Made by a program: the position numbers and the translations under genes
Notes under the pieces: model-generated
Databases searched by the model: none
Told to the model about the DNA's origin: nothing
What the model saw: only the letters and a program-made list of their open reading frames with translations
In this document: positions 1 through 63,256 of the stretch, piece by piece
How the letters are laid out: each line of letters starts with the position of its first letter
How positions within the stretch are numbered: position 1 is the stretch's first letter
IMG/VR virus record: IMGVR_UViG_3300038621_000255
Span: 1 to 63,256 of that record
DNA: 63,256 bases
Source of the DNA: a virus
Direction: 5' to 3' (one strand)

Positions 1-2
1 TC

Positions 3-269
3 GAAGACCTGGGCAACGCCATTTATGAAGCCATTCAAAACGACGAAGGCTACATTTCCGCTGCCTTGTTGGCACGTTTTGACGCTCACCAGAGCTTTCC
101 CCGGTTGCCTTTTGAACCCATCGAACGATCTACCTACGAAGAGTTGGTACGCGCCGCCGAACAACGTTGCCAAAACGACAACTTCCACGACGCATTGAGC
201 CGTTACGATTCCGCAGCGTTTGGTGAGGAAGGACCGGCTGCTTGCGATTCGGATAAATGCCTATTTTAG
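3..269 (+). CDS. nrdJ: Class II ribonucleotide reductase, C-terminal fragment
   Basis: Open from the window edge to a TAG stop, giving about 88 residues. The segment reads EDLGNAIYEAIQNDEGY and ends in EGPAACDSDKCLF. That ending is typical of cyanobacterial adenosylcobalamin-dependent ribonucleotide reductases, which reduce ribonucleotides to deoxyribonucleotides in the cytoplasm. The 5' part lies outside the window. The other window end carries the N-terminal half of the same kind of enzyme on the same strand, so both are probably one gene in a circular molecule (inference). A remnant of a second copy is possible but less economical. The family is clear; the gene's overall structure is not. 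Confidence 0.85.
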   Translation, partial: EDLGNAIYEAIQNDEGYISAALLARFDAHQSFPRLPFEPIERSTYEELVRAAEQRCQNDNFHDALSRYDSAAFGEEGPAACDSDKCLF

Positions 270-393
270 TTGTTGTCAAAAAGGAGGTGGATGCATTAAA
301 ATAGAGGTAGCTACGTAAGGTTGGGCGGTAACGCAACGCGTATCCGACGATTATTCGTTCGCTGCTTTTCTTGCCTCCGGTTTGCTCTTACCT

Positions 394-431
394 ACTAAAG
401 AACCCCGTGCCTAGGCACGGGGTTCTTTAGT
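394..431. terminator. Bidirectional terminator after nrdJ
   Basis: A perfect 18-bp inverted repeat (394-411 and 414-431) with a 2-base centre. It has a GC-rich core and A/T-rich ends that give a short U tract on either strand. It sits between the rightward nrdJ end and the leftward gene at 439-624 and probably serves both. Confidence 0.85.
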
Positions 432-438
432 GTTTGGT

Positions 439-624
439 TTAATGTTGTTCGCTTTTTTCGCTTTCTATCAACTCTAAGAATTGTTTCCTGGTGATGGGAC
501 TAACCCCGTGGGCAGTGGGGTCAATACGCTCAGCTTCTAGGTTGGAGTTTTCATGTTCCTTAACCACCAGGGGAAAGGGTTGTTCATATTCTTCGGTGTA
601 GTATTTGTAGTACAAGGTGCGCAA
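439..624 (-). CDS. Small hypothetical protein (61 aa)
   Basis: Unrecognised, charged soluble protein with a Tyr-rich start (YYKYYTEEYE). The start is a TTG preceded by AGGAGG at good spacing. A promoter with TTGACA (681-676) and CATAAT (658-653), spacer 17, lies directly upstream. The strong ribosome binding site, own promoter and own terminator support a real gene. No membrane segment or known motif is visible. It is expressed leftward like dnaN but separated from it by its own promoter. Confidence 0.65.
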   Translation of the reverse strand: MRTLYYKYYTEEYEQPFPLVVKEHENSNLEAERIDPTAHGVSPITRKQFLELIESEKSEQH

Positions 625-652
625 TTTGTTTCCTCCTTTGCTCTATATTTTT

Positions 653-681
653 ATTATGGCACGCTCTCTAGAGACTGTCAA
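653..681 (-). promoter_or_regulatory. Promoter of the shared TTGACA family
   Basis: -35 TTGACA at 681-676, a 17-bp spacer, -10 CATAAT at 658-653, followed by AAAAATATAG. It belongs to a set of nine similar promoters in this window and drives the gene at 439-624. Confidence 0.75.
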
Positions 682-688
682 CCATCAA

Positions 689-1831
689 TTATAATTTATC
701 TGCATCCAAGGCTACGGGCATTATCAGGTGTTCCATATCCCAATCACGATCCATGCCGGATGTAAGCCCTAAAACAGCAGGGCTTGTTGGATCATTTATT
801 TTTAAAACCACCTGGCTCTCTTCCATCTTCTCAAAAGCTTTTAGCGCGTCCTGAAGATATGAGGCATTGAAGGCAATCTTGAGATCGCTGGGGGTATCGT
901 CGGGGGATTGGATCTCTAGGAAGTATTCCCCTTTCCCTCCTTCCCCTTCTGCTGTTACCAGGGCTTTATCGCCTTGGAAGTGAATTTGTACAACCCCATT
1001 CTTCTTCTTCGAGAAGGTGGCGACGAAGTTAATTACAGCCTGGGATTGCTCCACATCTAGTACTACCTCGTGGGTGAAAGAATCGGGAAGTAGCTGCTTG
1101 TATGCTGGGTACTGGCGTTCGTAGGTGGTAGCGAACACCCTGCCACTTTCCCCAGATATTTCCACATTCTGCCCTTCCGAGCGTATCCCAATATTTTCTT
1201 CCTCTTCGTTATTCATTGTTACGTGGAAGGAATATACTAGGCAAGAGGGGAGGATTAACTCTGCCCCCGCTTCCCCTAGCAAGTCCCAATCCCGGAATAT
1301 AGCCAATCGATGTCCATCCGTTGCAGCTGCTTCTACTTTGCTACCTCCTTCAAGATAAATCCCCTGTAATACGTCTTTGATGGGATCTGTTGAGGCGGCA
1401 TATCCGATAGCACCAAACAGAGCCGCCCAGCGGGAAAAATTACCCTCGAAAATGGGGGAATTGTCTACCAAATTGGGGATCTTTGGTAGTTCGTCTGGGT
1501 TCATTCCACGGATCCATGAATCGTTAATCTCTAGAGAGAATTCGTTCTCGCTACCCTGCTCGTGATACAGGTTAATAGCATCGTCGGGGAACGATGCTAT
1601 TGCCCTTGTAAGCAATGCGTGGGGGACTGCCAGATCTAGTTTTTCTTCGATTAGTTCTTTGTCGAGGTGAGTAGAAATCTCTACCCCAAGTTGTAGATTG
1701 TACCCTTTGAGGGTTAAGGAATCCTCTTCTTTTAATAGGTGGACGCACCCTAGGGTTGGGTGTTGGGGTTTATTAGGAATTGAAGGTTTTACCCTCTTCA
1801 ACACCGATTGAAGTACTTTCTTTTCTATCTC
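689..1831 (-). CDS. dnaN: DNA polymerase III beta sliding clamp
   Basis: A 380-aa protein of normal length for DnaN, the ring-shaped clamp that tethers polymerases to DNA. Family-like segments include PHALLTRAIASFP, AATDGHRLAIF near the middle and an ending resembling the usual MPV(R/A)L tail (LIMPVALDADKL). The ATG at 1831 is chosen because AGAGGT lies just upstream. A GTG at 1876 would add 15 residues without a good ribosome binding site. DnaX and HolA are encoded at 44.9-47.1 kb, so clamp and loader are in different transcription units. Clamp genes are uncommon in phages of this size. The identification is firm. Confidence 0.93.
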   Translation of the reverse strand, partial: EIEKKVLQSVLKRVKPSIPNKPQHPTLGCVHLLKEEDSLTLKGYNLQLGVEISTHLDKELIEEKLDLAVPHALLTRAIASFPDDAINLYHEQGSENEFSLEINDSWIRGMNPDELPKIPNLVDNSPIFEGNFSRWAALFGAIGYAASTDPIKDVLQGIYLEGGSKVEAAATDGHRLAIFRDWDLLGEAGAELILPSCLVYSFHVTMNNEEEENIGIRSEGQNVEISGESGRVFATTYERQYPAYKQLLPDSFTHEVVLDVEQSQAVINFVATFSKKKNGVVQIHFQGDKALVTAEGEGGKGEYFLEIQSPDDTPSDLKIAFNASYLQDALKAFEKMEESQVVLKINDPTSPAVLGLTSGMDRDWDMEHLIMPVALDADKL

Positions 1832-1879
1832 CATGGCTTTACCTCTATGGATGTTTTCTATCCATAATTCTACCACGCT

Positions 1880-2170
1880 GGTTAGCTCTCAAGGTAAAAA
1901 TCTCCAAAATTCGCTCTGTGTGGAGATTCTGGGAATATTATAGGACTGTAATAAAAATTTTATTACGGGTCGGAACCGACAGAACTGACCCAAATTCCTT
2001 TTAAATCCATACGTACAGGGAATTTTGGCTTTATTACGCCTTTTATTATACCGGGCTTTTATCGGATCGCTGTATTCCCTCAACCATGCAGATTACAGCG
2101 TTTATTACAGTATTACTATATAGGGTAATAAACGCTGTAATATTTGCTGTAATCTCCTGTACGACTGGGT
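1880..2170. repeat. AT-rich palindrome block I (TGTAAT boxes)
   Basis: Non-coding block with many TGTAAT/ATTACA boxes, TAATAAAA runs and the recurring motif ctgtaatctcctgtac. Positions 2063-2160 resemble a 104-bp unit that is present exactly at 43693-43796 and, inverted, at 18910-19013. Here it carries substitutions that largely keep the internal palindromes. Probable protein-binding or replication/partition sites (inference). Confidence 0.75.
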
Positions 2171-2227
2171 TTGAGCCTCGTTTTGTCTGGTTAATGTATG
2201 TTGTGTTACAAGAAATACTTCTCTCAT

Positions 2228-2421
2228 CGGTTAGGGGCAAGATCGATAGAGGGTAGAATGCGGGGGTCGGTTACCCACCTTAAACCCAGGCACAGTAAGG
2301 GTTTCAGCGATTGATAGTTTACGAGGGGGTAAAGACCCATAATCGCTGAGATGCCGTAACCATATTTCAGCTCCCTAACTGACCATAGAGTTAGTACATT
2401 TTTGCGTGCTGCCCTTAATCG
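2228..2421 (+). repeat. Structured ~200-nt element, copy 1
   Basis: Closed by a 12-bp helix, CGGTTAGGGGCA (2228-2239) with TGCCCTTAATCG (2410-2421), with two G-U pairs. The other three copies close with an unrelated sequence (GTCGG with CCGAC). Conserved internal hairpins are GGGTA/TACCC, AAACCC/GGGTTT, CAGCGATT/AATCGCTG and CTAACT/AGTTAG. A shared core GAGTTAGTACATTTTT lies near the 3' end. Pairing kept despite sequence change suggests selection on structure, as RNA or folded DNA. It lies just upstream of the promoter at 2474. Class unknown. Confidence 0.75.
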
Positions 2422-2473
2422 ACCACAGCAAATCCCTGGTGTTAAGGTATTTGAAATAAATTCTGGAAACCCA

Positions 2474-2503
2474 TTGACAGTTAACAGTAGGGTATGCCAC
2501 TAT
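2474..2503 (+). promoter_or_regulatory. Promoter of the shared TTGACA family
   Basis: -35 TTGACA at 2474-2479, an 18-bp spacer and CACTAT at 2498-2503, followed by AAAAATAGTT. Drives the genes at 2546 and probably 3193. Confidence 0.7.
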
Positions 2504-2545
2504 AAAAATAGTTCTTCAAAAGGAAAGCAACCGGAGGCAAAAGCC

Positions 2546-3121
2546 ATGCCCGCATACAAAAGTTACCATAGCGATCCCTTTGAAAATCATGAGGATTCCT
2601 TAGAAGAGAACCTGGGTAATTACCAAAAAGTAAAACCCATAGAAACTCAGGTTATGGGGATTTCCCTTCAGGGGAAAGTGTATATCCCATTTAAAGAAAA
2701 TGCCCTCCAAGGTCAAACACCAAAAACAGTGTGGAAAATACCGTTTGAAGAAGAGGTAGAACTGCCCGAGACTGGCTACCTTGCAAGACTAGACACTTCT
2801 GGAATTATCAATAAGGTAGAAGGGTTAGAAAATGCTCTTTTAGCTACCCAAAGATTGGAAGAAATTGTTTTCCAGTCGGGGATGATTTTCAAAGTAGCCC
2901 ATAAAGAATTGATTAAAAAGGGAATAAATGTAGACAAGGTAGTAATTGACTTCCAAGGGCAGAACCCCTTAAACCTTAAAGAGGGGATCCGTGTTTACCC
3001 TTCAGACCTTAACATGTTGGTTAAATCCAACAGTAATTGGGTCGAATTAGCAAATGGGAAGTATATATACATGTCTTCCATGGAAGATGCCGAAGAGAAA
3101 GTAGAAAAGTTTTTCGGTTAA
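2546..3121 (+). CDS. Hypothetical protein (191 aa)
   Basis: Not recognised. The ATG at 2546 is chosen because GGAGGCAAAAGCC precedes it; the frame is open upstream, but that part overlaps the promoter. The protein is soluble with mixed alpha/beta composition and has no evident catalytic motif, Cys cluster or membrane segment. It is the first gene after the structured element and promoter. A 27-nt pseudoknot separates it from the next gene. Probably an accessory or regulatory phage protein, but no function can be given. Confidence 0.75.
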   Translation: MPAYKSYHSDPFENHEDSLEENLGNYQKVKPIETQVMGISLQGKVYIPFKENALQGQTPKTVWKIPFEEEVELPETGYLARLDTSGIINKVEGLENALLATQRLEEIVFQSGMIFKVAHKELIKKGINVDKVVIDFQGQNPLNLKEGIRVYPSDLNMLVKSNSNWVELANGKYIYMSSMEDAEEKVEKFFG

Positions 3122-3137
3122 TTTTCAGTTGAAACCA

Positions 3138-3164
3138 CGACCTGGGCAAGTCGTTAAACTGCCC
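3138..3164 (+). promoter_or_regulatory. H-type pseudoknot leader element, copy 1
   Basis: Stem 1 is CGAC (3138-3141) with GTCG (3150-3153). Stem 2 is GGGCA (3144-3148, inside the stem 1 loop) with TGCCC (3160-3164). Connecting loops are 2, 1 and 6 nt, which is classic H-type geometry. About 18 nt later, after a conserved CAAGAGTAAA, comes the GGAGG of the next gene. Two further copies (44226-44252; 55049-55023 minus) keep the pairing through G-U exchanges. A cis-acting RNA controlling translation is likely (inference). Confidence 0.7.
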
Positions 3165-3192
3165 AACAAGAGTAAACCGACAGGAGGCAATT

Positions 3193-3429
3193 ATGCTACA
3201 AATTCTCAAAAAACAAGCGATCGAACCAGACCGTGACGTTTATCTAGTCGGAAACATCACTACACCTCGCCGCGATCGCGTCAGGGTATACAGCACTGGG
3301 GATACCCACAACTGCAGCTGCGATCGCTACAAGGATCACGGACATTGTTTTCACATCCGTTTTATTCGTGACTTTGAATCCGGTTTGGATGGGAGCTGTT
3401 GCCCCATTGATGCCGAGGATGAGTTCTAA
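3193..3429 (+). CDS. Small SWIM-type zinc-finger protein
   Basis: A 78-aa protein containing CSCDRYKDHGHCFH around residues 41-54. This fits the CxCx(n)CxH pattern of SWIM zinc fingers, which bind DNA or protein partners. A second Cys pair (SCCP) lies near the C-terminus. The ATG follows GGAGGCAATT. It is the second gene of a two-gene unit, preceded by the pseudoknot and closed by the terminator at 3448. A stand-alone SWIM motif this small is unusual. The motif is seen directly; its partner and role are unknown. Confidence 0.75.
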   Translation: MLQILKKQAIEPDRDVYLVGNITTPRRDRVRVYSTGDTHNCSCDRYKDHGHCFHIRFIRDFESGLDGSCCPIDAEDEF

Positions 3430-3447
3430 TTAATTGCAGACCCCAGT

Positions 3448-3483
3448 AAAAAGCCCCCTCAGCTTCCACTGAGGGGGCTTTTT
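3448..3483. terminator. Bidirectional terminator
   Basis: 15-bp perfect arms (3448-3462 and 3469-3483), GC-rich core, A5 and T5 at the ends. It lies between convergent genes. Confidence 0.9.
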
Positions 3484-4078
3484 ATTTTGCTAGTTCTAGG
3501 GCTTGGTGGTACTCGTGCGCGTGCTGCAGGAACCCCTGCCAGTACCGTTTCAGGTCTTTCCCCTCTACCTCCCAAACTTGGGATTCTTTAGAGGGTAGCA
3601 GGGTGATTATCTTTGCTTTACCTAGTTTCCACCCATAGAGCCAATTACAAGCGCCCAGGTAGGCTGCTGCTTGGTGGAAATCGCGTTGCATTTGGTACTT
3701 GGTGCGCGGCTTCTGGGTGGTTTTCCAATCTAATAAACACCACTCCTCACCTTGGATTTTGGCAACCAAGTCGGGTGTACCTGCGAAGCCGTGTTCTGGA
3801 TGAAATACGCTACTTTCCAATAGTGCGATCGCCTCTACCTTCTCTAGGTAGGGAAGCGCGGCGTAATAATAGGGGCTGTTAGCCAGGGTAAGTTTTGGAT
3901 GTCTCCCCTCTAGTTTTGCTTGGATTGCCCTATGTATTTCGATGCCACGCGCCAATCTACTTTCGCGATCGCATTTATTTTGTGGGTTTCGATTATTGAA
4001 AGGGGAAGGGAGAGCAGCGCTCAGAATTGCCGATACGCTAGGGTATCTCCCAACGTTGTTCCCTCGCGTGTCGGTTAT
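3482..4078 (-). CDS. RecB-like PD-(D/E)XK nuclease, start uncertain
   Basis: Contains GTPDLVAKI and LLDWKTT, the Asp and DxK of the PD-(D/E)XK nuclease fold, then QRDFHQAAAYL, as in RecB/Cas4-like exonucleases that process DNA ends. The nearest standard start is TTG at 3955. However, the frame stays open upstream and encodes GRYPSVSAIL, a motif common at the N-terminus of this family, so the protein should begin earlier. No ATG, GTG or TTG exists in that stretch. AGGAGG (4095-4090) precedes in-frame ATA at 4078. An ATG at 4104 is out of frame by one base across a G5 run. The gene has either a rare start codon or a frameshift. It is last in a leftward group with 4119 and 4558. Confidence 0.75.
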   Translation of the reverse strand: MTDTRGNNVGRYPSVSAILSAALPSPFNNRNPQNKCDRESRLARGIEIHRAIQAKLEGRHPKLTLANSPYYYAALPYLEKVEAIALLESSVFHPEHGFAGTPDLVAKIQGEEWCLLDWKTTQKPRTKYQMQRDFHQAAAYLGACNWLYGWKLGKAKIITLLPSKESQVWEVEGKDLKRYWQGFLQHAHEYHQALELAK

Positions 4079-4118
4079 AAGATAATGCCTCCTTTCCCCC
4101 TCATTGATTCGCTTTACC

Positions 4119-4556
4119 TTAATATAACCCCCTTTGTGTTTTCCGCACCGTGTAAGTCCTTCTGTCCTCTTCGTAGTAAACCCCTCCTAAAATTATCTGA
4201 CGGGTTACTTTCCCTTTTTGGTTGGTGTTTATCGCTTGGTAAATGTGCTGATCCTTTTCTACCGTCTTGACTTTTTGGAAGTCGCACCCCGTTATTGCTT
4301 CGGCTTCTTGTATCGTAGTCCCTGTTTCTAAGTTTTCAATCGATAGGGTTTTGATTCGTTCGTACATTGAAGCTGTTAACGTGGTTTGGCATACGTTAAT
4401 TGTTACAACTCTGCCATCTAATTCGTATCGATACTTTTCTTGCTTTTCCTGCTTCTCCGCATTCACGTTCGATGATGACGTGTTGCTATAACAGGTCGCC
4501 AACAAGGGGGTCAGTGCCACGCTTGCAGCTATCAAAAAATTTTTCCATTTAGCCAT
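4119..4556 (-). CDS. Hypothetical exported protein (145 aa)
   Basis: Begins with a basic residue pair and a hydrophobic stretch (KNFLIAASVALTPLLATC), a likely signal peptide. The Cys could be a lipidation site, although Thr before it is atypical. The mature part is polar with two further Cys and no recognised domain. ATG at 4556 follows GAGGAAAAG and starts 2 bases after the upstream stop, so it is translationally coupled to the ribbon-helix-helix gene. A lysogeny-related envelope protein is one possibility, but nothing in the sequence proves it. Confidence 0.7.
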   Translation of the reverse strand: MAKWKNFLIAASVALTPLLATCYSNTSSSNVNAEKQEKQEKYRYELDGRVVTINVCQTTLTASMYERIKTLSIENLETGTTIQEAEAITGCDFQKVKTVEKDQHIYQAINTNQKGKVTRQIILGGVYYEEDRRTYTVRKTQRGLY

Positions 4557-4557
4557 T

Positions 4558-4857
4558 TTACTTTTCCTCTTTAAGTTTGATTTCGAGTTCTTGTACTTTT
4601 CTGTTCAGTTGCCTGTTTTCCCTTGATAGACCTTCTAGTTGGGAATGCAGGGAAGATACTTCCTTTTGCAGCCCTTCTTTTTCCCAGTAGATATTTTGCA
4701 AGGGATTCTCCCGGCGGATCACCCACTCGTATAGGGCTTCCCTTACGAGAGAAGAAACCACAAGGGAATACTCTTGGGCGAATTTTTCCAACCGATACCA
4801 CAACCTAGTTGGTATCGTTATGTGCAGTTCTTTATTGAAATTTTCTGATTTGGACAT
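4558..4857 (-). CDS. Ribbon-helix-helix / coiled-coil protein
   Basis: A 99-aa protein. Residues 10-50 (ELHITIPTRLWYRLEKFAQE, then SSLVREALYEWV) match the beta strand plus two helices of CopG/Arc-type DNA-binding proteins. Residues 60-99 form a charged heptad-like coiled coil (SLHSQLEGLSRENRQLNRKV). Probably a dimeric DNA-binding regulator of its own leftward operon or of the divergent head operon at 4946. GGTGG precedes the ATG. The fold call is by eye and the target is unknown. Confidence 0.7.
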   Translation of the reverse strand: MSKSENFNKELHITIPTRLWYRLEKFAQEYSLVVSSLVREALYEWVIRRENPLQNIYWEKEGLQKEVSSLHSQLEGLSRENRQLNRKVQELEIKLKEEK

Positions 4858-4945
4858 AAACGATCCACCTCTATCTCTATTCTAGCTCCTTAACCCGGGA
4901 ATTGATAGGGAAAATTACAATAGAATTGATGGTATTTGGCTTTTT

Positions 4946-5692
4946 ATGGCGATTCCAAGAAGTATTATCAATCAACCCAACGAGTGGGCGAACTTCTTTA
5001 GAGGGAAAACAGAAGTACCCACCCAAGCTTGGCGCGATCTGAATCAAGAGGAATATGGTTTTTCTTTCGCGATTGCAGGCGTAACCAATTTACAATTCTT
5101 AAAAGAGGTAAGAGAACTTCTGCAAGAGGAGCTTGCCAAGCCCGAGGGTAGTTCGTTTCGGCAATTTCTAAAGAATTTCGACAAAGCGATCGCACGCAGG
5201 GGATGGGCTGGCGACAAGCCCTGGCGGCGGAAACTAATTTGGCATCAGAATACTCGGTCGGCTTATGCCCAGGGACGGTATCAACAGCAGGTACGCCCGG
5301 AGAGCTTACGGTTGCAGGGTGCTTGGCGTTGGGCACACAGGTGGCCGAAAAACCCAAGACCCGACCATATTGCCTTAGATGGGAAGCTCTATCCCCCTGG
5401 AACAACCGATTTTTCGGGGCAATCGTACCCACCCAATGGCTATTTTTTCTGCCATTGCGCGATTGTTACCGAATCCGCAGGTTCGGTGCGACGTAAGGGA
5501 TTTTCACCAATGAGTCCAGTGCAAAATCCCCCCAAACACCTACCGGGGCAAGACCCAGAGAGCCGCGATCGCATTGCCAATCAAATCGCCGAGAAGTTGC
5601 CACCCGATCTTAGGCAAAGTTTCACCCAATGGCGTGAGAAACGCCAACAATTCCTAGATAGGATTATGCAGAATATTGATGAGGAGGGTTAA
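4946..5692 (+). CDS. Mu F-like minor head protein
   Basis: A 248-aa protein with segments typical of the phage Mu F / SPP1 gp7 family: RKLIWHQNTRSAYAQGRYQQ, then RPDHIALDGKLYPP and CHCAIVTE. These minor head proteins bind the portal and are co-packaged or needed for procapsid assembly. It opens the rightward head-tail operon and is followed without a gap by a gpG-like gene, as in Mu. The matching portal gene is unusually distant (38.6 kb). Confidence 0.85.
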   Translation: MAIPRSIINQPNEWANFFRGKTEVPTQAWRDLNQEEYGFSFAIAGVTNLQFLKEVRELLQEELAKPEGSSFRQFLKNFDKAIARRGWAGDKPWRRKLIWHQNTRSAYAQGRYQQQVRPESLRLQGAWRWAHRWPKNPRPDHIALDGKLYPPGTTDFSGQSYPPNGYFFCHCAIVTESAGSVRRKGFSPMSPVQNPPKHLPGQDPESRDRIANQIAEKLPPDLRQSFTQWREKRQQFLDRIMQNIDEEG

Positions 5693-6088
5693 ATGGCATT
5701 CTCAGTAAGAATCAGCCGCGATGGTTTTGAAGAGCTAATCAATGCTATCGAAGATACCCAGCCCCTATTTCAAGCAATAGGACAAATGGCGGACCGGCGA
5801 CTGCAGGATACACAATCCGCAGGGCAGGATCCCTACGGAAGAACATGGGAACCATTAGCTACGGGGGAACCTAGCTTTTTGCGGCAAACTGGGGATCTGG
5901 AGAATTCCCGAAATTGGGAAGCCGGACAAGGCTACGCCCGTATAGGCTTTGGGGCACATTATGCAAAATTCCATCAAACCGGGACTTCTAAAATGCCTCG
6001 CCGCCGGTTGGTTCCCGACCGGGGACTACCTGGTGATTGGGACCAAGAAATTTCAGATTTAGCAGAGGAGTGGGTAAATGCAATTTAA
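5693..6088 (+). CDS. Mu gpG-like virion morphogenesis protein
   Basis: A 131-aa protein matching the phage virion morphogenesis (tail completion) family: QDPYGRTWEPL, LRQTGDLENS, IGFGAHYAKFHQTGT and PRRRLVP. These proteins act late in head or head-tail joining. The start directly abuts the upstream stop and the end overlaps the protease gene by 11 bases, indicating tight translational coupling. The order F-G-I-capsid is as in Mu. Confidence 0.85.
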   Translation: MAFSVRISRDGFEELINAIEDTQPLFQAIGQMADRRLQDTQSAGQDPYGRTWEPLATGEPSFLRQTGDLENSRNWEAGQGYARIGFGAHYAKFHQTGTSKMPRRRLVPDRGLPGDWDQEISDLAEEWVNAI

Positions 6089-7214
6089 TCTATTATCAGT
6101 TGGGCAAAAACAAGCGAACAGCGGGCAATCTATAGACATATCGCCAAGCCTTCTACAAGAGATCGTAGAGAGTTTCAAAGAGAGTAAGGGGCGCTTCCTT
6201 CCCCCTGTCATTGAAGGGCACCAAGGAGGGGATGACAGGGAACGTGGCGAGGGAATTGACGCACTTATACGAAATCTAGAATTTGATGGTCAATTTCTGA
6301 AAGGAGAATTCGGGCAAATCCAGGATAGGTTCTGGGAAGCGGTAAAGGGGGAAGGTGGCAATTTTACCCCTTACCTATCTTCACGAATCCTACCCCCCGA
6401 CCATCCCTACAACCCAAACCCGGGAAAGTGGAGCTTGGGGCATGTTGCCCGGGTAGGGCTTCCTGGCGATCCCCAATTGGGCTATCTATTTAATCAAAAG
6501 CAAGAGGATGGATCCATCTTGGCGCCGAATTATCCTTTAGATTTCGCCGAAGAAGGGCAAAAAGAAGGCAGCAACGAGGATCCAGGCGATAGAATAGAGG
6601 ACGATACTACTATAGCGATTAATATGCCAACAGAGTATCAACAACAGGAACAAAACTCCCAGCAACAACAAGAGGAAAAGCAGGATGAGGGGCAACAACA
6701 GCAATCCCAATCTGCCGACCTTTCCTCTTTGATGGAAAAAGTGAACAACCTTCTGCAACAGCAGGAGCAGCAACAACAAAAGTTATTAGATCGGATTTCT
6801 AAATTAGAAGAAAACGCCGCGCAACCTATCACCGATAGTAAACACGAACAGCAGCAACAACAGCAGGAGCAAAAGGAAGAGGCAGAAGCCCCTGATTTTT
6901 CCCAATTACAGGACCAGATCGAAACGCAGAATCGTGCAATCTGGTCTATGAGATTGTCGCCTTATTTCCAAAGCCAAGACCGGCTAAACAAAGAAATTAA
7001 TTACCTTTCCGGTCTGAACAAGGCTGCTAAAAATGGGATTGACTTTGGACAAGACCCCGTAGAATCCCGAATTCAAGAATTGATTGAATTTAATCAGGGA
7101 GTGCGGTTGGGGGAACCCGAGTCCCCTGCGGTTGACAAGGAAACCCAACAGGAAAAAAGCCCCTTGGAGAAAGCAAGGGAAGAAGCAAGGAAAAAGTATG
7201 AGGAGAAAAAGTAG
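6078..7214 (+). CDS. Head maturation protease with Gln-rich scaffold
   Basis: A 378-aa protein. The N-terminal ~150 residues resemble Mu protease I (PPVIEGHQGG, ALIRNLEFDGQFLKGEF, SRILPP, LGHVARVGLPGDP). Such proteases cleave scaffold and capsid during head maturation. The remaining half is Gln/Glu-rich and coiled-coil-like, as expected for an internal scaffold that is later removed. In Mu, I and Z are nested to give the same arrangement. An internal start giving a scaffold-only product is plausible but not visible here. The position just before cement and capsid genes supports the call. Confidence 0.8.
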   Translation: MQFNLLSVGQKQANSGQSIDISPSLLQEIVESFKESKGRFLPPVIEGHQGGDDRERGEGIDALIRNLEFDGQFLKGEFGQIQDRFWEAVKGEGGNFTPYLSSRILPPDHPYNPNPGKWSLGHVARVGLPGDPQLGYLFNQKQEDGSILAPNYPLDFAEEGQKEGSNEDPGDRIEDDTTIAINMPTEYQQQEQNSQQQQEEKQDEGQQQQSQSADLSSLMEKVNNLLQQQEQQQQKLLDRISKLEENAAQPITDSKHEQQQQQQEQKEEAEAPDFSQLQDQIETQNRAIWSMRLSPYFQSQDRLNKEINYLSGLNKAAKNGIDFGQDPVESRIQELIEFNQGVRLGEPESPAVDKETQQEKSPLEKAREEARKKYEEKK

Positions 7215-7703
7215 ATGACCCTAGATCTCTATTTAAAACAGGGCTATGAAGGTAGACCCGGCCTTCTAGATCCCACAGCCCGACAACAATCCGTAAGAAA
7301 TGAAAGCGGCTCAAGCATTGCCCCGGGTCGTTTGTGCGTGGTAACTGGCGGCTCGGATATTCCGACCGTAAAATTGATTTCAGCGTCAAGCGATCACCCC
7401 TTGGGAATAACTCTGAATACCACAATGGCTGGTGACATCGATGTTGCCCTGCCTGACGCTGATGTTGGGACGGTGCTTTACCGGGGTCCGATTTATGTAG
7501 TACCCGAGGTAGCTGTCGATCCTTCCGACCCGGTATACGTACGCCACACATCCCACAGCTCACCGGGCACTTACGATGCGATTGGGCGATTCAGGAACGA
7601 TGCTGATACGGATGGATCGGACACTGCAATGGAATTACCGAAGTGCCGATGGATTAGCGCATCAGCGGCGGGTGGTCTAGCAATTTTAGAATTCGCACTG
7701 TAA
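7215..7703 (+). CDS. Head structural cement / decoration protein
   Basis: A 162-aa Gly/Asp-rich beta protein. VRNESGSSIAPGRLCVV, then DHPLGITLN and GRFRNDADTD resemble small capsid cement proteins encoded directly before the major capsid gene. It would stabilise the expanded shell. It starts at an ATG immediately after the protease stop. The family call comes mainly from position and composition. Confidence 0.7.
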   Translation: MTLDLYLKQGYEGRPGLLDPTARQQSVRNESGSSIAPGRLCVVTGGSDIPTVKLISASSDHPLGITLNTTMAGDIDVALPDADVGTVLYRGPIYVVPEVAVDPSDPVYVRHTSHSSPGTYDAIGRFRNDADTDGSDTAMELPKCRWISASAAGGLAILEFAL

Positions 7704-7726
7704 TAGATAATAAGTAAGGAGAATTA

Positions 7727-8677
7727 ATGGCTACAAAAGCTTTTATTGACGAACAGTTAGAGCTATCTTTAAGCCGTGTAATACAGCAACCTTACCCAGC
7801 TTTAAGGTACGAGAATGGGGAGTTTATTCCCACAATGGCAGACCTGGATCTGGGCGTTAGCCGGATTTCGCAAAGAGTATTAGATGAAGCCGGCCAGGCT
7901 GCATTCTGGGGCGGCGAAGGGGGACAAATACCCGTCGCCGATATTTCAGTAAGTGAACGGACCTATCCCGTGCGGGCAGTCGCTGCTGGCTATCGGGTAA
8001 GCGAAAAAGAAATTGCAGAAGCCGAGCGTGCTAGGAGAAACGGGGAATTGGATATTCCCTTGGGACAGCGCAAAGCCATGATGGCGGCGAGGGCAATCGC
8101 TGAAAAGGTTGACAGCATCGTAGCTTATGGCGAACCGGGTCAGAACTTTACTGGTTTCCTAAGCGATCCTGGTGTAGAGGTAGTGGATTCTTCTTTCGAC
8201 TTTTATAATACTGCCAATACGGCACAAGAGCAGCAAACCGCCATCTTTGAATTCTTCCAGGATCAAATTAGTACGGTAATTGGTAAAGTAGAGCGACTTT
8301 TCCAGCCCACTCACGTACTCCTGCCTCTAGATGTATTTAATCGTTTAAATATTGCCACCATAGATGCGAACAATATTCTGCTGGAAGTACTGCAACGACA
8401 GCTCGCCCCTTATGGCATACAAACAATCACGTGGGATAATCGTCTAAACGCCCAGCAATTATTTGACGCAGGGGTGCGGGGAGACGCAAACAAGGATCGC
8501 CTCGTCTTTTATACACGAAGCCCCGAGGTAATCGAACGCCATACAGGTGTATTGCAGCAAGCTGAGCGGGAACGTTCCAATATGCAGGAATTCGTGCCCT
8601 ACTACCAGGTGATTAGCCCACCGCAGTTCCATTATCCCGAAACTGCGTTGTATGTAGACGTGCCGGTCAAATCCTAA
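7727..8677 (+). CDS. Major capsid protein
   Basis: A 316-aa protein after AAGGAGAATTA. Segments such as VAAGYRVSEKEIAEAERARR, VDSIVAYGEPG, TGFLSDPGVEV and FYTRSPEVIERHTG match the DUF2184-type HK97-fold phage major capsid proteins. It forms the icosahedral shell. It follows the protease/scaffold and cement genes in the expected order. There is no sign of frameshift. Confidence 0.88.
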   Translation: MATKAFIDEQLELSLSRVIQQPYPALRYENGEFIPTMADLDLGVSRISQRVLDEAGQAAFWGGEGGQIPVADISVSERTYPVRAVAAGYRVSEKEIAEAERARRNGELDIPLGQRKAMMAARAIAEKVDSIVAYGEPGQNFTGFLSDPGVEVVDSSFDFYNTANTAQEQQTAIFEFFQDQISTVIGKVERLFQPTHVLLPLDVFNRLNIATIDANNILLEVLQRQLAPYGIQTITWDNRLNAQQLFDAGVRGDANKDRLVFYTRSPEVIERHTGVLQQAERERSNMQEFVPYYQVISPPQFHYPETALYVDVPVKS

Positions 8678-8692
8678 TATAGGTGAGCAGAA

Positions 8693-8953
8693 ATGAAGAT
8701 TTGGTTCTACCCCGAACGACAGCAGCCAATCGCCCGGCAAGCACCTTACACGCTCGATAGCGTGCGGTTAGTGCCGGGGGAAAATAACCTTTCCGAGAAT
8801 CAATACAAGCAGGTAAGCGACCTCGAAGCCTACCAGCAATTGCTGGAGCAAGGGGCTGTTGTCGAAGAGGAAGGAAAGAAACAACAGAAAAGAAAAAGAA
8901 CTTCCCAGCAGCAACAGCAGGAGGTAACCAGTGAGACTAAGAGCGAAACGTAG
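8693..8953 (+). CDS. Hypothetical head-region protein (86 aa)
   Basis: Short protein with a folded-looking N-terminal part and a Lys/Gln-rich tail (KKQQKRKRTSQQQQQ). It lies between the capsid and the connector genes and overlaps the next gene by 23 bases. AGGTGAGCAGAA precedes the ATG. Probably a minor head or neck protein by position; not recognised. Confidence 0.65.
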   Translation: MKIWFYPERQQPIARQAPYTLDSVRLVPGENNLSENQYKQVSDLEAYQQLLEQGAVVEEEGKKQQKRKRTSQQQQQEVTSETKSET

Positions 8954-9314
8954 GTTCCAGTGGGGCGATCGCTGGGTTGCCCCTGGGGAAATGCTTGACA
9001 TGCCCGAGACTACCCGGGTAAATACGCTTCGGCGGTTGGGATACCTAGAAAGCACCGCCCCTGTTATCCCCATGGACGAACGACCCCAACCTGCTGCATC
9101 AGAGCAGGCAGAGGAGCAACAACCAACACCAACAGCCACCACCACACCCAAACTCAACCTCAACACCGCCAGTAGTGGAGAACTGCAAGACCTAAATGGA
9201 ATTGGAGAAAGTAGGGCATCGGAGATTATCGCCGCTCGTCCCTTTGCCTCAGTTGATGAGGCTGTAGGGCAATTGGGATACCTCGCCGACCACCAATTCA
9301 AGCTAGAGGTCTAA
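8931..9314 (+). CDS. Head-region protein with helix-hairpin-helix domain
   Basis: A 127-aa protein starting at GTG after AGGAGGTAACCA. The first ~45 residues (FQWGDRWVAPGEML) look like a small structural domain. A Pro/Thr/Gln linker follows. The last ~50 residues (LNLNTASSGELQDLNGIGES) are a ComEA-type helix-hairpin-helix, a sequence-independent DNA-binding motif. DNA contact at the head vertex or neck is plausible. The domain call is good; the role is inferred. Confidence 0.75.
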   Translation: MRLRAKRRFQWGDRWVAPGEMLDMPETTRVNTLRRLGYLESTAPVIPMDERPQPAASEQAEEQQPTPTATTTPKLNLNTASSGELQDLNGIGESRASEIIAARPFASVDEAVGQLGYLADHQFKLEV

Positions 9315-9317
9315 AGG

Positions 9318-10346
9318 ATGGGAATTATACAGATCCAAAACTTACCATTTCTGGCTTCGGAAAAGCGGTTCCGATTGCCCCACAATTATGTTTTTGGGGT
9401 TGAGGTGAGGGCGAATATTGCTGAATTTAAAACCCCTCGGGACTACGGGATCTTAGAGGAAAATGGGGACACGATTGTGCGGTGGTCGGAATTGGGCTTA
9501 ATCCCCTATAACGACTGGGTTTTGGTGAAGTGGGAAGATGGTGCTAATCAAAAGGAGAGGCTAGTCCAGTTTGGTGCCAATAGTGGGGACGTGGTATTGC
9601 CGGGAACATCCCTAACCAATATCCAGGTTATCCCGATTGAACTCCCATCCCTAACACGGGGCGAAGACTACGAAGTGGATACTCGCACCGGGTGGGTGAT
9701 ATCAAAACCAGATACCCGAATACAAGATAGCGAAGAAATTGCGATCTCCTACTCAGTGGGTGGGAAACTGCAATTCCTAGGAAATGAAGATATTTCCTTT
9801 GCCTCCCAGCAAGAAGCAGAACTATCGAATGCCCCGATCTGGGATCTAAAAGTCGATGGTTCCCCGCACCCCTTTGCCGATTATCGCGAGGGGATTATAC
9901 GCCAGGGTTCCTTACCCGCAACCGAATACAATGTCGAATATAAATACTCGACATTATCAACTTATACCACCGCTTACGACTACGAGCTAACTTTCGATTC
10001 CCCAGAGATTAATACTACACCCTACTCTTCCGTTTGGCAGGCGATTGAAAGTGCCCAATCCCTAGCCGAATCAATCTTTTTAGCAAACGAGATCGAACTT
10101 CCTACCCTGCCCCTAACAAGGGAGTGGCAATGGTTGACTGAGTTGTTGATCCCAATCGTACGGTACTTTCTGTTAGAACAACCGTACGAAATTGACGTAG
10201 AAAAATATAAGGAAGCTAAGGCAAGGCTAGAAAGGTCGATTCGTAAGAGTACGCGATCGCAAAGGAAAGGCACTATACGCAAACCCGAAAAGGTAGACTT
10301 TGGCTATTATTGGCGAAGAAGCTCAAGCTATCCTTTCAATCGTTAG
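9318..10346 (+). CDS. Putative head-tail connector with beta module
   Basis: A 342-aa protein. The middle (RGEDYEVDTRTGWV, then EEIAISYSVGG) contains a beta unit also seen in the sheath and tail fibre of this phage. The C-terminal part (LTELLIPIVRYFLLEQPYE, then YKEAKARLERSIRK) is helical and loosely resembles Mu gp36-type (DUF1320) head-completion proteins. Its position between capsid and sheath fits a connector. Family assignment is tentative. It overlaps the next gene by 47 bases. Confidence 0.6.
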   Translation: MGIIQIQNLPFLASEKRFRLPHNYVFGVEVRANIAEFKTPRDYGILEENGDTIVRWSELGLIPYNDWVLVKWEDGANQKERLVQFGANSGDVVLPGTSLTNIQVIPIELPSLTRGEDYEVDTRTGWVISKPDTRIQDSEEIAISYSVGGKLQFLGNEDISFASQQEAELSNAPIWDLKVDGSPHPFADYREGIIRQGSLPATEYNVEYKYSTLSTYTTAYDYELTFDSPEINTTPYSSVWQAIESAQSLAESIFLANEIELPTLPLTREWQWLTELLIPIVRYFLLEQPYEIDVEKYKEAKARLERSIRKSTRSQRKGTIRKPEKVDFGYYWRRSSSYPFNR

Positions 10347-10839
10347 GGAGCTTGAGAGTAATCTAGAAATTCAAGATCTGGAGGGCAACTCCAAGCCTCT
10401 AAAAATCCGTTGGATCCAGGGGATTTCAGAGGAAGATTTCGCCCGAGGAATCGATTTCGAGTATTGCCTTTTGGCATTAAGTTATCTGGGCACTTTCCCC
10501 CAAAAAGAAATCGATTTGGGCGATACCTTGCAAGTTCCCCAAACGATCCAGTTTATTTCCACGGTGGGGATTAGAAACTCGTCCAGGCGACAAGGAAATC
10601 CAAACCCTGCAGAGGGGCTAAATATCGTTTATCAGATAAGAAGCCACATTTCTAGTTTCTATCCCTTTGGTTTGAATTACCATCGCCCGAGATTGAAGAA
10701 ACAAAGATACGGTACTGCAACGGATAGGGGGCAGATCCAAATTTACGAATTGGAATTTCATCTAGAATCACAATTCTTGCTAGAAACCGAAAGAGAACCC
10801 GATGGCCTCTTGCTGAAAAATACCGAATTTCTGGGATAA
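10300..10839 (+). CDS. Mu gp37-like (DUF1834) protein, putative
   Basis: A 179-aa protein starting at TTG after AAGGTAGAC, inside the end of the previous gene. Its location directly before the sheath gene and its mixed alpha/beta composition match Mu gp37-type proteins (DUF1834), thought to act in tail termination or head-tail joining. There is no diagnostic motif, so the call rests on order and general similarity. Confidence 0.6.
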   Translation: MAIIGEEAQAILSIVRELESNLEIQDLEGNSKPLKIRWIQGISEEDFARGIDFEYCLLALSYLGTFPQKEIDLGDTLQVPQTIQFISTVGIRNSSRRQGNPNPAEGLNIVYQIRSHISSFYPFGLNYHRPRLKKQRYGTATDRGQIQIYELEFHLESQFLLETEREPDGLLLKNTEFLG

Positions 10840-10927
10840 AACTACTATCCAGGAAGTATCCAAAATCCCGGTATGGCAATTGCACAGATGTTAATTTTAA
10901 ATAGATAGCTAGCTATTCTAAATAAAT

Positions 10928-12625
10928 ATGGCAGAAATACGCGGCGTAACTATTCAAGCGACACAACCACAACCGGTTGTGGTTTCCGAAGAGGGGGAAA
11001 AGATTGGTTTTGTCGGTACGGCACCCGTCCACAAATTGCCCTCGGGCGATGCCTCAATTGAGGAACTTAAACAAGTAAAATCAGAAGCTGATTTGGCTTC
11101 TAATTTCGGAGAATGGGAAAGGGGTTTCTCAATCCCAGAGTTCTACAGAATCCTTCAATTTTATTCTGTAAAAGAAGCTTACATCGTAAACATATTTAAT
11201 CCCGATACTCATACCGGTACAACCCAGGGCGCTTATACCCTAGATGATAATGCTGAGGTTACTTTTAACAAGGTAATTTCTGGCACAAATATTGCAGTTG
11301 AAGGGGTGACTTCAACCAGCGAAACCACAATAACCTGGTCTTCCAGCCAATACGATACGGGAAATCCTTATATTGATAACGTAGTTCTTCAAGATACCGG
11401 GAAAACCACAACCTACATCGAGGGTAAAGACTACACGATTTCGGGCGGCGTAATCACTGCCACTAGCTACGGAGATATTGATACCAACAACGATGCCCTG
11501 CTCTCCTACGATGCCCCAGATGGTGTTGCTTTGACCGCAGGCACCGATTACACAGTAACCCGAGAAGATGTGATCGATCCCGATACGGACAGCCCTTATA
11601 ATACTCCTTATACTTACGAGAATATTACCTTAAGCTTTTCCTCCCTAAGTGCAGGGGCGAAGGCATGGATCGCCTACGATCACGCCTCTCCTAAATTTGT
11701 TACAGCGAGCGACATCGTGGGTGCGGTAGCTAATGATGGTACCCGCACGGGGATGGAATTGCTCGACGAGAATCTATCCTTCTTTGGATTTGAACTTACA
11801 CAACTAGCCGCCGATTTGGATACGGAAAGCGCTGTAGTTACCGCACTGGAAACCAAAGCCAATGACCTTAGAGCGCAAGCCCACGTCACGGCTAAACCAA
11901 TGGCATTTACTGACGAGCTAGTTGCGGGGCGTAGCTCCAGTTCAGGCGTATACGTGGATAATGTTTTCACTTCCGATCCTCGCGTGATTTTGTACGCCGA
12001 TCATATCTACAATCAAGCTCCCGACAACAATACCATTCTGCAACCCTTGGGGTGGCATGGCATCGCCGCCCGGAAACGCAGAACCGATAGGCTAGGGTTT
12101 TGGTGGAGTTACTCATCATCTCCAATTGAGGGTATTACAAGACCTGAAATCCTACGGACAATCAGCCGAAACGATGCGTCTGCTGATAACAATACTCTGG
12201 TTGATGCGGGATACGTTACGATTTTCCGGCGATTCGGCTCAGGGTACCAATTTGATGGAAACTACAATGCTTCGCACCCAGAGGTTTCCGACGGCACCCA
12301 ATTCCAAGCTGTACAAAACGCCAGGGATACAATCTTACGTACCCTGCAACGGTTTGCTGAAAATTATCTAGACAAGCCTCTAACAAGGGTTCAAACAACT
12401 TCCCTCACCGGAGAAACATCCGACTACTTAGACAACCTTGCCAACCCAGAAAGAGCTACCGGGCAGGCGATCGCAGAGGGCTCTGCTACAGCAGATATTC
12501 CGGAGAATGACGAGAGTGCCCGTGCGCAAGGTATCTTATATGTTTTGGTTCGGATTGGTTATCTAACACCAATTAATTCAATTGTGCTAATCGAAGAGAC
12601 TATCCAAACCAGTGTTTCTAGCTAA
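10928..12625 (+). CDS. Contractile tail sheath protein
   Basis: A 565-aa protein. The N-terminus (GVTIQATQPQPVVV, IGFVGTAPVHKLP) and the C-terminal half (WHGIAARKRRTDRLGFWWSY, NTLVDAGYVTI) match phage tail sheath proteins, which contract to drive the tube into the cell. About residues 100-260 form an inserted beta region with YIEGKDYTISGG- and LTAGTDYTVTRE-like units, probably surface-exposed. No strong ribosome binding site is visible before the ATG. The tube gene follows. Confidence 0.9.
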   Translation: MAEIRGVTIQATQPQPVVVSEEGEKIGFVGTAPVHKLPSGDASIEELKQVKSEADLASNFGEWERGFSIPEFYRILQFYSVKEAYIVNIFNPDTHTGTTQGAYTLDDNAEVTFNKVISGTNIAVEGVTSTSETTITWSSSQYDTGNPYIDNVVLQDTGKTTTYIEGKDYTISGGVITATSYGDIDTNNDALLSYDAPDGVALTAGTDYTVTREDVIDPDTDSPYNTPYTYENITLSFSSLSAGAKAWIAYDHASPKFVTASDIVGAVANDGTRTGMELLDENLSFFGFELTQLAADLDTESAVVTALETKANDLRAQAHVTAKPMAFTDELVAGRSSSSGVYVDNVFTSDPRVILYADHIYNQAPDNNTILQPLGWHGIAARKRRTDRLGFWWSYSSSPIEGITRPEILRTISRNDASADNNTLVDAGYVTIFRRFGSGYQFDGNYNASHPEVSDGTQFQAVQNARDTILRTLQRFAENYLDKPLTRVQTTSLTGETSDYLDNLANPERATGQAIAEGSATADIPENDESARAQGILYVLVRIGYLTPINSIVLIEETIQTSVSS

Positions 12626-12639
12626 TTAAAGGAGGATAA

Positions 12640-13152
12640 ATGCCGGTAATTAACGAAACGCAACTAGGGGCTACCTGGCTTATTGATGGGAATGAGCTTC
12701 CCGTAGGTCAACAAGTAAACTCTTTCGAGGCAAATATTCCCGTTAATCAAGAAAGTTACGAAGCTCTTTCTAAATTATTTGCGGTAGAAATGACCACGAG
12801 TATCGGACCCATGGAGGGTTCGATCACTTGGGCTTCTATGCCTGATTTCCTAAGCTCAATCACTAGGGATTGGCGTACCGTCCACCATCTAATCCTATCT
12901 GGGAACGTAGTTACAGAAACATCTAAATCCACGACCGATAAAATTGTGAAAAGAGTATTTGACCTTTGGTTTACATTCAAAGACGAATTACCTTTAGGTT
13001 CCCGGGAACACGGTACTCCGGCGGAATACGAAAGTACTTTAAATATAAGAAGCATAATTTCTTACGACGATGGGGTAGAACGGTTCGCTTTCAATCCCTA
13101 TGAAGAGATTTCGCGCATTGATGGTGTAGATGTTGTGCTACCCTTGAAATAA
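12640..13152 (+). CDS. Major tail tube protein
   Basis: A 170-aa protein after AAGGAGGATAA, directly downstream of the sheath. VINETQLGATWLIDGNELPV, VEMTTSIGPMEGSI and a later ISYDDGVE fit the tail tube (FII-type) family, which polymerises into the inner tube. Length and order (sheath, tube, chaperones, tape measure) are canonical. Confidence 0.88.
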   Translation: MPVINETQLGATWLIDGNELPVGQQVNSFEANIPVNQESYEALSKLFAVEMTTSIGPMEGSITWASMPDFLSSITRDWRTVHHLILSGNVVTETSKSTTDKIVKRVFDLWFTFKDELPLGSREHGTPAEYESTLNIRSIISYDDGVERFAFNPYEEISRIDGVDVVLPLK

Positions 13153-13173
13153 GTAAAGATTTAACGCCTACAT

Positions 13174-13902
13174 ATGTCCGAAAAGAATAATCAGCAACAA
13201 CAGGAAATCGATACCCACCAAGGGGGTAACCAACCAGCGTTCGCCAACTATAAAAAGGTCCAAGTATACCCCGACCCTCTAGACGATGAGGATTTCGATC
13301 CCGACGAAAGGGTAATCTATGCCTTGGAGGATCCTCCGGGGTCTTATTTTTGGCAATATAAATACCTGGCGGCGCATCAATCAGAGAATTCAAACCAAGC
13401 TGAAGAGTGGCTTTTAGCAAATATCCTTTTCTTGGAAGGTGAGGAGGATCAATCTATCGGGATGCGTCGATTCTCGACTGAGTACCCATTTCAAGATTTC
13501 CAAGCTTATGCCTATATGAAAGGGTACGTGGATATGGTTTTGAGCGCCCCGTATGGCACTGGGCATCGGATTGTGATAAGTAAAAGAAACGAACAAGGGG
13601 AACCCATTTTGGCGACTACTGATAGCGGCAAAGAGATATCGGTAGCACCCAATTTGACTGCCTCCCAAGGGCAAACCTACTTCAATTATTTACAGGAGTC
13701 CGCAACGAAAGCATTTAAATATATCCTTACACAAGCATTTAAATTAAATGGCCGATTAATCGAACCGGAACAATTACCGAAAAGAAATAAGAATACAGGG
13801 ATTTTCGAGGGAGGCGATCCGGAGCTAACTTGGAAGGTTTACACTGTTTGCGAAGCCTATTTTTTAAAAACCTACTTAAAACCGTATCTAAGCAAGACTT
13901 GA
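13174..13902 (+). CDS. Tail assembly chaperone, upstream frame
   Basis: A 242-aa acidic protein between tube and tape measure, where tail chaperones are always encoded. The N-terminus is Gln-rich (NNQQQQEIDTHQGG). Near its end the in-frame heptamer T TTA AAA (13863-13869) is a standard -1 slippery site. The -1 frame continues open into the ORF ending at 14057. The expected products are this protein and a ~294-aa fusion, analogous to lambda gpG/gpGT and Mu gp41/42. The chaperones coat the tape measure before tube assembly. Confidence 0.75.
   Translation: MSEKNNQQQQEIDTHQGGNQPAFANYKKVQVYPDPLDDEDFDPDERVIYALEDPPGSYFWQYKYLAAHQSENSNQAEEWLLANILFLEGEEDQSIGMRRFSTEYPFQDFQAYAYMKGYVDMVLSAPYGTGHRIVISKRNEQGEPILATTDSGKEISVAPNLTASQGQTYFNYLQESATKAFKYILTQAFKLNGRLIEPEQLPKRNKNTGIFEGGDPELTWKVYTVCEAYFLKTYLKPYLSKT
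13863..13869 (+). promoter_or_regulatory. -1 frameshift slippery heptamer
   Basis: T TTA AAA read in frame with the upstream chaperone codons. A -1 slip enters the frame of 13911-14057. No strong pseudoknot is obvious directly downstream. Confidence 0.65.
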
Positions 13903-13910
13903 TATTTCTA

Positions 13911-14057
13911 ATGTGGACATCAAAAGGGGGATTAAGTATTCAATACTTAGAAAATCTCCCTATTCCAGAATTGGAGGCTTGGATAGAAGCCTCCAATTCT
14001 TTTTTAGAGAAGATTTATCCCAAGGAGGGAAAGGGAAATGGCAACCGTCGAGCTTGA
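13911..14057 (+). CDS. Tail assembly chaperone, -1 frame extension
   Basis: An ORF of 48 codons from ATG 13911, open in the -1 frame since before the slippery site. MWTSKGGLSIQYLENLPIPE resembles second chaperone domains, which often read 'W..G.S...i..lp...l'. It ends inside the first codons of the tape measure gene, overlapping it by 20 bases. Translation is probably by frameshift from 13174 rather than by independent start; there is no good ribosome binding site. Confidence 0.65.
   Translation: MWTSKGGLSIQYLENLPIPELEAWIEASNSFLEKIYPKEGKGNGNRRA
13969..14006 (+). terminator. Terminator-like hairpin before tape measure gene
   Basis: 12-bp perfect arms (13969-13980 and 13987-13998), 6-base loop, then C and six T. 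It looks like an intrinsic terminator but lies inside the chaperone frame, 32 bases before the tape measure start. It may attenuate transcription or stimulate recoding. Confidence 0.55.
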
Positions 14058-17000
14058 ATTTAGGGCTGATACAGCTAATGCTACCTCGGCTGTGCGCCGC
14101 ATTGCTGAAACCACCCAGCGAATACAGGGAGCAGCACGCCGCGCTCAAAGGGGTATTGCTGGAATCAGCGATAGAGCAGGAGAGGGGCGAACGGCTGTCA
14201 AACGTTTGCGGCGGAGTTTTGAGGATGTCCGGTCGGCTGCGGAACAAATCTGGACGGCTGACCTAGCCTCACAGTTTACAGGTTTCTTTACAGATGCCGT
14301 ACAGGGAGCTATGGAATTCCAGGAAGCACTTACTCAGATAGGTAAGGTAGGGGGTGCTTCTGTAGAACAAATGGAAGCATTGGCCGATCCTTCCCGACGG
14401 ATAGATCCTTCAACCTTAGCCCCTAATGAGTTGAATATGGGGAAAGTCAAGGCTAAGATCGCCGAAATTAACCAGCGGTCTAGTTTTACAAAGCATCAGA
14501 TTGCCGGGATTATGGAAGAGGTTGCCAAGCTAGGTGTGCGCTCACCCAAGGAATTAGGTAAGTTTGTGGATTTAATGGAAGAAGCGGGGACAGCGTTTGA
14601 TATTGATGCTTCAAAAGTAACCAACCAAATGGGCAAGTTAGGGAATATATTTGGAATTATCGATGCTGAAGCAGGCACTGTAGATATTGAGCGGTTACGT
14701 GCGTTTGGAAACTCCTTGAACAATGTAGCTGACAATATGGCTTCGGTGACCGAACGAGAGATACTAGACTTTGCAGAAAGATCAGGGGGCGTTGGTAAGG
14801 TTGCCGGTATAAGTGAGACTCAAATCACAGCGATTGGTGGTGCTTTCAAGTCAATGGGGGTTGAAACAGAACGGGCATCAACAGCTTTCAAGAATTTTAT
14901 TTTGGCTGGTATGGGGGCTGCGAGTAACAGGGATCGGCAGTTCTTCGAGCAGATAAGTAAGCAAATGGGAGTAACTGCCAACCAAGCAGAAAAAATTGGA
15001 GATAAAGCCGGACGTGCCTTCAAAACCTTAGGCATTGATGTCAGGAAATTCCAGAGCTTAATGGAAGGGGGGAAAGGTGCAGAAGCTTTAGTACATTTTC
15101 TGGAGACTGCAAAAGCTAAAAGTAAGGAAACGGGTAAGAGCATTAAAGAGCTGAGCGCTTTTGGGGCACTTTCAAATATTCTCGGGAAAGGACAGGCTGA
15201 TATCTTCGCCACTGCATTCCAGAACGTAGACCAGCTCAAGCGAGCATTAAAACTCGCTAATGATGGTGCTGAGGGTCTAGGAAATACTTTGGCTGGTACC
15301 TTCGCACTAAGGGGAACAACAGCCCAAGCAGCTCTGGATGGGTTAGAGAGCGAACTAAAAAATATAAAAGGGGCACTAGGATCGGCTCTAGTGCCTACCG
15401 TACAATCGGCAGCACAGGGATTAAACGACCTGCTAGACCCCGTGCGCAAGTTCCTATCCAATAACCAAGCCATGGTTGCTTCCATAATCAAGGGTACTGC
15501 AGCCTTTATCGGTGCAAACGGTGCGGTGCTCGGTTTTCATGTGGGCATTACTGCCTTAGCCACCGCAACGAAGGTACTAGCCGGAGCTTGGGGAAGGGCT
15601 ACAATTGGCGCTATCCGGTTTGGAAGTGCCCTAAACAAAATTGCACAAGCTAGGTTGGTTACAAACTTTTCCTCTTTAGCGGGGCAAATTCCTGTGGTTG
15701 GTGGACGGTTAAACCAGTTGGCAGGGAAACTATCTGCCCTAAATCAAGCACCAGCTAAAAGGAGTACTTACCAACGGATAGGAACGAGTATTACAAGTGG
15801 CTTGTCAACTATTCCCCCTGCGGCTGCTTCCGCTCGAAGTGGGCTAGGAAGGGTTATTGGATCGCTGCGGAAAACCAGAGATGCAGGAAATGCAGCGAAA
15901 GGTTCCCTGAAAAATTTAGGATCTATTTTTTCAAAGGTAGGAGGTGCTGCAGGAAGTATAGCAACAGGAGCAGAAGGAATAGCAGCGAATGCAATTGTAG
16001 AAGGTGTGTCTGGTTCGAGAGATAGGAATTCAGAGACTAAGCCCTATCGGCGATTAAGGGATCAAATGGGGCGAGTTTCCCAAACCTCCCAACGTATGAG
16101 GGGATCTGTTCGGCGATCCTTCTCAGGTGCTTCTGAATCTGCTAAGGACTTCTTCGCTTCCCTATCAGGGAGATCGGCTCTAAAATCTTTCGCTTCGCAA
16201 TCCACTTTTGCTGCCATGGGGGCAACTTCCTTGGGGACACAAGCCGCAGTAGCTTCGGGCGGCGTGACTAGTTTGGGAGTCGCTTCCCAAACAACTGCAA
16301 CCAGGGCGGCAACATTAGGGGCAAAAGTAAGGATGGCTGCCGCTTCCTTTGCTACTTGGGCACCCGCAATCGCAGGGGCAGTCGCAGGTATTGCTGGCCT
16401 GGTAGGGGCAGTGAAACTCCTACAAAAGCACCTAGGAAACATGGAGAAAGAAAGGGAGAACCTGGAAGAAATAGGCAATCGGAAAGCCACCCAAGGATTG
16501 GCAAATGATGTTGGCAAACTGGCGAACCGGATGCGCGAAAGTGGGAAGGCTTTGCCCGAAAAGAAATTCAAAAGCCACGTGAAATTCTTAGAGAAAATGC
16601 AGAAAAAATATGGCGGGTTAGAAAATCACATAAAAAGCTTCAAAAATCTACAAAATGAATTGCAATCCACGGGTGCAGGCACTCTGCAAGGACCAGAAGC
16701 CGATCTTGGTAAAAGCAAGAAGCAATTGCAGTTGATGGCAGAAGCTAGGAAGCAACAGCAAAAAACCGGACCGGAAAACCCCTTTGATTTCAGCATGGAG
16801 GATATTCCTTCAATCGAAGAGATGGCGAGGGGCTACATGAGTATTGTAAACCGGGCCACTTCTACCCTAAAAAATGGCTGGACTGTGGTTTGGCAGTGGG
16901 TGAAAAATATTGGAAATCAACTACAAAGGGCACTCCAAATTGTAAACATTAAGTGGAAGCAGGTAAGGAATTCTGTTACCAATTTAGGAAAAGATATCGC

Positions 17001-18864
17001 TAGTGGTATCCCCGGACCTTTGAAAAAAGCTTTCAAAACTGCTGTTTCTTGGTTGCAAGAAAAAATCAAATCAATATTTAATAATATCCCAGGACTCGAT
17101 AGATTCATTAAATCCCACAAAGAGCAAGAAAATATAGCAAAGGCAACACAGAGCGGTACTGCGGATCTATCCAAAGAAACAACAAAGCAATTAACGGAGG
17201 CAGACAAAGTAGCAGATAAAGCAGCAACGCAAAGCCCGGTTGATATTGACCCTGCTAAAATACAGACCCAACTGTCCTTGCTAAAAAGCTTAAATAGGAC
17301 TTGGAAAAATAAAGCTGAAACAGCAAAGAGCGATCCGGCAAAGAATAGATTCCAAGGTGAATCAAAAGCTATTGAGGCACAAATAAAACGACTGAAAGAT
17401 CTAATAAAACTCAAGAAAAAAGCAGCTAGCACAAAAATCTCAGGCACCCAAACTCAAGAAGAGGCTGTCGGTGGTGCGGCGACAGATACGCTAGGAACGC
17501 AGAAACCCAAGCCCGTACAGCAACAGGTGCAACAGCAGGTACAACAACAGGTGCGGACCCAACAACAGCAACCACCACAAGCACCCCAGCCGCCAGCACC
17601 TAAAGTGCAACCAGCACCGCAGAAAGTAACCCAGCAAGCGCAGCAGGCAAAGCGAGGGGCACAACAGGCACAAGCACTGGTTACACAGGCAAAACAACAG
17701 GTGACTCAAGCAAAACAGGGATCGCAGCAAGCGCAAAAACAAGCAACCCAAGTACAGCAACAGGCACAGCAAGCCAAGCAAAAAGCTGCCCAAGTGCAGC
17801 AGCAGCTAACCCAATTAAAAACAAAAATCACCCAATCTCTACGAACTTTAGGACCGAAAATTAAAACTGTGTTGCAAACTTCGTTGCAACAGGTTATTCC
17901 CATTGTTCGGCAGAATATTAATCGGATTAAGCAAGAATTTCAAAAGCTAAGTACGCAGATAATTCCTCTGCTCAACCGTGCCTTTTTGCGAATGAAGATC
18001 GCCGTTATGACCTCCATGATGGGCATCGTGACGACGGTCCGATCTTCGGTGCAAAGGATTATACAACAATTCAATAAAGTTGGTCCTCAGGCGCTGCAGG
18101 CAGGGCTGGCGATTGGAAGGAATTTTGCGCAGGGAATCCGGCAAAGTAAGGGGCAAATATCGGCGGCGGCAGATGCGATGGCGGCGGAAGCACGTGCAGC
18201 GATGCCCGGTTCAAACGCAGAAAGAGGACCGCTAAGCGATTTGCTCAGTACGGGACCAGCATTGGTGGAAAGTTTCGCCAAAGGAATTAAACCATCGTCC
18301 CAGCTTCGCCACCAACTAAATGCAATTGCCGGGCAAGCGAGGGAGGCGCTAAATATAGAGCCTTCTGCCCCGGACAATCGCGGATTGTTCCAACAGCGAT
18401 TCGGGGTAGACCAGCAGCCTGAGGTAAGAACCCAACAACCGAATACACCCACTTTGCAAGGGCTAGGTTCTTTGGTGCAGAAATTTGGGGTACTGCAGAA
18501 GCCCGAAATCATAACTGAGCAACCCAATCTGCCCTCAATTTCTCGAAATTTAGGCACCTTTTCTCAACGATTCGGAATCAATAGGCAGGGAGAAGAAACT
18601 AACGAAGAATCCCGCCCAAGGGGACTACAAACCCGACCTGCTTTCCCATCGGGACAGCAGCAGAATGTAACGCAACAACAGAACCAGAATCGAAATACAG
18701 TGCGATCGCAGCCAACGGTAACTGTGAATTTAACTGTGCACGCCACTGATAACGAAAACTTGATCACCAGGATTCGAGAATCGGCTAGCGACTTGGCAGA
18801 TACCCTTGTCGAGGAATTAGGAAGAAGGGAGGAATTGAACTTCGGTGGTGGATTACCAGATTAA
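14038..18864 (+). CDS. Tail tape measure protein
   Basis: A 1608-aa protein, the longest in the window, after AAGGAGGGAAAGGGAA. The N-terminal ~430 residues carry the TP901-type tape measure core (QEALTQIGKVGGAS, ISETQITAIGGAFKSMGVE, FGALSNILGKGQADIF). Hydrophobic segments lie near residues 480-520 and 765-795, as is usual for proteins ejected through the membrane. Residues ~1160-1270 are an extended Gln/Ala repeat (QQVQQQVQQQV), which may come from repeat expansion. It sets tail length and leaves with the DNA. The C-terminus (NENLITRIRESASDLADTLV) may contact the baseplate. Confidence 0.93.
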   Translation: MATVELEFRADTANATSAVRRIAETTQRIQGAARRAQRGIAGISDRAGEGRTAVKRLRRSFEDVRSAAEQIWTADLASQFTGFFTDAVQGAMEFQEALTQIGKVGGASVEQMEALADPSRRIDPSTLAPNELNMGKVKAKIAEINQRSSFTKHQIAGIMEEVAKLGVRSPKELGKFVDLMEEAGTAFDIDASKVTNQMGKLGNIFGIIDAEAGTVDIERLRAFGNSLNNVADNMASVTEREILDFAERSGGVGKVAGISETQITAIGGAFKSMGVETERASTAFKNFILAGMGAASNRDRQFFEQISKQMGVTANQAEKIGDKAGRAFKTLGIDVRKFQSLMEGGKGAEALVHFLETAKAKSKETGKSIKELSAFGALSNILGKGQADIFATAFQNVDQLKRALKLANDGAEGLGNTLAGTFALRGTTAQAALDGLESELKNIKGALGSALVPTVQSAAQGLNDLLDPVRKFLSNNQAMVASIIKGTAAFIGANGAVLGFHVGITALATATKVLAGAWGRATIGAIRFGSALNKIAQARLVTNFSSLAGQIPVVGGRLNQLAGKLSALNQAPAKRSTYQRIGTSITSGLSTIPPAAASARSGLGRVIGSLRKTRDAGNAAKGSLKNLGSIFSKVGGAAGSIATGAEGIAANAIVEGVSGSRDRNSETKPYRRLRDQMGRVSQTSQRMRGSVRRSFSGASESAKDFFASLSGRSALKSFASQSTFAAMGATSLGTQAAVASGGVTSLGVASQTTATRAATLGAKVRMAAASFATWAPAIAGAVAGIAGLVGAVKLLQKHLGNMEKERENLEEIGNRKATQGLANDVGKLANRMRESGKALPEKKFKSHVKFLEKMQKKYGGLENHIKSFKNLQNELQSTGAGTLQGPEADLGKSKKQLQLMAEARKQQQKTGPENPFDFSMEDIPSIEEMARGYMSIVNRATSTLKNGWTVVWQWVKNIGNQLQRALQIVNIKWKQVRNSVTNLGKDIASGIPGPLKKAFKTAVSWLQEKIKSIFNNIPGLDRFIKSHKEQENIAKATQSGTADLSKETTKQLTEADKVADKAATQSPVDIDPAKIQTQLSLLKSLNRTWKNKAETAKSDPAKNRFQGESKAIEAQIKRLKDLIKLKKKAASTKISGTQTQEEAVGGAATDTLGTQKPKPVQQQVQQQVQQQVRTQQQQPPQAPQPPAPKVQPAPQKVTQQAQQAKRGAQQAQALVTQAKQQVTQAKQGSQQAQKQATQVQQQAQQAKQKAAQVQQQLTQLKTKITQSLRTLGPKIKTVLQTSLQQVIPIVRQNINRIKQEFQKLSTQIIPLLNRAFLRMKIAVMTSMMGIVTTVRSSVQRIIQQFNKVGPQALQAGLAIGRNFAQGIRQSKGQISAAADAMAAEARAAMPGSNAERGPLSDLLSTGPALVESFAKGIKPSSQLRHQLNAIAGQAREALNIEPSAPDNRGLFQQRFGVDQQPEVRTQQPNTPTLQGLGSLVQKFGVLQKPEIITEQPNLPSISRNLGTFSQRFGINRQGEETNEESRPRGLQTRPAFPSGQQQNVTQQQNQNRNTVRSQPTVTVNLTVHATDNENLITRIRESASDLADTLVEELGRREELNFGGGLPD

Positions 18865-18879
18865 TGTTCGTGGTGTTAC

Positions 18880-19200
18880 AACGCCTCTGCCAGATCTACC
18901 TAAAATCCCCTCTGTGTGGAGATTACAGCAAATATTACAGGATATATTACCCGATCTAGTAATACTGTAATAAAATCCAAAATCTGCATGGTTGAGGGAT
19001 TACAGCGATCCGCATAAACCCGGTTCGTAATACCCTAGAATAAACCCCATTTTGCTCCCTAATCTCCTGTACGTGGTGGTTCCAGCGTTTTTACCTTCTA
19101 AAATTGCTGGAATATTATATTTATTACAGTGGTTGTAGCCCCTCTAAAATCTCCTGTGTGTGGAGATTATGGGTTATTCTATTTTTTATTACGGGTAGTT
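18880..19200. repeat. AT-rich palindrome block II
   Basis: Non-coding block holding a 104-bp unit (18910-19013) that is the exact reverse complement of 43693-43796, plus further boxes such as tctcctgtgtgtggagatta at 19151-19170. It separates the virion operon from the replication region. No gene is seen here. Confidence 0.8.
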
Positions 19201-19238
19201 TGGTGTATAGTGTTTGAAGGTGTTTAGGGATTAGTTTT

Positions 19239-19484
19239 ATGCAGATCGATTACCTTCAATATAATAAGTTTTTGGCATCTCTTCCCTCTGCTGAGTATCG
19301 CCAGTTCTTAGCAGAGAGATTGACCCCCTCTTTCTGCGCTCGTGATTCGCGAGGGGCGTGGTGGCTGGAATGGCAGTGGGAAAAGGATAAACTGGCTATT
19401 GTTTTTACCTATTGCTCTAAGGATGGGATGCCTATTCGCCGGCAATTTTTACTTCAAGGGTTTGTAAATCAGTTTGCGAAATAA
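19239..19484 (+). CDS. Small hypothetical protein (81 aa)
   Basis: Trp/Phe-rich small protein (WWLEWQWEKDKLAIVF) following TATAGT and TTAGTTTT; no strong ribosome binding site. First ORF of the replication region. No recognised domain. Such Trp-rich beta-like proteins occur among phage early genes, but the function is unknown. Confidence 0.55.
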   Translation: MQIDYLQYNKFLASLPSAEYRQFLAERLTPSFCARDSRGAWWLEWQWEKDKLAIVFTYCSKDGMPIRRQFLLQGFVNQFAK

Positions 19485-19532
19485 TTTTTCTTAGGCTAAA
19501 ATTTAAGTGACAGCATATTGGTAGGTATTTTT

Positions 19533-20042
19533 ATGCAGACACGTGTTGGCACTCCTGCATTGGATGAAAGAGACCGCAGGGCACAAAAACTGCGATTTCG
19601 TTCCCAAAAAAGGGAACGAAGGAAAAGGGCCTTAGAAAGCGAACCCCCTTTGGTTTCTCGTTCCCGGATGGGGGTCATGGATTCTATACGAAAAGAGCGA
19701 CCCATTCTTTTGTCTGATGTACTTTGTGGGGAAGATTTATTTCCCGATCTCCCCAGCTCGTACAAGAAACTTCTCCGAGTTTCCTCCGAAACTGGATTCC
19801 GTGTTACTACGCTTCGGAATTGGGTTTCGGGTAGGTTCTTCCCAAGGTTGAACATAGAGGTGTTGAGCGCACTTCTATACTACTTTGGTGTGGATTTCGA
19901 TTGTTTCGTTGAGGCTTTGCAAAATAGCCGAAAAGTACAGAATTTGCGTCCATTTGATCCAAATCGGAGGGCAAAGCACCCCCCTCTATCGCAAGCTTTT
20001 GTGGATAGGTTGGAGACAGAACGCCAGAAACTCAAGGGATAA
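19533..20042 (+). CDS. Putative HTH regulator (169 aa)
   Basis: The N-terminal ~50 residues are very basic (RFRSQKRERRKRAL). Residues ~70-120 (SSYKKLLRVSSETGFRVTTL, then NIEVLSALLYYFGVDFDCFV) fit a Cro/C1-type helix-turn-helix with the usual trailing helix. It sits directly upstream of the primase-helicase, so control of replication is a reasonable inference. The ATG at 19533 is preferred over an upstream GTG at 19518. A 9-bp hairpin (19597-19620) lies inside the coding sequence. Confidence 0.65.
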   Translation: MQTRVGTPALDERDRRAQKLRFRSQKRERRKRALESEPPLVSRSRMGVMDSIRKERPILLSDVLCGEDLFPDLPSSYKKLLRVSSETGFRVTTLRNWVSGRFFPRLNIEVLSALLYYFGVDFDCFVEALQNSRKVQNLRPFDPNRRAKHPPLSQAFVDRLETERQKLKG

Positions 20043-20051
20043 AATAAAAAT

Positions 20052-20085
20052 CCCCCACACCTTTTCTCTTGGGCGTGGGGGTATT
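20052..20085 (+). terminator. Probable terminator
   Basis: CCCCCAC (20052-20058) pairs with GTGGGGG (20075-20081) around a 16-base loop, followed by TATTAAAA. A weak U tract makes it a modest candidate. Confidence 0.5.
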
Positions 20086-20135
20086 AAAATAGTGGGAAGA
20101 TACAAGTACATACATATACATATTTTTATAGTACT

Positions 20136-23100
20136 ATGGATTTACATAAAAGTCAATCATTTACAAAAACCCCATTTAAATTACCCCGTGGACAAGGCAA
20201 GCGGGGCGGCACCTGCCCGGTTTGCCAACGAAAAGACAATTGCCTAATTTCGGATCGCCTTGATTGGGCGATTTGTTGGAAGCATTCAAGGAATAGAGGG
20301 GAATGGGTTTCCACCCCCGTAGGTTGGCGATATGTGAAGGAAGCCAAACACAATATGGGTGGCTTCCACGTGTTGGTATTGCAGGGGGTAGGAAACCAGT
20401 TGAAGGTAGGTAAGGATTTATTCCCCACTTACCCCCAGCGCGTGCCGTCCCAACGGAAGAAGCAAAGGAAAGATAGTAAGAAATCGCCAAACTTCCCCAA
20501 GTTGGAAGATAGTGAAATTAGTCGGGCATATAGATTGATCGCCGCCCAGAAGGGCATCCACAAAAAAGATAGAGAAAGGTTGCAGTTGCGAGGGTTGCAA
20601 CCTTGGCAAATCGAAGATTGGGCGAGTAAAGGATTCTATTCCCATGTTAAAAATCAACTTGTATCAGGGGTTTCACATCCCTTACCGGGGTTGAGTTCCG
20701 ATCTTTCTCGTACCGTAGGATCTACAGGTCTGTTTATCCCTGCCCAGAGAGCCAACGGTAAGATTGTGGGCGGGCAAATTTGGGCAAGACAAGGATCGGC
20801 GAAGTATCTTTACTTGAAAGGTGGTTGCCAGGTACGGAAGGAAAATAATCGGAAAGGAAGGGAGAGCGCCCCCTTGCAAACCGTGGCGTTCCCTTCAGTT
20901 CGTAAGAACGCCCCAAAGTATCAACAAGCCCATTTAAATTTGCAGGCAACCTCGCCCCGCAAAGGGCAGGGGACATCTAATGCGATCGCGTCCCTTACTG
21001 ATTCCCTCGGCGTGGAAGTAGCAAGGACTTCCAAGGAATTCCAGCGAGAGGATCACCCTGGTAGCCACTATCAAGCTTTGATTTTGGGGTTGCAACTCGC
21101 TTTAGAAGTTGGAGTGGGAAACCTAGAAATTCTCGGGCTTGGTGGTATTCTAAAGCATTTCCAAGGGGAGTCCAGCCATGGACATCACTATCCCCACGCT
21201 TGCTACCCGGTGCGGTCGCAACTCCAATTGCTGCACAAGATTGCTTTATACTTACTGGATAAGCAGGGGCAGTACCACCTCTACAGTGAATCCCCCTCCT
21301 TGGGTGCTGGAAAGGACACGCATCCAGGAGAACGCTACTTTGATACCAAAGAGGTGTGGCTAACTGAGGGGTTACTCAAACCCTGGCTTACCGCTAGTTT
21401 TTGGAATCGGATTGTGATCGGGACGGTGGGCGGCACTCACGCTAGCGCAATCGATTTCGAGCCGAACTTAAAAACTTTAGATCCGGAAATAATGCGGTTT
21501 TTACCCGATGCTGGTGCAGTTGAAAACCGCTCGCAGGTGCCCTTTGTAACCAAAGAATCCCTAGAGGTTGTGCAAAATTTGGGTTACCCCTTGGAGATTG
21601 GTTGGTGGGGGCAGCAATCGAAACCCCGAAATGACCAAGAAAAACTGGTGAAAGGGGACATCGACGAAATATCCTTGGATACGGAAATCCAATGGATCTC
21701 ACCACAGGAATTTTGGCAAAAGCACCCAAAAGCCACACAAAAGGCTCTATTTGGGGAACCATTCAAGCCGGGACTGAAAAAGGTAGATTCCCCCGTATCT
21801 CACCCACGTCCACACCAACCAAAGCTCCAGCCCTTCCGCTTCTTCCGCGAAGATTATAGTCGAAAAGAGCTTGTGCAGCAGTTTTTGTCGCAGGGGCATA
21901 AGTTTATCTTCGATGCCTCGCCCACCGGAAGCGGCAAAACCCACGATTTCCGCGAGTGGGTACCCGAAGATTTTGGTGCCTCCCTGTTGCTACACGTTAC
22001 CGAAGATGTATTTTTAGATGATGCCCAAGATGGTTGGTCTGGTTATCGTGGGCGCGACCGTGGGCGCGTACGCCGCGCGGAAGACGAACGAATTGTGAAG
22101 GCTGAAAAAGATACCCCAAAGGAGGATCTTTACAAGCCCTCAAACTGCGAGAGGATGGACCTGGTTGATTTTCTTTACGCCCATAATGAAACCCCCTCGG
22201 AGAAGGGTGAGCCGTGCGCTACTTGTCCTTTTGAGAGTACCTGCCAGAAAGAACCAGGGTGGTATCAGCACGATCGCGCTCAGGCTTTGAAAAATCGGAA
22301 AATTCGCCTGCACCCACAAGCCCTAGATGAGGAGCTAATCCGCGATAAGCGGGGCAAGCAGTGGGTGAAGCTGAAAGATAAATCCCAAGCCGAATCCGGG
22401 ACCGTGATAATCGCAGACGATGTATCGCCCTTCATTCAACAGATTTCAATTGATGCAAGAGAAGTTAACGCTTTTCTAGCAAAATACTCTTATCGCCTAG
22501 AGGAGGATGCACCCTCCCTTCGGGCAATCTTATGTAAACTGCGGGAACTTTTGGAGGTCTCAGGGGATAGGACTGTCTATCACTCCGAAATTACCTCCCA
22601 TCTGCCCGAATTCAGGGATAGTGTGGAAGAAATCCAGGATTTGTTTGAGCTGCAGCAAAGAGAGATAATGCAGGCTTGGATGTCAGGAGAGGGGAAAAAA
22701 GAGGCAAGTCCAAAATGGTTGGGGCAATTCCTAGAAGCCCTGCAGGATGGAGGGTTCTTCCACGTTTACCAAGGCACCTTGAATATCACCACGAAGAACC
22801 AACGCTTTATCCGGGCGTTAAATAGCCAGGGAGTTCGAGCGGTAATATTTGCGGATGCCACTGGAGACAGCCGTTACCTAGCAAGGTGGCTAGGTTTGGA
22901 TAGCGAAATTCCTGCAATCGCAGAAGAAATACCAGAGCAGAACAAAGCCCATGTTCGTATTCAGCAGCTTACTGGATTGGGCGATCTGGGGCATTCCCGG
23001 AGTTATCGCCAACAGGAAGCAGTTGCTCAGCTCAAAGAGAGCTTGGAACTTCTGTATCCCGAATACGGTACGATTGACCTGAAAAAAAGCAAGGGAAGGG

Positions 23101-23996
23101 CTAACCAGCTACAGTTAAACTGGCACTCTTCCAGCCGGGGGAGCAATGCCGCCAAGGCTAAAGCGGGGCTGCTCCTAATTGGCACGCCGCGCCCCAACTT
23201 AGCTTCGGTGGTAGCGGAATATACCCTTCTAACAGGGAAGGAACCGAATCTAGAGGAGCAGATTAGCTCCTACCCGATGCGGTGGCAGAATACGGATAGC
23301 CATTGGTGCAAGAATGTGCGGGAATCAAAAGATACAGCCTTTTCAGAGTATTACTACCAACGTACTTTAAATGAAATTGAGCAGGGAATTGGGCGGCTGC
23401 GAGGGAACCGCCGCGCTGGGGAAGAGCTAGAGGTTTTGGTTGTAAACGAGTTTCCTTTGGATAGGGATTGTGAGGTATTTGATATCTGGGATTGGTTAGA
23501 GAGTAGAGTGGAAAATCGCTCAGTGGAAGTGCCCAAGGGTTGTAGCTCCTTGGCGGCTTTAAGCGATCGCGAGATTGAACAAGCGGCGCGTGCTTGCTAT
23601 CTGAATTCGGGAAAAATTAGACAATCCGATGTAGCTGAATTGCTAGGTGCAAGCCAGCCATTGATTGCCAAATATTTTGCCCAGCCAGGTAAGTGTTGGA
23701 AGTCTTTCAAGGAAGAAATCGCGGCGAGTAGCGACCGTGGGGAGGTCTCCCAGCAGGAAGAATCTACAGAGGAGATACAGCAAGGCGATTGCGTAGAGGT
23801 ACAACACCAAAGTGGGAAGTACAGAGGCAAAGCTGTGGTACTTCGGAGAGATGGCGATAATTGCCTAATTGAGTTTGCCGATGGCTCCCTATCCTCTATA
23901 CCTATCCCATTGGGGCTTATGAGGAAAGTTGAGGTTAATTTTAAAAAGTCGTTGACAAATAAAGATTGGCTAGGCTATAGTAACAATAGAGCTTGA
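20136..23996 (+). CDS. CyRepA1-like plasmid primase-helicase
   Basis: A 1286-aa protein. An N-terminal zinc site is CPVCQRKDNC...CWKH (residues ~27-50). A degenerate RNase H-like segment follows around 270-390. Then comes a Toprim-like VWLTEGLLKPW and VIGTVGGTHAS (~408-435), as in DNA primases. A helicase core follows: Walker A DASPTGSGKTH (~590), IIADD, and QGIGRLRGN as motif VI (~1090). A Cys cluster C-x22-C-x2-C-x5-C lies between Walker A and IIADD. The C-terminus has an HTH-like and a beta-barrel-like segment. Length and order match cyanobacterial CyRepA1 plasmid replication proteins, which prime and unwind DNA at the origin. The family call is from memory. Confidence 0.78.
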   Translation: MDLHKSQSFTKTPFKLPRGQGKRGGTCPVCQRKDNCLISDRLDWAICWKHSRNRGEWVSTPVGWRYVKEAKHNMGGFHVLVLQGVGNQLKVGKDLFPTYPQRVPSQRKKQRKDSKKSPNFPKLEDSEISRAYRLIAAQKGIHKKDRERLQLRGLQPWQIEDWASKGFYSHVKNQLVSGVSHPLPGLSSDLSRTVGSTGLFIPAQRANGKIVGGQIWARQGSAKYLYLKGGCQVRKENNRKGRESAPLQTVAFPSVRKNAPKYQQAHLNLQATSPRKGQGTSNAIASLTDSLGVEVARTSKEFQREDHPGSHYQALILGLQLALEVGVGNLEILGLGGILKHFQGESSHGHHYPHACYPVRSQLQLLHKIALYLLDKQGQYHLYSESPSLGAGKDTHPGERYFDTKEVWLTEGLLKPWLTASFWNRIVIGTVGGTHASAIDFEPNLKTLDPEIMRFLPDAGAVENRSQVPFVTKESLEVVQNLGYPLEIGWWGQQSKPRNDQEKLVKGDIDEISLDTEIQWISPQEFWQKHPKATQKALFGEPFKPGLKKVDSPVSHPRPHQPKLQPFRFFREDYSRKELVQQFLSQGHKFIFDASPTGSGKTHDFREWVPEDFGASLLLHVTEDVFLDDAQDGWSGYRGRDRGRVRRAEDERIVKAEKDTPKEDLYKPSNCERMDLVDFLYAHNETPSEKGEPCATCPFESTCQKEPGWYQHDRAQALKNRKIRLHPQALDEELIRDKRGKQWVKLKDKSQAESGTVIIADDVSPFIQQISIDAREVNAFLAKYSYRLEEDAPSLRAILCKLRELLEVSGDRTVYHSEITSHLPEFRDSVEEIQDLFELQQREIMQAWMSGEGKKEASPKWLGQFLEALQDGGFFHVYQGTLNITTKNQRFIRALNSQGVRAVIFADATGDSRYLARWLGLDSEIPAIAEEIPEQNKAHVRIQQLTGLGDLGHSRSYRQQEAVAQLKESLELLYPEYGTIDLKKSKGRANQLQLNWHSSSRGSNAAKAKAGLLLIGTPRPNLASVVAEYTLLTGKEPNLEEQISSYPMRWQNTDSHWCKNVRESKDTAFSEYYYQRTLNEIEQGIGRLRGNRRAGEELEVLVVNEFPLDRDCEVFDIWDWLESRVENRSVEVPKGCSSLAALSDREIEQAARACYLNSGKIRQSDVAELLGASQPLIAKYFAQPGKCWKSFKEEIAASSDRGEVSQQEESTEEIQQGDCVEVQHQSGKYRGKAVVLRRDGDNCLIEFADGSLSSIPIPLGLMRKVEVNFKKSLTNKDWLGYSNNRA
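23952..23981 (+). promoter_or_regulatory. Promoter of the shared TTGACA family
   Basis: TTGACA 23952-23957, an 18-bp spacer, TATAGT 23976-23981, then AACAATAG. It lies in the 3' end of the primase-helicase gene and drives the SSB-like gene. Confidence 0.8.
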
Positions 23997-24029
23997 TACA
24001 AAGCTTGTTGAACTTATCTTTGAGTTGAT

Positions 24030-25100
24030 ATGACTACCATTGATTTTGGAAACAGAAACTTGTTTGATTCTCTCCTACAGGTTTGGGAGGGGCACCTGAA
24101 ACCCGATACTATTGTTCCTTTGGGTCAGTCCGATCTAGATCGGATGATAGAAGAGCTGGAAAATGACGGATTGCCCGATTCTGTTTTAGATAATGTCTGT
24201 CAAGCCTCTAACGCCTTGTTAGAGTTCGTGGGGACTTTATCAAAAGATCAGGAACCAGATTGGGAAAACATCTTGGCAATTAAATCTTCCCCACAGGGGG
24301 AGATCGATAGGGTTTACACACCTATCCTTTGCTTGAATAGTCAGGGTCAGTTGGCTATACGGTGTGGGAATAATTTTTTCCCTGTGAACCAGAATGGTAA
24401 GGAATTGACCTGCGGATCCCTTAAGGGAGAAGTCGAGTTCGAGAAAATTAAAAACGGTGAAAAGGAAGCTCCAGAAGTCTCCGTAGAGTGGGGGGACTAC
24501 GAGCAAAAGAAAACCTTTCGGACGGTTGCGATTCTGAGTTCGGAGGCATTCCAGGATCCCGACAACACTAAAACAGCCATCAAACGCGGCGAGGATATCT
24601 CCCCTCTACTTCGCCAATTCGGAAATGGTAATGGTGGCAATTTCATCCGAATCACTCCATTAAAGGAACTTTCTGAGGGTTCTTACCAAATTGAGGAGAT
24701 TGGATTGGTTCCTTCTTCTTTCCGGTTTGGTCGGTATACCCTCTTAGTGAGGGATAGCGATGGGAACCAAGTAAAGACCATGCCCAATACCAAGGTTGCC
24801 CGGGCACTATCAACAATGGAAAATGCTTTTTCGGTGAAATTCCCCTCAGATGAGGATCTACACGAAAGGATTCAAGCCCTAAGTGATTTTTACAGCGGGA
24901 AATTCTTGGTCATTAGTGGAAAGGAAAGCTGGGGACAGGGCAAGGTTCGTGTGCATGCGAACATATATATGCACGCCCCAGAGCGTACGCCTGATGCGGA
25001 ACAAACAGAAGAACAAGTAGAAAACACACCAACACCGGAACCAGAGGAAAGCGCCCAAGAGCAACAAGAACAGGGAACGGAAGAGTTCATCCCGTTCTAA
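24030..25100 (+). CDS. Candidate SSB-like protein with EEFIPF tail
   Basis: A 356-aa protein with no clear homology by eye. About 300 folded residues are followed by a Glu/Gln/Pro-rich disordered tail ending exactly in EEFIPF. Bacterial and many phage single-stranded-DNA-binding proteins end in an acidic linker with DDIPF, which recruits primase, nucleases and helicases. Together with its own strong promoter and its position between the primase-helicase and the helicase, this suggests a replication SSB with a non-standard binding domain. A tail alone is not proof; a recombination mediator is an alternative. Confidence 0.6.
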   Translation: MTTIDFGNRNLFDSLLQVWEGHLKPDTIVPLGQSDLDRMIEELENDGLPDSVLDNVCQASNALLEFVGTLSKDQEPDWENILAIKSSPQGEIDRVYTPILCLNSQGQLAIRCGNNFFPVNQNGKELTCGSLKGEVEFEKIKNGEKEAPEVSVEWGDYEQKKTFRTVAILSSEAFQDPDNTKTAIKRGEDISPLLRQFGNGNGGNFIRITPLKELSEGSYQIEEIGLVPSSFRFGRYTLLVRDSDGNQVKTMPNTKVARALSTMENAFSVKFPSDEDLHERIQALSDFYSGKFLVISGKESWGQGKVRVHANIYMHAPERTPDAEQTEEQVENTPTPEPEESAQEQQEQGTEEFIPF

Positions 25101-25105
25101 TTTAA

Positions 25106-25137
25106 TCCACTAGCAGGGGCGCACCCCTGCTAGTGGA
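25106..25137. terminator. Strong hairpin, possible terminator
   Basis: 14-bp perfect arms (25106-25119, 25124-25137), 4-base loop, only weak T content after. It follows the SSB-like gene and could act as an mRNA end or processing point. Confidence 0.6.
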
Positions 25138-25179
25138 ATCCTGTAGAGCTTTAGACTAGGTAAACCGGAGGTTTAAAAG

Positions 25180-25569
25180 ATGATCGATAATTCTCTAAAA
25201 ACTCTAAAAAACAACGAACTACAAACCAATCGTAGACGAGTTGAAATTACGATAGGAAAACCTATTAAGTTGGATAGGTTACGTTCCCGGAAAGGAAATA
25301 ACAAGGATCTCCCTCAGAGGGTTGAAGTCGTGCTGATTCCTATCGGACAGAACCGGATACAGGGGGATTGGAACCACGAACCTTTTTCCTCAGAAGACCG
25401 GGATAAGTATCGTATTCCAAAATCCTACAAGGTTACAGATGCCTCTGATACCCTTTATGCTGCTTACCTCCCAGAAGAGTACGAGGCTGCATATAGGAAC
25501 AATCCCACTTTCAAACGGAAAATGGATTTTTATATCAAAAAAGCTATCCCTAGCGACTCCATTTTTTAA
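25180..25569 (+). CDS. Hypothetical protein (129 aa)
   Basis: Basic N-terminal half (NRRRVEITIGKPIKLDRLRS) and a C-terminal half ending KRKMDFYIKKAIPSDSIF, again with a hydrophobic end residue but not an SSB tip. A good GGAGGTTTAAAAG ribosome binding site. Flanked by replication genes, so a DNA-linked role is likely, but the family is not recognised. Confidence 0.7.
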   Translation: MIDNSLKTLKNNELQTNRRRVEITIGKPIKLDRLRSRKGNNKDLPQRVEVVLIPIGQNRIQGDWNHEPFSSEDRDKYRIPKSYKVTDASDTLYAAYLPEEYEAAYRNNPTFKRKMDFYIKKAIPSDSIF

Positions 25570-25634
25570 TAATCCCCAGGGGGAGGTTTACACCTTCCCG
25601 TTGCTTTATCTCTACTGTTTGATTTTTGAGATTG

Positions 25635-27239
25635 ATGACTGGAGAACTAAATACCGTGGTGAAAGAAAAACCACAAAAACCCCCTGAACTCTATCCCTTC
25701 CAAGAAAAATTCAAAAGGGATCTTAGGGTAAAGATCCGCGAAGGCAATTCCCGGATTGCCTGCGTAGCCCCCACAGGTAGTGGGAAAACGATCCTAATGG
25801 GGTCGATAATCGAAGGGGCAACCGAGAAAGGCAAGAGGGTCTTGCTGATCGTGCATTTGGACGTACTCGTAGGGCAATCCTACGAGAAGATTGCCCAGTT
25901 CATTTCCCCCGATAAAATCGGTTTTATTAAAGCTGGCTGGGAGGAAAATCCCAGCGCCCCTGTACAAATCGCTTCAATTCAAACCTTACAAAGACGAGAC
26001 TGGTGGCGAGAGCAGTTAATCCCCGATCTTATTTTCTTTGATGAGGCGCATGAAACTGCCTTCCACCAACTGGGGAAAGAGATAACCCACTCTATCTTCC
26101 CGCATTCTTTCGTTTTCGGATTCACGGCAACCCCGTGGAGGTTATCAAAGCACGAGAGTTTTTCGGATCACTTTCAAGATTTGGTGCAAGCTCCCCCACC
26201 GGGCAAACTCCAAGAACAGGGGTTTTTGTGCCCCCTGGAATATTATTCCGTTGGTAATCTGGATCTGTCGGAAGTTTCTTCCAACGGGGACTTTATCCAA
26301 AAGGACTTGGAGATCGCTGTAGATAAACCCGAAGTAGTTAAGAATGCGGTTGATAACTGGGAGAGGATCTGTCCCGAGAAGCGCACCATTGCCTTTTGTG
26401 TCACTATCAACCACGCCAAGTCAGTGGCTCAGGAATTCCAAAGCAGGGGTTATAGAGCTGATGTAGTTTCCTCCGAAACCCCCAAGGAAGAGCGCGATCG
26501 CTTATACTCTTCCCTGGAAAATGGGGAATTGCAAGTGCTGGCTTCGGTGGATGTTGTTTCGATTGGGTTTGATAGGAAACCGATTGAGGTGGGTCTACTG
26601 TTACGACCCACGAAGAGTCTAGGGAAGCATCACCAACAGATCGGTCGAATTATGAGGGTAGCCCCTGGGAAGGAGAAGGCAATTGTACTCGACCAAGCGG
26701 GCAATTGCCTACGATTCGGGCGCTTCGGTTTCCCAGAAGGGATTGAGGAATACAGTTTCGAGACCCCGCAGGAAAAGAAAAATGGCTTGCCTCCTTACAA
26801 AAAATGTCCCAAATGTGGGAGGCTTAATCTACTTGCTAACAAGTCTTGTGACTCTTGCCAATATGAGTTCCCCGGTAAGCCGAAGGAAACCTTTAAGGGG
26901 GAGCTAGGGAAAGTGGACCCCAAAACCCCCGATAAGGATTCTAAAGAAAAAAGAAAGCGATTCTTCCAAGGAAAACTTCGCCAGGCTTATCAACAGGGGT
27001 ACGCCCCCGGCTGGGCTTTCTTTAAATTCCAAGATCGGTACGGGGTTAAGCCTAGTCCCGCTTGGAAAAAGCTCTCCATATTTGAAGAGTTCAATAAGGA
27101 TAATGCTTTGCTTTACTTGGGTTATTTAAACCGGATAGCTCAAGTGAAGAGTAAAGATAAAGACTGGATTCAGCGGGAATTTAAAGCCCAATTCGGAAAA
27201 GGTCAAGAAGTAGACAACTTCCTAGATTCCAAATTGTAA
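25635..27239 (+). CDS. SF2 DEAH-type helicase with zinc ribbon
   Basis: About 534 aa. Motifs in order: Walker A APTGSGKT (~residue 48), FFDEAHE motif II (~138), GFTATPWR motif III (~165), and QIGRIMR motif VI (~340). After these come CPKCGRLN and CDSCQYEF (~390-410), a four-Cys zinc ribbon, and a helical C-terminus. This is the layout of phage and restriction-type SF2 translocases that unwind or remodel DNA in replication and recombination. The ATG at 25635 is preferred over TTG at 25626, though no good ribosome binding site is visible. It lies just upstream of the polymerase gene. Confidence 0.88.
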   Translation: MTGELNTVVKEKPQKPPELYPFQEKFKRDLRVKIREGNSRIACVAPTGSGKTILMGSIIEGATEKGKRVLLIVHLDVLVGQSYEKIAQFISPDKIGFIKAGWEENPSAPVQIASIQTLQRRDWWREQLIPDLIFFDEAHETAFHQLGKEITHSIFPHSFVFGFTATPWRLSKHESFSDHFQDLVQAPPPGKLQEQGFLCPLEYYSVGNLDLSEVSSNGDFIQKDLEIAVDKPEVVKNAVDNWERICPEKRTIAFCVTINHAKSVAQEFQSRGYRADVVSSETPKEERDRLYSSLENGELQVLASVDVVSIGFDRKPIEVGLLLRPTKSLGKHHQQIGRIMRVAPGKEKAIVLDQAGNCLRFGRFGFPEGIEEYSFETPQEKKNGLPPYKKCPKCGRLNLLANKSCDSCQYEFPGKPKETFKGELGKVDPKTPDKDSKEKRKRFFQGKLRQAYQQGYAPGWAFFKFQDRYGVKPSPAWKKLSIFEEFNKDNALLYLGYLNRIAQVKSKDKDWIQREFKAQFGKGQEVDNFLDSKL

Positions 27240-27298
27240 AAATAAGGGCAGGGGACCACCCTGCCCGCACAAAACGAACGAAAAAGGAGCGATCGCAC

Positions 27299-29191
27299 AT
27301 GCAACTATTCGATACTAGCTTATACTCCCAGAATCAGCAACAATCAGCAGACTACCCAATCCCCCAGCCCAATTGGGAACTAATCCAAACCCAAGAGAGG
27401 GCAATCGAGGTGATTGAATCCCTAATGGGGTCAGACTCTCCCTCTCCCCTTGGCATAGATTTGGAAACCACCGGATTGCACCCCCAGGATAACTCCAAGG
27501 GAGAGTACCCACGGATCCGGTTGCTACAGATAGCACCGACCCCTGATTTTTGTTACATTCTCGACCTATTCTACCTAGATGTTGGGCAGTTGTCCCTGAA
27601 TCAACTATTCCGGGAGAGGCGGAAAGTCGCTCACAACTTTAAGTTTGAGGCGCTATGGTTGAAATCTATTGGGGTAGAAGTTCGCGCCCCCTTGTTCTGC
27701 TCCTTCCTAGCTGCCCAACTGATAGAGAATGGCAAACATGAAAAGAACAACAATGGCAACAAAGAATCCCCCTATAGTCTCCGTTCCGTTGCTAGGAAAT
27801 ACGCCCAGAAAGCCATCCCAAAGGAACAACAACGCTCGGATTGGTCGAAATTGCAACTGTCAAAAGAACAGTTGGAGTACGCCGCTAGGGATGCGGCGAT
27901 CCTCCTGGAAATCCGTGAGGCTCAATTAGAACCCTTGAAATCGAATGGGCTAATAAAGGTTGCCCAATTGGAATTTAGAGCGGTCCTTGCATTTGCCCAA
28001 CTTGAATACGAAGGTGTGCTTCTAGATTGGGAGAGGCTAGAGGGTATCCGACAAGGTGCGATCGCCAAGTTGGAACCCGCTAGGCAAGAGTTTCTGAAGG
28101 CTCTAGATAGCGAGATAGGGCTGGAAAAAGATATTTTTGGGGGTTACGCCTTTAACCCCCGCTCGAACGAACAATTACTTGCTGCTTTCCAAAGGGCAGG
28201 TATCCCGGTTAGGGATGTTCGTAAGGAATCCCTAGAGCCTTTAGCCTCAGATTATCCCTTGATTGAAAGGTACTTGAGTTATCACCGAATCGAAACTCAA
28301 ATCGCTGATATTGAGAAGTATTACCCATCCAAAGCACGGAAGCATATCCCTTGGGATTCCGCTACTGGGAAGATCTTTCCCGGGTATTGGCAAATCGGAA
28401 CAATATCGGGACGTGCAAGCTCGAAAGAGCCTAATATTCAAAACCCACCAAAAGGGGAATTCCGAGAATGTGTCATCCCGGAATCTGGTAAAAGGTTTGT
28501 AGTAGGCGACTACAGCCAGGCGCATCCCCGGATTGTGGCTAAGGTCTCCTGCGATGCTGCATTCACTCAGGTTTTCCAAAATGGTGAGTGCTGCTACTCC
28601 TACGAAGCTTCTACCCTTACTGGCAAGCCGATTGAGCAAATTAAGCGGGAACACAAAGAGAAGACCAGCAACGACCGGAATGACGCGAAACCAGTAGTTT
28701 TGGGCTTTATTTATGGGCTTTCCCCTGGTGGTTACGTTCGGCAGGTACAAGGGAAACACACTGAGGCTTTTGCACGAAAAGCCCGTAACCAATTTTTTAA
28801 AACCCACCCAGAGGTCGGAAATTGGCACGAACAGATTCAGCGGAAATTGGATATTTCCGCAATCGCCACCACCCAATCGGGACGTATTGTGGAGTTGAGG
28901 GGAAGAAACCGTAGGTTTAATTTTGCTGTGAACTTTCCAGTCCTGGGCACGGAAGCCGATATGATGAAATCGGCGATGGGTTTCCTGGTTGAGGAATTCG
29001 ATAAGTTACCCTACAAGGTAAGTTTGAAGATAATGATTCACGACGAAATCGTTGTTGAGTGCCCCTGTGGTAAAGAGGAAGAGGTTTCGCAAATTCTAGA
29101 TCGCGTCATGAGGGAAGCTAGCGATTTGCTTATTTCCCCTATTCCTGCCAAGGTGGATATCGAGTCGGGTGATTCCTGGGTTAAGCCTTAA
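27299..29191 (+). CDS. polA: PolA-type DNA polymerase (no 5' nuclease)
   Basis: 630 aa after AAAAAGGAG. It has a 3'-5' exonuclease domain (GIDLETTGL ~52, HNFKFE ~105, YAARDAAIL ~194) and a family A polymerase domain (motif A DYSQAHPRI, motif B RNDAKPVVLGFIYG, motif C MIHDEIVVE). The 5' nuclease domain is absent, as in many phage PolA proteins. By ungapped comparison with E. coli Pol I, Glu710 (steric gate) is His and Phe762 is Leu. Leu762 has been linked to temperate phage. Exo motif II has Glu where Asp is usual. It is the only replicative polymerase seen and would pair with the phage clamp. Confidence 0.93.
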   Translation: MQLFDTSLYSQNQQQSADYPIPQPNWELIQTQERAIEVIESLMGSDSPSPLGIDLETTGLHPQDNSKGEYPRIRLLQIAPTPDFCYILDLFYLDVGQLSLNQLFRERRKVAHNFKFEALWLKSIGVEVRAPLFCSFLAAQLIENGKHEKNNNGNKESPYSLRSVARKYAQKAIPKEQQRSDWSKLQLSKEQLEYAARDAAILLEIREAQLEPLKSNGLIKVAQLEFRAVLAFAQLEYEGVLLDWERLEGIRQGAIAKLEPARQEFLKALDSEIGLEKDIFGGYAFNPRSNEQLLAAFQRAGIPVRDVRKESLEPLASDYPLIERYLSYHRIETQIADIEKYYPSKARKHIPWDSATGKIFPGYWQIGTISGRASSKEPNIQNPPKGEFRECVIPESGKRFVVGDYSQAHPRIVAKVSCDAAFTQVFQNGECCYSYEASTLTGKPIEQIKREHKEKTSNDRNDAKPVVLGFIYGLSPGGYVRQVQGKHTEAFARKARNQFFKTHPEVGNWHEQIQRKLDISAIATTQSGRIVELRGRNRRFNFAVNFPVLGTEADMMKSAMGFLVEEFDKLPYKVSLKIMIHDEIVVECPCGKEEEVSQILDRVMREASDLLISPIPAKVDIESGDSWVKP

Positions 29192-29196
29192 TCAAT

Positions 29197-29229
29197 TAAA
29201 AAGGGTGGGTTTTGCCCACCCTTTTAACT
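29197..29229. terminator. Bidirectional terminator
   Basis: AAAAAGGGTGGG with CCCACCCTTTT around a TTTTG loop, between the polymerase gene and the leftward gene at 29231. Confidence 0.85.
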
Positions 29230-29230
29230 T

Positions 29231-29788
29231 TTAAATTAAGTCGAAGTCCGCTCGCCGGCGGATTATTTTTGTGCGATCGCTATAGTGGTAACGCCACCCC
29301 AACCAGAAAATAAAAGTGCTGCTGCGGTTCAGGAACCGCAGTGCTTTTTCGTTTTCCTTATGGTTTGGCGCGTAGTTTTTATACAACCTTTCCAGCTCCC
29401 GGATTTCTACCCGTGCTTTATCTAAGGTTTTGCCAGGGGTAAAAGGGAACGATACGAAATCGGGAACTCCCGGGAGCTTCGGGAGATACCTTTCATTTAG
29501 TTCTTTTTCCAGGATTTCCACCCCTCGGCTTAAATTCTCTAGATCGTATCCATCGAATTGGATCGCCGCCAGGCAATCATGAACCCCGTAGAGTATTTCT
29601 TCTAGAAAACGAAGCTCCCGTACCGTTAAATGCAAATTCTGACAATCAGCCAGGGCATTTCTAGCCTTGTCTCCTTGCCCCCAGATTAGAGATTTTTCAG
29701 ACCTCTTTAAACAGTTTTGGAAAGAACAATTCCCTGGATCACCCTTTCCAAATTTCGCCTTAGTGTGGATCCTGTATTCCTTTTGCAT
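29231..29788 (-). CDS. Hypothetical protein (185 aa)
   Basis: Mostly helical and charged protein (RELRFLEEILYGVHDCLAAI, then ARVEIRELERLYKNYAP) with a basic C-terminus (TKIIRRRADFDLI). It is downstream of the leftward baseplate block but separated by a short AT-rich gap. A ribosome binding site is present but very close to the ATG. No known domain. Confidence 0.65.
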   Translation of the reverse strand: MQKEYRIHTKAKFGKGDPGNCSFQNCLKRSEKSLIWGQGDKARNALADCQNLHLTVRELRFLEEILYGVHDCLAAIQFDGYDLENLSRGVEILEKELNERYLPKLPGVPDFVSFPFTPGKTLDKARVEIRELERLYKNYAPNHKENEKALRFLNRSSTFIFWLGWRYHYSDRTKIIRRRADFDLI

Positions 29789-29836
29789 TTCCTTAAATTA
29801 AACGACTGCTTTACTATTTTAACAGCCCATTTGCAA

Positions 29837-30235
29837 TCAACCACCCACGACTACAGCCTGAAAAACATCGCGCTCGTTTTGCAGCCGCCAATTCATCCTA
29901 ACTTCGTAGTCACCTTTGGAGCTGTCAATTTCTATACTTTCCACCACAATTTCGGGAATCCATCGTTCTAGCGATCGCCTAATTTCTGCCCTTATCCTAG
30001 GTTGCCCTTGGGGGGAATCAAGGAAATCTGGCAAGTAGCTCCCGAATTGTAGATTCTGAGGTACCTGACTAGGAAGGGTGAGCAGGCATTGCCGAATCCT
30101 TTCGGATAAAGCCGCAGCATCTTCGTTGTTTTTGCCAATCTCCTGCAACCCCAAATTCTGATATTCAGGTACCTCGTCGGGGGTTTTCGATTGGTGGCTT
30201 TCTTTCCTGCTTGCCCACCATGACGCGACTGTCAT
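29837..30235 (-). CDS. Baseplate wedge protein W (gp25-like)
   Basis: 132 aa. SERIRQCLLTLPSQVPQNLQ, FGSYLPDFLDSP, IRAEIRRSLERWIPEIVVES and a later YEVRMNW reproduce the gp25/gpW baseplate wedge pattern (conserved LxT, FG, wEpRi). It initiates sheath assembly on the baseplate. The ATG at 30235 is chosen for its spacing from AAGGA; ATG 30244 is possible and would overlap the gpV gene's stop. Last of the leftward baseplate operon U-X-D-V-W. Confidence 0.85.
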   Translation of the reverse strand: MTVASWWASRKESHQSKTPDEVPEYQNLGLQEIGKNNEDAAALSERIRQCLLTLPSQVPQNLQFGSYLPDFLDSPQGQPRIRAEIRRSLERWIPEIVVESIEIDSSKGDYEVRMNWRLQNERDVFQAVVVGG

Positions 30236-30237
30236 AA

Positions 30238-31080
30238 TTACCATCCTTTGCTAGTAGCTGGTCCTTGACTGTCGGGGTGTTCGTGGTCCATTGCAGTTAC
30301 CGTAGTTCCTTCAAGAGAGAAATCTCCTACGTCTTTGATATCAAGGGAATTCCCTTTGAAATCCCATTCCCACTGTCCTGGTCCACTACCACCACCACCC
30401 ATTACCAGAGTATGCCCGAAGGCATCCTTCAAAATCCAAAGCCCACCGGTCAGAGTCAAGCTAGCTCCTGCACCATCCGCGAACTGTATATAGGGGGCTT
30501 CAAAAGTAATCTCGGTTTGAGCGCTGTGCGTTTGTCGTTCGGCGGAGGAGTTTATCTCCGAATCCGCTTCTAGGGAAATATTGTTTCCAGCACTCTGACT
30601 GATATTGTTGCCCGCATCGTTGGCGATACTCTCATCGGCGTGGTGTTCCTGGTTTTTGGCTTCGGTACGGATTAAGCCGTTTGGAATTGATATCAATCGA
30701 AGATCGCCTTCGTGGTCGTAGTACTCTTGACTCCCGTCTGTATGCTCCCACCCGTAAAGGTCTGGATTCTCAAAGGGGGTTGGTTTTTGGTCGTTATAGT
30801 CGCATGCCATCCACATTCCCTTTGAGGATGACTGCGATAGAATCACAGTCCCTGTATCGCCAACAGCGGGGATCCAGTAGTGCTTGAATCCCTTAGCTTG
30901 CTGAAAGCCAATTCGCAACCAAGGGCTTTCCGTGCCCCATCCGGGAATTTGTGCCTTTACCCGGGCTTTCTCCGGATCGACTTTCACCACCTTAGCCCCT
31001 TGATACACCCGGGCACTGGAATCCTCACTTTGTGGTGAGATTGTCTTTCCTTTTTGCGAGAGGGGATTACCATTAGCCAT
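30238..31080 (-). CDS. Baseplate spike protein V
   Basis: 280 aa. The N-terminal OB-fold region (YQGAKVVKVDPEKARVKAQI, PWLRIG, YWIPAVGDTGTVIL) and a later beta-helix-like region ending HEHPDSQGP match the gpV family. The trimeric spike forms the tip that pierces the outer membrane. It overlaps the hub gene by 8 bases, indicating translational coupling. Confidence 0.85.
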   Translation of the reverse strand: MANGNPLSQKGKTISPQSEDSSARVYQGAKVVKVDPEKARVKAQIPGWGTESPWLRIGFQQAKGFKHYWIPAVGDTGTVILSQSSSKGMWMACDYNDQKPTPFENPDLYGWEHTDGSQEYYDHEGDLRLISIPNGLIRTEAKNQEHHADESIANDAGNNISQSAGNNISLEADSEINSSAERQTHSAQTEITFEAPYIQFADGAGASLTLTGGLWILKDAFGHTLVMGGGGSGPGQWEWDFKGNSLDIKDVGDFSLEGTTVTAMDHEHPDSQGPATSKGW

Positions 31081-32155
31081 TTTCTAATAAATCTAATCCT
31101 TCAATATCGAACGCAGAAGCAGCGACGGGCGACAGGATATCCGCCACCAAGGCTTCTTTAATTTCTAGATCTAGGATTTTTCTTGAGCTTATCTTAGTTT
31201 GGTAACCACTATTATTTAGTCTATGGGAAACACTTTTCACTTGATATTTTCCATCGAATACAGGTCCGGCATTCTTCAGTTGAAAATTAACTCCTGCTTG
31301 CCATTGGGGCGATCCAGATACCGAAAAATCTAAAGTAAATTTATCTTTATTTTTCTTCTTTAAAGTACTTTCCCCAATCTTTTTAGCTTGCTCTTTGCCC
31401 TCTAAATCTTGCTTGGTAATATCGAGAGATTGCCCGTTTTCTATCTTGTTGGTTCTAGCGGTGTGTACGATATTTTCCCCCGTATCCGCATTAGTGCCCT
31501 TCACTCGCACCGAACTCGCCACATCTTCCAGCTTCTCCCGGTGGCTGGGTTCCAGCAACATGTCTTCTAGGGTAATTTCAATGGCAGGTTGCTGCGATTC
31601 TAGATCGTCTTCGTCATGTACCACCAACTTATCGGTGTCCTCAACTTTCACGATTAGGTTGTGTTCGGATGCCAAATTTCTTAAGAATTCCAAGTCGGTT
31701 TTGTTATTTTGGTCTTTTCTTTTATATTCCACGGATGGAATTTCTCCTACGAGTTCCAAGTCGTTTTTTGAGGCGATATCCTGGAAAATTTCTCGCAAAT
31801 TTGTGTTCTCCCATGCTTTACTATTGCGCGATCGCAGTTGCTTGGAAGGTGGGGTGGAACTGCCCGATAAGGTGAGCTTGTTTATCAGATTGGATTTCAA
31901 GGAATCAACCTCAAAGGTTTTCGATTCGCTCATTTCCCCATCTTCGTAACCAAACTTAACCTCGAAAAGTTGCCCTGGTTTGGGGTAGAGGTCAGTTAGC
32001 CACCTGCGGTCGGGGCTAACGACCACCAGTTCCATTGAGTCGCTTTCGCCTTCCAGGTTTTCTTTAACCGACAAGCTCTGAAATTGCTGCCCACCGAGTA
32101 ACTCGTTAATATCTCTTCCATCAAAAATCACCTGGAAGGTTGGTTTAATTGCCAT
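31073..32155 (-). CDS. Baseplate hub / late control protein D
   Basis: 360 aa. ELLGGQQFQSLSVKENLEGE, PGQLFEVKFGYEDGE, TNLREIFQDIASKNDL and TDLEFLRNLASEHNL match the gpD/gp27 hub family of P2- and Mu-like phages. The hub connects tube, spike and wedges. Overlaps of 8 and 11 bases with its neighbours show one operon. Confidence 0.87.
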   Translation of the reverse strand: MAIKPTFQVIFDGRDINELLGGQQFQSLSVKENLEGESDSMELVVVSPDRRWLTDLYPKPGQLFEVKFGYEDGEMSESKTFEVDSLKSNLINKLTLSGSSTPPSKQLRSRNSKAWENTNLREIFQDIASKNDLELVGEIPSVEYKRKDQNNKTDLEFLRNLASEHNLIVKVEDTDKLVVHDEDDLESQQPAIEITLEDMLLEPSHREKLEDVASSVRVKGTNADTGENIVHTARTNKIENGQSLDITKQDLEGKEQAKKIGESTLKKKNKDKFTLDFSVSGSPQWQAGVNFQLKNAGPVFDGKYQVKSVSHRLNNSGYQTKISSRKILDLEIKEALVADILSPVAASAFDIEGLDLLENG

Positions 32156-32375
32156 TGGATACCCTCCAGGGTGGCTTCACCTTCGTAGTACTCTCCCTAT
32201 TCTGGAAGGCAGACAATTTGAGCCGCTGCCCTGGGGTCAAAGTTAAGGGGATTGTTAGCGTTTCGTTGGGCACTTGTGAATTCCTCCCCAGGATATCGCC
32301 AAGGGATTCCCCACTACGGTAGGCGAGTAGGTCGAGACGGTCGCTATGCCCGGTGGTATAAGTTCGTATTTTCAT
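32145..32375 (-). CDS. Tail protein X (LysM-like)
   Basis: 76 aa. TGHSDRLDLLAYRSGESLGD, then PGQRLKLS is the small LysM-like gpX fold found between U and D in P2-like phages. It probably bridges tube and hub. The ATG lies 2 bases after the gpU stop. Confidence 0.8.
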   Translation of the reverse strand: MKIRTYTTGHSDRLDLLAYRSGESLGDILGRNSQVPNETLTIPLTLTPGQRLKLSAFQNRESTTKVKPPWRVSNGN

Positions 32376-32377
32376 GA

Positions 32378-32848
32378 TTAAGGTAAAGAATTTTGCACGC
32401 GCGACCAGGGAGAATCAAAGTTGATTTCCTCTTGGTCCTGTTGTTGGTAATTTAGGGATGTGCTACCAGTTAGAGACACCTTAACTGATATTACGCTAAA
32501 AGCCTTGGTACGCCGGGAATTTTGCGTGGACAATTCCAACCAGAACCAACCATTTAAGATCTCTTTCTCTTGCCCCTCAATTATCCCGGAATAGCTTACC
32601 GGTACGATCTCCCCTCGCTGCTCAATCTCGCGAAGGGATGTTAGAATTGAATCGGGGATATCAGCACCTAAAAGATCCGAGTGCAGCCAGAGATCGATTC
32701 CCCATTTTGCCTCAGCGGTGCTTACTTTCTGCCACGCCGGTTGCGATTGCCATCTTTCGAGTTTTTTCCAACTATGATTTTCCGTGAATTTATCTACGGA
32801 ACTTACCGCCACCATAGGGATAGTGATTCCGGAAATTGTTAAAGCCAA
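32378..32848 (-). CDS. Tail protein U-like
   Basis: 156 aa starting at TTG with a strong GAGGAGG. It is first of the leftward U-X-D-V-W block. VDKFTENHSWKKLERWQSQP, KWGIDLWLHSDLL and ILNGWFWLE suit the gpU tail-terminator or initiator family, assigned mainly from position. Its start overlaps by 13 bases the start of the divergent gene at 32836. Confidence 0.7.
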   Translation of the reverse strand: MALTISGITIPMVAVSSVDKFTENHSWKKLERWQSQPAWQKVSTAEAKWGIDLWLHSDLLGADIPDSILTSLREIEQRGEIVPVSYSGIIEGQEKEILNGWFWLELSTQNSRRTKAFSVISVKVSLTGSTSLNYQQQDQEEINFDSPWSRVQNSLP

Positions 32849-33186
32849 TTGCCTCCTCGATCACAGATTTCATAACAGCAATAAATGACGCTTTTGGGGC
32901 TGTCGCAGCCCTGATTTCAATTTTATCAGGCTTTACCTTTTTGATCTATCAATTCGTATCTTTGAAAAATGAGGTTTCCTACTTGAAAAGAAAGACACAA
33001 GAGCTAGAAGGGTTTACGAAAGATACCCAGGAAAGTGTTCAGAACCTGAGCTACAATTTTACAAAATCCTCTAATCTCCCAGATGAGGTAAATCGGAATA
33101 CAAATAGAATAGAGAATCTAGAGCGCGAAACAACTAAATTGGGAATCTATATTGAGCAATTAAGAGAGGACAATGGCAAGAATTAA
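32836..33186 (+). CDS. Membrane protein with coiled coil, possible holin
   Basis: 116 aa. One hydrophobic segment near residues 22-45 (AVAALISILSGFTFLIYQFV) is followed by a heptad-rich region (LKNEVSYLKRKTQELEGFTK). The size and single-TM plus coiled-coil layout resemble some phage lysis accessory or XhlA-like proteins, but similar proteins exist elsewhere. The start is a TTG without a good ribosome binding site. It is the first gene of the rightward baseplate operon and overlaps gene J by 14 bases. The only membrane protein within the tail cluster. Confidence 0.55.
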   Translation: MLKPIASSITDFITAINDAFGAVAALISILSGFTFLIYQFVSLKNEVSYLKRKTQELEGFTKDTQESVQNLSYNFTKSSNLPDEVNRNTNRIENLERETTKLGIYIEQLREDNGKN

Positions 33187-34324
33187 CCTTCCTACCCTTG
33201 GCATAGACGGCAACGAACAATCCCAACCGGATGCTCAAGCGAACGCAGATTGGTTGAAAGCGGAATTCGAGAAGGCATCCCCAGGGAGAGAATTAAGGGA
33301 CGGTGACCCCGAATCAATCTTGCTCGATCTCCTTGCCTACGCTTACTCTTTGGGGCAAGAGGGGCAGAGTTTCGCAATCCGGCAAACCCTATTGCCTTAC
33401 GCACAAGGGGAATTTTTAGATCTTTTAGGACAACCCTTTGGCGCGGAAAGGTTGAAACCCACTAGTGCGCGAACCACTTTGGAATTTTCCTTGGTGCCCG
33501 GAAACGACCCCACCTTTGTGCCCGTGGGGGTGCGCGTGCGGTCGGCAAATGGTGAGGACGTGTTTTCGACTATTGAAAGCGGTACCGCAGAAGATGGCAC
33601 CCCAGTGCAATTGGTAGCCGAGGCATTACAGGAAGGAGAATCGGCGAATGGGTATGAAGTAGGAGAGATTAACCAGCTGATCGACCCACTAGCGGGGGTT
33701 TTGGTTTCTAATACCACTGAGAGTTCTGGGGGCAGCGATGGGGAGAGTGACGAGAATTTTCGTGCCCGTATCCCTAAGAAATTACTAGAAGCTGCACCAT
33801 CAACGAATGAGGGGTACGAAGCGATAGCGAAAAGCACCGACCAAAATATCCAAGCTGTATCGGCATTGGGTCCGAAGGAACGGGTAGATTGGGGACAGCC
33901 CCAGCGGTTGGGCGAGGTTGATGTTTATATCTTGGATAAAAACGGGTTACCTTCCCCCGAACTTCTGTCCAAAGTAGAGGACGAACTCTACAAGCCAAAG
34001 AATAGAATTATTGCGGATTTCGTACACGTGGAGGCACCAACCCAGGTATCGGCGAACTTGGAAATAAATATTGTGGTGGGAAAGGAGTTTGATAATTTGA
34101 CCGTGCGGGCGCAAGTAGAGGATGAAATGCAAAAATTAATTGAAGAGTGGCAAAACCAACTGGGCGGCGAAATCCTAGAGAGCGAGGCAATTTGTCAGGC
34201 GAAGGCTGTGGAAGGGGTGAGGGACGTAACGGCATCATTAACATCTTCCGAACCCCTACCCCTAGCACCTTGGAAATGGGCTGGCGACGTGACCCTACAA
34301 GTAGATTTACAAAGTAGTTTATGA
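33173..34324 (+). CDS. Baseplate wedge protein J
   Basis: 383 aa. LRDGDPESILLDLLAYAYSL, FLDLLGQPFGAERL, GGSDGESDENFRARIPKKLL and PSTNEGYEAIAKS are hallmarks of gpJ-type wedge proteins. With W and I it forms the wedges around the hub. It overlaps gene I by 4 bases (ATGA). Confidence 0.9.
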   Translation: MARINLPTLGIDGNEQSQPDAQANADWLKAEFEKASPGRELRDGDPESILLDLLAYAYSLGQEGQSFAIRQTLLPYAQGEFLDLLGQPFGAERLKPTSARTTLEFSLVPGNDPTFVPVGVRVRSANGEDVFSTIESGTAEDGTPVQLVAEALQEGESANGYEVGEINQLIDPLAGVLVSNTTESSGGSDGESDENFRARIPKKLLEAAPSTNEGYEAIAKSTDQNIQAVSALGPKERVDWGQPQRLGEVDVYILDKNGLPSPELLSKVEDELYKPKNRIIADFVHVEAPTQVSANLEINIVVGKEFDNLTVRAQVEDEMQKLIEEWQNQLGGEILESEAICQAKAVEGVRDVTASLTSSEPLPLAPWKWAGDVTLQVDLQSSL

Positions 34325-35064
34325 TCCTAGAGAACATACCCGATTGGAAATGGCGTAGTTTGGTGCCAAACGGACTTCAGGGTTCGCCCAAAGCCGAAAT
34401 CTTTATTCAATTCCTCTTTTTATTTGAGCAAAACCCTGACCTGCGTTCTTTAATTTGGCAACGGTGGGATGAGGTCGATCGTACTGTACTACCCTATTTA
34501 ATCCAGTATTTTGCCCTGGATAACTTGGTAGATTGGGCTTCTTTGGGGGAAGAAGGGGTACGTGGTTTATTGAAGGAAGCTATTGAATGGCACCGACATC
34601 GGGGCACCCCTTACGCTTTGCATAAATACCTCGATTTGATTGGTGCCGAAGGGGAGCTAGAGGAATGGTGGCAGGGAGCATTTCAAGGGGAACCATATAC
34701 AGCGAAACTAAATTTGTGGGGTGACGAGGAAAAAAACCAAAACCTAGATTTTAGTTCCCAGGATCTAATCGAAAAAATAATCCGCGCAATTGATTTCGCG
34801 AAACCTGCTACAAGGGATATTGCGGTGCGGTTTGGTTATCGAATTGGCAACACCCCATCTGTTGCCACAACTGCCACTCCAACCCCATCGATTGATATTC
34901 CCGGGCAGCAGCACTTCACAAACCCATTAGGGCAAGCAGGGATTATTAGTACAACAACACCTACCTACATAGCCGAAATCCCCCAGGATTCGCCATCGTA
35001 TAAAATTTCTGCTAAAATTTTCCCAGTAGAGATAATTTCACCCTTAGTCTACCTAGATGTATAA
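34321..35064 (+). CDS. Baseplate protein I
   Basis: 247 aa. LPYLIQYFALDNLVDW, IEWHRHRGTPYALHKYLDLI and EEWWQ follow the gpI tail protein pattern; W-x-x-HRxKGTP-like is diagnostic. It joins wedges to tail fibres. It is coupled to J by ATGA and directly followed by the fibre gene. The C-terminal ~70 residues are Thr/Pro-rich and variable. Confidence 0.88.
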   Translation: MILENIPDWKWRSLVPNGLQGSPKAEIFIQFLFLFEQNPDLRSLIWQRWDEVDRTVLPYLIQYFALDNLVDWASLGEEGVRGLLKEAIEWHRHRGTPYALHKYLDLIGAEGELEEWWQGAFQGEPYTAKLNLWGDEEKNQNLDFSSQDLIEKIIRAIDFAKPATRDIAVRFGYRIGNTPSVATTATPTPSIDIPGQQHFTNPLGQAGIISTTTPTYIAEIPQDSPSYKISAKIFPVEIISPLVYLDV

Positions 35065-36036
35065 ATGGCTGACGCGGCGATAATCACCCAAGCCGGGCTA
35101 GACGAACTAAATAATGCACAGCAAGCAGGGCTTGTCGTGCATTTAAAGGAGTTCGGTGTTGGGACGGTGAACTGGGAACCTACCGAGAATGCTACCCAAT
35201 TAAAGAGCGAGTTTGAAAGATTCCCGATTTCCCAATGGGAGGATACGGGGATCGGTGTAAAAAGGTTGGCAGGATCCTTAATCAATGTGGAAGATAGGTC
35301 TGTCACCTTTGCCAACGACCAAATCTACCCCATCCCTGCAAATGGGGAAACTAAGATTACTAACGAGGTGGTAAAAAGTAACGACGAAACCACCACCTAT
35401 ATGGGCGGCGGTACGGACTATACCCTCGATGCCGTTCGAGGTACTATCACCAGGAACACAAGTGGGGGGAACATTGCCGCCGGTGAGACGGTAAAGGTAT
35501 CCTACGACCTCTGGGGAGTCCCTCAAAGCGAAGAGCAACACGAGTTCCAAAGCGATGAGATTAATCTAAATATTTCCTTTCCTGAGGCGCGGAAACTGGT
35601 AATTACGGATTCATCAGGGGTTACTACTTACCAGGAAGGGGTGGATTATGATATCGACTTGAGGAGCTATCGGGTCGACCGTCTATCCGGGGGGAATATT
35701 GTCGCCGGCGAGACGGTATTGGTTTCATTTAATTACAACACCCCAGTGAATGAAATTGGGGTTTACACCGATACAGGCACCCTATTCTCGGTGTTTTCCC
35801 ACTTAGGTGCGGTATCTTTCAAAAGCACATTAATCCCAGCCCTACCAATCTCCCTACGCTTGCAATTGGTGGGGACACCGCTAGAAAACCTTGATGTTAC
35901 AATCGGATCGAGTCCAATTGCTTTAAATCTGCTTGAAAAGTCAATCACCTCTATGCAGGGGCGGATTCTTTCGCTGAACGCAGAGATTGTTAAGTTAAAA
36001 AACGAATTAGCAAAAAGCAATATATACGTAGATTAG
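35065..36036 (+). CDS. Tail fibre / collar protein
   Basis: 323 aa. The N-terminus AAIITQAGLDELNNAQQAGL is typical of fibre proteins that dock on gpI. The middle has two similar beta units (GGGTDYTLDAVRGTI with NIAAGETVKVSYD; EGVDYDIDLRSYRV with NIVAGETVLVSF). A C-terminal helical stalk follows (MQGRILSLNAEIVKLKNELA). The same beta unit appears in the sheath insert and in the 342-aa connector candidate. It abuts gene I. Confidence 0.8.
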   Translation: MADAAIITQAGLDELNNAQQAGLVVHLKEFGVGTVNWEPTENATQLKSEFERFPISQWEDTGIGVKRLAGSLINVEDRSVTFANDQIYPIPANGETKITNEVVKSNDETTTYMGGGTDYTLDAVRGTITRNTSGGNIAAGETVKVSYDLWGVPQSEEQHEFQSDEINLNISFPEARKLVITDSSGVTTYQEGVDYDIDLRSYRVDRLSGGNIVAGETVLVSFNYNTPVNEIGVYTDTGTLFSVFSHLGAVSFKSTLIPALPISLRLQLVGTPLENLDVTIGSSPIALNLLEKSITSMQGRILSLNAEIVKLKNELAKSNIYVD

Positions 36037-36046
36037 AGGATAAATT

Positions 36047-38104
36047 ATGGCAACTATTAACAACACGCTATCAGACGTAAATAATGCTCTGGCCAGTCTG
36101 GAAACAGCTGTTAGTGGCAACCTATCGGCGGCATCGAACGCTCAGAAAATCAAGGGGTTCCCTGTTGCTGACTTATCGGCGATGCCCGATGGGGCGATCT
36201 TCCGGTATAACGCCACCTCGGGAGAAATTGAACCTCTAGAGGGATTGGGGGATTTCTCTGGTGCGCAAGATGGGGATTTATTAAAATGGAATTCTACCAA
36301 TAACAGGTTTGAGGTGGCGACACCATCGGATATCACATTCGCAGTTGAGGATCTAAGCAATACCCCTGATGTTTTAACTGGGAATGCAAATAGGTTACTT
36401 GTTCTAAATTCTGCTGAAAATTCTTTTCAATTTAGAAATTATTCGGGTTTATCCCTATCCGATTTTGAGATAAAAGAAAGCCAAAAGATCTTTCAACAAG
36501 AAAGGTTAACGTTCAATCCAGTTAATTTTTATAAAGATAAACCCCTTCTAGATTCCTACAATGATAGGGAGGACCAGAGCAAGATAGACTCTGTGAAAGC
36601 TTCGGTTCAAGGTGTAGATCCCACGACAGAGGCATTTAAGGTTCTAGCAATGAAGGCAAATTTTGGGAATATCTTGAATGAAAGTTTGGACTTTCATTTT
36701 GGGTATCAAAATGTTCTATTAAGCCAATCAACAGCATCCACTAGCGATGTATTTATACAATTCGATTTTAATTCCCTACAATCTTTTGGTTCCCTTGACG
36801 TGTTATCTCTTCAAAGTAATGATCGTTTCTATTACCAGCTAACAGAATTTGAAATTCGTACAATTGACGATGCTGGAAACGAAACTTTACAGAAAACAGT
36901 GTCAGTCCCTGGAGAATATGAAGAGAATATAACCCATAAAACCTTTGAACCCAGTACCGTAGTCACGGGGGTAAGATCGGTAAAGATTGTTTGTTTAAAT
37001 AGTGGGGAATTATTTAATAGGACACCAGGATTCCAAATATTCTCCCAAAAAGGGTTGAGTTCTATAAATAATTACCCTTATTCTCAAGAATTTAGAATGG
37101 AATCAGATAAATATCTGGTTAGTCCATTCCTATCAAACGGAAGCGATTTATACATCCTAAAACAAGATATAAGGGAGGATCAAAATGGGATTGTTTATAA
37201 ATGGAATTCTACAGAAAGGAAATGGGATCAGCTTCTTTCTGTAGAAACCCAAATGAAAAACAGCCTCGACACCCCAGTAACTTACAATAATACAACAGGG
37301 AATATTTATCACTCTGCAAATAATCCTCTCTATTATATTGATAAACAAGGTATGGTTGTGGTAGGGGAGAAACTTCTACACTCTTACCAAATTTTTGATT
37401 TATCTAACGCCTCAGATGGCAGCAGGTTATCTGTTTCAGGTGATACCAACCTATCTATCCCATTTGAAGGACAACTCCCTTATAAACACTCTGCCACGGA
37501 TGAGAGGGTGATCAGGTATGGCCGCGAAAGCTATACCCTAGATACTCTAAACGTACCTGGAAACGATCTAGCTAATGCTGATATTGGACCTATTATAACC
37601 CCTAAGGAAATCCCGGAACTACAAAATACAATGGGTCAGGGGTACATCTTCGATAATGAGAGAGAATTCTACTTACCCCTGGAATCTGCTGGTAAGATAC
37701 TCGTTATTTCCACTGTGGATCTATCCCTGCTCACACAGATATCGGTAGGGAATAGACCCCACCTTGTAAAAATAGATGAAACAAACGATATTGGCGTATC
37801 CCTGGAGGAGGAGGCGTTTACAACCTTCAATCCCTCCACAAAATCCGTGCTTTCCCAAGAGCAACTAGGGCAAGGAAGCATTAACGTCAAGAACTACCCT
37901 GTTGATATTAGTTTTAATCCCAACAACCAAGAAGCTTTGATCCTAGTCGCAGGCAGCAATAGGTTGCTGCATTATGACATGTCTACCACCACCTTCCTAG
38001 ACGAAACAAAGTTGGATTACACCCCTCGGCAATCTATCTTTTGGGAAGGTGAATACTTTATTCTGTCTGAAGAAGGAACAATCTACACAATAGGGGAGAT
38101 CTAA
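36047..38104 (+). CDS. Putative receptor-binding tail fibre
   Basis: 685 aa after GAGGATAAATT. The N-terminus is a coiled segment (LSDVNNALASLETAVSGNLS). Trimer-like repeats follow (GAIFRYNATSGEIEPL; GDLLKWNSTNNRFEV), common in fibre shafts. The C-terminal half contains propeller-like strands (RPHLVKIDETNDIGVSLEEE; ILVAGSNRLLHYDMS). Probably the host-recognition fibre. Its AT-richer composition and irregular repeats suit a diversifying gene. Confidence 0.7.
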   Translation: MATINNTLSDVNNALASLETAVSGNLSAASNAQKIKGFPVADLSAMPDGAIFRYNATSGEIEPLEGLGDFSGAQDGDLLKWNSTNNRFEVATPSDITFAVEDLSNTPDVLTGNANRLLVLNSAENSFQFRNYSGLSLSDFEIKESQKIFQQERLTFNPVNFYKDKPLLDSYNDREDQSKIDSVKASVQGVDPTTEAFKVLAMKANFGNILNESLDFHFGYQNVLLSQSTASTSDVFIQFDFNSLQSFGSLDVLSLQSNDRFYYQLTEFEIRTIDDAGNETLQKTVSVPGEYEENITHKTFEPSTVVTGVRSVKIVCLNSGELFNRTPGFQIFSQKGLSSINNYPYSQEFRMESDKYLVSPFLSNGSDLYILKQDIREDQNGIVYKWNSTERKWDQLLSVETQMKNSLDTPVTYNNTTGNIYHSANNPLYYIDKQGMVVVGEKLLHSYQIFDLSNASDGSRLSVSGDTNLSIPFEGQLPYKHSATDERVIRYGRESYTLDTLNVPGNDLANADIGPIITPKEIPELQNTMGQGYIFDNEREFYLPLESAGKILVISTVDLSLLTQISVGNRPHLVKIDETNDIGVSLEEEAFTTFNPSTKSVLSQEQLGQGSINVKNYPVDISFNPNNQEALILVAGSNRLLHYDMSTTTFLDETKLDYTPRQSIFWEGEYFILSEEGTIYTIGEI

Positions 38105-38566
38105 ATGGGAACGAAATACCAAGTACAACCAAAATGGCTAATCGATAGGAAGGATGAAGGGGAGATTGTAACCCTACCCGAAGATATACAGGATCTGTTT
38201 GAAGATCCAGCGAAAAGAGAACAAGAACTATTGGATCGAGGGGCGATTTCTTCTACTATCGATATTTCCAAAATCCCTCCCGAATCGGTGGATTTTAAGA
38301 AATTAGAAGCAGAGGTGAAAGCCTCTGGAACATGGAATTCCGCTTATCAAAAAGCAAAAAATTCCAACACAATAAACACAGCCTACAGGGCAACGGTAGA
38401 AGCTGTGCGAGCGGGAAACGTAGAGGATCTATACTTCTTCGCTCAAGACCTAATCGACGTTGCCAACACGGAAGCCACTCCTTTTACAGCCTCCGAAATC
38501 CAATCTCTGAATGATGCTTTTGATGCCGCCGGCTTGGTGGGTAATTTAACCAATCCCAATGCCTAA
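38105..38566 (+). CDS. Hypothetical protein downstream of fibre (153 aa)
   Basis: Soluble protein with an acidic N-terminal half and a helical C-terminal half (NTINTAYRATVEAVRAGNVE, TASEIQSLNDAFDAAGL). It starts right after the fibre stop with GGAGATCTAA and overlaps the portal gene by 8 bases. The position suggests a fibre assembly or capping protein; not recognised. Confidence 0.65.
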   Translation: MGTKYQVQPKWLIDRKDEGEIVTLPEDIQDLFEDPAKREQELLDRGAISSTIDISKIPPESVDFKKLEAEVKASGTWNSAYQKAKNSNTINTAYRATVEAVRAGNVEDLYFFAQDLIDVANTEATPFTASEIQSLNDAFDAAGLVGNLTNPNA

Positions 38567-40202
38567 CAATTTCAACCCCAAAGAAACTCTAGATTTCGGA
38601 CAACCCCTGGTAAAAAATGAGGTGGCACTCCCCGAAGATAAGCCCCGTGAGGGGGCAGCTGGCTATAGACTCTATGAAGAGTACGCCAGTCTGTTCAGGG
38701 ATTTAAAGCTTGCCCACGTGTGGCGGCAATTCAGCACCTCAATTGCCCAGCGCCCCCTGCGGGTAGTCTCGAATAGTGACAGCCAGCAAGATCGCCGGTT
38801 GGCGGAAATTGTTGGAGATACTTTTAAAGAACTGATAGGGGCGCAAGTAGTCGAAGATCTGTTGGGTGCAGAATTTTACGGGTGGTCGTTACTGAAACTG
38901 AAATGGGCTCGAATTGACGGGTTGGATTTACCGGTGCGGGCTTTGCCACAGGATATAACTTGGTATCGGTGGGTATATCGCCCTGGTGGAGGAGATCGTA
39001 AGGAACGATTTCCCTATGACTATTCCGGCGATTTTGAACTTCGCTCGATTGAGGGTGAGAAAGAGCTAAGGCGCTTTAACCGGTGGGAGAAGCATTTCGT
39101 AGAGCATACATCTAATTTCGCCCCACGTTTCACCCATTCGCCCCTCGGTAGAGGATGGGGTGAGCTTTTTTGGTGGTGGATTAAAGAGCTGAAACTAAAA
39201 AGCTTACAAGCTTGGAGTCAGCAAATCCAAGAGCATGGCTTACCGGTGGCAGCTCTAAAAGATTCCAATCCGGAGCAGGTGCCCATTATTGATGAAGAGC
39301 AACAAGCGCAATTTTGGAACTCAATCGAAGATGCTTTTGCAAACCGGGGTTTGGTGGATTTAAGCGGCAAGGGAATCCAGCTTGAGTACTTAAATCCACC
39401 CGGTAGCATCGACGCATCGCGCTTGCCGGAGTACATCGACAAATTGATTGCCCTTTTTGTACTCGGTCCCACTTTGGCGAGTGAAAGTGGGCACGTGGGG
39501 TCGCAAGCTCTAGGTACGGTACACCAGGAGCAAAGTGACAGAATTTTAAAGGACTCGGCAGATAAACTCAAACGCCCCTTGAGCCGTATTGCCAGCTGGA
39601 TTCGAGAGGCGAATAACATCCCGGGAGTACTCCCCCAGATTTATTTAGATTTCTCCAGTGAGGAAGATCTAGACAGGGAAATCGACCGGTGGTCAAAATT
39701 GGTGAATATAGGGTATCAGCCAACCCCGGAAAAGGTAGAGGAGGTGTTGGGCAAGGGATTTGCCCCGGTTAGCACAAGCTTCCTACAGGGTGAAGCCGGC
39801 GAGAGAGAACAAGAACGCAGGGAACGGCAAAACACACCCCGTGAATTCGCAGCTGCTGCCAAGGAAGTAGAGCCACCCCCGGAGTCACGACCGGAAAGCA
39901 TCAATTTCCTCACAAGGGCTGCAATTGATAGGCAAGCTGCCCCTCTGTTCGATGAATCGATCTCGCTTGTAAAACAGTTCCTAGAAGGTTTAGCAGAGGA
40001 ACGCCCCAACGCTAGCGATCAAGAGCTATTGCGATTAGCCCAAGCCCGATTGCCGGAAGTGTTTGAGGAGCTACCAAATGAAAAACTCGCGGAATTATTG
40101 GGGGCTGCGCTAACGGGTAGTAATATGGCTGGTAGAGACGACGCAAGGGAAGAACTAGACAAACAGGTCCGACGCGATCGCAGAGAGGAGGAAAGTGGTT
40201 GA
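38559..40202 (+). CDS. Portal protein (DUF935, Mu gp29-like)
   Basis: 547 aa. LYEEYASLFRDLKLAHVWRQ, GAEFYGWSLLKLKW, GRGWGELFWWWIKELKLKSL and LGPTLASESGHVGS are typical of Mu-type portals. The portal forms the dodecameric vertex through which DNA enters. It is the last gene of the rightward baseplate-fibre operon, 33 kb from its usual neighbour MuF and 15 kb from the terminase. The C-terminus is a charged helical region (EREQERRERQNTPREFAAAA). Confidence 0.9.
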   Translation: MPNNFNPKETLDFGQPLVKNEVALPEDKPREGAAGYRLYEEYASLFRDLKLAHVWRQFSTSIAQRPLRVVSNSDSQQDRRLAEIVGDTFKELIGAQVVEDLLGAEFYGWSLLKLKWARIDGLDLPVRALPQDITWYRWVYRPGGGDRKERFPYDYSGDFELRSIEGEKELRRFNRWEKHFVEHTSNFAPRFTHSPLGRGWGELFWWWIKELKLKSLQAWSQQIQEHGLPVAALKDSNPEQVPIIDEEQQAQFWNSIEDAFANRGLVDLSGKGIQLEYLNPPGSIDASRLPEYIDKLIALFVLGPTLASESGHVGSQALGTVHQEQSDRILKDSADKLKRPLSRIASWIREANNIPGVLPQIYLDFSSEEDLDREIDRWSKLVNIGYQPTPEKVEEVLGKGFAPVSTSFLQGEAGEREQERRERQNTPREFAAAAKEVEPPPESRPESINFLTRAAIDRQAAPLFDESISLVKQFLEGLAEERPNASDQELLRLAQARLPEVFEELPNEKLAELLGAALTGSNMAGRDDAREELDKQVRRDRREEESG

Positions 40203-40343
40203 CCGAATGGTATGCAGTTGGTATAATATAAAAAGACAGATGGATGTGGTACCATTTGTTGGAATTGATCATTTTTCTTCATTTTTGTTGTTTTCCTTAA
40301 TATAGCTTGTTTTTAGCTGTGGTTTGGCTGCAACCGAACTACA

Positions 40344-40380
40344 TTTAACCAGTGGATGGCAGTCCACTGGTTAAATTTTT
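40344..40380 (+). terminator. Terminator of the baseplate-portal operon
   Basis: TTTAACCAGTGGA (40344-40356) pairs with its exact complement (40363-40375), then TTTTT. Strong intrinsic terminator. Confidence 0.88.
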
Positions 40381-40400
40381 GGATGGTTCAAGATAAATGA

Positions 40401-40437
40401 GAAGGCACCCGTCGAAAAGATGGGTGCCTTCACGTTT
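40401..40437. terminator. Second terminator-like hairpin
   Basis: GAAGGCACCC (40401-40410) with GGGTGCCTTC (40422-40431) and ACGTTTTG after. It lies between convergent operons. The rest of 40203-40577 holds no gene, only short related words (gtttggctgc, tttggctgcc) around the hairpins. Confidence 0.65.
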
Positions 40438-40577
40438 TGATTTGGCTGCCACCAAACCAAAACTATATCCCCTTGAATGGTTGAATGGGAATACACAAAC
40501 TTATAAAGAGGTTAACACGATTATTTTAACACGAATTTCTTAATTTTAATACCAACCAACGAGAACCAAAAATAACC

Positions 40578-40904
40578 CTATTTATACACCTGGCGCTTCC
40601 TCAAATCAGCCCAGAGGCTAAAGGGAAGGCGTTCCCGAGCGAATGGAGTGCCGTTCTCGTCAATATACTCCAAAAACACCCCATTTTTCGCCCGGCTGAA
40701 ACTTAGCCGGAATTTCTCAATTCGTACCCGTTCCCAAGAGCCGTAACCGGGGTTGTACAACTCAAATTCTTCTACGCTGTGCTTTTGGAAGGGACGAACG
40801 AAGAATATCTTAAATGCCTCGGACCAGTAGCGGATTTGGTCTCGAAATGCTTCCTTAATTATACTCAAGGCTATCCCAGAAAGCAGAACCTTTTCAAAAT
40901 CCAC
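40578..40904 (-). CDS. Hypothetical protein (108 aa)
   Basis: Basic, aromatic-rich protein (KIFFVRPFQKHSVEEFELYN, FRLSFSRAKNGVFLEYIDE). Last gene of the leftward nucleotide-metabolism group, overlapping 40894 by 11 bases. No known domain or membrane segment is certain; the N-terminal 20 residues are mildly hydrophobic. Confidence 0.6.
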   Translation of the reverse strand: MDFEKVLLSGIALSIIKEAFRDQIRYWSEAFKIFFVRPFQKHSVEEFELYNPGYGSWERVRIEKFRLSFSRAKNGVFLEYIDENGTPFARERLPFSLWADLRKRQVYK

Positions 40905-41142
40905 GCCGCCGCACCTCCTGAGCTAGTTTTTTAAGTTCCTTTTTCCGTGCAAAAAATCGGTTCCCTCGACGCGAACGATTGATATAGAATTTGAAGTCCC
41001 CACCAGATAAAAATATCCGGCAAAAAGTCTGATCGCCTAGATCTAGGACATCGCAAGGGTATTCCTCAAACCGGAACTTACGCAGAAAGGAAAATAAATC
41101 AAGGGGGACTCGTAGGATCCAATTCCAAACTGGTCGTAGCAA
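40894..41142 (-). CDS. Hypothetical basic protein (82 aa)
   Basis: N-terminal amphipathic Trp/Leu/Phe stretch (WNWILRVPLDLFSFLRKF), then a Lys/Arg-rich C-terminus (RRGNRFFARKKELKKLAQEV). The TTG start overlaps the dCMP deaminase gene by 44 bases, so the true start may be further in. Possibly membrane- or nucleic-acid-associated. Moderate confidence that it is translated. Confidence 0.5.
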   Translation of the reverse strand: MLRPVWNWILRVPLDLFSFLRKFRFEEYPCDVLDLGDQTFCRIFLSGGDFKFYINRSRRGNRFFARKKELKKLAQEVRRRGF

Positions 41143-41629
41143 GGGACTTCGCCTCCTTCGATAAGGATATCATCCCCATTTTAATCAATCCCTCGCCGAT
41201 AAACATATCCCTCGCCACGGCACTTTCCCCACTGTTAAACGGCGTTTCGTAGAAAATTTCCCGAATTCCCGCCGAAATCAATAGTTTCAAACAAGACAAA
41301 CAGGGTTCTAAAGTAACATAGATGCTAGCGCCTGCAGTGGCAATCCCGTGTTTGGCAGCTTGCGCGATCGCATTAGCTTCCGCATGAACCGCACGCGACG
41401 GCAACTCCCTACTACCGGCATCGCAGCTACTCAATCCCGGATAGCAATATCCTTGTGCGATACAGTGCGGCGAACCGCTGGGAGGTCCATTATATCCCGT
41501 TGCCAGTACCTGCCTATCCTTGACAACAACAGCTCCCACAGGAAACGCCAAACAGGTAGAACGGGTAGCCGCCAGTTTCGCTAGCATCAAAAAATATTCA
41601 TCCCAAGTGGGTCGCTGGTAATCAGGCAT
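41099..41629 (-). CDS. dCMP deaminase
   Basis: 176 aa. Zinc-dependent cytidine-type deaminase motifs are HAEANAI and PCLSCLKLL, with AVVVKDRQVLATGYNGPPSG as in dCMP deaminases. It converts dCMP to dUMP, the substrate of thymidylate synthase. The synthase is encoded directly upstream with an 8-base overlap, so the two steps are co-translated. An insertion between the GYNG and HAEA motifs carries extra Cys residues (CYPGLSSCDAG), common in this family as a second zinc site. Confidence 0.93.
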   Translation of the reverse strand: MPDYQRPTWDEYFLMLAKLAATRSTCLAFPVGAVVVKDRQVLATGYNGPPSGSPHCIAQGYCYPGLSSCDAGSRELPSRAVHAEANAIAQAAKHGIATAGASIYVTLEPCLSCLKLLISAGIREIFYETPFNSGESAVARDMFIGEGLIKMGMISLSKEAKSLATTSLELDPTSPP

Positions 41630-43100
41630 CTTGCGTATAAGGAATATCGTTCGTCAAACAGTTGTACGCTTTTTGTAGTTCTATACCCAAATATCCTGCA
41701 TGTTCGGCATGGAGAACGGGAGCATCCGCGCAAATATCTCGCATCAAATTCAATGGTTTTTTCCCGCGATAGGTAGCCACCACTTCGCCGCTACCAGGGG
41801 TTAGCCACTGTACGACAATTTGACCGTGTTCTAGTTCGATTTGGAAATTACCAGAGGGATCGTAAAAATCGCGATTCCGGCGTACAATATGGGCATACTG
41901 GTCTTGAATCAAGCGATCGGCATTATCCCAACAATCATCATAGATATGCGCCGACTGACTAACAGTAATTAACGGACCCAACCGCAAATTGTAGAAACTA
42001 CGTTGGTTTATGCGATCGCGAATATGCTTTTGTAACGCTCGCAATCCCATGGCATTCGCCGGCCAAGCCGCAAACATATCGTTGCTGCGTAGCGTCGCCG
42101 TCAGCGATAGTTCGTTGTCTACCACCCGAACCCAAATATGGTTCAAACAGGGACTTCCGCCTTTCTCGTGGTCGCGAACATCCCACAACGACATCACCGC
42201 ACTAGCAGCATCAATCTCACCAATCAGCTTTTCGATAACCTGTTCCACCTGGTCGCGTCCAAACCAAGAACGCAACCGCTGGCCGTACGTATATTTCACC
42301 CCTTCGCGATAGGGAGCATCGTTTAAAATTTGAGGAATGTATTCCTTGATAAAAGCACGGTCCACAGGCAAATAATTGGGTTCGGGAAAATAAAAATCCT
42401 CCGGTTCGTCGGTAATAACCGCCACCAAATCGATCAGTTCCTGCCACTGACCGTCGTAGCCAGTAGGTCGAATGGTTCCGGTAGTTTTGATGCGGTGGAT
42501 AATTTTGACCCAAGTTTCGGCAATAGTTTTGCCTTCAATGCGATGGCCGTAACGCGAACCAGGCAAAACCGTAGGCGTATTTTCCACCAACGGAAACTCT
42601 TGGGGTTCTCCCCACGGTGGCTGCCAATCTTGACTGGCATAGGATTTGGCCAGTTCGCAGGCCCTGTCTTTATCCGTCACCAACTGCCATTCAATGGCAT
42701 CCCGCAATTGCTGCAACACCGAGGCAGGGATTTCTTCGTCGATATATCCCGGTACTGGAGAACGCACCACCCAACAGGAACGACCGGTGTCGCTAACACC
42801 AGCAGTAAATCCATGCTCAAAAAAATCGCGCAGGCATTCGCAAGCTCTGGCGTTTTTGTCTTCTTTGGTAGCGTCGAGAATAACCAAATAGCGTACGTGG
42901 GGATTGGCAATTAAATTGCGAACCAATAAATTAATTCCCCGGGTCGCACTGTACAGCTGTCCAATTGCGGCGTACTCGTAGGGCTGTAGATGCTTGGCTA
43001 CGGTATCTCGCACCGTCCACCCGGTAACGATGGCAGTTTGCCCTGTACCGCAGATGACTTGATTTGGCTTGTATATGGGCTTGTATTTCCAACCTGGCAT
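41622..43100 (-). CDS. Thymidylate synthase with extra N-terminal domain
   Basis: 492 aa. The C-terminal part holds thymidylate synthase signatures: a catalytic-type GSPCLNHIWVRVV, LRSNDMFAAWPANAMGL, and LGPLITVSQSAHIYDD. The N-terminal ~170 residues (VICGTGQTAIVTGWTVRDTV; LNLLVRNL-like) resemble the MtrA/DUF4346-type domain fused to cyanobacterial thymidylate synthases. It makes dTMP from dUMP. ATG after GGGGGTAACC. Host-type domain structure suggests acquisition from a cyanobacterium (inference). Confidence 0.85.
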   Translation of the reverse strand: MPGWKYKPIYKPNQVICGTGQTAIVTGWTVRDTVAKHLQPYEYAAIGQLYSATRGINLLVRNLIANPHVRYLVILDATKEDKNARACECLRDFFEHGFTAGVSDTGRSCWVVRSPVPGYIDEEIPASVLQQLRDAIEWQLVTDKDRACELAKSYASQDWQPPWGEPQEFPLVENTPTVLPGSRYGHRIEGKTIAETWVKIIHRIKTTGTIRPTGYDGQWQELIDLVAVITDEPEDFYFPEPNYLPVDRAFIKEYIPQILNDAPYREGVKYTYGQRLRSWFGRDQVEQVIEKLIGEIDAASAVMSLWDVRDHEKGGSPCLNHIWVRVVDNELSLTATLRSNDMFAAWPANAMGLRALQKHIRDRINQRSFYNLRLGPLITVSQSAHIYDDCWDNADRLIQDQYAHIVRRNRDFYDPSGNFQIELEHGQIVVQWLTPGSGEVVATYRGKKPLNLMRDICADAPVLHAEHAGYLGIELQKAYNCLTNDIPYTQDA

Positions 43101-43102
43101 GG

Positions 43103-43363
43103 TTACCCCCTAAAAGCTTTCCGGAAGGGGAGAACGCCTAAAATTTTCGCTTCCACAATGATTTTATTAGGGGACTCGCGATAAAGGGATACCCTGGAAG
43201 CGAAGCCGAGCAAATAACCCCAATAACCCATCATCGCCCGAGCAATCCCTGGCAGTAATTGCCCCTCCCACGGGTTGGATTTTCCCACTAAAAAACCCTT
43301 TAGATTTCTAGCGATCGCACTTTCGCTTTCTGGTGGTTCGACCCACTGCTTTTGAAAAAACAT
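43103..43363 (-). CDS. Hypothetical protein (86 aa)
   Basis: First gene of the leftward nucleotide-metabolism operon. Begins MFFQKQWVEPPESESAI after GGGAGGTATTTCG and ends 2 bases before the synthase start. The central part (LLPGIARAMMGYWGYLLGFA) is moderately hydrophobic. No known family. Confidence 0.7.
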   Translation of the reverse strand: MFFQKQWVEPPESESAIARNLKGFLVGKSNPWEGQLLPGIARAMMGYWGYLLGFASRVSLYRESPNKIIVEAKILGVLPFRKAFRG

Positions 43364-43384
43364 CGAAATACCTCCCGTTTGCCT

Positions 43385-43840
43385 ATCTCAATTTTATCAC
43401 CCTTGCCGCTGTAATAATTAGGCATAAATCGGTGTAATCTCCACCAACAGGGAATTATACGGTTTTGGATAGAATTTAGCCAGATTTTTATTACAGCTTT
43501 TATTATAGCCCCATAATATGCCTACAATCTCCACACAGAGCAGATCTCAGCAGGTCTTTCTCCGGTCGGGATAAAGCCATAATAAAAATTATATTACAGT
43601 CCTTCACCCCTGCAAAATCCCTAAAATCTCCTGTACGTCTGGATTCCAGGCTAATTACAAGGGGTCGCAGCAAAAATTACAACCGGGTCTACGCGGATCG
43701 CTGTAATCCCTCAACCATGCAGATTTTGGATTTTATTACAGTATTACTAGATCGGGTAATATATCCTGTAATATTTGCTGTAATCTCCACACAGAGCGAA
43801 TTTTGACCCTATTTGAATATACTATTGTATACTGTGTTAC
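43385..43840. repeat. AT-rich palindrome block III
   Basis: Non-coding. It contains the exact inverse of the 104-bp unit of block II at 43693-43796, many TGTAAT/ATTACA boxes and tctccacacagag motifs. It ends at a TGTATACTGTGTTAC motif (43827-43841) that recurs at other blocks. 43842-43976 is otherwise empty apart from a short inverted repeat (gggatacc/ggtatcc). Confidence 0.8.
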
Positions 43841-43976
43841 GAAATTTCGTTGTTAGTACCGGCATAAAAATAGGGATACCCAATTCTAGGGAATAGGTAT
43901 CCTTGTGGTTTAACTACCTTTAACCACCCTTTCGCCCTCTTATCTGTGGCATTTCAGAATTTATTTTAGAAACTGG

Positions 43977-44006
43977 TTGACAATATCTAGAGGGTTGTGT
44001 CACTAT
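43977..44006 (+). promoter_or_regulatory. Promoter of the shared TTGACA family
   Basis: TTGACA 43977-43982, 18-bp spacer, CACTAT 44001-44006, then AAAAATAGTTAG. Drives 44053 and the CAAD/clamp-loader genes. Confidence 0.75.
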
Positions 44007-44052
44007 AAAAATAGTTAGTTCATTCAGCAGAGTAGACCGACGAGGTAAATAC

Positions 44053-44217
44053 ATGCACAATCAACGCAAAATAAAGGTTTCCCTAGATGCCCTGGAACAA
44101 ATATCGGAAGTGTATCCGGAATATGTCGCCCAGGTTCTACAGGAAGTGGCAAATATAGATGGGTCTCAAGTAGATGAAATTTTACGGTGGCTAGAATCAG
44201 AATCAGAAGAAAAGTAA
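44053..44217 (+). CDS. Small acidic protein (54 aa)
   Basis: ATG after GACGAGGTAAATAC and a family promoter. The product is helical and acidic (VSLDALEQISEVYPEYVAQV, ending LESESEEK), possibly an adaptor or inhibitor. It is followed by a pseudoknot element and the CAAD-domain gene in the same unit. Unrecognised, but expression signals are strong. Confidence 0.7.
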   Translation: MHNQRKIKVSLDALEQISEVYPEYVAQVLQEVANIDGSQVDEILRWLESESEEK

Positions 44218-44225
44218 AACCTTAC

Positions 44226-44252
44226 CGACCTGGGTAAGTCGTTAAAGTGCCC
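44226..44252 (+). promoter_or_regulatory. H-type pseudoknot leader element, copy 2
   Basis: CGAC (44226-44229) with GTCG (44238-44241); GGGTA (44232-44236) with TGCCC (44248-44252). The U-G pair replaces the C-G pair of copy 1. Followed by CAAGAGTAAA and GGAGGCAA of the CAAD gene. Confidence 0.7.
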
Positions 44253-44286
44253 TGCAACAAGAGTAAATGCACTGGAGGCAAACACC

Positions 44287-44895
44287 ATGACTACAACAAC
44301 AGAACAAACCCAAAACGACTTAGAAATCGCCACTGTTTTTATTAACGGTGAATCCAGCCTGGGGTTCGAAGACGATAACCTTGGATCCGATGCTGTACAG
44401 GCTTCGGCTGCCGAGGTCAATGAGCAACCTGATTGGAAACAAGAAAATCTTGAGCCAGGGGATGTTCTAGATCTCTCTGACGGTCTCGTCAGAGTTGACG
44501 ATCAACTCGACTTTGTAAACCCCGACAAGGAAGACGAACAGCAGGAGCAAGGAGAACAACAGGAGCAAACGTCCACAGAACAAGATACCGTTCAGGAAGA
44601 ACAGCAAGAGCGAAACGACAGTCAAGAAAGCAAGGGTATCAAACAAAAACTTGCCAGCATTCCCCACAAACGGCTAAAAGTAGCTATTTTAGCCTCCGCA
44701 GCTGTTGCGGTTTGGGGGACCGTCTACTCCGTCTTTACAACCCCATTTCCTTCCCTCTTGTTCGATGTCGTGGGGATTGGGTCTGCCATATGGTTCATCT
44801 ATCGGTATCTCTCGACTGCAGAGGGTCGGGAAAATTTGGAAAATGACTTACATCGTATTTGGAAACGAGTCTGGGATTGGGTACTTAACTACTAA
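44287..44895 (+). CDS. CAAD/CURT1-like membrane protein
   Basis: 202 aa. Residues 1-125 are acidic and Gln/Glu-rich, probably disordered. Residues ~128-200 have two membrane segments (VAILASAAVAVWGTVYSVF; LLFDVVGIGSAIWFIYRYL) followed by an amphipathic helix (EGRENLENDLHRIWKRV). The pattern P-x-L-F-x-x-V-G-x-G-x-x-x-W-F-x-Y-R-Y-L matches the CAAD domain. That domain is known from cyanobacterial aminoacyl-tRNA synthetases and CURT1 thylakoid-curvature proteins. A phage copy would place the protein in thylakoid or plasma membrane. It is co-transcribed with clamp-loader genes. The domain call is good; the role is unknown. Confidence 0.75.
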   Translation: MTTTTEQTQNDLEIATVFINGESSLGFEDDNLGSDAVQASAAEVNEQPDWKQENLEPGDVLDLSDGLVRVDDQLDFVNPDKEDEQQEQGEQQEQTSTEQDTVQEEQQERNDSQESKGIKQKLASIPHKRLKVAILASAAVAVWGTVYSVFTTPFPSLLFDVVGIGSAIWFIYRYLSTAEGRENLENDLHRIWKRVWDWVLNY

Positions 44896-44948
44896 GTAAG
44901 TACATGGGGGCAGCTACTGCCCCCCATTTTTATTGGAGGCAAGAAAGT

Positions 44949-46238
44949 ATGGCATTGCAGACTAAGTATCGCCCCAAGTTTTTTGCAGAGGTTCGGGGGC
45001 AAAACTTCACAGTCGAAACCCTGCAAAAGTCCCTAAAAGCAGGGAAGTTCGCCCAAGTTTACTTATTTGCAGGGCATCACGGTTGTGGCAAAACAACCAT
45101 AGCCCGGTTGCTGGCAAAGGCGTTGAATTGCCAACAACAGAATAACCACCCTAGTGCAGAACCTTGCGGCACTTGCCCCAGCTGTAAGGCGATAGAGAAA
45201 GATAACAGTTTAGATTATGTGGAGTTCGACGCGGCATCGAATTCAGGGATCGAGCATGTGCGCGAATTAATACAGAACGTCAGTTTATGCGCCGCTCAAT
45301 CTCGCTACAGAGTCTTTGTGGTAGATGAGTGTCACCAATTGAGTAGAGCCGCTCAAGATGTTCTGTTAAAAACGCTGGAAGAGCCTCCAGCCCACGTGGT
45401 TTTTATTTTCACCACAACCGACCCTCAGAGGTTGAACGATACGGTGCGATCGCGCTGCCATGAGTTTCGGTTTCGTTCCCCTACTCATGAGGAGAGTGGC
45501 GACCTTTTGAGGGAAGTGGCAGAGAAAGAGGGAATAGATATCACCGACCCAGCAATCGCCGAGTTGGTTGCGATTTCCAAGGGTAGCGTTCGGGATGCTC
45601 AAAAAAATCTCGACCTCCTAGCTTCTAGAGGGGAACGAATCACCCCCGACCTAGTGCGGGAATTTGGTGGGGTGCTTGGGTTTCGCCAAATTTTGCCTAC
45701 GATCCAGGCGATCCAGAGTGCGAACTCCATCGGTGTGGTAAATAACCTGGATCCCCTATTTGCACAGTACCCTTGCGAAGAGATTTTGAGAAAAGTTTCG
45801 GAAATCTTCCGGGATATTTTTGTGCTAGCCGCGACCGGGGACGAATCCTTGTTGGAGAACCCCGTATCCTCTTTGGTGTGCGATCGCGGCGAGGCTGCTA
45901 AGAAATTGCAGAGACTCAAGGAAGCCTCCACCCAGTTGCACCGGGTGTCGGAACGACAGAAGCAAATCTGGTTGGAAGTTGTTTTGATGGAATTATGCAA
46001 ACTTTCTTCCTCATCCTCATCATCGCCGCCACAACCAGAACCAAAAAGAGAGACACCAAAGGAAGATAATCACGACCAGGTATTGCAGAAACTCAAACCT
46101 AGGCTTCGGCGAACTTTGCAACCCCAGTTGGTGAAAATAGAAGGGGATACCTGTTGGGTGAGATCGCGATCTCCCCTAAAATTGGTTGAGCCGGAATTGA
46201 AGAAGCTGGGTTATCAAATTAAGGAGGTCACGTCATGA
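44949..46238 (+). CDS. dnaX: DNA polymerase III gamma/tau clamp-loader subunit
   Basis: 429 aa from the ATG after TGGAGGCAAGAAAGT. Walker A is GHHGCGKTT (~residue 43). A four-Cys zinc site ends in CGTCPSC. VDECHQLS, KTLEEPP, FTTTDPQRL and the RSRC arginine finger follow. Domain III is present, then a short linker (SSSSSSSPPQPEP) and a ~60-aa tail, much shorter than full tau. Loads the sliding clamp as an AAA+ ATPase. Overlaps holA by 4 bases. The delta-prime subunit is not found here. Confidence 0.95.
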   Translation: MALQTKYRPKFFAEVRGQNFTVETLQKSLKAGKFAQVYLFAGHHGCGKTTIARLLAKALNCQQQNNHPSAEPCGTCPSCKAIEKDNSLDYVEFDAASNSGIEHVRELIQNVSLCAAQSRYRVFVVDECHQLSRAAQDVLLKTLEEPPAHVVFIFTTTDPQRLNDTVRSRCHEFRFRSPTHEESGDLLREVAEKEGIDITDPAIAELVAISKGSVRDAQKNLDLLASRGERITPDLVREFGGVLGFRQILPTIQAIQSANSIGVVNNLDPLFAQYPCEEILRKVSEIFRDIFVLAATGDESLLENPVSSLVCDRGEAAKKLQRLKEASTQLHRVSERQKQIWLEVVLMELCKLSSSSSSSPPQPEPKRETPKEDNHDQVLQKLKPRLRRTLQPQLVKIEGDTCWVRSRSPLKLVEPELKKLGYQIKEVTS

Positions 46239-47113
46239 AAATTCATGTTTTAGTTGGGGACTCAAGGTGGGAAATTAACCACCGAATCGGCGAATTGCTA
46301 TCCGGTTGGGGCGTTTCCCTTCGGGATGTCTCCACCTATGGGAACGATGCAAGTAGGGAACGGGTAGAAAGCGATCTGCGAATTTTACCTCTATTCTCTC
46401 CAAGCAAAGTGGTACTTTGGGAAGGTTGCAAGGTGCAAGATTTGGTAGAGCTTAGGGGTAGTTCGCAGTCGAATTTAGTTGCCGTTTCTACCAGTGCCGA
46501 TCCTCCTCAGTCTGAGGCTTGGGACTGGCTAAAGAAAAACGCCCAGGTAGAGGAATTCTATTTGCCCAAACCTTGGCAACACCAGAAGGTGCAGAAAAAG
46601 ATCCAGGAGATTGCCCAGAAACAACAGATTTTTATTGAAGAAGGGGCCGCCGAGGCTCTAGCAGAAGAGTATGAAATAGATTTCAATAGAATCGCTAAGG
46701 AGATGGAAAAACTTTCCATCTATCCGAAGATAGACGACTCTCTTGTCCGGCTGGCTTCTACTGGTTCCAAAACTTCGGTATTTGATCTAATCGAAGCCCT
46801 AATTGATGGAAGGACTGGAGAAGCGTACAAGACAGTGAATCACCTAGTACAGCAGGGGCAAAGTCCCTTACAGATCCTTGGTTTTTTACTGGCAGAACTT
46901 GATCGCTATCTGCGGGTAAAACTGGATCTTGATATTTCTAGCATGTCGCCGGCAAGACGGCGATTTCTAAAAAAACGACTCAGTGCAGTTTCCCTTGATT
47001 TTCTGAAAACGGCATTAGAGCTAACGATTGATACCCAGAATCTATTGAGTGAAGGAAGCGACCCACTATTGTGTCTCCAAACTTTAGTTCTGGAGCTGTC
47101 TCTGGAGAGATAA
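46235..47113 (+). CDS. holA: DNA polymerase III delta clamp-loader subunit
   Basis: 292 aa. FLIxG-like start (HVLVGDSRWEI), FYLPKPWQHQKVQKKIQEIA, AAEALAEEYEIDFNRIAKEM, EKLSIYP and the C-terminal collar region (LQILGFLLAELDRYLRVK) match HolA. Delta opens the clamp. Coupled to dnaX by ATGA. This operon order (dnaX-holA) is not usual in cyanobacterial chromosomes, where they are unlinked (general knowledge). Confidence 0.88.
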   Translation: MKIHVLVGDSRWEINHRIGELLSGWGVSLRDVSTYGNDASRERVESDLRILPLFSPSKVVLWEGCKVQDLVELRGSSQSNLVAVSTSADPPQSEAWDWLKKNAQVEEFYLPKPWQHQKVQKKIQEIAQKQQIFIEEGAAEALAEEYEIDFNRIAKEMEKLSIYPKIDDSLVRLASTGSKTSVFDLIEALIDGRTGEAYKTVNHLVQQGQSPLQILGFLLAELDRYLRVKLDLDISSMSPARRRFLKKRLSAVSLDFLKTALELTIDTQNLLSEGSDPLLCLQTLVLELSLER

Positions 47114-47123
47114 TATAAATTGG

Positions 47124-47152
47124 TTGACAATCCCAAGGGATTGTGTCATGCT
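47124..47152 (+). promoter_or_regulatory. Promoter of the shared TTGACA family
   Basis: TTGACA 47124-47129, 17-bp spacer, CATGCT 47147-47152, then AAAAATAGC. It overlaps the end of holA's unit and drives the small genes that follow. Confidence 0.7.
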
Positions 47153-47186
47153 AAAAATAGCTGGAGCAAACACAACGAGGTTAACT

Positions 47187-47657
47187 ATGTCTGAGCGCGT
47201 GAAAACCATTATCGAGATGGTCCGCCCTATCATACAAGGGATGGACAAAGAGGAAAAACTGGAACTAAAGAAAAAGTTGGGAATCAATTCCTCCCAAAGC
47301 CAGATCAATCATATAGAAGGGGTGGAAGTCAGTGGGAATTTCCACTTTAACCCAAGGCAAGAAAATGGCAATCCTAGAAAACCTAAAGTGGAGATAGTGA
47401 TAAATAAGGATTTATCAAACAACCACTTAGCTGGTCGTTGCTACAGTTTATTTTATGAAAAGGATTTTGAGTGTAGGTTTCAAAATTTATGCTCCGATTT
47501 AGGTTGCACCGAAGTTAGTTATACTGGGAGGAATTGGTTTTGGCTAGGATATAACCTTCCTCCGTTGGAGCTAGATCCGTTATTCGATAAAATCGAACAT
47601 CATTTCCCTAATACAGATTGGGATCTCGATTTCTCTATTGTGGGGGAGGAAAGGTAA
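47187..47657 (+). CDS. Hypothetical protein (156 aa)
   Basis: ATG at 47187 after CGAGGTTAACT and a family promoter. The N-terminal 35 residues are helical (VKTIIEMVRPIIQGMDKEEK). The middle has a beta-like HIEGVEVSGNFHF. The rest is a compact alpha/beta domain with three Cys and no known motif. Its stop overlaps the start of the next gene by one base. Confidence 0.7.
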   Translation: MSERVKTIIEMVRPIIQGMDKEEKLELKKKLGINSSQSQINHIEGVEVSGNFHFNPRQENGNPRKPKVEIVINKDLSNNHLAGRCYSLFYEKDFECRFQNLCSDLGCTEVSYTGRNWFWLGYNLPPLELDPLFDKIEHHFPNTDWDLDFSIVGEER

Positions 47658-47785
47658 TGAGATGGATTCTGATTTTATCCCTAACGGGAAACATCACCTT
47701 ACTATTCTACTTGCTTTCCAATAGGGAACTGGCAAGTTTTAGTTCCCTATTGGGGGGTGCCCTGCTTTGGTGGGAAATGAAATAA
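47657..47785 (+). CDS. 42-aa membrane peptide
   Basis: Starts at the overlap TAATG, with GGAGGAAAGGTA as ribosome binding site. The sequence has one membrane segment (WILILSLTGNITLLFYLLSN) and a second short hydrophobic end (LLGGALLWWEMK). Possible small holin-like or regulatory peptide. A 13-bp perfect hairpin (47718-47730 with 47741-47753) lies within the coding sequence. No homology is recognised. Confidence 0.6.
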   Translation: MRWILILSLTGNITLLFYLLSNRELASFSSLLGGALLWWEMK

Positions 47786-47803
47786 GAACAATAAGGAGAT
47801 ATT

Positions 47804-48127
47804 ATGCAACCTAAGACTTTTTACGAACGGTTGGACTGTAGTAAGTTTATTACAAAAATCCCCCGCAACATACCAAAAGAATTGCTCCATGATTGGCAGT
47901 ATGTAGGGGATAAAAGGGCAATTGATGGGGCACCTCTCCAAATTGTAATGCACTTTTCCCCTGCAAAAGAAGCTTTTTACCGTGGTATTCCAGCTAGTCG
48001 ATGGGGCGATCTTTGGGATCTGTTTGACGGTTTTCAGCATTTCTTTTATTCCCCAGAGGGGAAGCTATTAGAAGACCATGTCCGCAGGCGTTGTAGTGAG
48101 AACGTGGTTATTGTGGATAATATATAG
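47804..48127 (+). CDS. Hypothetical protein (107 aa)
   Basis: Starts after ATAAGGAGATATT. The protein is aromatic-rich (HFSPAKEAFYRGIPASRWGD, LFDGFQHFFYSPEG) with a basic pair near the end (VRRRCSEN). Third gene of the small-gene unit started by the promoter at 47124. Unknown family. Confidence 0.7.
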   Translation: MQPKTFYERLDCSKFITKIPRNIPKELLHDWQYVGDKRAIDGAPLQIVMHFSPAKEAFYRGIPASRWGDLWDLFDGFQHFFYSPEGKLLEDHVRRRCSENVVIVDNI

Positions 48128-48229
48128 GGTTTGGCGGATGGTGGAACCCTGGTGGGGAATTTCGTATAAATACGAACACACGCTTAATACGTTCACGGCT
48201 ACAATTGACAAAACTGTTTGGTAAAGAAC

Positions 48230-48511
48230 ATGATGAAGTCTCAACCTTACCGCAAACATTGCCCCACCTGCGGTGCCAACCGGGTCACTTACCCTGACGG
48301 CACCTCTAAGATGGAGACCCAATGGTCGCGTGCCAATAATGCAGAACCTATGGATTTAGCCGCTTTTCATACCAAGTGTTGCCGATTTGTGCGGCAACAC
48401 GGCGATTTCTGCATTAATATCCCACCCACAAGGCAGGAATACGACGCCCGATACGACTACGAAGAACAACACCAGTTATTAACCCAGGAAATACAAAACG
48501 CCTTAGATTGA
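48230..48511 (+). CDS. Small Cys-rich protein, possible zinc binding
   Basis: About 93 aa. KHCPTCGANRVTYPDG, then HTKCCRF and DFCI give a CxxC plus a later CC and C, compatible with a zinc site. A similar Cys arrangement is found in small phage proteins of unknown role. The start at 48230 or 48233 is uncertain; no strong ribosome binding site. Ends just before the terminator at 48561. Confidence 0.6.
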   Translation: MMKSQPYRKHCPTCGANRVTYPDGTSKMETQWSRANNAEPMDLAAFHTKCCRFVRQHGDFCINIPPTRQEYDARYDYEEQHQLLTQEIQNALD

Positions 48512-48560
48512 TAGAATTAGGGATAGATAGGAACTTGTTGGGATGGTGTAACACTGCCTT

Positions 48561-48587
48561 AGCCCCGGTGGGTGGCCGGGGCTTTTT
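48561..48587. terminator. Terminator between convergent genes
   Basis: AGCCCCGG (48561-48568) with CCGGGGCT (48576-48583), then TTTT. Ends the small-gene unit and faces the methylase gene. Confidence 0.85.
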
Positions 48588-49470
48588 AGTAGTTCTGGAC
48601 CAACACTTCGCCAACTTCGCCGCGATCGCTACCCTTAGAATTTATCGACCTGCGTACTTCTAAAGGGTAGATATTGAAATCTTGGTATAGTTCCCTAATC
48701 AAGGGGCAATCCGAGTTTGAGAGTAGGAATTTTGCGCCTTTTCGGTCTATTTCCTGGCAAAACCTGGCAACTTCCCTTTGCATTTCATCGCCCCATTTTT
48801 CGTTGCCTACGTAGGAAGTGTGCGATCCTTCCGTTCGCTTGGGGTAAGGTGGATCTAGGTATACAAAATCCCCACTCGAAACCGATTCTATAATCTCCCT
48901 GAAATCACAGTTCCAGACGGTGCAGTCCTTATGGTTGAGAACTTCAGAGAGAGATAGAATCAAATTTTGATTGTAAAGATTTACCTTTTCGTAGTGTCCC
49001 CATGGGGCATTAAAATTACCTTGCAAATTCTCTCGCCACAACCCATTGAAACAAATACGGTTGAGAAATACCGCACGGACTGCTCTTACAAGTTTGCGGT
49101 CGGAAGGGTGGTTATTGAATAAATCGCGCGTAGAATAGTAAAGGTACTCTTTGAGATCCACCGCGGCATTGTTGTATTTTTTCTCCAATTCTCCCAAGTA
49201 GTGGGCTAATAAATCGGGCTGGTCCCTCACTACCTCTAATACTTCGATTGGTACCCGGTTCGTATCACTCCCCACTCTTTTCCGGTTTGGGAAGTACCTT
49301 GCCATTTCCCAAAATAGTGCCCCACCTCCTAGGAAGGGTTCCCAGTAGGTTTGAAATTCCTTGGGCAAGTGACTCCAAAGGGTGGACAGAATTTGTCTTT
49401 TCCCACCTGCCCACTTCAGAATGGGCTGTGGCTTCGTTTGGTTTCCAATATCTAGCTCTAGTTGCTGCAT
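48586..49470 (-). CDS. dam: DNA adenine methylase (Dam-like)
   Basis: 294 aa. D12-class N6-adenine methyltransferase motifs are PILKWAGGKRQILSTL (motif X/I), PFLGGGALFWEM, FNAPWGHYEK and DPPYPKRTEGSHTSY (motif IV). This class usually methylates GATC, the centre of HIP1 octamers, so the phage DNA may be protected or marked. The N-terminus MQQLELDIG looks like a sliding-clamp-binding peptide. It is transcribed alone, divergent from the RuvC-like gene. Confidence 0.9.
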   Translation of the reverse strand: MQQLELDIGNQTKPQPILKWAGGKRQILSTLWSHLPKEFQTYWEPFLGGGALFWEMARYFPNRKRVGSDTNRVPIEVLEVVRDQPDLLAHYLGELEKKYNNAAVDLKEYLYYSTRDLFNNHPSDRKLVRAVRAVFLNRICFNGLWRENLQGNFNAPWGHYEKVNLYNQNLILSLSEVLNHKDCTVWNCDFREIIESVSSGDFVYLDPPYPKRTEGSHTSYVGNEKWGDEMQREVARFCQEIDRKGAKFLLSNSDCPLIRELYQDFNIYPLEVRRSINSKGSDRGEVGEVLVQNY

Positions 49471-49482
49471 TCTATAAAGCCA

Positions 49483-49511
49483 TTTACAATAACCATCAAT
49501 TCTACTATACT
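49483..49511 (+). promoter_or_regulatory. Promoter of the resolvase gene
   Basis: TTTACA 49483-49488, 17-bp spacer, TATACT 49506-49511. Near-consensus sigma-70 type, without the AATAG downstream element. Confidence 0.7.
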
Positions 49512-49550
49512 AGTTTCTAGTAGGAAAAGCAAACAGTAGGAGGCATTATC

Positions 49551-50042
49551 TTGCTATTTCCATTAGTGGGTATCGACCCGGGCAAGCAGGGGGCGATAGC
49601 GCTTGCAACCTCACCCTATAGGGTGATTATCGCTGATTTCCCTTTACTACAAGGACAGCCCGACCGGGAAAAATTATACTCCTTTTCTGCCCTCGCTCGT
49701 GGTGGAATAGCTTGGATAGAAACCCCGCAGTTTCGCCCAAGCGATATGCGCAGAAACATATTTTCCGCTGGCACTTTCTACGAGTGCTGGCAATTCCCCT
49801 TAATTCTGCATGGATGTTCCATTGCAGAGGTGCCGGCAAGCACTTGGAAGCGAGAAATGGGTCTTTTTGGTACGGGAAAAGATGGGGCGATCGCACTCGC
49901 CAAACAAATCTTTCCCACGGCAAATCCCTATCTGCAAAGAAAAAAAGACCATGACCGTGCAGAAGCTCTATTAATCTTGAGATACGCGCTGATACAGGAA
50001 GGAGGAGAGCTTGGTAAAGAAATCTCTATGGATTTGTATTAG
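49551..50042 (+). CDS. RuvC-like Holliday junction resolvase
   Basis: 163 aa starting at TTG after AGGAGGCATTATC. GIDPGKQGAIAL (first Asp), WIETP (Glu) and the C-terminal KKDHDRAEALLILRYAL (last acidic pair) reproduce the RuvC/RNase H-like catalytic tetrad. It resolves branched DNA from replication or recombination before packaging. It sits in its own unit between two terminators. Confidence 0.88.
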   Translation: MLFPLVGIDPGKQGAIALATSPYRVIIADFPLLQGQPDREKLYSFSALARGGIAWIETPQFRPSDMRRNIFSAGTFYECWQFPLILHGCSIAEVPASTWKREMGLFGTGKDGAIALAKQIFPTANPYLQRKKDHDRAEALLILRYALIQEGGELGKEISMDLY

Positions 50043-50161
50043 GTTAAGTTTGGGATTCCTTCTGTGCCATCCACAACCGCAATCACCAGATCAAAGCCCA
50101 CCACCCGGATCGGGAAGAGAGGATCGTCAAATGATAACAAGGGTAAACTAAAGAAGATTCT

Positions 50162-50190
50162 AGCCCTGGTAGCAAGTACCAGGGCTTTTT
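50162..50190. terminator. Terminator between convergent genes
   Basis: AGCCCTGGTA (50162-50171) with TACCAGGGCT (50177-50186), then TTTT. Confidence 0.88.
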
Positions 50191-50569
50191 AGTAGGGGTA
50201 GTCGTTCGATTGAAATTCCTTCAACTCTTCAACCGGGAGGTTGAAGAACTTCGCAAGCATCTCTATCTCAGCATCTAGTAGATTTTGCTCCGAAATTTCG
50301 CGGTTACGTATCGCCAGTAATCGCTCTTCGGGGATTCCGGTGTGAGAAGCGATCCTGCGAATTTTCCCATAATTTCTTGGCAGCAAATCTCCTATCTTGC
50401 GGTCACAATCTAAGGGCAATAGCTCTCCGTGTTTCTGATAGTGAATCAAGTCGGCACGCAATAACGCCTCGATTCTTTCGCTTTGAAACTGAGAATCCGG
50501 CAGGGCTAGCTGGTGATATTTCCTGAGCAGGGAGGGAAGGGCAATATTGATTCGGTGAGAATAATCCAA
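50189..50569 (-). CDS. Putative HTH protein (126 aa)
   Basis: Residues ~68-118 (NYGKIRRIASHTGIPEERLL, then EIEMLAKFFNLPVEELKEF) have the helix pattern of Cro/C1-type domains. The N-terminal half is helical. The start is a TTG without a clear ribosome binding site. It faces away from the GTAAC array and the gene at 50771, a layout common for regulator pairs. It could be a lysogeny repressor; direct evidence is lacking. Confidence 0.6.
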   Translation of the reverse strand: MDYSHRINIALPSLLRKYHQLALPDSQFQSERIEALLRADLIHYQKHGELLPLDCDRKIGDLLPRNYGKIRRIASHTGIPEERLLAIRNREISEQNLLDAEIEMLAKFFNLPVEELKEFQSNDYPY

Positions 50570-50662
50570 AGGGTTTTCTAGAGCGCTTCAATCGCCTATT
50601 CTAGCGCCTTGCGTACCCTTTCTGTAAAATTATAGAGATGTTATGTCTTTGAAGGCTTGACA

Positions 50663-50971
50663 GGTTACTAAGGTTACAGGTAACCTAAAAAGGTAACCGT
50701 AAGAAATGCAGAGGTAACTCAAGGTAACTTACGGTAACCTTAAGTAACTATTGGAAAAGGAGAGTAACTGATGGATAGGATTCAGGATATGCAAGATTTT
50801 CAACAAATTAAGGATAATCCAGGTAACCCCTGGGTAACCGGCAGGGAAACCGATTCAGGTAACGAACATGTAACCCCATACGTAACCTCTGAAGGTTACC
50901 AACGTAACCAAGATGAGGTTACGGATACAGAAGAAACAAAAGAAACCAAGGAAGAGGGAGAAAACGTAACC
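50663..50971. repeat. GTAAC/GTTAC array, 18 copies
   Basis: 18 copies of GTAAC or GTTAC (most as GGTAAC or GGTTAC) in about 310 bases. Nine are upstream and nine inside the first 70 codons of the gene at 50771. They start right after a TTGACA (50657-50662). Spacing is irregular and orientation is mixed. Candidate operator, partition or origin array bound by the HTH protein encoded there (inference). Confidence 0.8.
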
Positions 50972-51589
50972 TCTGATGGTAGGGATGAATTTGAACCTAC
51001 CGAGCCAATCACCCAAAAAGAACTGGCCCAGAAATTAGGAGTCAAGCGCCCCTATGTGGGGAAAATCCTAGGAGAATTGAAGAAGTATTTTCCCGAAAAT
51101 GAACTCTACGAGGGGCGTAAGCTATCTGTATTCGCCCAAGAACAGATCCTAGATTACAGATCCCTAGGGGCTAGCGCCTATCGCAAAGAGATGGAAAAAG
51201 CATCTAACAATGACAGTGATGCCGGAGGTGCTATCGAATTGCAAAAACCAGAAATGCAGAAACCGAATATTCCTAACGTAGAGCCGGATATCCTACCCAA
51301 ACAAAACTGGAATGCGGAAAAGATTGTAGATTGCTTCAGCCGCGCCCAGCTGGCAAAACAACAAGGGGCAAACGCACTCCAAGGTGCAATTGACAGCAAG
51401 GTTTCCACCCAAAGAAACTGGCAGACTTTCCAAGAAACAGAATTACGAGATACTTTCGCCCAAGGATGGGAACAGGGAGCAAGGAAAGCCCAAGCATACG
51501 CAGCGGGTGAAGAAGCTGCCTTCCAACAGTTCCTTCAGCAGATGGGGAAGTCATTTCAAAACGAAAATTCCCAATCGGAATCGGAATAG
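50771..51589 (+). CDS. HTH protein encoded within the GTAAC array
   Basis: 272 aa, ATG after AAAGGAGAGTAACTG. The first ~75 residues are Thr/Glu-rich and probably disordered. Residues ~78-125 (ITQKELAQKLGVKRPYVGKI, then YEGRKLSVFAQEQILDYRS) form a helix-turn-helix followed by a wing-like segment. The C-terminal half has Gln/Ala-rich helices. Half of the GTAAC copies lie in its own coding sequence, so autoregulation or a partition/replication complex is likely. Its stop overlaps the next GTG start. Not a recognised ParB or Rep family. Confidence 0.7.
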   Translation: MDRIQDMQDFQQIKDNPGNPWVTGRETDSGNEHVTPYVTSEGYQRNQDEVTDTEETKETKEEGENVTSDGRDEFEPTEPITQKELAQKLGVKRPYVGKILGELKKYFPENELYEGRKLSVFAQEQILDYRSLGASAYRKEMEKASNNDSDAGGAIELQKPEMQKPNIPNVEPDILPKQNWNAEKIVDCFSRAQLAKQQGANALQGAIDSKVSTQRNWQTFQETELRDTFAQGWEQGARKAQAYAAGEEAAFQQFLQQMGKSFQNENSQSESE

Positions 51590-52032
51590 TGTTGACTGCC
51601 CTGGCAATTGCCAACCTTTCTGCGCTTGCGGAATATCTTGGTAAATACGAACAGAAGCGCGACGCGGCTTTGGCAAGTCAAACTGCACAATCCCGCTACG
51701 AGAATGGCTGCGTATTTGTAAAGGCGATCGCATCCGACGGTAAACCAGCATCGCTAATCCCCAACACCCCCGTTATTGATAGGAGTAGTGCAGGGTTTTT
51801 CCCAGCCGGGACGACGGTATGCGATATTTATGGCAACACTGGGCGGATCCAGGTAAAAGAACTCGAATACCGCTACCTCTCCCCAAACGGGCGTTTTCAA
51901 TATCCCAAAGGGGCAAAAATCCCGGTGATTGACCCGGCTTCCTTGGCTTATACAGGAACTCCCCCACACAAAAAAATACCCGATGGCGCCCCCATTGGGT
52001 ATATAGGACGTATCTCTAATATCCAAAGATAA
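51589..52032 (+). CDS. Hypothetical protein with N-terminal hydrophobic segment
   Basis: 147 aa from GTG overlapping the upstream stop (TAGTG). The first ~17 residues (LTALAIANLSALAEYL) could be a signal or membrane anchor. The rest is a beta-rich polar domain with two Cys (NGCVFVKAIASDGKP, GTTVCDIYGNTGRIQV). It belongs to the unit leading to the membrane ATPase. Family unknown. Confidence 0.65.
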   Translation: MLTALAIANLSALAEYLGKYEQKRDAALASQTAQSRYENGCVFVKAIASDGKPASLIPNTPVIDRSSAGFFPAGTTVCDIYGNTGRIQVKELEYRYLSPNGRFQYPKGAKIPVIDPASLAYTGTPPHKKIPDGAPIGYIGRISNIQR

Positions 52033-52036
52033 TTTC

Positions 52037-52067
52037 AAACCATCACGGACTCAACCCGTGATGGTTT
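52037..52067. terminator. Hairpin, possible attenuator
   Basis: 12-bp perfect arms (52037-52048, 52056-52067) with a 7-base loop. No U tract, and AGGAGG of the next gene follows 4 bases later. It may act as an RNA processing or translation-control hairpin. Confidence 0.5.
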
Positions 52068-52086
52068 ACTAGGAGGTGAGAACAAT

Positions 52087-52626
52087 ATGCAAGTAGTCGA
52101 TGCCGAGCGTGTTGGTTCTGGTGAAAGCAAGGCCAGCACGTCTGCAAATAATAGCACCCAAAGTGCGCTTAAAAGTTTCTTCAAGAATAAACGCACTATC
52201 AAAGCCGTCCTCATTGTGAGCCTATCCTTTTTACTAGGTTTGGTTTGGGTCTTGAATTGTCAACCATACTTAAGTGCTGCTGAAAATCTATGGGGTATAG
52301 CAGCCTCAAGAAATACGAACAGCGGCGTGATAGGAAACCTTGTCTTTGCTTCAGTTATAACCCAATGGTTGTGGACACTCTTTGGAATCTTCCTGTGCGT
52401 TGGGTTGCAGTTGCTCGAATTCCTGCCAGCTCTAAATTGGAATATTAGCAGGAAAAAGGCACGCGTAGCTCGTATGGCTAGCTATGTGGTTGACCTAATT
52501 GTGCTTTGGTCGGTCTACCCAATTTCTAGCCTTCCCCTCAATTGGTGGCACTTGATTCTAATGGTTTTAGCTTTGATAGCTGTTGAGATGGTGTTTTATC
52601 CCCTTGCACTTATTAAAGATTCTTAA
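52087..52626 (+). CDS. Multi-spanning membrane protein (179 aa)
   Basis: Four hydrophobic segments: AVLIVSLSFLLGLVWVL (~40-57), VITQWLWTLFGIFLCVGLQL (~91-110), VVDLIVLWSVYPISSL (~133-148) and LILMVLALIAVEMVFYPLAL (~155-174). A polar N-terminal tail of ~35 residues precedes them. Strong GGAGGTGAG. It ends 10 bases before the membrane ATPase gene and may form a complex with it. No known family. Confidence 0.75.
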   Translation: MQVVDAERVGSGESKASTSANNSTQSALKSFFKNKRTIKAVLIVSLSFLLGLVWVLNCQPYLSAAENLWGIAASRNTNSGVIGNLVFASVITQWLWTLFGIFLCVGLQLLEFLPALNWNISRKKARVARMASYVVDLIVLWSVYPISSLPLNWWHLILMVLALIAVEMVFYPLALIKDS

Positions 52627-52636
52627 GGAGATTCTC

Positions 52637-53932
52637 ATGGATTTATTTAGGCCTAACGACTGGCGCTCTCACGAGTGGAAATCGGCAATCGAACCCCACA
52701 CAAACCCTTTCAAGGCACTAGCGGTTTTTGTTCTGGGTATCGTTTTAGGGTTTTTCGTAAACTTCCTACTTGGTCCCTTATTTGGGATTGTGGTAGGAGG
52801 TAGCCTTGTTGCTTGGGCATTCGTTATTGAGTGGAAACTTGGGAGTGCCGAAGATGGTGTATTAACGGACGGGGTTATCGCCCCCTTTATCAAGCACAAA
52901 GCCGATTTCCATCAATACCTCAGAGGTGTAGGAAAAGAGCGCGTGAGGGCTGAGATAGAACAGGCATTGGAAGACGGGCACGAAATATCCCCTTTTGCCC
53001 AAAATTGGTATAACGCAGATAAGAAGGGTAAACCTACCATTTCGGAAACTTCCCCTCTGCAACGTTTGAGGGAAGTTCCGGAAAAACCAACAGAGAAGCG
53101 TTCGTCGCCCACTCCACGACAACCCAAGGAAAATACCGGACCGCAAAAAGAGGAGGAGGACAACAACGGCAAGGAAGAGAGAGAGGAAGAAGAAGACATA
53201 AATCCTTTTTGGGAAATTCCCTACGCGCAATTGGTTATTTTGGCAGGGATGCAAGGATCGGGAAAGACAACCACCTTGGCGGCAATTATAGAGCAGAAAC
53301 TTAAACAGCAGGCTTTTGTTTTGGTTTGCGATCCCTTCTACTCAGCTGGTAAGCACTTCGGCCTTCCCGTAGTTGGGCGTGACCCAGAAAACCGGTTTAC
53401 AGATATATCAGCCGCCATGGAGTGGTTTGGGCAAATTGTCGAAGGAAGGTTGGTTAAGCAGGCAAAGTTTGAGAACTACGATCCCGTCGCCGACGATGTT
53501 CATATCTGCTTGGTTGTGGACGAGTTTACAAACCTTAGCAATAGTTTGGAGCCAACTGTATTGGCAAAACTCTGGGACGACAGTTTACAAACGTTGCGAA
53601 GATTGAATTTAAGCGTAATCCTTGCCACCCACAACCTACGCATCCCCGGTCTTGGCGGACAAAAGGCAGTTGCCTCAAAAACCGAGGCAATTTCCAACCA
53701 ATCAATGCAGTTCAAGTTACAAACAAAAATCAACAGAAATCGACAACCAGGGGAATCACCAAAAATCCCAGCAGGTAAGGCTAAGTTTAAACGCGAAGGG
53801 GAAGATGATTTCTACGAAGTAAAAGTACCAGAGGATTTTAAACCCTCCAATTTGAATTTTGATTTCCGGCACCTAACTGGGAAAGAAAAACACCCCAATT
53901 GGCGTAAAGAAGTAGGCTTAGAAAATCAGTAA
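52637..53932 (+). CDS. Membrane-anchored P-loop ATPase (HerA/FtsK/VirD4-like)
   Basis: 431 aa from the ATG after AAGGAGATTCTC. Two membrane segments (AVFVLGIVLGFFVNFLL; GPLFGIVVGGSLVAWAFVI) lie at residues ~25-62. A charged linker follows (KEEEDNNGKEEREEEEDINP). Then come Walker A AGMQGSGKTTT (~203) and Walker B HICLVVDEF (~290), plus VILATHNLRIPG, a sensor-like strand. The layout is that of membrane-anchored DNA translocases and coupling proteins. It might act in partition, conjugal transfer or DNA entry. Specificity is unknown; the ATPase call is firm. Confidence 0.75.
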   Translation: MDLFRPNDWRSHEWKSAIEPHTNPFKALAVFVLGIVLGFFVNFLLGPLFGIVVGGSLVAWAFVIEWKLGSAEDGVLTDGVIAPFIKHKADFHQYLRGVGKERVRAEIEQALEDGHEISPFAQNWYNADKKGKPTISETSPLQRLREVPEKPTEKRSSPTPRQPKENTGPQKEEEDNNGKEEREEEEDINPFWEIPYAQLVILAGMQGSGKTTTLAAIIEQKLKQQAFVLVCDPFYSAGKHFGLPVVGRDPENRFTDISAAMEWFGQIVEGRLVKQAKFENYDPVADDVHICLVVDEFTNLSNSLEPTVLAKLWDDSLQTLRRLNLSVILATHNLRIPGLGGQKAVASKTEAISNQSMQFKLQTKINRNRQPGESPKIPAGKAKFKREGEDDFYEVKVPEDFKPSNLNFDFRHLTGKEKHPNWRKEVGLENQ

Positions 53933-53944
53933 AAGGAGTACAAG

Positions 53945-54202
53945 ATGGCATTACAACGCACCTTGAAACAAAAGCGCGATCTAGTAATCGGTGGTATACT
54001 CCGAACCTTACGATATGAGGGATTTACAACCAACCAAAAAATACTAGATCGATTAATAAAGAAGATCCAACCAAAGGACTTTTCCAAGGATAAATGGGTT
54101 GGCATAGAGACAAAGAAAAAGGGAAGAAAAAACTACCTGGTAATTAATTTCTTTAAAGGGGATGAAGTAATTAAATCCCAAAAAATGGAGATTCGCAAAT
54201 AA
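53945..54202 (+). CDS. Small basic protein (85 aa)
   Basis: Lys/Arg-rich protein (TLKQKRDLVIGGILRTLRYE, ETKKKGRKNYLVINFFK), probably nucleic-acid-binding. GGAGTACAAG precedes the ATG. Overlaps the next start by one base. Together with the ATPase it suggests a DNA-handling unit. Not recognised. Confidence 0.65.
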   Translation: MALQRTLKQKRDLVIGGILRTLRYEGFTTNQKILDRLIKKIQPKDFSKDKWVGIETKKKGRKNYLVINFFKGDEVIKSQKMEIRK

Positions 54203-54651
54203 TGGCTAGTGGTAAAATACACGAAAGGATTAATCTCTTTGGGTCAATAATAGCAGTAAGTGCCGTTGGTGCGATCGCCAAAGAACCTATCTTAGGATTG
54301 CTAGTGGGTGCCGGAACCCTAGTTGGCACCTACCTCCTTAGTCCCGATCTAGATTGCCGGGGCGCTTTTCACGCAAAATCCTGGTGGCGTTGGCATCGGA
54401 TCGGGTTGGGGTGGTATTGGTCGCTCTACGCCCAAACAATTCCCCACCACCGGCACTGGCTCAGTCACTCGATTGTAATAAGTACAGCGTATCGGGTTCT
54501 ATGGTTGGCGATTCCCCTGGCTGCAATACTATATGCTCTGCCCTTAGAAATTGACCCCAACGCAATCATCACCACCCATTGGAGATTCTTCGCTGCTTTC
54601 TACGGTGGGTTAGAATTATCTACAATCTTGCACTTACTGATGGACCTCTAA
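54202..54651 (+). CDS. DUF2227-like metal-binding membrane protein
   Basis: 149 aa. ASGKIHERINLFGSI, YLLSPDLDCRG, and HHRHWLSHSIVI match a family of cyanobacterial membrane proteins with a His-rich site (DUF2227). Several hydrophobic segments lie between. Function of the family is unknown; a metal-dependent hydrolase similar to YdjM has been proposed. Last gene of the module, closed by the terminator at 54656. Confidence 0.75.
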   Translation: MASGKIHERINLFGSIIAVSAVGAIAKEPILGLLVGAGTLVGTYLLSPDLDCRGAFHAKSWWRWHRIGLGWYWSLYAQTIPHHRHWLSHSIVISTAYRVLWLAIPLAAILYALPLEIDPNAIITTHWRFFAAFYGGLELSTILHLLMDL

Positions 54652-54655
54652 AAGT

Positions 54656-54683
54656 AGCAACCCCGTCCACGGACGGGGTTGCT
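54656..54683. terminator. Terminator hairpin
   Basis: 13-bp perfect arms (54656-54668, 54671-54683), then TACTAAATCTTTTT. Confidence 0.75.
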
Positions 54684-54773
54684 TACTAAATCTTTTTAGC
54701 AATGACGGTAGCGACCCGAAGCAATAAGGCTGCTAGGAAACAACCCAATGCGATCACCACATCGCCACAAGGA

Positions 54774-54995
54774 TTAAAATCGTGAGTACATTCTTAGGTA
54801 TCTTTCCGCCAGGCTGTACCACCCTGGTAATGATATATATGGGGCTATATCATTTTGGAAGTGTCGGGGATTATCCTCTTCAAGGATGTCTTGAAGGATA
54901 AATACTAATTTGTTTACCCTTTCCTCGGGGTAAAGGGTGGAATCCATCAAAAGGGATTCCGTTGCGCTTTTAATTTGTTTTGCGGTTTCCTGCAT
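54774..54995 (-). CDS. Small hypothetical protein (73 aa)
   Basis: Helical, acidic protein (KQIKSATESLLMDSTLYPEE, RVNKLVFILQDILEED). ATG follows TTGGAGGCAAGTGA, and pseudoknot copy 3 lies upstream in the same arrangement as in the other two units. Second gene of the leftward unit from the promoter at 55435. No known family. Confidence 0.7.
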   Translation of the reverse strand: MQETAKQIKSATESLLMDSTLYPEERVNKLVFILQDILEEDNPRHFQNDIAPYISLPGWYSLAERYLRMYSRF

Positions 54996-55022
54996 TCACT
55001 TGCCTCCAATTTATTCTTGTGT

Positions 55023-55049
55023 AGGCACTTTAACGACTTGCCCAGGTCG
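55023..55049 (-). promoter_or_regulatory. H-type pseudoknot leader element, copy 3
   Basis: On the minus strand: CGAC (55049-55046) with GTCG (55037-55034); GGGCA (55043-55039) with TGCCT (55027-55023), where a G-U pair replaces G-C. Then ACAAGAATAAA and GGAGGCAAG of the gene at 54995. Confidence 0.7.
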
Positions 55050-55062
55050 TGGCAGGAAGTTA

Positions 55063-55368
55063 TTATCTAACCCAGTAGTACTCCCACCCATTTTGGGAAT
55101 AGGCGTATTTCTTATCTAGTTCCACTATTAGAGCATTTTCCGCTCTAATGTGCAGGATATCGCGGCCCTGTACCTTATGGGCTTCTTGGTAAAAGCCTTT
55201 TTCGGAAGGGGTGCCCTTTTGTAAGATATACGTCAAAATCTCCCACTCGCCTCTTATACTCTTACGGAACTCCGGGTGGCGGAACAACAGTTCCGGGTTG
55301 TTGTTCACTCGGCGAAGGTGCTGTAACAAGGCTTTCTTAATTTGCTCAGTTGATTGGTCGGTCTTCAT
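55063..55368 (-). CDS. Small hypothetical protein (101 aa)
   Basis: ATG after CCGGAGGCAAAAACC. Helical N-terminal half (STEQIKKALLQHLRRVNNNP) and an aromatic end (YAYSQNGWEYYWV). First gene after a family promoter. Not recognised. The gene order 'promoter - small gene - pseudoknot - small gene' repeats that at 2474-3429 and 43977-44895. Confidence 0.7.
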   Translation of the reverse strand: MKTDQSTEQIKKALLQHLRRVNNNPELLFRHPEFRKSIRGEWEILTYILQKGTPSEKGFYQEAHKVQGRDILHIRAENALIVELDKKYAYSQNGWEYYWVR

Positions 55369-55405
55369 GGTTTTTGCCTCCGGTGTTACTTAATTAACTA
55401 TTCTT

Positions 55406-55435
55406 ACTATGGCACACCCTTTTGGGAACTGTCAA
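55406..55435 (-). promoter_or_regulatory. Promoter of the shared TTGACA family
   Basis: TTGACA 55435-55430, 18-bp spacer, CATAGT 55411-55406, then AAGAATAGTT. Drives the two small leftward genes. Confidence 0.75.
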
Positions 55436-55490
55436 CCAGTTTGTAGAATTATTCCCTAAAATCCTATAAAACAACCATCTAGACTGGTTC

Positions 55491-57047
55491 CTAGAATTTT
55501 TCCTTGGCTTGTTTTCTGGCGGCGAGGGTGGTAGATTTAACCGGTGTGCGCATTGACCGTAGAGGAATTCGGCGAGTTTCTGCCAAAAACTGGGACAAAG
55601 CATCAACCTGATCGTCGTGCAAACTCTTTGGAAAATTCGCTAGTTCCTGCTCGAATTCCTCCAACCAGGGTGCTTGCTTGGGTAACCAAACGCGACCTTG
55701 TTCGATAAACCCAGCTTGAATTGCCAACCGGGATACCTTGTCTTTGGTGGGCTTAGAGGGTACTAGAGTGGCGCGTACTTGGGATGCGCATTCCTGCTGC
55801 AAGGCATACCCGGTAGCGGCCTGCTCGCAAATTATCGTGGCTGGTTCCCACTCTCTAGCCTTGCTAAGGAAATAGCGTTTCCCCTCTGGATAGTCGAGGC
55901 GCTTGCGAAATGCCTCCAATAAGTAAAAATGCCCTTGGGATACACCGAAGGTCAAGCAAACCCAAGGATCGTTGATTTCCTGCCCCTTGTGGGCAGTGTC
56001 CCAACTCTGCACCACTGTATCCCAATGTTTGGGCAAATCCTTACTTGTATACCGGGGGAAATCACCAATATTTATCAAGCCGCCGCCCAGGGGCATGGGG
56101 GATTGCTGGTGTCGGGCAGCAAACAACCAGTTACCTAGCACCAATCGGGCTTCTTGCTCTTCCTCTTCTCCGAAGCGCTCGGGGTGTAGGTAGTCGCCGG
56201 GGGTGCGGATAGTGCGATCGCCCGATAAGGGATATTCGATAGCTTCTTCCTCTTGGGCAACCGTGGGCAGTTTTAGCCAATTGTATCGATCCCTTGCATT
56301 TTCCAGGATCCAGCCCGATATATCGCCAACGTGCGTGCGCTGTTGCACTACCAGGATTGGCGCTTGTGGGTGGTTTTTCCGGGTGGCAGAAAAATCTTGA
56401 AATCTATGCAACGCTCGGTGGCGTTGCACGCCGCTTTCCGGTCGGGGTGAGTCCGGATCGTCAGCTTCGGGGTTATTTGGATCGTCGAAAATCAGTAGAT
56501 CCCCTCCAAGCCCCGTGACTGAGCCATCTAGACCCCGCGAAACCATAGCGCCTTGGTATTCGTTCTCGAACTCGCTAATCCGGTTGGCAGCTTGCACCAA
56601 CCGCAGCCCCTGCGACCAAAACCCCTGGTAGAATTCACTCTGGATTAATTTCCGTCGCTGTTGGTTATGACCGTTGGCGAGTGAGGCGGAATAAGATAGA
56701 CACAAAAACCGCAGGGAAGGGTAACGCAACCAGCACCAACAAGGGAAAACAATCGAAACCAAGGTGGTTTTTAAATGCCTTGGGGGCATATTTAAGAGGA
56801 GATTGCGGTGGCGTTCGTCCAATTCCCCTTCCAATAGCGCTTCCAAATATTCGCAGATTAAATCTAGAAACCAACCCCACTGTAGCTCCTGCCCGGGGGT
56901 GAGAACTTCCCAAGATTGCGCCAGAAATTGGGATAGGGAGGGTATAGGTTTGGGCGTACGTTGGATTGATTTCTTATGCTTTTTTGCTTTCTTTGCCCGC
57001 TTGCGGTTTAATTCTGTTCCCCCATAAGCAAGGCGACGGTCAAGCAT
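55491..57047 (-). CDS. Terminase large subunit
   Basis: 518 aa. The ATPase part contains LLNMPPRHLKTTLVSIVFP (Walker A-like, ~85-103), RFLCLSYSASLA and GGDLLIFDDPNNP (Walker B, ~185). The nuclease part contains VVQSWDTAHK (first Asp, ~345), EQAATGYALQQE and LHDDQVDALSQFL (last acidic residues, ~480). It is the packaging motor that cuts and pumps DNA into the procapsid. It overlaps the small subunit by 8 bases. Portal and head genes lie far away on the other strand. Confidence 0.93.
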   Translation of the reverse strand: MLDRRLAYGGTELNRKRAKKAKKHKKSIQRTPKPIPSLSQFLAQSWEVLTPGQELQWGWFLDLICEYLEALLEGELDERHRNLLLNMPPRHLKTTLVSIVFPCWCWLRYPSLRFLCLSYSASLANGHNQQRRKLIQSEFYQGFWSQGLRLVQAANRISEFENEYQGAMVSRGLDGSVTGLGGDLLIFDDPNNPEADDPDSPRPESGVQRHRALHRFQDFSATRKNHPQAPILVVQQRTHVGDISGWILENARDRYNWLKLPTVAQEEEAIEYPLSGDRTIRTPGDYLHPERFGEEEEQEARLVLGNWLFAARHQQSPMPLGGGLINIGDFPRYTSKDLPKHWDTVVQSWDTAHKGQEINDPWVCLTFGVSQGHFYLLEAFRKRLDYPEGKRYFLSKAREWEPATIICEQAATGYALQQECASQVRATLVPSKPTKDKVSRLAIQAGFIEQGRVWLPKQAPWLEEFEQELANFPKSLHDDQVDALSQFLAETRRIPLRSMRTPVKSTTLAARKQAKEKF

Positions 57048-57672
57048 CTTCTTCTTCGTTGGTCGTAGCTTCCGTGTCTATATCCCCATCCTCTCCTTCT
57101 TCTGGTGGTTTCGCTGGTTTTAATTCTTCTTGCTCGTAGGGGTCTAGGATCTCATAGCCCATCGCCTCTAGGGCACTACTTGCCCACTGGGCGTTGAGGA
57201 GATGGTGCAGCCCTTGTGATTGTCGTTCGCCTTGGATTGCGGTGTGCAAACTCTGCACTGCAATGTCAAACTTTTTCCAGTCACGAGTTGGAATGGCTTT
57301 TACAGGGTTTTCGCCTCTCTCTTTTGCTTCTTTTTGTAACTCAATAAAGCTATCGATGCAGCCTTCTGCGGCTTGCCTTGCTTTCTTGTAGCTATTTTGG
57401 TGAGCATCCGCCAGCTCTTCTGCTTTTTTAACTAGGGCTTGCGACCTTTGTTTCTTGAGCTTTTTAATTTCTTCAATCCAGAGGCGATAGAGTTCCGGAT
57501 CCTGTCCCAATTTTTGCCGCCAGCTATTTATTGAAGAGCGTGCAACCCCGAACTGGTGGGAAGTCTGGGCATCGCTCTGGAATTCGGCAAAAGCTAATAT
57601 TGTCGCCTTACCCTGTGGCGACGGACTGCGACCGTTACTGCTTTGGCTGTCGCCGTTTCTTCCTTTCTTCAA
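57040..57672 (-). CDS. Putative terminase small subunit
   Basis: 210 aa. Residues ~30-55 (FAEFQSDAQTSHQFGVARSS, INSWRQKLG) are a helix-turn-helix. A long charged helical region and an acidic tail (EEGEDGDIDTEATTNEEEDA) follow. Directly upstream of the large subunit with overlap, the usual place of the DNA-recognition subunit. Family assignment is by context and fold. Confidence 0.75.
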   Translation of the reverse strand: MKKGRNGDSQSSNGRSPSPQGKATILAFAEFQSDAQTSHQFGVARSSINSWRQKLGQDPELYRLWIEEIKKLKKQRSQALVKKAEELADAHQNSYKKARQAAEGCIDSFIELQKEAKERGENPVKAIPTRDWKKFDIAVQSLHTAIQGERQSQGLHHLLNAQWASSALEAMGYEILDPYEQEELKPAKPPEEGEDGDIDTEATTNEEEDA

Positions 57673-57674
57673 CT

Positions 57675-57863
57675 CTATCTTCCCTTTCCTTTCTGCTTCC
57701 TGCTTAAACTCGCATTTACAGCCCGCAGCTGTGCCAGGGCTTTTTCCCAGCTTTGATGCCCACCACCATCGATGGGGCGATCGCTACTTTGCCCACGGGC
57801 TATTCTTCCGCTCGGCTCGACCAACCTGTATTTTCCCCGACGCTTGCTAATGCTTACTGGCAT
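57675..57863 (-). CDS. Small basic hypothetical protein (62 aa)
   Basis: Basic protein (VSISKRRGKYRLVEPSGRIA, ending SLSRKQKGKGR). It is 2 bases upstream of the terminase small subunit and probably in the same transcript. Short basic proteins of this kind are common before phage terminase genes. No known function. Confidence 0.6.
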   Translation of the reverse strand: MPVSISKRRGKYRLVEPSGRIARGQSSDRPIDGGGHQSWEKALAQLRAVNASLSRKQKGKGR

Positions 57864-57934
57864 TTGGGCAAACCATAATTCCTTCCCCCTAAAGTAGCAG
57901 AAAATCAGACCGACCGCAACATGTAATCATCGGT

Positions 57935-58525
57935 AGGTACCAAGCAACCACCATAATATTTTTATTACAGGGGTACGAAAACGCTGTAATCTTCTGTGTG
58001 TGGAGATTGTAGGTATATTATGGGGGCTGTAATAAAAACTGTAATAAAAACGCAGCATAAAAATATTACAGTGCGCGATCGCAACCAGAATATTTTTATT
58101 ACAGAAGGTGCGGAAACGCTGTAATCTCCTATGCGACTGAATTCTAGGTAAATTATAAGGTCGTGATGGCATGGACTGTAATAAAAATAATATTACACCG
58201 TAATAAAACGCTGTAATCTCCTGTGTGCGGAGATTACAGGCTCGTAACGAGGTCGTAATAAAATAGCGAGCGCAGGGGCATAATTACGCAGCTGTAATAA
58301 TAACCAAAACCCGCTTTGTGTGGAGATTACAGCACTTATAATATCCAAAATGTAACACACTATACTTACCCCTTTTATAATCGACCTCAAATCCCCTGTG
58401 TGTGGAGATTACAGCAAATATTATAGGGTATACGCACAGATCTAGTAATACCGTAATAAATGCTGTAATCTCCTGTGCGACTGGATTTGAGGTCGATTTT
58501 TAGAGTTGGTTGTATAACGTGTTAC
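57935..58525. repeat. AT-rich palindrome block IV
   Basis: The longest block, full of TGTAAT/ATTACA boxes and TAATAAAA runs. Clear elements are CTGTAATCTCC-N7-GGAGATTACAG (58211-58239) and two 36-nt arms (58381-58416 and 58461-58496), which are inverted repeats except for a central 9-base segment. It lies between the leftward terminase genes and the rightward accessory genes. No ORF is credible. Confidence 0.8.
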
Positions 58526-58555
58526 ATTTTGCCCTTTGTTACCCTCATGTTCTTT

Positions 58556-58757
58556 GTCGGTTAGGCGGAGGATCGCCAAAGGGTCAAAAGTTGGCATGCC
58601 TTACCCACCTTAAACCCAGTCACAGCAAGGGTTTTAGCGATTGATAGTCTACGAGGGGGTGAAGACCCATAATCGCTGAGATGCCTTAACCATAGGGGTT
58701 TCAGCCGCCAATTTAATGACCGAGTTAGTACATTTTTCGATCCTCTGGTCACCCGAC
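58556..58757 (+). repeat. Structured ~200-nt element, copy 2
   Basis: Closing helices are GTCGG (58556-58560) with CCGAC (58753-58757) and GAGGATCG (58568-58575) with CGATCCTC (58738-58745). Same internal hairpins as copy 1, e.g. AAACCC/GGGTTT and AGCGATT/AATCGCT. Preceded by TATAAC-GTGTTAC, a possible promoter. A family promoter follows at 58809. Confidence 0.75.
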
Positions 58758-58808
58758 TGCCGCTAAGTAACTTGTCAGTTAGGATCTGGGAAAAATTCTA
58801 CAAAACCC

Positions 58809-58837
58809 TTGACAAAACCCTATAGATTTGCTATTAT
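58809..58837 (+). promoter_or_regulatory. Promoter of the shared TTGACA family
   Basis: TTGACA 58809-58814, 17-bp spacer, TATTAT 58832-58837, then AATAATTG. Nearly identical to the promoter at 59720. Confidence 0.8.
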
Positions 58838-58880
58838 AATAATTGAAGAGGTTAAAGAGCAAACCAGGAGGCAACAAACC

Positions 58881-59225
58881 ATGCAACACACAATGGAAAA
58901 CATAAACATCGACATCAACATCAAGTTCTCCCAAGAACTAACCGTCAGCCAAGCGGAAGATTTGGCAATGAACTCTCTGCTAGAGAAAACCCGCAAAGCG
59001 GTGATGGAACAAAACCCCGAACTTTTAAACCAACTAGACGCAGACTCTGAGGATCCACTAGAAGATGTAGTGGATGGGCTTCTAACCGGAGAGGGACCGG
59101 TTCTAGAGGAACTAGGGCAATCGCTCATCACCGACCCAGAAACCCAGGAAGCATTCCTCGATACCCACGCTGGAACTTTCCACGACCACGACAAAGATGA
59201 GGAATGGACCGTCTACATCGCCTAA
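58881..59225 (+). CDS. Acidic hypothetical protein (114 aa)
   Basis: ATG after CCAGGAGGCAACAAACC; an in-frame ATG at 58893 is also possible. Very acidic (LLNQLDADSEDPLEDVVDGL, TFHDHDKDEEWTVY). The N-terminus (ININIKFSQELTVSQAEDLA) may be a beta strand plus helix. Acidic small phage proteins often mimic DNA or bind host enzymes, but this is a guess. First of three small genes that share the same upstream repeats. Confidence 0.7.
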   Translation: MQHTMENINIDINIKFSQELTVSQAEDLAMNSLLEKTRKAVMEQNPELLNQLDADSEDPLEDVVDGLLTGEGPVLEELGQSLITDPETQEAFLDTHAGTFHDHDKDEEWTVYIA

Positions 59226-59237
59226 ACCCACCACCTT

Positions 59238-59265
59238 CCTTCCCTCCCCACGCAGGGAAGGTTTT
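59238..59265 (+). terminator. Intrinsic terminator
   Basis: CCTTCCCT (59238-59245) with AGGGAAGG (59254-59261), then TTTT. Confidence 0.85.
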
Positions 59266-59281
59266 CTATTTCCAAAAATTT

Positions 59282-59306
59282 GGGGGCAAATTGCCCCCGT
59301 TTTTTA
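59282..59306 (+). terminator. Second intrinsic terminator
   Basis: GGGGGCAA (59282-59289) with TTGCCCCC (59291-59298), then GTTTTTT. A tandem terminator arrangement. Confidence 0.85.
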
Positions 59307-59335
59307 TTTAGGATATATCCTACTGCTACCCCTAC

Positions 59336-59438
59336 TGAAAGCTTTTCTAGGGGTATTTTTGTGGCTCTAAGAAAATAGACAGTTAGCCACCCAACGACCT
59401 ATTCCCCTATGGTCTACGCTAGGAGGTTAGGACAAATG
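59336..59438 (+). repeat. ~100-bp intergenic repeat, copy 1
   Basis: Shares about 100 bases with 60260-60363, including aggggtattt, gacagtta, tattcccc and tctacgctaggag. Each copy follows the end of a small gene and precedes a ~200-nt structured element. No ORF. 59226-59792 holds only this, two terminators, element copy 3 and a promoter. Confidence 0.75.
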
Positions 59439-59467
59439 GTACGCGCGCATTATTGGGGTTGTTCTTT

Positions 59468-59669
59468 GTCGGTTAGGCGGGAGATCGCCAAAGGGTCAAA
59501 AGTTGGCATGCTTTACCCACCTTAAATTCAGTCACAGCAAGGGTTTCAGCGATTGGTACTTTACGAGGGGGTAAAGACCTATAATCGTTGAGATGTCATA
59601 GCCATAGGGGTTTCAGCCGCCAATCTAATGACCGAGTTAGTACATTTTTCGATCCTCTGGTCACCCGAC
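59468..59669 (+). repeat. Structured ~200-nt element, copy 3
   Basis: GTCGG (59468-59472) with CCGAC (59665-59669). The AAATTC/GGGTTT hairpin keeps pairing through G-U where the other copies have AAACCC. Promoter follows at 59720. Confidence 0.75.
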
Positions 59670-59719
59670 CACAGCATAATGCCCTTATACTGCCCATTTA
59701 GATGGTTTCTGTAAGTCCC

Positions 59720-59748
59720 TTGACAAAACCCTATAGGTTTGCTATTAT
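59720..59748 (+). promoter_or_regulatory. Promoter of the shared TTGACA family
   Basis: TTGACA 59720-59725, 17-bp spacer, TATTAT 59743-59748, then AATAATTG. Confidence 0.8.
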
Positions 59749-59792
59749 AATAATTGAAGAGGTTAAAAGGCAAGACCCGGAGGCAACAAACC

Positions 59793-60254
59793 ATGAAACT
59801 ACGCGAACTGAAAAACCAAATTTACACCCTTACCGAAACTAGCAACACAAAAGAATTAAAACAATACTTAGCCAATCACTATCCCAACCTCCCCAAGATG
59901 GACTTTCGGAGGAAATCCACCTGGGAGACCTTGAAGCAAGCCCTTGAAGCGATCGCGCCCACCAAAGAGGAATCGCATAAGGTTGATGAAACTACCACCG
60001 ACAATCTAGAGGAGCAAATCCTAAATACCCTAAAAACCCAAGGTGATTTCCAGCCTATTCCAGAGGTCCGGAAGAACTTAGGGTTACCACGGGAAGCATT
60101 AAAAAGCCTCCACGAGGCAATCTTCCATCTACAGCGTCAAGATAAAATACAAACGGTAACGCTACAGGATGCTTGGGAATATACCCCCGATCAGCAGGAA
60201 GAGGGTATAGACAATGGGTTCGGACCTATTGAATTTTTCCTAGAGCTTGCATAA
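59793..60254 (+). CDS. Hypothetical protein (153 aa)
   Basis: ATG after CCCGGAGGCAACAAACC. The N-terminal ~50 residues are helical (KLRELKNQIYTLTETSNTKE, YLANHYPNLPKMDF) and may form a small SAP/HeH-like fold. Residues ~70-130 (NLEEQILNTLKTQGDFQPIP, LHEAIFHLQRQDKIQTVT) resemble a winged helix. A DNA-binding accessory protein is likely. Same leader and promoter as the gene at 58881. Confidence 0.65.
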   Translation: MKLRELKNQIYTLTETSNTKELKQYLANHYPNLPKMDFRRKSTWETLKQALEAIAPTKEESHKVDETTTDNLEEQILNTLKTQGDFQPIPEVRKNLGLPREALKSLHEAIFHLQRQDKIQTVTLQDAWEYTPDQQEEGIDNGFGPIEFFLELA

Positions 60255-60259
60255 CCTTT

Positions 60260-60363
60260 GAAAACTTTTCTAGGGGTATTTTAGGGCTCTGAGAGAATAG
60301 ACAGTTAACCGCCCAACAACTTATTCCCCTTCATGATCTACGCTAGGAGTTTAGGACAAAGGG
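60260..60363 (+). repeat. ~100-bp intergenic repeat, copy 2
   Basis: Second copy of the repeat at 59336-59438, with point differences. Followed by an alternating purine-pyrimidine tract and element copy 4. Confidence 0.75.
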
Positions 60364-60472
60364 TAGTCCGTAACTCCTAAAATTTGAGGGTGAATTGGCT
60401 TTGGTTGGGTTTGTGGTGCGATTGCCTATGGTGCATTAGGAAATGGCTAGAATGCCCTTAAATTTTAGCTCT

Positions 60473-60536
60473 ATGCGCATGCGCGCACGCCGGCGCGCTA
60501 TATAAATTTAGGAATGCGCATGCGCGCGTGCGCATT
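60473..60536. repeat. Alternating purine-pyrimidine (Z-DNA-prone) tracts
   Basis: Two CG/CA-alternating tracts (about 60473-60500 and 60513-60536) with GCGCATGCGCGC cores separated by a short AT-rich stretch. They are partly self-complementary. Nothing else in the window has this composition. Confidence 0.7.
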
Positions 60537-60548
60537 GGTGCCGCCCTC

Positions 60549-60753
60549 GTCGGTTAAGCGGCGGAAGATTGCCAAAGGGTCAAAAGTTGACATGCCTTAC
60601 CCACCTTAAACCCAGTCACAGCAAGGGTTTTAGAGATTGATAGTCTACGAGGGGGTAAAGACCTATAATCGTTGAGATACCTTAACCATAGGGGTTTCAG
60701 CCGCCAATTTAATGACCGAGTTAGTACATTTTTCGATCCTCTGGTCACCCGAC
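60549..60753 (+). repeat. Structured ~200-nt element, copy 4
   Basis: GTCGG (60549-60553) with CCGAC (60749-60753). The inner helix keeps GATTG with CGATC through a U-G pair. Promoter follows at 60804. 60255-60865 contains no gene beyond these repeats. Confidence 0.75.
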
Positions 60754-60803
60754 TGCCGCCAAGTCCTTGGTTTAGGATATCTGGAACAAATTCTGAAAAC
60801 CCA

Positions 60804-60832
60804 TTGACAGTACACAGTAGGTTTGCTATTCT
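60804..60832 (+). promoter_or_regulatory. Promoter of the shared TTGACA family
   Basis: TTGACA 60804-60809, 17-bp spacer, TATTCT 60827-60832, then AAGAATAG. Confidence 0.8.
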
Positions 60833-60865
60833 AAGAATAGTCGTTATAAACCCAAAGCAAAACCC

Positions 60866-61054
60866 ATGCAAAACAACACCAACCAAACCCCATTCCCAGA
60901 TCTCTCCCTGGAGGATCTGGAAGCATCAGAGCAAATGCTCTGGAATTCCTTAAACAAAATCGATGCCGCCGCCGGCATTGATAAAAGTCACACTTACGAA
61001 ACCTGGAAGGAAATCAATAATATTTCCCAGGATATCAGAATCGAGGATCTATAG
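60866..61054 (+). CDS. Small hypothetical protein (62 aa)
   Basis: Acidic, helical (LSLEDLEASEQMLWNSLNKI). It follows a family promoter by 34 bases, but no clear ribosome binding site precedes the ATG, so translation may be weak. Likely a small accessory phage protein. Confidence 0.55.
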   Translation: MQNNTNQTPFPDLSLEDLEASEQMLWNSLNKIDAAAGIDKSHTYETWKEINNISQDIRIEDL

Positions 61055-61137
61055 TGGGACAAGGGGGTCCGCACCGATTGTTCGGAATTTTCTCAAATCG
61101 AAAATCAAGCCGTATCTCAGTCGGCAGGAGCTACAAT

Positions 61138-61647
61138 ATGAGTGAAGAAATGTCACCTCAAGAGCTACAAGATGCCATCCAACAAGTAGTTGAGGCAGAA
61201 ACGGAGAATTTTGCCGAGTTAGCTCAAATAGCAGGATTAGATATCAAACAGGACTTTGCTGAAGCGGATTTAAATGGGATTAATTTAAGCGGTGCAAATC
61301 TTAGCAAGGCTAATCTGAGTGGTGCCAATTTGAGTGAATCCTATCTAATTGAAACTAACCCTTCCCAAACAAAGAGCAAACCAATTAGTCAGAGAGGCGA
61401 AATTATGAAAACTATTCAACTAAGAAACGAGATTCAGGTTCAGCCAAATGTTGATAGAGGGCAAATTGTGAGCGCTCTTAACAATGAAGTAGGCAACAAT
61501 GGTTGGTTCGAGGCAATTGAGAATTACTTTATTGAATATCCAGATATTGAAATAATCTTGGAACTGGATAGCACCCAAACATGGGTTCCTATGCCGGAGA
61601 ATTGGGGTGATATTTTCTTCGATGAGAGCTTAAATCAATGGGTATAG
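61138..61647 (+). CDS. Pentapeptide-repeat protein with extra C-terminal domain
   Basis: 169 aa from the ATG after GCAGGAGCTACAAT. NFAELAQIAGLDIKQDF leads into about five pentapeptide repeats (ADLNG, INLSG, ANLSK, ANLSG, ANLSE), a short version of a common cyanobacterial fold. After a linker, residues ~90-169 (from MKTIQLRNEIQVQ) form a separate alpha/beta segment. That part has its own AGAGAGGCG before an internal ATG (61405) and could also be made alone (80 aa). Function unknown. Confidence 0.65.
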   Translation: MSEEMSPQELQDAIQQVVEAETENFAELAQIAGLDIKQDFAEADLNGINLSGANLSKANLSGANLSESYLIETNPSQTKSKPISQRGEIMKTIQLRNEIQVQPNVDRGQIVSALNNEVGNNGWFEAIENYFIEYPDIEIILELDSTQTWVPMPENWGDIFFDESLNQWV

Positions 61648-61666
61648 AATAATAATCCCTTCCCGC

Positions 61667-61688
61667 CCCCAGCCCTTGCTGGGGCTTT
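61667..61688 (+). terminator. Terminator before nrdJ
   Basis: CCCCAGC (61667-61673) with GCTGGGG (61678-61684), then CTTTCT. Modest strength. Confidence 0.65.
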
Positions 61689-61714
61689 CTGTCGTTATTT
61701 TCGCCAACTGAACA

Positions 61715-62950
61715 ATGCTAGCCCAACAACAAAAACAAGAATTTCCCACCCAGGCGACAGTCGCCAATCCGGTTTTTTACCGTACCTATAGCCGCCGCCA
61801 AGGCAATACCCACCGTGAGACTTGGCAGCAGGTGTGCGATCGCACAATTAACGGTTTGGTAAAACTCGGCAAGCTCAGCGACAAAGAAGCCAACCTTGTT
61901 CGCCAAAAATTAGAAAATTTCCAATCCCTCCCCTCCGGTCGTTGGTTGTGGGTCGGTGGCACCAAGTGGGTAGAGCAGCCGGAAAATTACCCCGGTGCTT
62001 ACAACTGCACTAGCACTAATGTGAGCGACTGGAGAGCCTTTGGGTTAATGATGAACCTGGCGATGCAGGGGTGTGGCACCGGTGCTAACTTAGAACCCCA
62101 GCACATCAATCAACTACCAACCATCTGCAATTACCTCCAAGTGGATGTTATGGGTGAGTTTGGTTCTGTTCCCAAGGAAAACCGGTGCGAGCAGACGCAG
62201 GTAGATCGCACCGGTGCCAATAGTTTCCAATTAACTGTTGGCGATTCAAGGCAAGGTTGGGTAGATGCATACACTTGGATTTTGGAAATATCATCGAATT
62301 CTGACCACGCCGGTTCCTTGGGATTTCCCGGTGAGGTAAGAGTAGAGGTAGATATCAGCCACGTTCGTCCCGCTGGTCAACCCCTGAAAGGATTTGGTGG
62401 CGTTGCCAATCCCACCAAGCTCCCCGGTCTGTTTACCCGCTGCGCAGATATTTTGAATGGTGCCGTAGGTAGGAAGTTGAACGAGCAAGAGTGCTGTTTG
62501 TTGATCGATGAGGCTGCTATTGTAGTTGTGGCAGGAAATATTCGTCGTACAGCGGGCATTCGTCAATTCCCTGCCAACTCCCCTCTGTACAAGATGAACT
62601 TGTGGCAACAAGGGGAAGATGGCAACTGGCGGATCGATCCCCAGCGAGATGCCCTGCGTATGGCGAACCACACCAGAGTTTACCATGGCAAGCCCAGTCG
62701 GGAAGGATGCATCGATGCGGTACGCAAGCAATTTTATTCTGGGGAAGGTGCCATTCAGTATGCACCAGAAGCGATCGCCCGCAGTAACGCGGATATTCTC
62801 GATCGACCAGAAATCAAACGAGAATTCTTAGAAATCTATAATTCTTTGGGCGTGGGAGAAGCCAAAAACTGGTTGCGGACCAACTATCCGCAGATGTCAG
62901 ATCGCGAAATCGAGCATCGCCTGCAGCGATATGGTCTCAACCCTTGCGGT
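61715..62950 (+). CDS. nrdJ: Class II ribonucleotide reductase, exon 1
   Basis: 412 codons ending at GGT of the active-site motif NPCG. NPVFYRTYSRRQGNTHRETW, SLPSGRWLWVGGTKWV, YNCTSTNVSDW (first redox Cys) and MQGCGTGANLEPQ are typical of adenosylcobalamin-dependent monomeric ribonucleotide reductases. The frame seems to stop at 62959, but that stop lies in the intron. Supplies deoxynucleotides together with dCMP deaminase and thymidylate synthase. The gene continues past the window end, and the matching C-terminus is at the window start. Confidence 0.92.
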
Positions 62951-63185
62951 ATCCTTTAATTTTGCCGCCCCTGGCAGCAATGTCAGGTGCCAAAGTGGGT
63001 GAATTGCCGGAACCCCTAACGCAAAAGGCGAGGGCAATCGGCAGCCAAGCTAGCCGGGGCTTCGGTCGGCTAGAAGGTTCAGAGACTAGAGGGTGAGTCC
63101 CAACAATAATCCCTCCACGAGCGCCCACTATCCCGAACGGGGATGAAGAGATAGTCCAATCCTGTAGGAAACTACAGATGTGATG
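62951..63185 (+). ncRNA. Group I intron in nrdJ
   Basis: 235-nt intron. The 5' exon end GCGGT pairs with the internal guide GCCGC (62964-62968), giving the required U-G pair at the splice site. P7 candidates are GACTA (63084-63088) with TAGTC (63152-63156). The intron ends in G (63185). Joining the exons restores NPCG-EIIGSNFFCNLSEVH in frame. No ORF inside, so no homing endonuclease. Self-splicing is expected for this class. Confidence 0.85.
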
Positions 63186-63256
63186 GAAATCATTGGATCG
63201 AATTTCTTCTGTAATTTAAGCGAAGTACACCTTAACCAAATCGACCCTAACAACGA
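63186..63256 (+). CDS. nrdJ: Class II ribonucleotide reductase, exon 2 (partial)
   Basis: Reads EIIGSNFFCNLSEVHL and on to DPNN in the frame set by splicing; runs off the window. Only 23 codons are visible. Confidence 0.88.

Follow-up and report, generated by a model that had tools for sequence, protein, structure and literature searches.

Why does a viral genome carry three nearly identical pseudoknots, each between the first and the second gene of a small unit, and do they act on the gene that follows or on the gene that precedes? This question is raised by a 63,256-nt stretch of DNA (IMG/VR record IMGVR_UViG_3300038621_000255, positions 1 to 63,256), referred to below as the window, in which a first-pass annotation had proposed three H-type pseudoknots with loops of 2, 1, and 6 nt. 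All three are present exactly as proposed:

3138-3164, + strand: pseudoknot copy 1; stem 1 (S1) 3138-3141/3150-3153, loop 1 (L1) 3142-3143, stem 2 (S2) 3144-3148/3160-3164, spacer 3149, loop 3 (L3) 3154-3159
44226-44252, + strand: pseudoknot copy 2; one S2 pair changed from C-G to U-G, last L3 base G
55049-55023, - strand: pseudoknot copy 3; outer S2 pair G-U, last L3 base G

Pseudoknot Copies and Flanking Genes in the Window

The three copies share S1 (CGAC/GTCG), L1 (CT), S2 (GGGYA/TGCCY), a spacer A, and L3 (TTAAAS), and are 96-97% identical over 26-29 nt. Their stem differences, C-G to U-G in copy 2 and G-C to G-U in copy 3, are pairing-neutral as had been claimed. The final L3 base also differs, with C in the first copy and G in the other two (approximately 94% C in the wider family), a difference that the annotation did not mention. 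No match to the three-copy motif was found in 100 dinucleotide shuffles of the window, even when 3 mismatches were allowed, and a relaxed pseudoknot scan of the window detected no fourth member, chance structures being about as frequent as in reversed controls. The features around each copy are as follows:

2543..3121, + strand: upstream gene of copy 1, approximately 192 aa with an inferred start, no Pfam or PHROG match; 16 nt between its stop codon and the pseudoknot
3167..3176, + strand: CAAGAGTAAA block 3′ of copy 1, common to the three window copies
3193..3429, + strand: downstream gene of copy 1, 78 aa, Cys/His-rich; GGAGG at 3183-3187
Near 3447-3482, + strand: terminator-like hairpin after the downstream gene of copy 1, found by eye
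44053..44217, + strand: upstream gene of copy 2, 54 aa; 8 nt between its stop codon and the pseudoknot
44258..44267, + strand: CAAGAGTAAA block 3′ of copy 2
44287..44895, + strand: downstream gene of copy 2, 202 aa, with a CAAD domain (PF14159) at the C terminus
55063..55368, - strand: upstream gene of copy 3, 101 aa; 13 nt between its stop codon and the pseudoknot
55010..55019, - strand: CAAGAATAAA block 3′ of copy 3
54774..54995, - strand: downstream gene of copy 3, 73 aa

Each copy thus stands between a first gene, just past its stop codon, and a second gene, the order that had been described, and the promoter type said to be common to the three units is supported by repeats of a promoter-like block at 2455-2513, 43958-44016, and 55392-55460. 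The sequence CAAGARTAAA, reported to follow each copy and to be followed by GGAGG, does so in all three cases and occurs nowhere else in the window; these CAAGAGTAAA/CAAGAATAAA blocks are possibly a processing site or a ribosome binding site leader. For copies 1 and 3, no relatives of the first gene were detected.

A Conserved Pseudoknot RNA Family in Phages

The motif, 26-27 nt in length, defines a real and conserved family of H-type pseudoknot RNAs that is distributed over phages; carriers include Bacillus phage Page, Corynebacterium phage phi673, Roseobacter phage SIO1, and Synechococcus phage S-CRM01. When the loop letters were fixed and the stems left free, 114 non-redundant matches were obtained, in which the free stem positions were paired 113, 110, 111, and 103 times, compared with 61.7, 55.0, 93.3, and 77.0 expected from column composition. 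Pairs were swapped among these matches (A-U in 74 and U-A in 37; G-C in 61 and C-G in 40), and the covariation score was 0.520, versus 0.200 in shuffles and 0.03-0.11 when the alignment was slid. The reciprocal scan, with fixed stems and free loops (n = 93), recovered the loops, namely CT or CC as L1 in 84 of 93 and NNNAAAC as L3 in approximately 86. The crossing stems are therefore backed by compensatory changes, and pairing is retained across the whole family. A stem-fixed pattern with a 6-nt L3 gave few matches, 5 of 7 carrying CT and AAAC, which as judged from these matches reveals a short-L3 variant. A combined descriptor of stems and loops gave 331 matches, corresponding to 272 non-redundant copies, and none when the sequences were reversed.

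A mobile repeat or a chance similarity without RNA function would fit the close likeness of the window copies, but compensatory changes across unrelated phages, the 331 matches against none in controls, and the fixed spacing from stop codons described below make it wholly improbable, and for the family it is excluded by the covariation tests.

A pattern scan of genome contigs gave about as many matches as expected by chance, yet included two true copies, one in a Tolypothrix contig (L033) and one in a Gracilibacteria contig (L028). A blastn search of E. coli genomes with one 30-nt motif variant gave no match, although so short a query is weak evidence of absence. No family in Rfam 15 covers the motif in the window or in copy 1 at gathering or E-value thresholds. 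In agreement with the earlier remark that the element does not resemble the glutamine or preQ1 riboswitches, no Rfam 15 riboswitch (glutamine, preQ1, SAM, guanidine, and others) matched the window at E ≤ 5 or copy 1 at E ≤ 10. In the literature searched, nothing relevant was found on the motif sequence or on phage stop-codon pseudoknots, and the family is apparently undescribed so far. Covariance-model surveys possibly missed it because they do not model pseudoknots and the nested part comprises just 3-5 pairs.

Position Relative to the Upstream Stop Codon

The position of the motif is tied to the upstream gene and not to the downstream gene. S1 mostly starts 6-11 nt past a stop codon, with a mode of 6 nt and never less than 5 nt: the distance is 5 nt in 5 copies, 6 in 34, 7 in 22, 8 in 10, 9 in 18, 10 in 21, and 11 in 10. 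The distance to the downstream start codon is broad, whereas that to the upstream stop is sharp. An open frame of at least 60 codons ends no more than 40 nt 5′ of the motif in 183 of the 272 copies, compared with 53 on the antisense strand and 13% at random same-strand positions, and 40 further copies follow frames of 25-59 codons. Only one of the 272 copies lies inside a reading frame, so that the motif is generally found directly 3′ of a frame and outside the coding sequence. The stop codons are TAA (109), TAG (52), and TGA (22). At one locus (L261), a 6.3-kb region contains eight copies, the majority located 6-10 nt after successive stop codons.

Such spacing could also suggest that the knot abuts the terminating ribosome and alters termination, readthrough, recycling, or re-initiation at the next gene. 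Frameshift and readthrough pseudoknots use a spacing of 6-10 nt, which the motif matches without ever approaching closer than 5 nt, and frames with an in-phase stop in L3 are somewhat under-represented. However, TAA, TAG, and TGA are all used as the stop, the spacer of some copies contains a second in-frame stop, readthrough would add merely about 6-17 codons at the median, and the tRNAs and ribozymes that follow the motif would be left unexplained. A ribosome-linked role is accordingly considered unlikely, and stop-codon readthrough in particular was rejected, as no systematic long in-frame extension past the motif was found.

Neighboring tRNAs, Ribozymes, and tmRNA

Same-strand tRNAs starting 3-14 nt after the motif number 14, versus 0.12 expected, and none starts in this interval on the opposite strand. 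In further cases, tRNA-Asp follows the motif in S-CRM01, and Arthrobacter phage Amigo has the order ssb gene, motif, tRNA-Gly. Three hammerhead-like sequences were found across all loci, two of which have their cleavage sites 6 and 8 nt after the motif. In the crAss-like phage cr7_1, the motif is followed by a permuted tmRNA, whose likely mature 5′ end, as placed by acceptor-stem pairing, lies approximately 4 nt past the motif. Where a tRNA or hammerhead is directly 3′ of the motif, the upstream RNA would carry the knot at its 3′ end after cutting by RNase P or by the ribozyme.

These neighbors show a link to processing, and together with the U-runs seen after some copies they could point to a knot that acts on RNA polymerase (pausing, termination, or antitermination) or recruits a nuclease. 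RNase P and hammerhead ribozymes need no external signal, though, most family copies, including all three in the window, are without a U-run after the knot, and tight spacing to a stop codon is unexpected for a polymerase signal. A transcription element or processing signal thus appears rather improbable.

Gene Context of the Family

Recurrent protein families are more common among the upstream genes, which include DUF932 (16 of 132), major capsid families, Hsp20, and SSB, than among the downstream genes, which are mixed (primases, nucleases, methyltransferases, and scaffolds). The first-pass annotation had proposed a new translation-control element or small riboswitch. That the motif is a real, strongly covarying RNA new to Rfam was borne out, but its assignment as a leader of the downstream gene was not upheld across the 272 copies. 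A leader of this kind, whether riboswitch or protein operator, would be consistent with the 10-40 nt that often separate the end of the motif from a start codon in compact genomes, with its place before gene 32 in S-CRM01, where T4, T2, and RB69 have an autoregulatory pseudoknot (PMC3014915), and with the head operons of Gram-positive phages, in which the motif stays in front of the scaffold gene, at varying distances from the annotated gene upstream. On the other hand, the downstream genes share no function of the sort expected for a riboswitch, tRNAs and hammerheads may take their place, spacing is fixed to the stop rather than to the start, and no alternative pairing with the SD sequence is apparent among the copies read. 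Control of the downstream gene is hence given a low probability, similar to that of the ribosome-linked role.

A Proposed Role in Stabilizing the Upstream Message

The motif is probably, with somewhat better than even confidence, a stop-codon-proximal 3′-end stabilizer of the upstream gene's message. Polycistronic phage RNA would be cut just 3′ of the knot: at a tRNA by RNase P, at a hammerhead by the ribozyme itself, and in other cases, presumably including the window copies, by a host or phage endonuclease. The knot would then halt 3′→5′ exonucleases before they reach the stop codon and the reading frame, and the upstream message would remain translatable, with a putative gain in expression. 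The mode of 6 nt and the minimum of 5 nt may represent about the closest spacing that leaves the knot folded during ribosome termination.

Several observations count against a stabilizer: the constancy of the scaffold gene in Gram-positive head operons; a copy between tRNA genes (contig L141); the roughly one-third of copies without a frame of at least 60 codons ending within 40 nt; and the modest stability of eight or nine base pairs, unless triples formed by the A-rich loop and the CY loop add to it.

In a more general form, which is put forward tentatively and falls short of an even chance, the motif would serve phages at large as a 3′ cap, its 26 nt forming a triplex-strengthened pseudoknot that acts as a mechanical barrier to 3′→5′ exonucleases right behind the stop codon. 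Tailed dsDNA phages, crAss-like phages, microviruses, and phage-like plasmids from many bacterial phyla would use it to turn long transcripts into stable gene-length mRNAs, often with cutting by RNase P or ribozymes. If the stabilizer proposal is right, the motif would be a widespread phage regulatory RNA and would supply a common rule by which phages set expression gene by gene after transcription; it would account for the tRNAs and ribozymes found after certain phage genes, and would provide a 26-nt part for mRNA stabilization in bacteria.

Comparison with Known Systems

GP20-b RNA (Rfam RF03003) is named for its place before phage GP20 genes, and the present motif also occurs before such scaffold-type genes in Staphylococcus, Lactobacillus, Streptococcus, and Anoxybacillus phages. 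In our reading, the GP20-b consensus can be drawn as a similar knot (S1 GuC/GgC, S2 ccgca/ugcgg, and a 7-nt A-rich L3), but its L1 is 3 nt long, it lacks the spacer, and it carries a second hairpin. Identity with GP20-b was rejected: the gathering score is 36.2 bits, whereas the best scores on the motif were 20.5 bits (Lj771) and 11 bits (B236), and nothing in the window matched. The second hairpin (GGuGA...CaCC) and the UAAAAAAGCgUA tail are absent 3′ of the window copies, hairpin-like sequences of this type accompany only some Gram-positive phage copies of the motif, and a search of phages and plasmids with the GP20-b consensus gave no clear match, Streptococcus phage PH15 being at most a weak look-alike.

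The gene 32 pseudoknot of T4, T2, and RB69 is an autoregulatory leader operator for gp32 (PMC3014915). Both it and the present motif are intergenic phage H-type pseudoknots, and in S-CRM01 the motif lies before gene 32; however, the motif adjoins genes that are unrelated to one another and keeps its spacing to the stop codon upstream. An operator of this type was rejected for the family, whose many unrelated neighbors do not place it as a leader of ssDNA-binding genes.

REP elements, such as the malEF REP, are intercistronic, lie behind a gene, and have been proposed to shield the upstream message from 3′ exonucleases. The motif resembles these and other 3′-stabilizing hairpins in its intercistronic place behind a gene and in its proposed protective role. 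It differs in that it is a phage element, folds into a small pseudoknot whose loops are conserved, and keeps a nearly constant distance to the stop codon. The xrRNAs of plant and animal RNA viruses have a compact pseudoknotted fold thought to stop 5′→3′ exonucleases mechanically. Compared by description, fold and blocking idea are alike, although the motif would have to stop 3′→5′ enzymes instead.

Phage hammerhead ribozymes have been proposed to divide long transcripts into gene-length mRNAs (PMC3088659). Two copies of the motif have a hammerhead cleavage site directly 3′ of them; unlike the hammerhead, the motif is not a ribozyme, and its proposed part is to cap the 5′ cleavage product at its 3′ end.

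The Motif in the Window

The 27-nt sequences described in the first-pass annotation are present at the following positions, and no similar sequence occurred in shuffled controls:

3138-3164, plus strand, pseudoknot copy 1
44226-44252, plus strand, pseudoknot copy 2
55049-55023, minus strand, pseudoknot copy 3

The H-type pseudoknot proposed there also holds, with CGAC/GTCG as stem 1 (S1), GGGYA/TGCCY as stem 2 (S2), and loops of 2, 1, and 6 nt. A relaxed pseudoknot scan of the window recovered these three members only. Vienna energies were -3.5 to -3.6 kcal/mol for S1 alone and -4.9 to -7.5 kcal/mol for S2 alone, calculated by nested folding, a model to which the knot itself is external. The copies share a CAAGARTAAA block 3′ of the knot, which may mark a cleavage site or just belong to the ribosome-binding leader; no tRNA or ribozyme was found 3′ of the window copies.

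The virus record encodes, among others, a terminase, tail sheath, tape measure, and clamp loader. HIP1-like GCGATCGC sites were noticed by eye near copy 1, and the gene at 44287-44895, immediately 3′ of copy 2, encodes a CAAD domain (PF14159, E 1.8e-9), known from cyanobacterial aminoacyl-tRNA synthetases. Taken together, these two features suggest that the host is a cyanobacterium. In addition, a group I intron (RF00028 in Rfam, 86.1 bits) lies near the end of the record, at 62929-63178. A 205-nt block occurs three times (58564-58768, 59476-59680, and 60560-60764; identity 89-96%), and a similar promoter-like stretch comes after each of the three (58796, 59707, and 60791); a weaker copy of the block lies at 2234-2438. 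A 124-nt inverted repeat (18902-19025 versus 43681-43804, 97% complementary) has numerous shorter relatives (TCTCCACACAGAG...) throughout the record.

Evidence for an RNA Family

A loop-core pattern scan of viral contigs returned 15 stretches, nearly all of which extend to the whole motif. Two converse scans were run against circularity, one with loops fixed and stems free, then one with stems fixed and loops free; their counts are lower bounds, and the true number of motifs is larger. The loop-fixed scan specified the loop letters plus three pairs; among the 114 non-redundant hits listed, the other stem positions pair 113, 110, 111, and 103 times, compared with 61.7, 55.0, 93.3, and 77.0 expected from column composition. 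Among the same hits, S1 pairs are swapped (A-U 74 versus U-A 37; G-C 61 versus C-G 40). The covariation score of 49 sequences, including the window copies, was 0.520; shuffles gave 0.200 and slid partners 0.03-0.11. Conversely, among the 93 stem-fixed matches listed, loop 1 (L1) is CT in 77 and CC in 7, loop 3 (L3) reads NNNAAAC in approximately 86, and the spacer base (N) is free to be any nucleotide.

The consensus is S1 (3-5 bp) - CY - S2 (5 bp, RRGYA/UGCYY) - N - S1′ - NNNAAAC - S2′. A combined descriptor matched the fetched loci 331 times and reversed sequence 0 times; since these loci were chosen by seed patterns, the 331 copies measure specificity and not abundance. After near-duplicates were dropped, 272 copies remained.

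Position Relative to Genes

The strongest new fact concerns how far the motif lies from the stop codon upstream of it. In 183 of the 272 copies, the 40 nt 5′ of the motif contain the end of an open frame of 60 or more codons, against 53 on the opposite strand and 13% at random same-strand positions, and shorter frames precede 40 further copies. The distances are concentrated at 5 nt (5 copies), 6 (34), 7 (22), 8 (10), 9 (18), 10 (21), and 11 (10); no distance is below 5 nt, and only one of the 272 copies is inside a reading frame. The window distances (16, 8, and 13 nt for copies 1, 2, and 3) agree broadly with this spacing, copies 1 and 3 falling in the tail, off the peak. In one contig (L261, 1379-5219), nearly all small genes are followed by a copy: eight lie within 6.3 kb, the majority 6-10 nt 3′ of successive reading frames.

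Among 132 upstream proteins, DUF932 accounts for 16 (raw count) and major capsid proteins for several (PHROG families 1357, 544, 334, and 1328), and the remainder include Hsp20 and SSB; capsid protein and SSB are required in quantity. The largest downstream family comprises at most 4 of 112 proteins, and motif-to-next-start distances are broad.

The next feature is not always a gene, but a tRNA or hammerhead ribozyme in some loci. Same-strand tRNA genes start 3-14 nt after the motif in 14 cases versus 0.12 expected, and no opposite-strand tRNA gene was found in this range. Two hammerheads are positioned to cut 6 and 8 nt 3′ of a motif, only three hammerhead-like sequences being present across all fetched loci. 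Phage Amigo has the order ssb, motif, tRNA-Gly; in S-CRM01, tRNA-Asp immediately follows one copy; and in crAss-like phage cr7_1 a copy lies just 5′ of where a permuted tmRNA probably begins once mature. This tmRNA (RF04321, 66.4 bits; L306, 2160-2395; NC_055895) has the motif between its two halves. Another viral contig (L249) combines a ROOL RNA with more than 20 tRNA genes; one motif copy there lies 7 nt before tRNA-Ala. Pistol ribozymes occur a few hundred nt 5′ of a motif copy in two loci (L042, 2094-2163; L235, 3084-3142), the former starting exactly where a CDS ends.

Putative Function

For a motif with the fold, conservation, spacing, and neighbors observed here, a 3′-end stabilizer is the simplest account. 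The upstream RNA would be cut downstream of the knot and trimmed by 3′→5′ exonucleases, and trimming would be arrested at the knot, with the stop codon kept. In the tRNA, tmRNA, and hammerhead cases, cleavage by RNase P or the ribozyme would yield an upstream RNA whose 3′ end lies within a few nt of the knot; for ordinary cases we infer the cutting, as we do the exonuclease arrest and an effect of the knot on expression. With at least 5-6 nt of separation, the knot would be able to persist next to a terminating ribosome.

On the other hand, some copies may serve as leaders of the downstream gene, because in Gram-positive head operons the motif precedes the scaffold gene and its distance to the last annotated gene varies, one contig (L141) has it between tRNAs, roughly one copy in three lacks a long frame immediately 5′ of it, and the motif's position in S-CRM01 is that of the T4-type gene 32 operator site (PMC3014915).

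Distribution

The motif occurs in phages of Moorella, Cellulosimicrobium, Acaryochloris, Pasteurella, Lactobacillus, Staphylococcus, Anoxybacillus, Roseobacter, Celeribacter, Lentibacter, Cylindrospermopsis, Synechococcus, Bacillus, Arthrobacter, Corynebacterium, and Streptococcus, as well as in a crAss-like phage, a microvirus, and a phage-like Staphylococcus plasmid, some annotated examples being assigned by BLAST match and sequence inspection only. Three copies are present in a 4.6-kb contig (L028) assigned to Candidatus Gracilibacteria, which is probably viral.

Relationship to Known RNA Families

No Rfam 15 family matched the motif, and its description was not found in the literature searched, which did not include the 2017 survey that reportedly defined GP20-b; novelty is therefore judged within that limit. 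GP20-b (RF03003) is the nearest family. The motif scores far below the GP20-b cut-off, and L1, the spacer, and the second hairpin differ, although the GP20-b consensus allows a similar knot to be drawn and both lie before the same gene class.

Follow-up and report, generated by a model that had tools for sequence, protein, structure and literature searches.

What could a membrane domain of the CAAD/CURT1 type do for a phage? These domains are described from cyanobacteria and chloroplasts and are linked to thylakoids. An earlier note on the DNA studied here (the window, i.e., the whole 63,256 bases of an IMG/VR virus record) had proposed such a domain in the product of one gene (44287..44895, + strand). 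The gene encodes a protein of 202 residues, with an acidic and Gln-rich arm at the N-terminus and a CAAD membrane domain at the C-terminus. Its open reading frame (ORF) begins with ATG, at a normal distance from an upstream GGAGG Shine-Dalgarno sequence, and in GC content (0.474, vs 0.466 for the phage) and composition it matches the rest of the window. An assembly chimera is unlikely, as the gene sits between the portal and terminase genes and is phage-like in composition.

The window carries genes for a major capsid protein, protease, portal, sheath, tape measure, baseplate and terminase, and is a contractile-tailed phage. Its host is a cyanobacterium. This is evident from the HIP1 octamer GCGATCGC, of which there are 34 copies over positions 1-63256 (0.45 expected), and from a thymidylate synthase fused to PterinBD-DUF4346 (41622-43100, -) that shares 71% identity with cyanobacterial chromosomal copies. 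The thymidylate synthase gene is adjoined by a dCMP deaminase gene, and this HIP1-rich phage also has a D12-class adenine methyltransferase gene (48586-49470, -). Class II (B12-dependent) ribonucleotide reductase domains (61715-62959, +) and a cobalamin adenosyltransferase-like gene (29231-29788, -) form a B12-linked nucleotide supply set. A DUF2227 metal-binding protein (54202-54651, +) is also encoded. The phage's own replication set comprises a sliding clamp, a family-A DNA polymerase, DnaX and HolA; no delta-prime clamp-loader subunit was recognised in the phage.

The assignment of the protein to the CAAD family was borne out. In the HMM search that the earlier note had called for, residues 132-195 (44680..44871, +), i.e., two hydrophobic helices plus the first part of a C-terminal amphipathic helix, matched Pfam PF14159 (CAAD) with 37.7 bits (E 1.8e-9, model positions 17-83 of 85), exceeding the curated cut-off of 30.7 bits; a second run gave 39.2 bits. 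A profile built from 130 cellular CAADs, with the window excluded, scored the phage protein at 36.9 bits. The reversed protein gave no score with this profile, and the best of 5,000 shuffles, which were done within segments so that the hydrophobicity of each segment was preserved, reached 12.4 bits. P153, G163 and R181 are present, at positions that are invariant in 130/130 cellular copies, and the W-F-x-Y-R-Y-L motif named in the earlier note was found as WFIYRYL at residues 169-175. With the phage CAAD domain (75 residues) as the query, CAAD matches were obtained in 109 of 386 cyanobacterial genomes, the best having an E value of 2.4e-8 and 38% identity; identities among the best matches ranged from 34 to 39%. 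No other Pfam or NCBIfam family was significant in the 202-residue protein, in which no synthetase fusion was seen, no PHROGs family was matched by it, and solved structures yielded no convincing match. Taken together, the profile score, the reversal and shuffle controls, the invariant residues and the reciprocal matches make homology of the phage protein to cellular CAADs distant and, as judged from sequence, secure.

The first membrane helix, VAILASAAVAVWGTVYSVF (44680..44736, +), has a mean Kyte-Doolittle hydropathy of 1.9 and is preceded by a basic flank, KLASIPHKRLK (residues 121-131, 44647..44679, +), with a net charge of +4. The second hydrophobic helix, FPSLLFDVVGIGSAIWFIY (44746..44802, +), has a mean hydropathy of 1.58. 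The C-terminal amphipathic helix, ENLENDLHRIWKRVWDWV (residues 182-199, 44830..44883, +), has a hydrophobic moment of 0.71 and is the counterpart of the last CURT1 helix. AlphaFold2, run with and without an alignment, gave a pLDDT of 56 and low-confidence helices at both hydrophobic stretches and at the C-terminal helix, and these predicted models add little to the anatomy. When compared feature by feature with CURT1, the phage copy has the two membrane helices, as hydrophobic stretches, and the soluble amphipathic helix at the C-terminus, whereas the amphipathic helix ahead of the first membrane helix is absent, through a 13-residue deletion. Whereas nearly all cellular copies are matched from model positions 1-14 onwards, the phage copy is matched only from position 40 of 104. 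Some CAADs that lie within long synthetase-like ORFs (L024, L028) likewise have no first amphipathic helix, their matches beginning at position 26. Given the loss of this helix, and given that the synthetase CAAD serves as an anchor, the anatomy would suit an anchor better than a membrane bender.

The reading that we prefer, and to which we would give an even chance, is that of a hairpin anchor that is directed to the thylakoid and displays an adaptor arm in the cytosol. The phage would have acquired the CAAD gene from a cyanobacterial host in the distant past. The two hydrophobic helices of the truncated domain would form a hairpin in a membrane of the host, probably that of the thylakoid, as CAAD does for ValRS; CAAD alone sends ValRS and GFP to thylakoids and inserts in the E. 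coli membrane (PMC4893482). By the positive-inside rule, the basic flank and both ends of the protein would be cytoplasmic, with the C-terminal amphipathic helix lying on the membrane surface, and the disordered acidic arm of 120 residues would hold a phage or host protein at the membrane. Candidate cargoes are the phage replication machinery, host CurT and host ATP synthase, of which AtpA and AtpB co-purify with CAAD (PMC4893482). Counting in favour of an anchor are the CAAD score, which lies over the cut-off and far above the shuffles, the invariant residues, the two hydrophobic helices with the +4 flank before the first, the amphipathic last helix and the missing first one.

The same anatomy could also serve interference with host CurT, the phage copy joining CurT/CURT1 oligomers or competing for FtsZ or ATP synthase, with disturbed thylakoids or blocked division during infection as the outcome. 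A hairpin that is kept and an N-terminal amphipathic helix that is lost are what would be expected of a dominant-negative copy, and the CurT of Synechocystis interacts with itself and binds FtsZ, its dosage changing division (PMC12462475). However, the long acidic arm would be left unexplained, and the strong divergence of the phage copy could prevent mixed oligomers. We regard this as a real possibility, if an unlikely one. That the phage protein itself bends membranes in the manner of CURT1, curving or reshaping thylakoids, e.g., to provide space for assembly, appears distinctly unlikely. It belongs to the right family and has a strong C-terminal amphipathic helix, and oligomerising hairpins together with amphipathic helices are thought to curve membranes (PMC9950537). 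The N-terminal amphipathic helix is deleted, however, although which CURT1 helix bends the membrane, and whether the N-terminal one is needed, is open in the literature (PMC9950537). The remodelling of thylakoids envisaged in the earlier note is weakened by the missing helix.

The arm spans residues 1-120 (44287..44646, +), carries a net charge of about -27, is Gln-rich from residue 81 and is mostly without confident structure in the prediction. The long acidic tail of the earlier description is a genuine acidic region, located at the N-terminus instead. An arm on a CAAD is not new as such, since many cellular CAADs, above all those of presumed picocyanobacteria, carry a long N-terminal extension of low complexity. 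Three cellular CAADs (L161, L162 and L163) end ORFs of 759-859 residues with long low-complexity N-terminal regions. Within the phage arm, QLDFV (residues 73-77, 44503..44517, +) bears a weak, imperfect likeness to the beta-clamp-binding pentapeptide QL(S/D)LF. Strings of this kind occurred in 0.4% (strict) or 6% (loose) of shuffled arms, for a form that was picked post hoc, and QLDFV may be taken as a lead only to a candidate clamp-binding motif, one that could be due to chance.

The neighbouring genes bear on what the arm might hold. At a distance of 54 nt, the CAAD gene is followed by a gene for a dnaX-like clamp-loader gamma/tau subunit of 429 residues (44949..46238, +; ATG with the Shine-Dalgarno sequence GGAGG), the end of which is overlapped by a holA-like gene for the delta subunit (46235..47113, +). 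DnaX scored 317 bits with TIGR02397 (cut-off 250) and HolA 100 bits with TIGR01128 (cut-off 80). Just upstream of the CAAD gene is an ORF of 54 residues (44053..44217, +) with no family. Downstream of holA, an ORF of 55 residues (47618-47785, +) contains a hydrophobic stretch and may encode another small membrane protein belonging to this cluster. The gap from the CAAD stop to the start of dnaX contains a terminator-like hairpin, GGGGGCAG-CTA-CTGCCCCC then CATTTTTATT (44906..44924, +), with 8 pairs, 7 of them G-C, and a T-rich tail after it. The 55-nt stretch around it folds at -18 kcal/mol (z -1.4), and a terminator scan of this region returned twice as many sites as in shuffles, single sites being weak evidence. 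With the hairpin only about 25 nt from dnaX, transcription of dnaX would depend on read-through or on a promoter within the CAAD gene; a simple promoter scan of this stretch returned no promoter. In the claim that the gene is co-expressed with the clamp-loader genes, the identity of the neighbours as DnaX and HolA is supported by both profiles; co-expression itself is unproven, with a terminator-like hairpin intervening.

Proximity of the CAAD gene to dnaX and holA, in a phage with its own clamp, counts in favour of the anchor reading, in which the replication machinery is one candidate cargo. The clamp, of the bacterial (beta) type (689..1876, -), is a possible partner of the CAAD protein. 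Anchoring of replication, as suggested in the earlier note, would rest on the CAAD-dnaX order in one genome. A close relative by capsid, sought as a check on gene order, was not found, and prophage-like stretches in cyanobacterial assemblies shared structural genes only, with no CAAD or clamp loader in the parts read. The specific proposal that this cyanophage anchors its own replisome (beta clamp, DnaX, HolA) to thylakoids via a captured CAAD hairpin and would thereby synthesise its DNA on the photosynthetic membrane seems to us unlikely. Against the anchor and adaptor reading as a whole we count the weakness of QLDFV, the hairpin before dnaX, the low-confidence models, the long branch of the phage CAAD in the tree described below and the want of a relative showing that the gene order is kept.

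Among the viruses searched, the CAAD gene is rare. Protein searches, peptide patterns, three alignments and a DNA pattern sensitive enough to find 59 of 75 cellular CAAD loci, together with an HMM check, returned no other CAAD from 2.9 million IMG/VR contigs. Searches of INPHARED (50,697 phage records) by tblastn, for which the phage protein and a cellular CAAD served as queries, also returned none. The sensitivity of these viral searches is imperfect: a copy this diverged could be missed, and records very close to the window may be absent from the collections. A literature search likewise returned no description of a phage CAAD. In the CAAD tree, a branch of 3.24 changes per site leads to the phage copy, which falls outside a well-supported 42-row clade with picocyanobacterial-type copies; its placement is otherwise unresolved. 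Judged by the length of this branch and the position outside the clade, the phage CAAD would be an old or fast-evolving acquisition rather than recent host DNA. The long branch also allows for a changed function of the domain. It is quite improbable that the gene is a mere passenger of host origin that hardly affects infection: it comes from a single phage genome, with no conservation to reveal selection, but the ORF is intact, has a Shine-Dalgarno sequence and resembles the phage in composition, and its universally conserved residues have survived a long divergence. A lysis function, in which the two hydrophobic helices of this 202-residue phage protein would make it a small two-helix holin or pinholin, is very improbable in view of its clear CAAD sequence homology, a 120-residue acidic arm that is unusual for holins, and replication genes as neighbours, with no endolysin recognised beside the CAAD gene.

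A viral CAAD would, within the scope of these searches, make this phage the first in which a thylakoid-targeting domain has been co-opted. As a thylakoid-targeted anchor, it would offer a possible handle on the site of phage DNA replication in a cell that is full of photosynthetic membranes. As a naturally occurring form that lacks the first amphipathic helix, it is also relevant to where in CURT1 the membrane-bending part lies (PMC9950537).

Among known systems, the bacteriophage phi29 proteins p1 and p16.7 are a precedent for membrane anchors of phage replication, p16.7 binding terminal protein and ssDNA (PMC4974454). The principle that we propose they share with the phage CAAD is that of a phage membrane protein organising replication, with no sequence relation claimed. 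Long-armed CAADs of picocyanobacteria and some filamentous species resemble the phage protein in having a C-terminal CAAD after a low-complexity, often acidic extension; unlike it, they have extensions that are mostly Pro/Ala/Glu-rich and dissimilar in sequence, and nearly all retain the first helix. CurT/CURT1 and the phage protein have in common two hydrophobic helices, a soluble amphipathic helix at the C-terminus, a disordered N-terminal stretch and, on the predicted phage topology, cytoplasmic ends. The phage copy differs in the deletion of the N-terminal amphipathic helix, in an identity of at most about 39%, and in an arm longer than that of the usual CurT/CURT1 copies of 136-180 residues. 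In comparison with CAAD synthetases, the phage protein is not joined to an enzyme and is far shorter (202 vs about 1,000 residues), and its CAAD is C-terminal, whereas in the synthetases the domain is inserted in the enzyme. What the synthetase CAAD, e.g., that of Anabaena ValRS, and the phage domain have in common is a homologous hydrophobic hairpin, in which the invariant P, G and R are the same, and the joining of a membrane anchor to a non-membrane part; some synthetase copies, too, are without the first amphipathic helix.

Follow-up and report, generated by a model that had tools for sequence, protein, structure and literature searches.

A divergent bacterial-type clamp and clamp-loader gene set lacking delta-prime on a tailed phage, probably of cyanobacteria

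Introduction

Why would a phage without a Pol III polymerase encode a bacterial-type sliding clamp together with part of its loader? The question is raised by the virus record IMGVR_UViG_3300038621_000255, whose 63,256 bases, with no surrounding cellular genome, form the stretch analysed here (the window). A sequence-only reading had noticed dnaX and holA in one operon, with dnaN elsewhere, and considered the three together in one mobile element unusual, phages being thought either to borrow host clamps or to use T4-type ones. We conclude that the phage set is a divergent, delta-prime-less form of a module that also occurs on plasmids and in some phages. With a probability of roughly 0.6, the trio is a dedicated phage clamp and loader, that is, a processivity module of cyanobacterial origin, which would serve the phage's family-A polymerase.

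Results

The phage genome

The source element is a tailed phage, with a Mu-type portal, a terminase, a contractile-tail sheath and a tape measure all encoded in the window (Pfam, PHROGs). Stray host DNA was rejected as a source of the trio, since these genes share its record. The host is probably a cyanobacterium, judging from a CAAD-domain protein, the plasmid-type relatives and the tree described below. A ribonucleotide reductase gene is found at both window ends:

61715-63256, right end: class II ribonucleotide reductase (RNR), N-terminal part and group I intron
1-269, left end: RNR C-terminal part (model positions 639-722 of 724)
62929-63178: group I intron (RF00028, 86 bits), within the RNR gene, immediately after the NPCG codons

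Because both ends are pieces of one RNR gene, the contig probably represents almost the whole genome, circular or permuted. About 235 RNR codons (about 0.7 kb or more) are absent between the contig ends, and this gap could conceal a further gene. Two other genes deserve mention:

41622-43100, minus strand: methanogen-type thymidylate synthase fused to a DUF4346 pterin-binding domain, with an N-terminal stretch resembling methyltransferase subunit A
44287-44895, directly 5' of dnaX: CAAD-domain protein, of a Pfam family named after cyanobacterial aminoacyl-tRNA synthetases

Clamp and clamp-loader genes

44949..46238, plus strand: dnaX, short gamma-type clamp-loader ATPase, 429 aa (TIGR02397, 317.7 bits, cut-off 250)
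46235..47113, plus strand: holA, delta subunit, 292 aa (TIGR01128, 100 bits over nearly the full length, cut-off 80)
689..1834, minus strand: dnaN, bacterial-type beta sliding clamp, 381 aa (TIGR00663, 153.3 bits, cut-off 137.65; three Pfam beta domains)

The identities of DnaX and HolA are supported by Pfam and PHROGs, and that of DnaN is also backed by PHROGs; the bacterial-type operon and clamp gene that had been proposed are therefore real. Chance gene calls were ruled out, all three proteins passing curated NCBIfam cut-offs, and so was a misannotated T4-type loader, the models passed being bacterial equivalogs. The dnaN gene, distant from dnaX on the phage genome, had been placed at 689-1831; its start is actually at 1834, one codon upstream. 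The dnaX start at 44949 was kept, as it is preceded by the Shine-Dalgarno sequence ttggaggc, unlike the upstream ATG at 44904.

DnaX retains the Walker A motif (GHHGCGKT), the DE box, the SRC motif with the arginine finger and a four-Cys zinc site. Of the 28 chromosomal cyanobacterial DnaX sequences that pass the cut-off, 26 belong to open frames exceeding 600 aa. The phage protein has no long C-terminal part and thus no alpha- and DnaB-binding C-terminus of the tau type, and was classed as gamma-like; in E. coli tau, it is the C-terminal part that binds alpha. The holA start overlaps the dnaX stop by ATGA and has its own strong Shine-Dalgarno sequence, aaggaggt. HolA carries no Walker A motif, in line with delta. 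The best PDB match of its AlphaFold model is the B. subtilis delta subunit YqeN (3zh9, E 3e-10), and chains of the E. coli clamp loader come next. The model (pLDDT 79, pTM 0.41, so that the domain arrangement is unsure) suggests that HolA adopts the delta fold. The protein also contains an LF pair, in ILPLFSPSK, at the place that corresponds to the wedge by which E. coli delta enters beta.

No delta-prime apart from DnaX was found in the 63,256 bases (TIGR00678 matches DnaX only), and the record therefore does not hold the subunit that would complete a gamma3-delta-delta' loader of its own. A search of the same bases for Pol III alpha (PF07733) was equally negative. Both had been listed as missing by the sequence-only reading, rightly so.

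Polymerase and neighbouring genes

20136..23996, plus strand: 1286-aa protein, putative replication initiator
24030..25100, plus strand: protein encoded between the Rep-like gene and the helicase gene; Pfam, NCBIfam and PHROGs give no family match
25638..27239, plus strand: RadD-like SF2 helicase (ResIII/Helicase_C, phrog_16)
27299..29191, plus strand: family-A DNA polymerase with 3'-5' exonuclease (PF00476, 179 bits; PF01612)

PolA is the only family-A polymerase detected in the window. It scores 364 bits against NF011539, under the cut-off of 640, and is 28-33% identical to five cyanobacterial plasmid PolA proteins. No clamp-binding-like motif was found in it, either at the position where plasmid PolA proteins carry one (see below) or elsewhere by the pattern used. 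Over 26 phage proteins, matches to the clamp motif numbered 2, for 2.15 expected from shuffles. A counterpart of the RadD-like helicase adjoins holA on the Allocoleopsis plasmid (phmmer 2e-50).

The 1286-aa protein has no match in Pfam, NCBIfam or PHROGs and is not matched by the CyRepA1 model. It resembles proteins on 90 plasmid records, cyanobacterial among the matches listed, and is probably a replication initiator, a role suggested by this resemblance. The phage may therefore be able to exist in a plasmid-like state. PMC10899382 describes helicase-like Rep proteins from plasmids of cyanobacteria.

Clamp modules on cyanobacterial plasmids

A search for the trio on cyanobacterial plasmids had been proposed and was successful. 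The HolA of an Oscillatoria plasmid, used as a tblastn query, retrieved 47 plasmid records, 42 of them cyanobacterial and 5 from Bacillota as counted over the matches listed, some being near copies. Thirteen cyanobacterial plasmids were inspected; a further record, from Enterococcus, was left out as it holds chromosome-like genes. A separate delta-prime gene is present in seven of the 13 and was not found in the other six, all of which have gamma and delta, with overlapping dnaX and holA in most. We refer to these two compositions, by labels coined in this analysis, as type I (without delta-prime: Planktothrix p1, Nostoc pNPM2, Oscillatoria pOSC7112.02 and pOSC7112.04, Stanieria pSTA7437.01 and Leptolyngbya BL0902) and type II (Brasilonema pBOCT1, Nostoc pC052_E, Trichormus plasmid C and others). 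The holA copy of pOSC7112.04 is divided between two reading frames (L005:7363-8318) and may therefore be broken.

Pol III alpha was found in none of 14 records, namely the 13 plasmids and the phage. A family-A polymerase is encoded by five of the 13 plasmids: four are of type I and the fifth is that of Allocoleopsis, which has a delta-prime. A PF00476 search found none on the remaining two type I plasmids. The phage thus has the type I composition: gamma and delta without delta-prime, a family-A polymerase and no alpha. In type II modules, four polymerase genes scanned lie between dnaX and holA and belong to family B (NCBIfam):

L004:12437-14245, family-B polymerase ending QL[ST]LF
L161:3778-5565, family-B polymerase ending QL[ST]LF
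L164:5140-6954, family-B polymerase ending QL[ST]LF
L165:4958-6775, family-B polymerase ending QL[ST]LF

The plasmids of these four polymerases carry the full beta-gamma-delta-delta' set. All five polymerase genes read from type II plasmids, including a fragment, end in QLSLF or QLTLF, a canonical beta-binding motif. At a single aligned place, four of the five plasmid PolA proteins display a clamp-binding-like motif (QLPLF, QLSLF, QISLL and QISLL), absent at that place from the Stanieria protein. A link between polymerase and clamp is thus well suggested for the plasmids by their sequences; for the phage it may be proposed by analogy.

Other phages and viral contigs

In tblastn searches of INPHARED with the window proteins, DnaX matched 505 records and DnaN 44, some of which gave us the impression of short, unannotated, host-DNA-like sequences, and HolA matched none. 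The HolA of an uncultured phage (L092) matched seven INPHARED records; MS1 and Dp-1, both phages of Streptococcus, are among them. The Dp-1 annotation lists DnaN, DnaX and HolA plus a second gamma-tau-like gene, gp18, which is named delta-prime HolB in PMC4840434.

Of 128 DnaX loci from IMG/VR, 80 were retained for analysis. An HMM search was run on 50 records, 48 from the 80 DnaX-bearing ones plus two terminase relatives: HolA was over the cut-off in 15, and DnaN was detected at E 1e-3 in 30 but over the cut-off in only one. Within about 10 kb around the 80 DnaX loci, our own profiles detected HolA in 18, DnaN in 27 and both in seven. Neither HolA alone nor a five-row HolA profile found a relative by the IMG/VR pattern search; since the HMM search does find HolA in DnaX-bearing records, these negatives reflect the pattern search. 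The uncultured phage G283 encodes beta, gamma, a delta-prime-like gene and delta, and these are accompanied by portal, terminase, head protease and tail genes, which identifies it as a phage with the full set. In viral contigs L095, L113 and L122, dnaX and holA overlap and no delta-prime-like gene occurs in the stretch read.

Only two relatives of the terminase were found (43 and 38% identity), on records of 37.5 and 57 kb that are distant and possibly incomplete. They share some structural genes with the window, and one shares the helicase too; our profiles detected no DnaX, HolA or DnaN in either. Absence from related phages, named beforehand as a sign of accidental capture, is thus seen in these two distant records.

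Among published work, a Pseudanabaena phage, Pan1, has a DnaX (PMC9837993), and divergent oceanic HolB/DnaX clusters are reported in PMC12153180. In the literature covered here, we found no paper on plasmid-encoded bacterial clamp loaders, and phage-encoded bacterial-type clamp or loader proteins were met only as annotations (Dp-1, Nodularia, CL131, Pan1).

Phylogeny

Viral loci entered the first DnaX tree if they aligned over a stretch of 200 or more residues within a single domain, which left 38 of the 80. A scan of genome contigs gave four loci; the single cyanobacterial one is a chromosomal DnaX, and one of the three others was used as a tree row. The six plasmids without delta-prime form one group (SH-aLRT 100) and five of the seven with delta-prime another (98). 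The two types are also separated in the HolA tree (type I, five rows, 99; type II, six rows, 95). Neither of these single-gene trees places the phage, whose DnaX has an end branch of 1.86. In the DnaN tree, the phage has weak support (84) for a grouping with five type II sequences. For DnaX alone, in a set from which 20 further rows had been removed as long-branched or redundant, the AU test rejected neither phage plus type I (p 0.73) nor phage plus type II (p 0.76).

In the concatenated tree of DnaX, HolA and DnaN (29 rows, 1064 columns), the phage falls into a group (99) that also contains crown cyanobacterial chromosomes and both types of plasmid; its own branch is 2.9 long, and it lies outside a seven-chromosome clade (100) as well as outside the type I clade. 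The first DnaX tree disagrees: there, plasmid sequences and those of crown cyanobacteria form a group (98) without the phage. AU tests on the concatenated data gave p values of 0.32 for the phage with chromosomes, 0.049 with type I, 0.12 with type II and 0.033 with both plasmid types. The trio is at most 30% identical to any row of this tree. In our reading the trio is a separate and old lineage of cyanobacterial type, with long branches in play; these sequence comparisons make a recent capture from a chromosome unlikely.

Two peculiarities of the cyanobacterial sequences were noted. The chromosomal DnaX of one metagenome-assembled genome (L009:9986-12475) bears an apparent intein within the Walker B motif, between DE and CH. 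Beside its normal DnaN, one small cyanobacterial genome (G021, L224) encodes a further one that passes the cut-off at 158.6 bits.

Discussion

A phage clamp and loader

In the reading that we prefer, DnaX (gamma) and HolA (delta) would form an ATP-driven loader, opening the phage beta ring and closing it at primed sites. The loaded ring would then serve the family-A polymerase, and host Pol III would be bypassed. Most chromosomal DnaX have a long C-terminal part, which the short gamma is devoid of; it should therefore couple neither to host alpha nor to the host helicase. This reading is supported by the curated cut-offs passed, by the intact catalytic residues, by the operon with good ribosome-binding sites, by the LF pair of phage delta, by the clamp-binding-like motifs of plasmid PolA proteins and by the pattern of a family-A polymerase without alpha, shared with some plasmids. 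Against it stand the phage PolA without a clamp motif, the two type I plasmids without a family-A polymerase and the gap between the contig ends, where a further gene may lie.

The fifth seat of the loader would most likely be taken by host delta-prime, at about even odds. A hybrid loader of this kind, as the sequence-only reading had suggested, is plausible, although a very divergent gamma (end branch 1.86) would have had to keep its interface to the host subunit. The competing arrangement is a pentamer of four gamma and one delta, with the fourth gamma in the fifth seat; T4 gp44/gp62 follows such a 4:1 plan. We hold this two-gene loader to be possible but the less probable of the two. It agrees with the lack of a separate delta-prime in the phage and the six type I plasmids when seven other plasmids have one, with the dnaX/holA overlap in the phage and most of these six, and with the three viral contigs of like arrangement. 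An ATP site and the SRC residue, each required in such a ring, are present in gamma, but they do not discriminate, since gamma-gamma contacts need them anyway. Moreover, host delta-prime is always available, and E. coli gamma and delta alone perform poorly without it. The extended version, in which the phage and type I plasmids would share a minimal replicase independent of host Pol III, with a 4:1 gamma:delta loader and a beta ring for the family-A polymerase, appears somewhat unlikely.

The missing clamp motif in PolA would also suit a takeover, in which the phage clamp and loader target host replication proteins, displacing the host ring or recruiting Pol III, rather than PolA; beta is a common docking site of host proteins. 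We consider this improbable: gamma is without the alpha-binding C-terminal part of E. coli tau, no alpha is encoded by the phage or the 13 plasmids, and plasmid polymerases bear their own clamp-like motifs. Much less credible still is a recent accidental capture from one host chromosome, the genes having no function for the phage. The concatenated tree does place the trio with cyanobacterial sequences, but on a long branch of its own and at no more than 30% identity to any row, and reading frames and catalytic residues are intact. Comparison with host copies, the check proposed earlier, revealed no tight grouping with any sampled chromosome, which argues against recent capture; the trio lies outside the seven-chromosome clade, although joining it to chromosomes is not rejected (AU p 0.32).

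The supposed rarity of the trio does not stand, because many large cyanobacterial plasmids, Dp-1 and several IMG/VR contigs carry similar sets. Nor does the alternative between borrowed and T4-type clamps, the present phage, Dp-1 and G283 all having bacterial-type sets. Clamp-and-loader sets thus travel on mobile elements of cyanobacteria in which no Pol III polymerase was found, namely one phage and two or more plasmid lineages. From this follow two points that can be tested: which polymerase is able to use a bacterial clamp, and whether a loader can do without delta-prime.

Comparison with known systems

Among cyanophages, Nodularia phage vB_NspS-kac65v151 and its kin also have a bacterial-type gamma (DnaX), placed elsewhere in the tree. 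Aphanizomenon phage CL131 has a bacterial-type beta subunit according to PMC6293099. The CL131 and Nodularia phages differ from the present one in that the window HolA matches no INPHARED record. Streptococcus phage Dp-1 (gp10, gp17, gp18, gp19) likewise encodes bacterial-type beta, gamma and delta, but it has a delta-prime, gp18, and lies outside the cyanobacterial part of the tree. Type II plasmids share with the phage their own beta, gamma and delta, and differ by their own delta-prime and, in the four scanned, by a family-B polymerase. Type I plasmids resemble it in composition, with gamma and delta, neither delta-prime nor Pol III alpha, and a family-A polymerase on four of six; unlike them, the element described here forms virions, has dnaN far from dnaX, and encodes a PolA without the linker clamp motif. 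With T4 gp44/gp62/gp45 the possible likeness is the 4:1 loader plan, whereas the phage genes are bacterial DnaX, HolA and DnaN by curated cut-offs. If the minimal replicase proved true, it would represent a T4-like scheme arrived at with components of Pol III.

Follow-up and report, generated by a model that had tools for sequence, protein, structure and literature searches.

A GTAAC array across the start of a helix-turn-helix gene in the operon of a myophage FtsK/TcpA-class ATPase, and comparable arrays at related plasmid motors

The window considered here, by which we mean the whole stretch of 63,256 bp that was analysed, is an IMG/VR virus contig. The preliminary description looked upon its array as that of a cyanobacterial plasmid, a view that the gene content does not support: the contig is a myophage record, not an evident plasmid, and it carries a full myophage gene set comprising tail sheath, Mu-type portal, baseplate J, P2-type tail proteins and tape measure, together with major capsid protein, cement protein and TerL, the last with distant relatives. 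Thymidylate synthase and ribonucleotide reductase are encoded as well, as are a polymerase (PolA), a clamp and clamp-loader subunits of its own. The window proteins scanned include no recognisable integrase, relaxase, ParA or Rep, nor was any gene for lysogeny, plasmid replication or a relaxase recognised in the window, and the record, a single and possibly incomplete contig, has no exact terminal repeat of 21–400 bp. The host is a matter of two encoded domains, DUF4346 and CAAD, which point to a cyanobacterium. The CAAD domain, known from cyanobacterial aminoacyl-tRNA synthetases, occurs here in a phage protein whose gene adjoins DnaX-like and delta-like clamp-loader genes (Table 1).

What lies around the array? 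A divergent open reading frame and an operon face each other across an intergenic region (50570–50770) that the array fills before running on past the ATG of the first operon gene. The operon encodes, in order, a helix-turn-helix (HTH) protein of 272 residues, a protein of 147 residues, a membrane protein of 179 residues, an ATPase of 431 residues, a protein of 85 residues and a DUF2227 protein, and the genes are tightly spaced. Neither ParA, ParM nor TubZ was recognised among the operon proteins and most of the larger open reading frames of the window. Elsewhere in the window five intergenic clusters are built of another word family, TATTACAG / GGAGATTACAG, with 85 matches at up to one mismatch versus 43 ± 6 expected; the AT-rich cluster at 57.96–58.46 kb is a candidate origin or regulatory region.

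Table 1. Features of the window (positions in the 63,256-bp contig)
Feature	Position	Strand	Remarks
Divergent 126-aa ORF	50189..50569	-	possible Cro/C1-type regulator, weak match, E 0.01–0.03
TTGACA	50657..50662	+	possible -35 box, from sequence; no good -10
Array part 1	50664..50768	both strands counted	nine GTAAC/GTTAC between the divergent ORFs, upstream of the HTH gene; starts 50664, 50673, 50680, 50693, 50714, 50724, 50734, 50744, 50764
Putative DNA-binding protein, orphan	50771..51589	+	272 aa; from ORF, weak HTH match and model
Array part 2	50823..50970	both orientations	nine GTAAC/GTTAC in two reading frames, first 67 codons of the HTH gene; starts 50823, 50834, 50859, 50870, 50882, 50895, 50904, 50918, 50966
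Putative helix-turn-helix	51008..51085	+	residues 80–105; weak matches, over residues 78–105, to HTH_Crp_2, HTH_3, MarR_2, HTH_ParB
147-aa operon protein	51589..52032	+	start overlaps HTH stop codon
179-aa operon protein	52087..52626	+	membrane helices predicted
Membrane ATPase, FtsK/TcpA class	52637..53932	+	no C-terminal DNA-binding extension; start could be 52583
85-aa ORF and DUF2227 membrane protein	53945..54651	+	same operon likely
CAAD-domain phage protein	44287-44895		adjoins clamp-loader genes
TATTACAG / GGAGATTACAG clusters	1936-2154, 7698-7786, 18921-19194, 43409-43785, 57963-58470		five clusters, intergenic

The array itself consists of 18 copies of GTAAC on either strand (palindrome GTWAC) at 50664–50970, spanning 307 bp. 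A recount on both strands upheld the copy number and positions first reported, as well as the passage of the array across the ATG into coding sequence, nine copies lying after 50771. No other 5-mer of the window clusters as strongly (local Poisson p = 5e-21 for the array): of the 108 GTAAC on both strands of the window, the 90 outside the array are scattered over the remaining 63 kb, and at no second spot in the window do four GTWAC fall within 150 bp. The extended consensus approximates AGGTAACCT, with C at +5 in 13 of 18 copies, G at −1 in 9 and A at −2 in 11. The sites are mostly spaced 9–14 bp apart, with neither strict helical phasing nor a single strict period. Five of the in-gene copies are read as VT codons (frame 0) and four as GN, RN or GY (frame 1). 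When the amino acids were held fixed and codons were sampled from the other window genes, 3.4 ± 1.3 copies were expected versus 9 observed, and none of 20,000 draws reached 9; thus the GTAAC word itself appears to be under selection at the DNA level, acting through codon choice in the HTH gene. The preliminary description had also remarked that the TTGACA box lacks a good −10, and this held: TAACCT, which lies downstream within a repeat, agrees with TATAAT at only 3 of 6 positions, and a promoter scan returned nothing.

The protein encoded over the array has no homologue in the viral contigs, genome contigs, phages, plasmids and 386 cyanobacterial genomes searched. Its HTH is suggested by profile matches with E values of 0.002–0.13, all under the curated cut-offs, and by a single-sequence model that is poor overall (mean pLDDT 48.8), in which the HTH helices reach about 72 and are accompanied by long C-terminal helices, and in which the N-terminus, the part encoded by the array, is of low confidence. 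The sole trace of ParB is the HTH_ParB match at E 0.13, and the protein contains no Rep-type initiator domain and is encoded beside no AT-rich flank, in agreement with the earlier remark that the locus matches neither a known ParB-parS nor an iteron-Rep pair. Because of the position of the array at the start of the operon, it is plausible that the HTH protein represses its own operon.

The ATPase gene lies in the same operon, with the array 1.7–2 kb before it. By RecA fold, profile and structural comparison the protein belongs to the FtsK/HerA/VirD4 class of DNA translocases: its alignment profile matches TcpA, the coupling protein of pCW3 (E 1.5e-8), and FtsK (E 5e-6), and its model, of residues 185–420 with pLDDT mostly above 80, aligns with TcpA (Z 17.0, 201 residues, 2.9 Å) and with FtsK (Z 16.4, 220 residues, 4.0 Å), in agreement with Foldseek. 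It contains a Walker A motif and an N-terminal membrane segment, and it may translocate DNA with ATP. Its remote relatives are found first on a Calothrix plasmid and then, by profile, in other cyanobacteria, and identity to the plasmid relatives is about 17–23%. Motor queries of the viral contigs gave no match, so the module has not been seen in another virus; two viral contigs, L002 and L003, matched neither the HTH protein nor the motor and may be fragments.

Do the related motors have arrays of their own? About 45 loci with motor relatives, the window included, were scanned for clusters of short words; the relatives are mostly on plasmids of filamentous cyanobacteria. A 3′ array was called where a cluster with p < 1e-8 fell at the 3′ end of a gene. 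With C-terminal domains assigned as type a or type b by profiles that were built partly from the same proteins, the arrays being unused in building them, a 3′ array is present in 15 of 17 motors with either domain, the exceptions (L061 and L070) being type b motors, and at 8 of 335 other gene ends of the same loci, which served as a control. Among the other 28 motors there are five arrays (L019, L068, L069, L071 and L073), all in motors with sequence beyond the motor core. None passes the threshold in the 18 motors whose sequence stops shortly behind the core (the window, L004, L016–L018, L020, L023, L072, L074–L078, L082–L084, L086 and L087), the window ATPase stopping at residue 431 with neither domain, and none in five motors with some C-terminal extension (L079, L080, L081, L089 and L090). 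The arrays of both types are dense and consist of 5–7 bp words. In type a motors, the array lies inside the linker-coding part of the gene and is built of GGTTCA (L022, L066) or CGTTTC (L021, L056). In type b motors, the array lies at and directly behind the stop codon and is built of AGACAC in eight loci and AGACAG in three. Because the AGACAC loci are related plasmids, the tallies of motors with an array do not represent independent events. The in-gene arrays of the relatives occupy several frames, usually in both orientations, and exceed nearly all synonymous-codon shuffles.

The plasmid records with a motor are mostly 29–60 kb replicons of Nostoc, Tolypothrix and Calothrix, and most are typed as mobilizable. 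Those examined carry CyRepA1-type or DUF3987 replication genes together with ParG, one carries ParM, and two are of MOBP relaxase type; since these plasmids have ParG, ParM or MOBP genes of their own, partition and nicking are encoded apart from the motor. Several other repeats were seen in the same collection of loci. In L023 (17711–18093), 14 copies of GCTGACA lie inside the linker-coding part of a replication-type gene (14919–18725); in L083 (15315–15592), seven copies of CCGCACC lie toward the 3′ part of a plasmid primase/Rep-like gene (12820–15927); in L075 (11687–11852), six copies of ATATAGG directly precede a ParM-like gene, as in parC; and on the cyanobacterial contig L090 (7118–7217), palindromic TTGCACGTGCAA-type repeats precede a ribbon-helix-helix-like gene. 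The AGATTG array of L077, striking at first, looks like a plain repeat between genes.

The C-terminal domain and the array move together as a cassette among the plasmid motors. For example, the motors of L054 and L055 are 96% identical and their C-termini 41%, and the word is AGACAC in one versus AGACAG in the other. Likewise, L058 and L059 (motor 96%, C-terminus 36%) show the AGACAC/AGACAG switch again, and in L056 versus L057 (motor 85%, C-terminus 26%) CGTTTC stands against AGACAC. Conversely, L054 and L057 have motors of only 41% identity and C-termini of 92%, and AGACAC is common to both. Motors up to 97% identical that differ in the C-terminal domain thus differ in the array. This joint exchange is the strongest evidence that the C-terminal domain reads the array, and it fits what recognition of the Streptomyces TraB/clt kind predicts.

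The motors that lack such a domain often belong to operons headed by a small HTH gene, which is followed by genes for coiled-coil or membrane proteins. With the 5% limit from random windows, about 1e-6, as the yardstick, repeats where the HTH gene starts are clear in the window and in L019 (GCATACA, five copies), modest in L083 (ACGCAC, four copies) and L084 (ACGCAT, four copies), and weak or absent in the other domain-lacking relatives, which make up most of these loci. The four GTAAC copies before the HTH gene of the Calothrix plasmid L004 were too weak and were left uncounted. Four loci (L016, L017, L018 and L004), on chromosome-size contigs and a plasmid, have a conserved operon of HTH, coiled-coil, membrane, membrane, FtsK-class ATPase, membrane and hydrolase-like genes. 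On the simplest reading of these arrangements, recognition, meaning HTH plus array, could either form part of the motor or stand apart from it as the leading gene of its operon.

We propose that the array binds the HTH protein encoded over it and that the two together give a membrane DNA-translocase module its means of recognising DNA, a proposal that we regard as about evenly poised between right and wrong. Weighing against it are the orphan status of the HTH protein, its HTH match under the cut-offs and its poor model, the low identity of the motor to its relatives, the weak or missing repeats at the HTH genes of most domain-lacking relatives, the motors that have a C-terminal domain or extension but no array, and the failure to recognise any lysogeny, plasmid replication or relaxase gene in the window. 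HTH dimers would bind the palindromic GTWAC sites cooperatively, their occupancy of the array would shut the operon promoter, and the binding would build a large nucleoprotein complex. This complex would tether the phage genome to the FtsK/TcpA-class ATPase, either directly or via the small membrane proteins of the operon, and the ATPase would then pull or deliver that genome, either to segregate an episomal prophage or to pass the DNA on to a neighbouring cell. On the plasmids, the DNA-binding-type domain forms the C-terminus of the motor and the array lies in or behind the motor gene; in the window, domain and array would be supplied by a separate first gene. Because the arrays of the related plasmid motors change together with the DNA-reading domain, the window array probably serves as the place where the virus DNA docks in order to be moved or kept. 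The computations establish the array, selection on it at the DNA level, the class of the motor and, in the relatives, the cassette-like linkage of domain and array. We infer the step from the plasmid family to the window by analogy; that the HTH protein binds the array, that it couples to the motor and that the module segregates DNA or transfers it between cells are to be read in the same conditional sense.

The array could instead be a purely transcriptional operator, through which either the HTH protein or its divergent Cro/C1-like neighbour controls the divergent promoters, by repression or as a switch, the in-gene sites extending the operator and the motor being uninvolved. The way in which the array fills the divergent intergenic region and continues beyond the ATG would suit such an operator, as would the weak HTH match of the divergent open reading frame. 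However, 18 sites over 307 bp exceed the usual operator, and the sites extend 200 bp into the gene at a density above the codon-use prediction. Some arrays of related modules also follow a stop codon, a place that hardly suits an operator. We consider this explanation unlikely. In phage lambda, iterons lie inside the gene of the initiator O, and a replication origin with its initiator would similarly account for an array in a linker-coding stretch of the gene for a phage DNA-binding protein, and this phage does encode PolA, a clamp and clamp-loader subunits; the array inside the plasmid rep gene of L023 is comparable. Yet there is neither an AT-rich unwinding region beside the array nor a GC-skew turn at it, the downstream genes encode membrane proteins and a translocase but no helicase loader, and the second, AT-rich array near 58 kb is the better origin candidate, so that an origin here seems improbable. 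With these same absences, and that of ParA, ParM and Rep from the operon, the centromere- or origin-binding protein first suggested lacks support. Least probable, if by a little, is a classical partition centromere with a ParB/ParR-like adaptor and a host or unrecognised ParA/ParM, working independently of the ATPase: parC/parS regions typically have an array that overlaps the adaptor gene, and L075 has its repeats before a ParM-like gene, but the operon contains none of the ParA, ParM or TubZ partners of ParABS and ParMRC systems, and the related plasmids have a separate ParG, sometimes ParM, besides the motor.

We suggest, tentatively and with more doubt than confidence, that filamentous cyanobacteria harbour an undescribed family of dsDNA-translocation systems analogous to TraB-clt, in which domain and array are plug-in cassettes passed between plasmid motors, and that the cyanophage has a split version that holds its genome in the filament or moves it along. 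In the literature searched we found no description of the cyanobacterial arrays, which does not prove that there is none. A survey judged 88% of cyanobacterial plasmids probably immobile, without the full set of relaxase, VirB4 and VirD4 (PMC8600333). For the many small Nostocales plasmids that carry it, a motor family with plasmid-specific arrays would provide a way, open to test, of spreading or being retained, and if each motor reads its own array, several similar plasmids would have a way to coexist. The presence of a motor module in a myophage suggests a DNA-handling device common to phage and plasmid. Moreover, nature has already performed the domain-array swaps, and with them the recognition code can be put to a direct test.

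Finally, how does the locus compare with known systems? In ParB-parS, ParR-parC, Omega heptads and lambda O-ori, an adaptor or initiator acts on arrays in or near its own gene; the window differs in that it has neither an NTPase partner from one of these families nor a profile match to them. With regard to the motor alone, TcpA of the Clostridium perfringens plasmid pCW3 and FtsK are the best relatives of solved structure, although distant, at 15–18% identity in the structural alignment. The SpdA2-sps unit resembles the window in combining a small DNA-binding protein with palindromic sites in its own gene on plasmids with FtsK-class transfer: the palindromes bound by SpdA2 of the Streptomyces plasmid pIJ101 lie within the gene that encodes it, and its loss affects segregational stability but not transfer (PMC4170104). 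That unit has one to three palindromes of 12 bp, the window 18 five-bp sites. A further comparison is with the Streptomyces transfer proteins. TraA of pWTY27, an FtsK-like protein with two membrane helices, binds a clt that takes in 16 bp at the end of its gene plus the 159 bp next to it and contains TGACACC repeats (PMC3583192), and TraB of pSVH1 reads 8-bp repeats and moves dsDNA (PMC12857230). These systems have a membrane-anchored FtsK-class motor that recognises, sequence-specifically, a cluster of 5–9 bp repeats adjoining or overlapping its gene, with a motif that varies from plasmid to plasmid (PMC3583192, PMC12857230), and the best fit to them is found in the cyanobacterial plasmid relatives, whose motors have the C-terminal domain. 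The window departs from TraB-clt in that it belongs to a phage, its HTH and array lie in a separate first gene, and its motor has no type a or b domain. On the features compared it falls outside the TraB-clt type, but it may work like a clt or sps unit.
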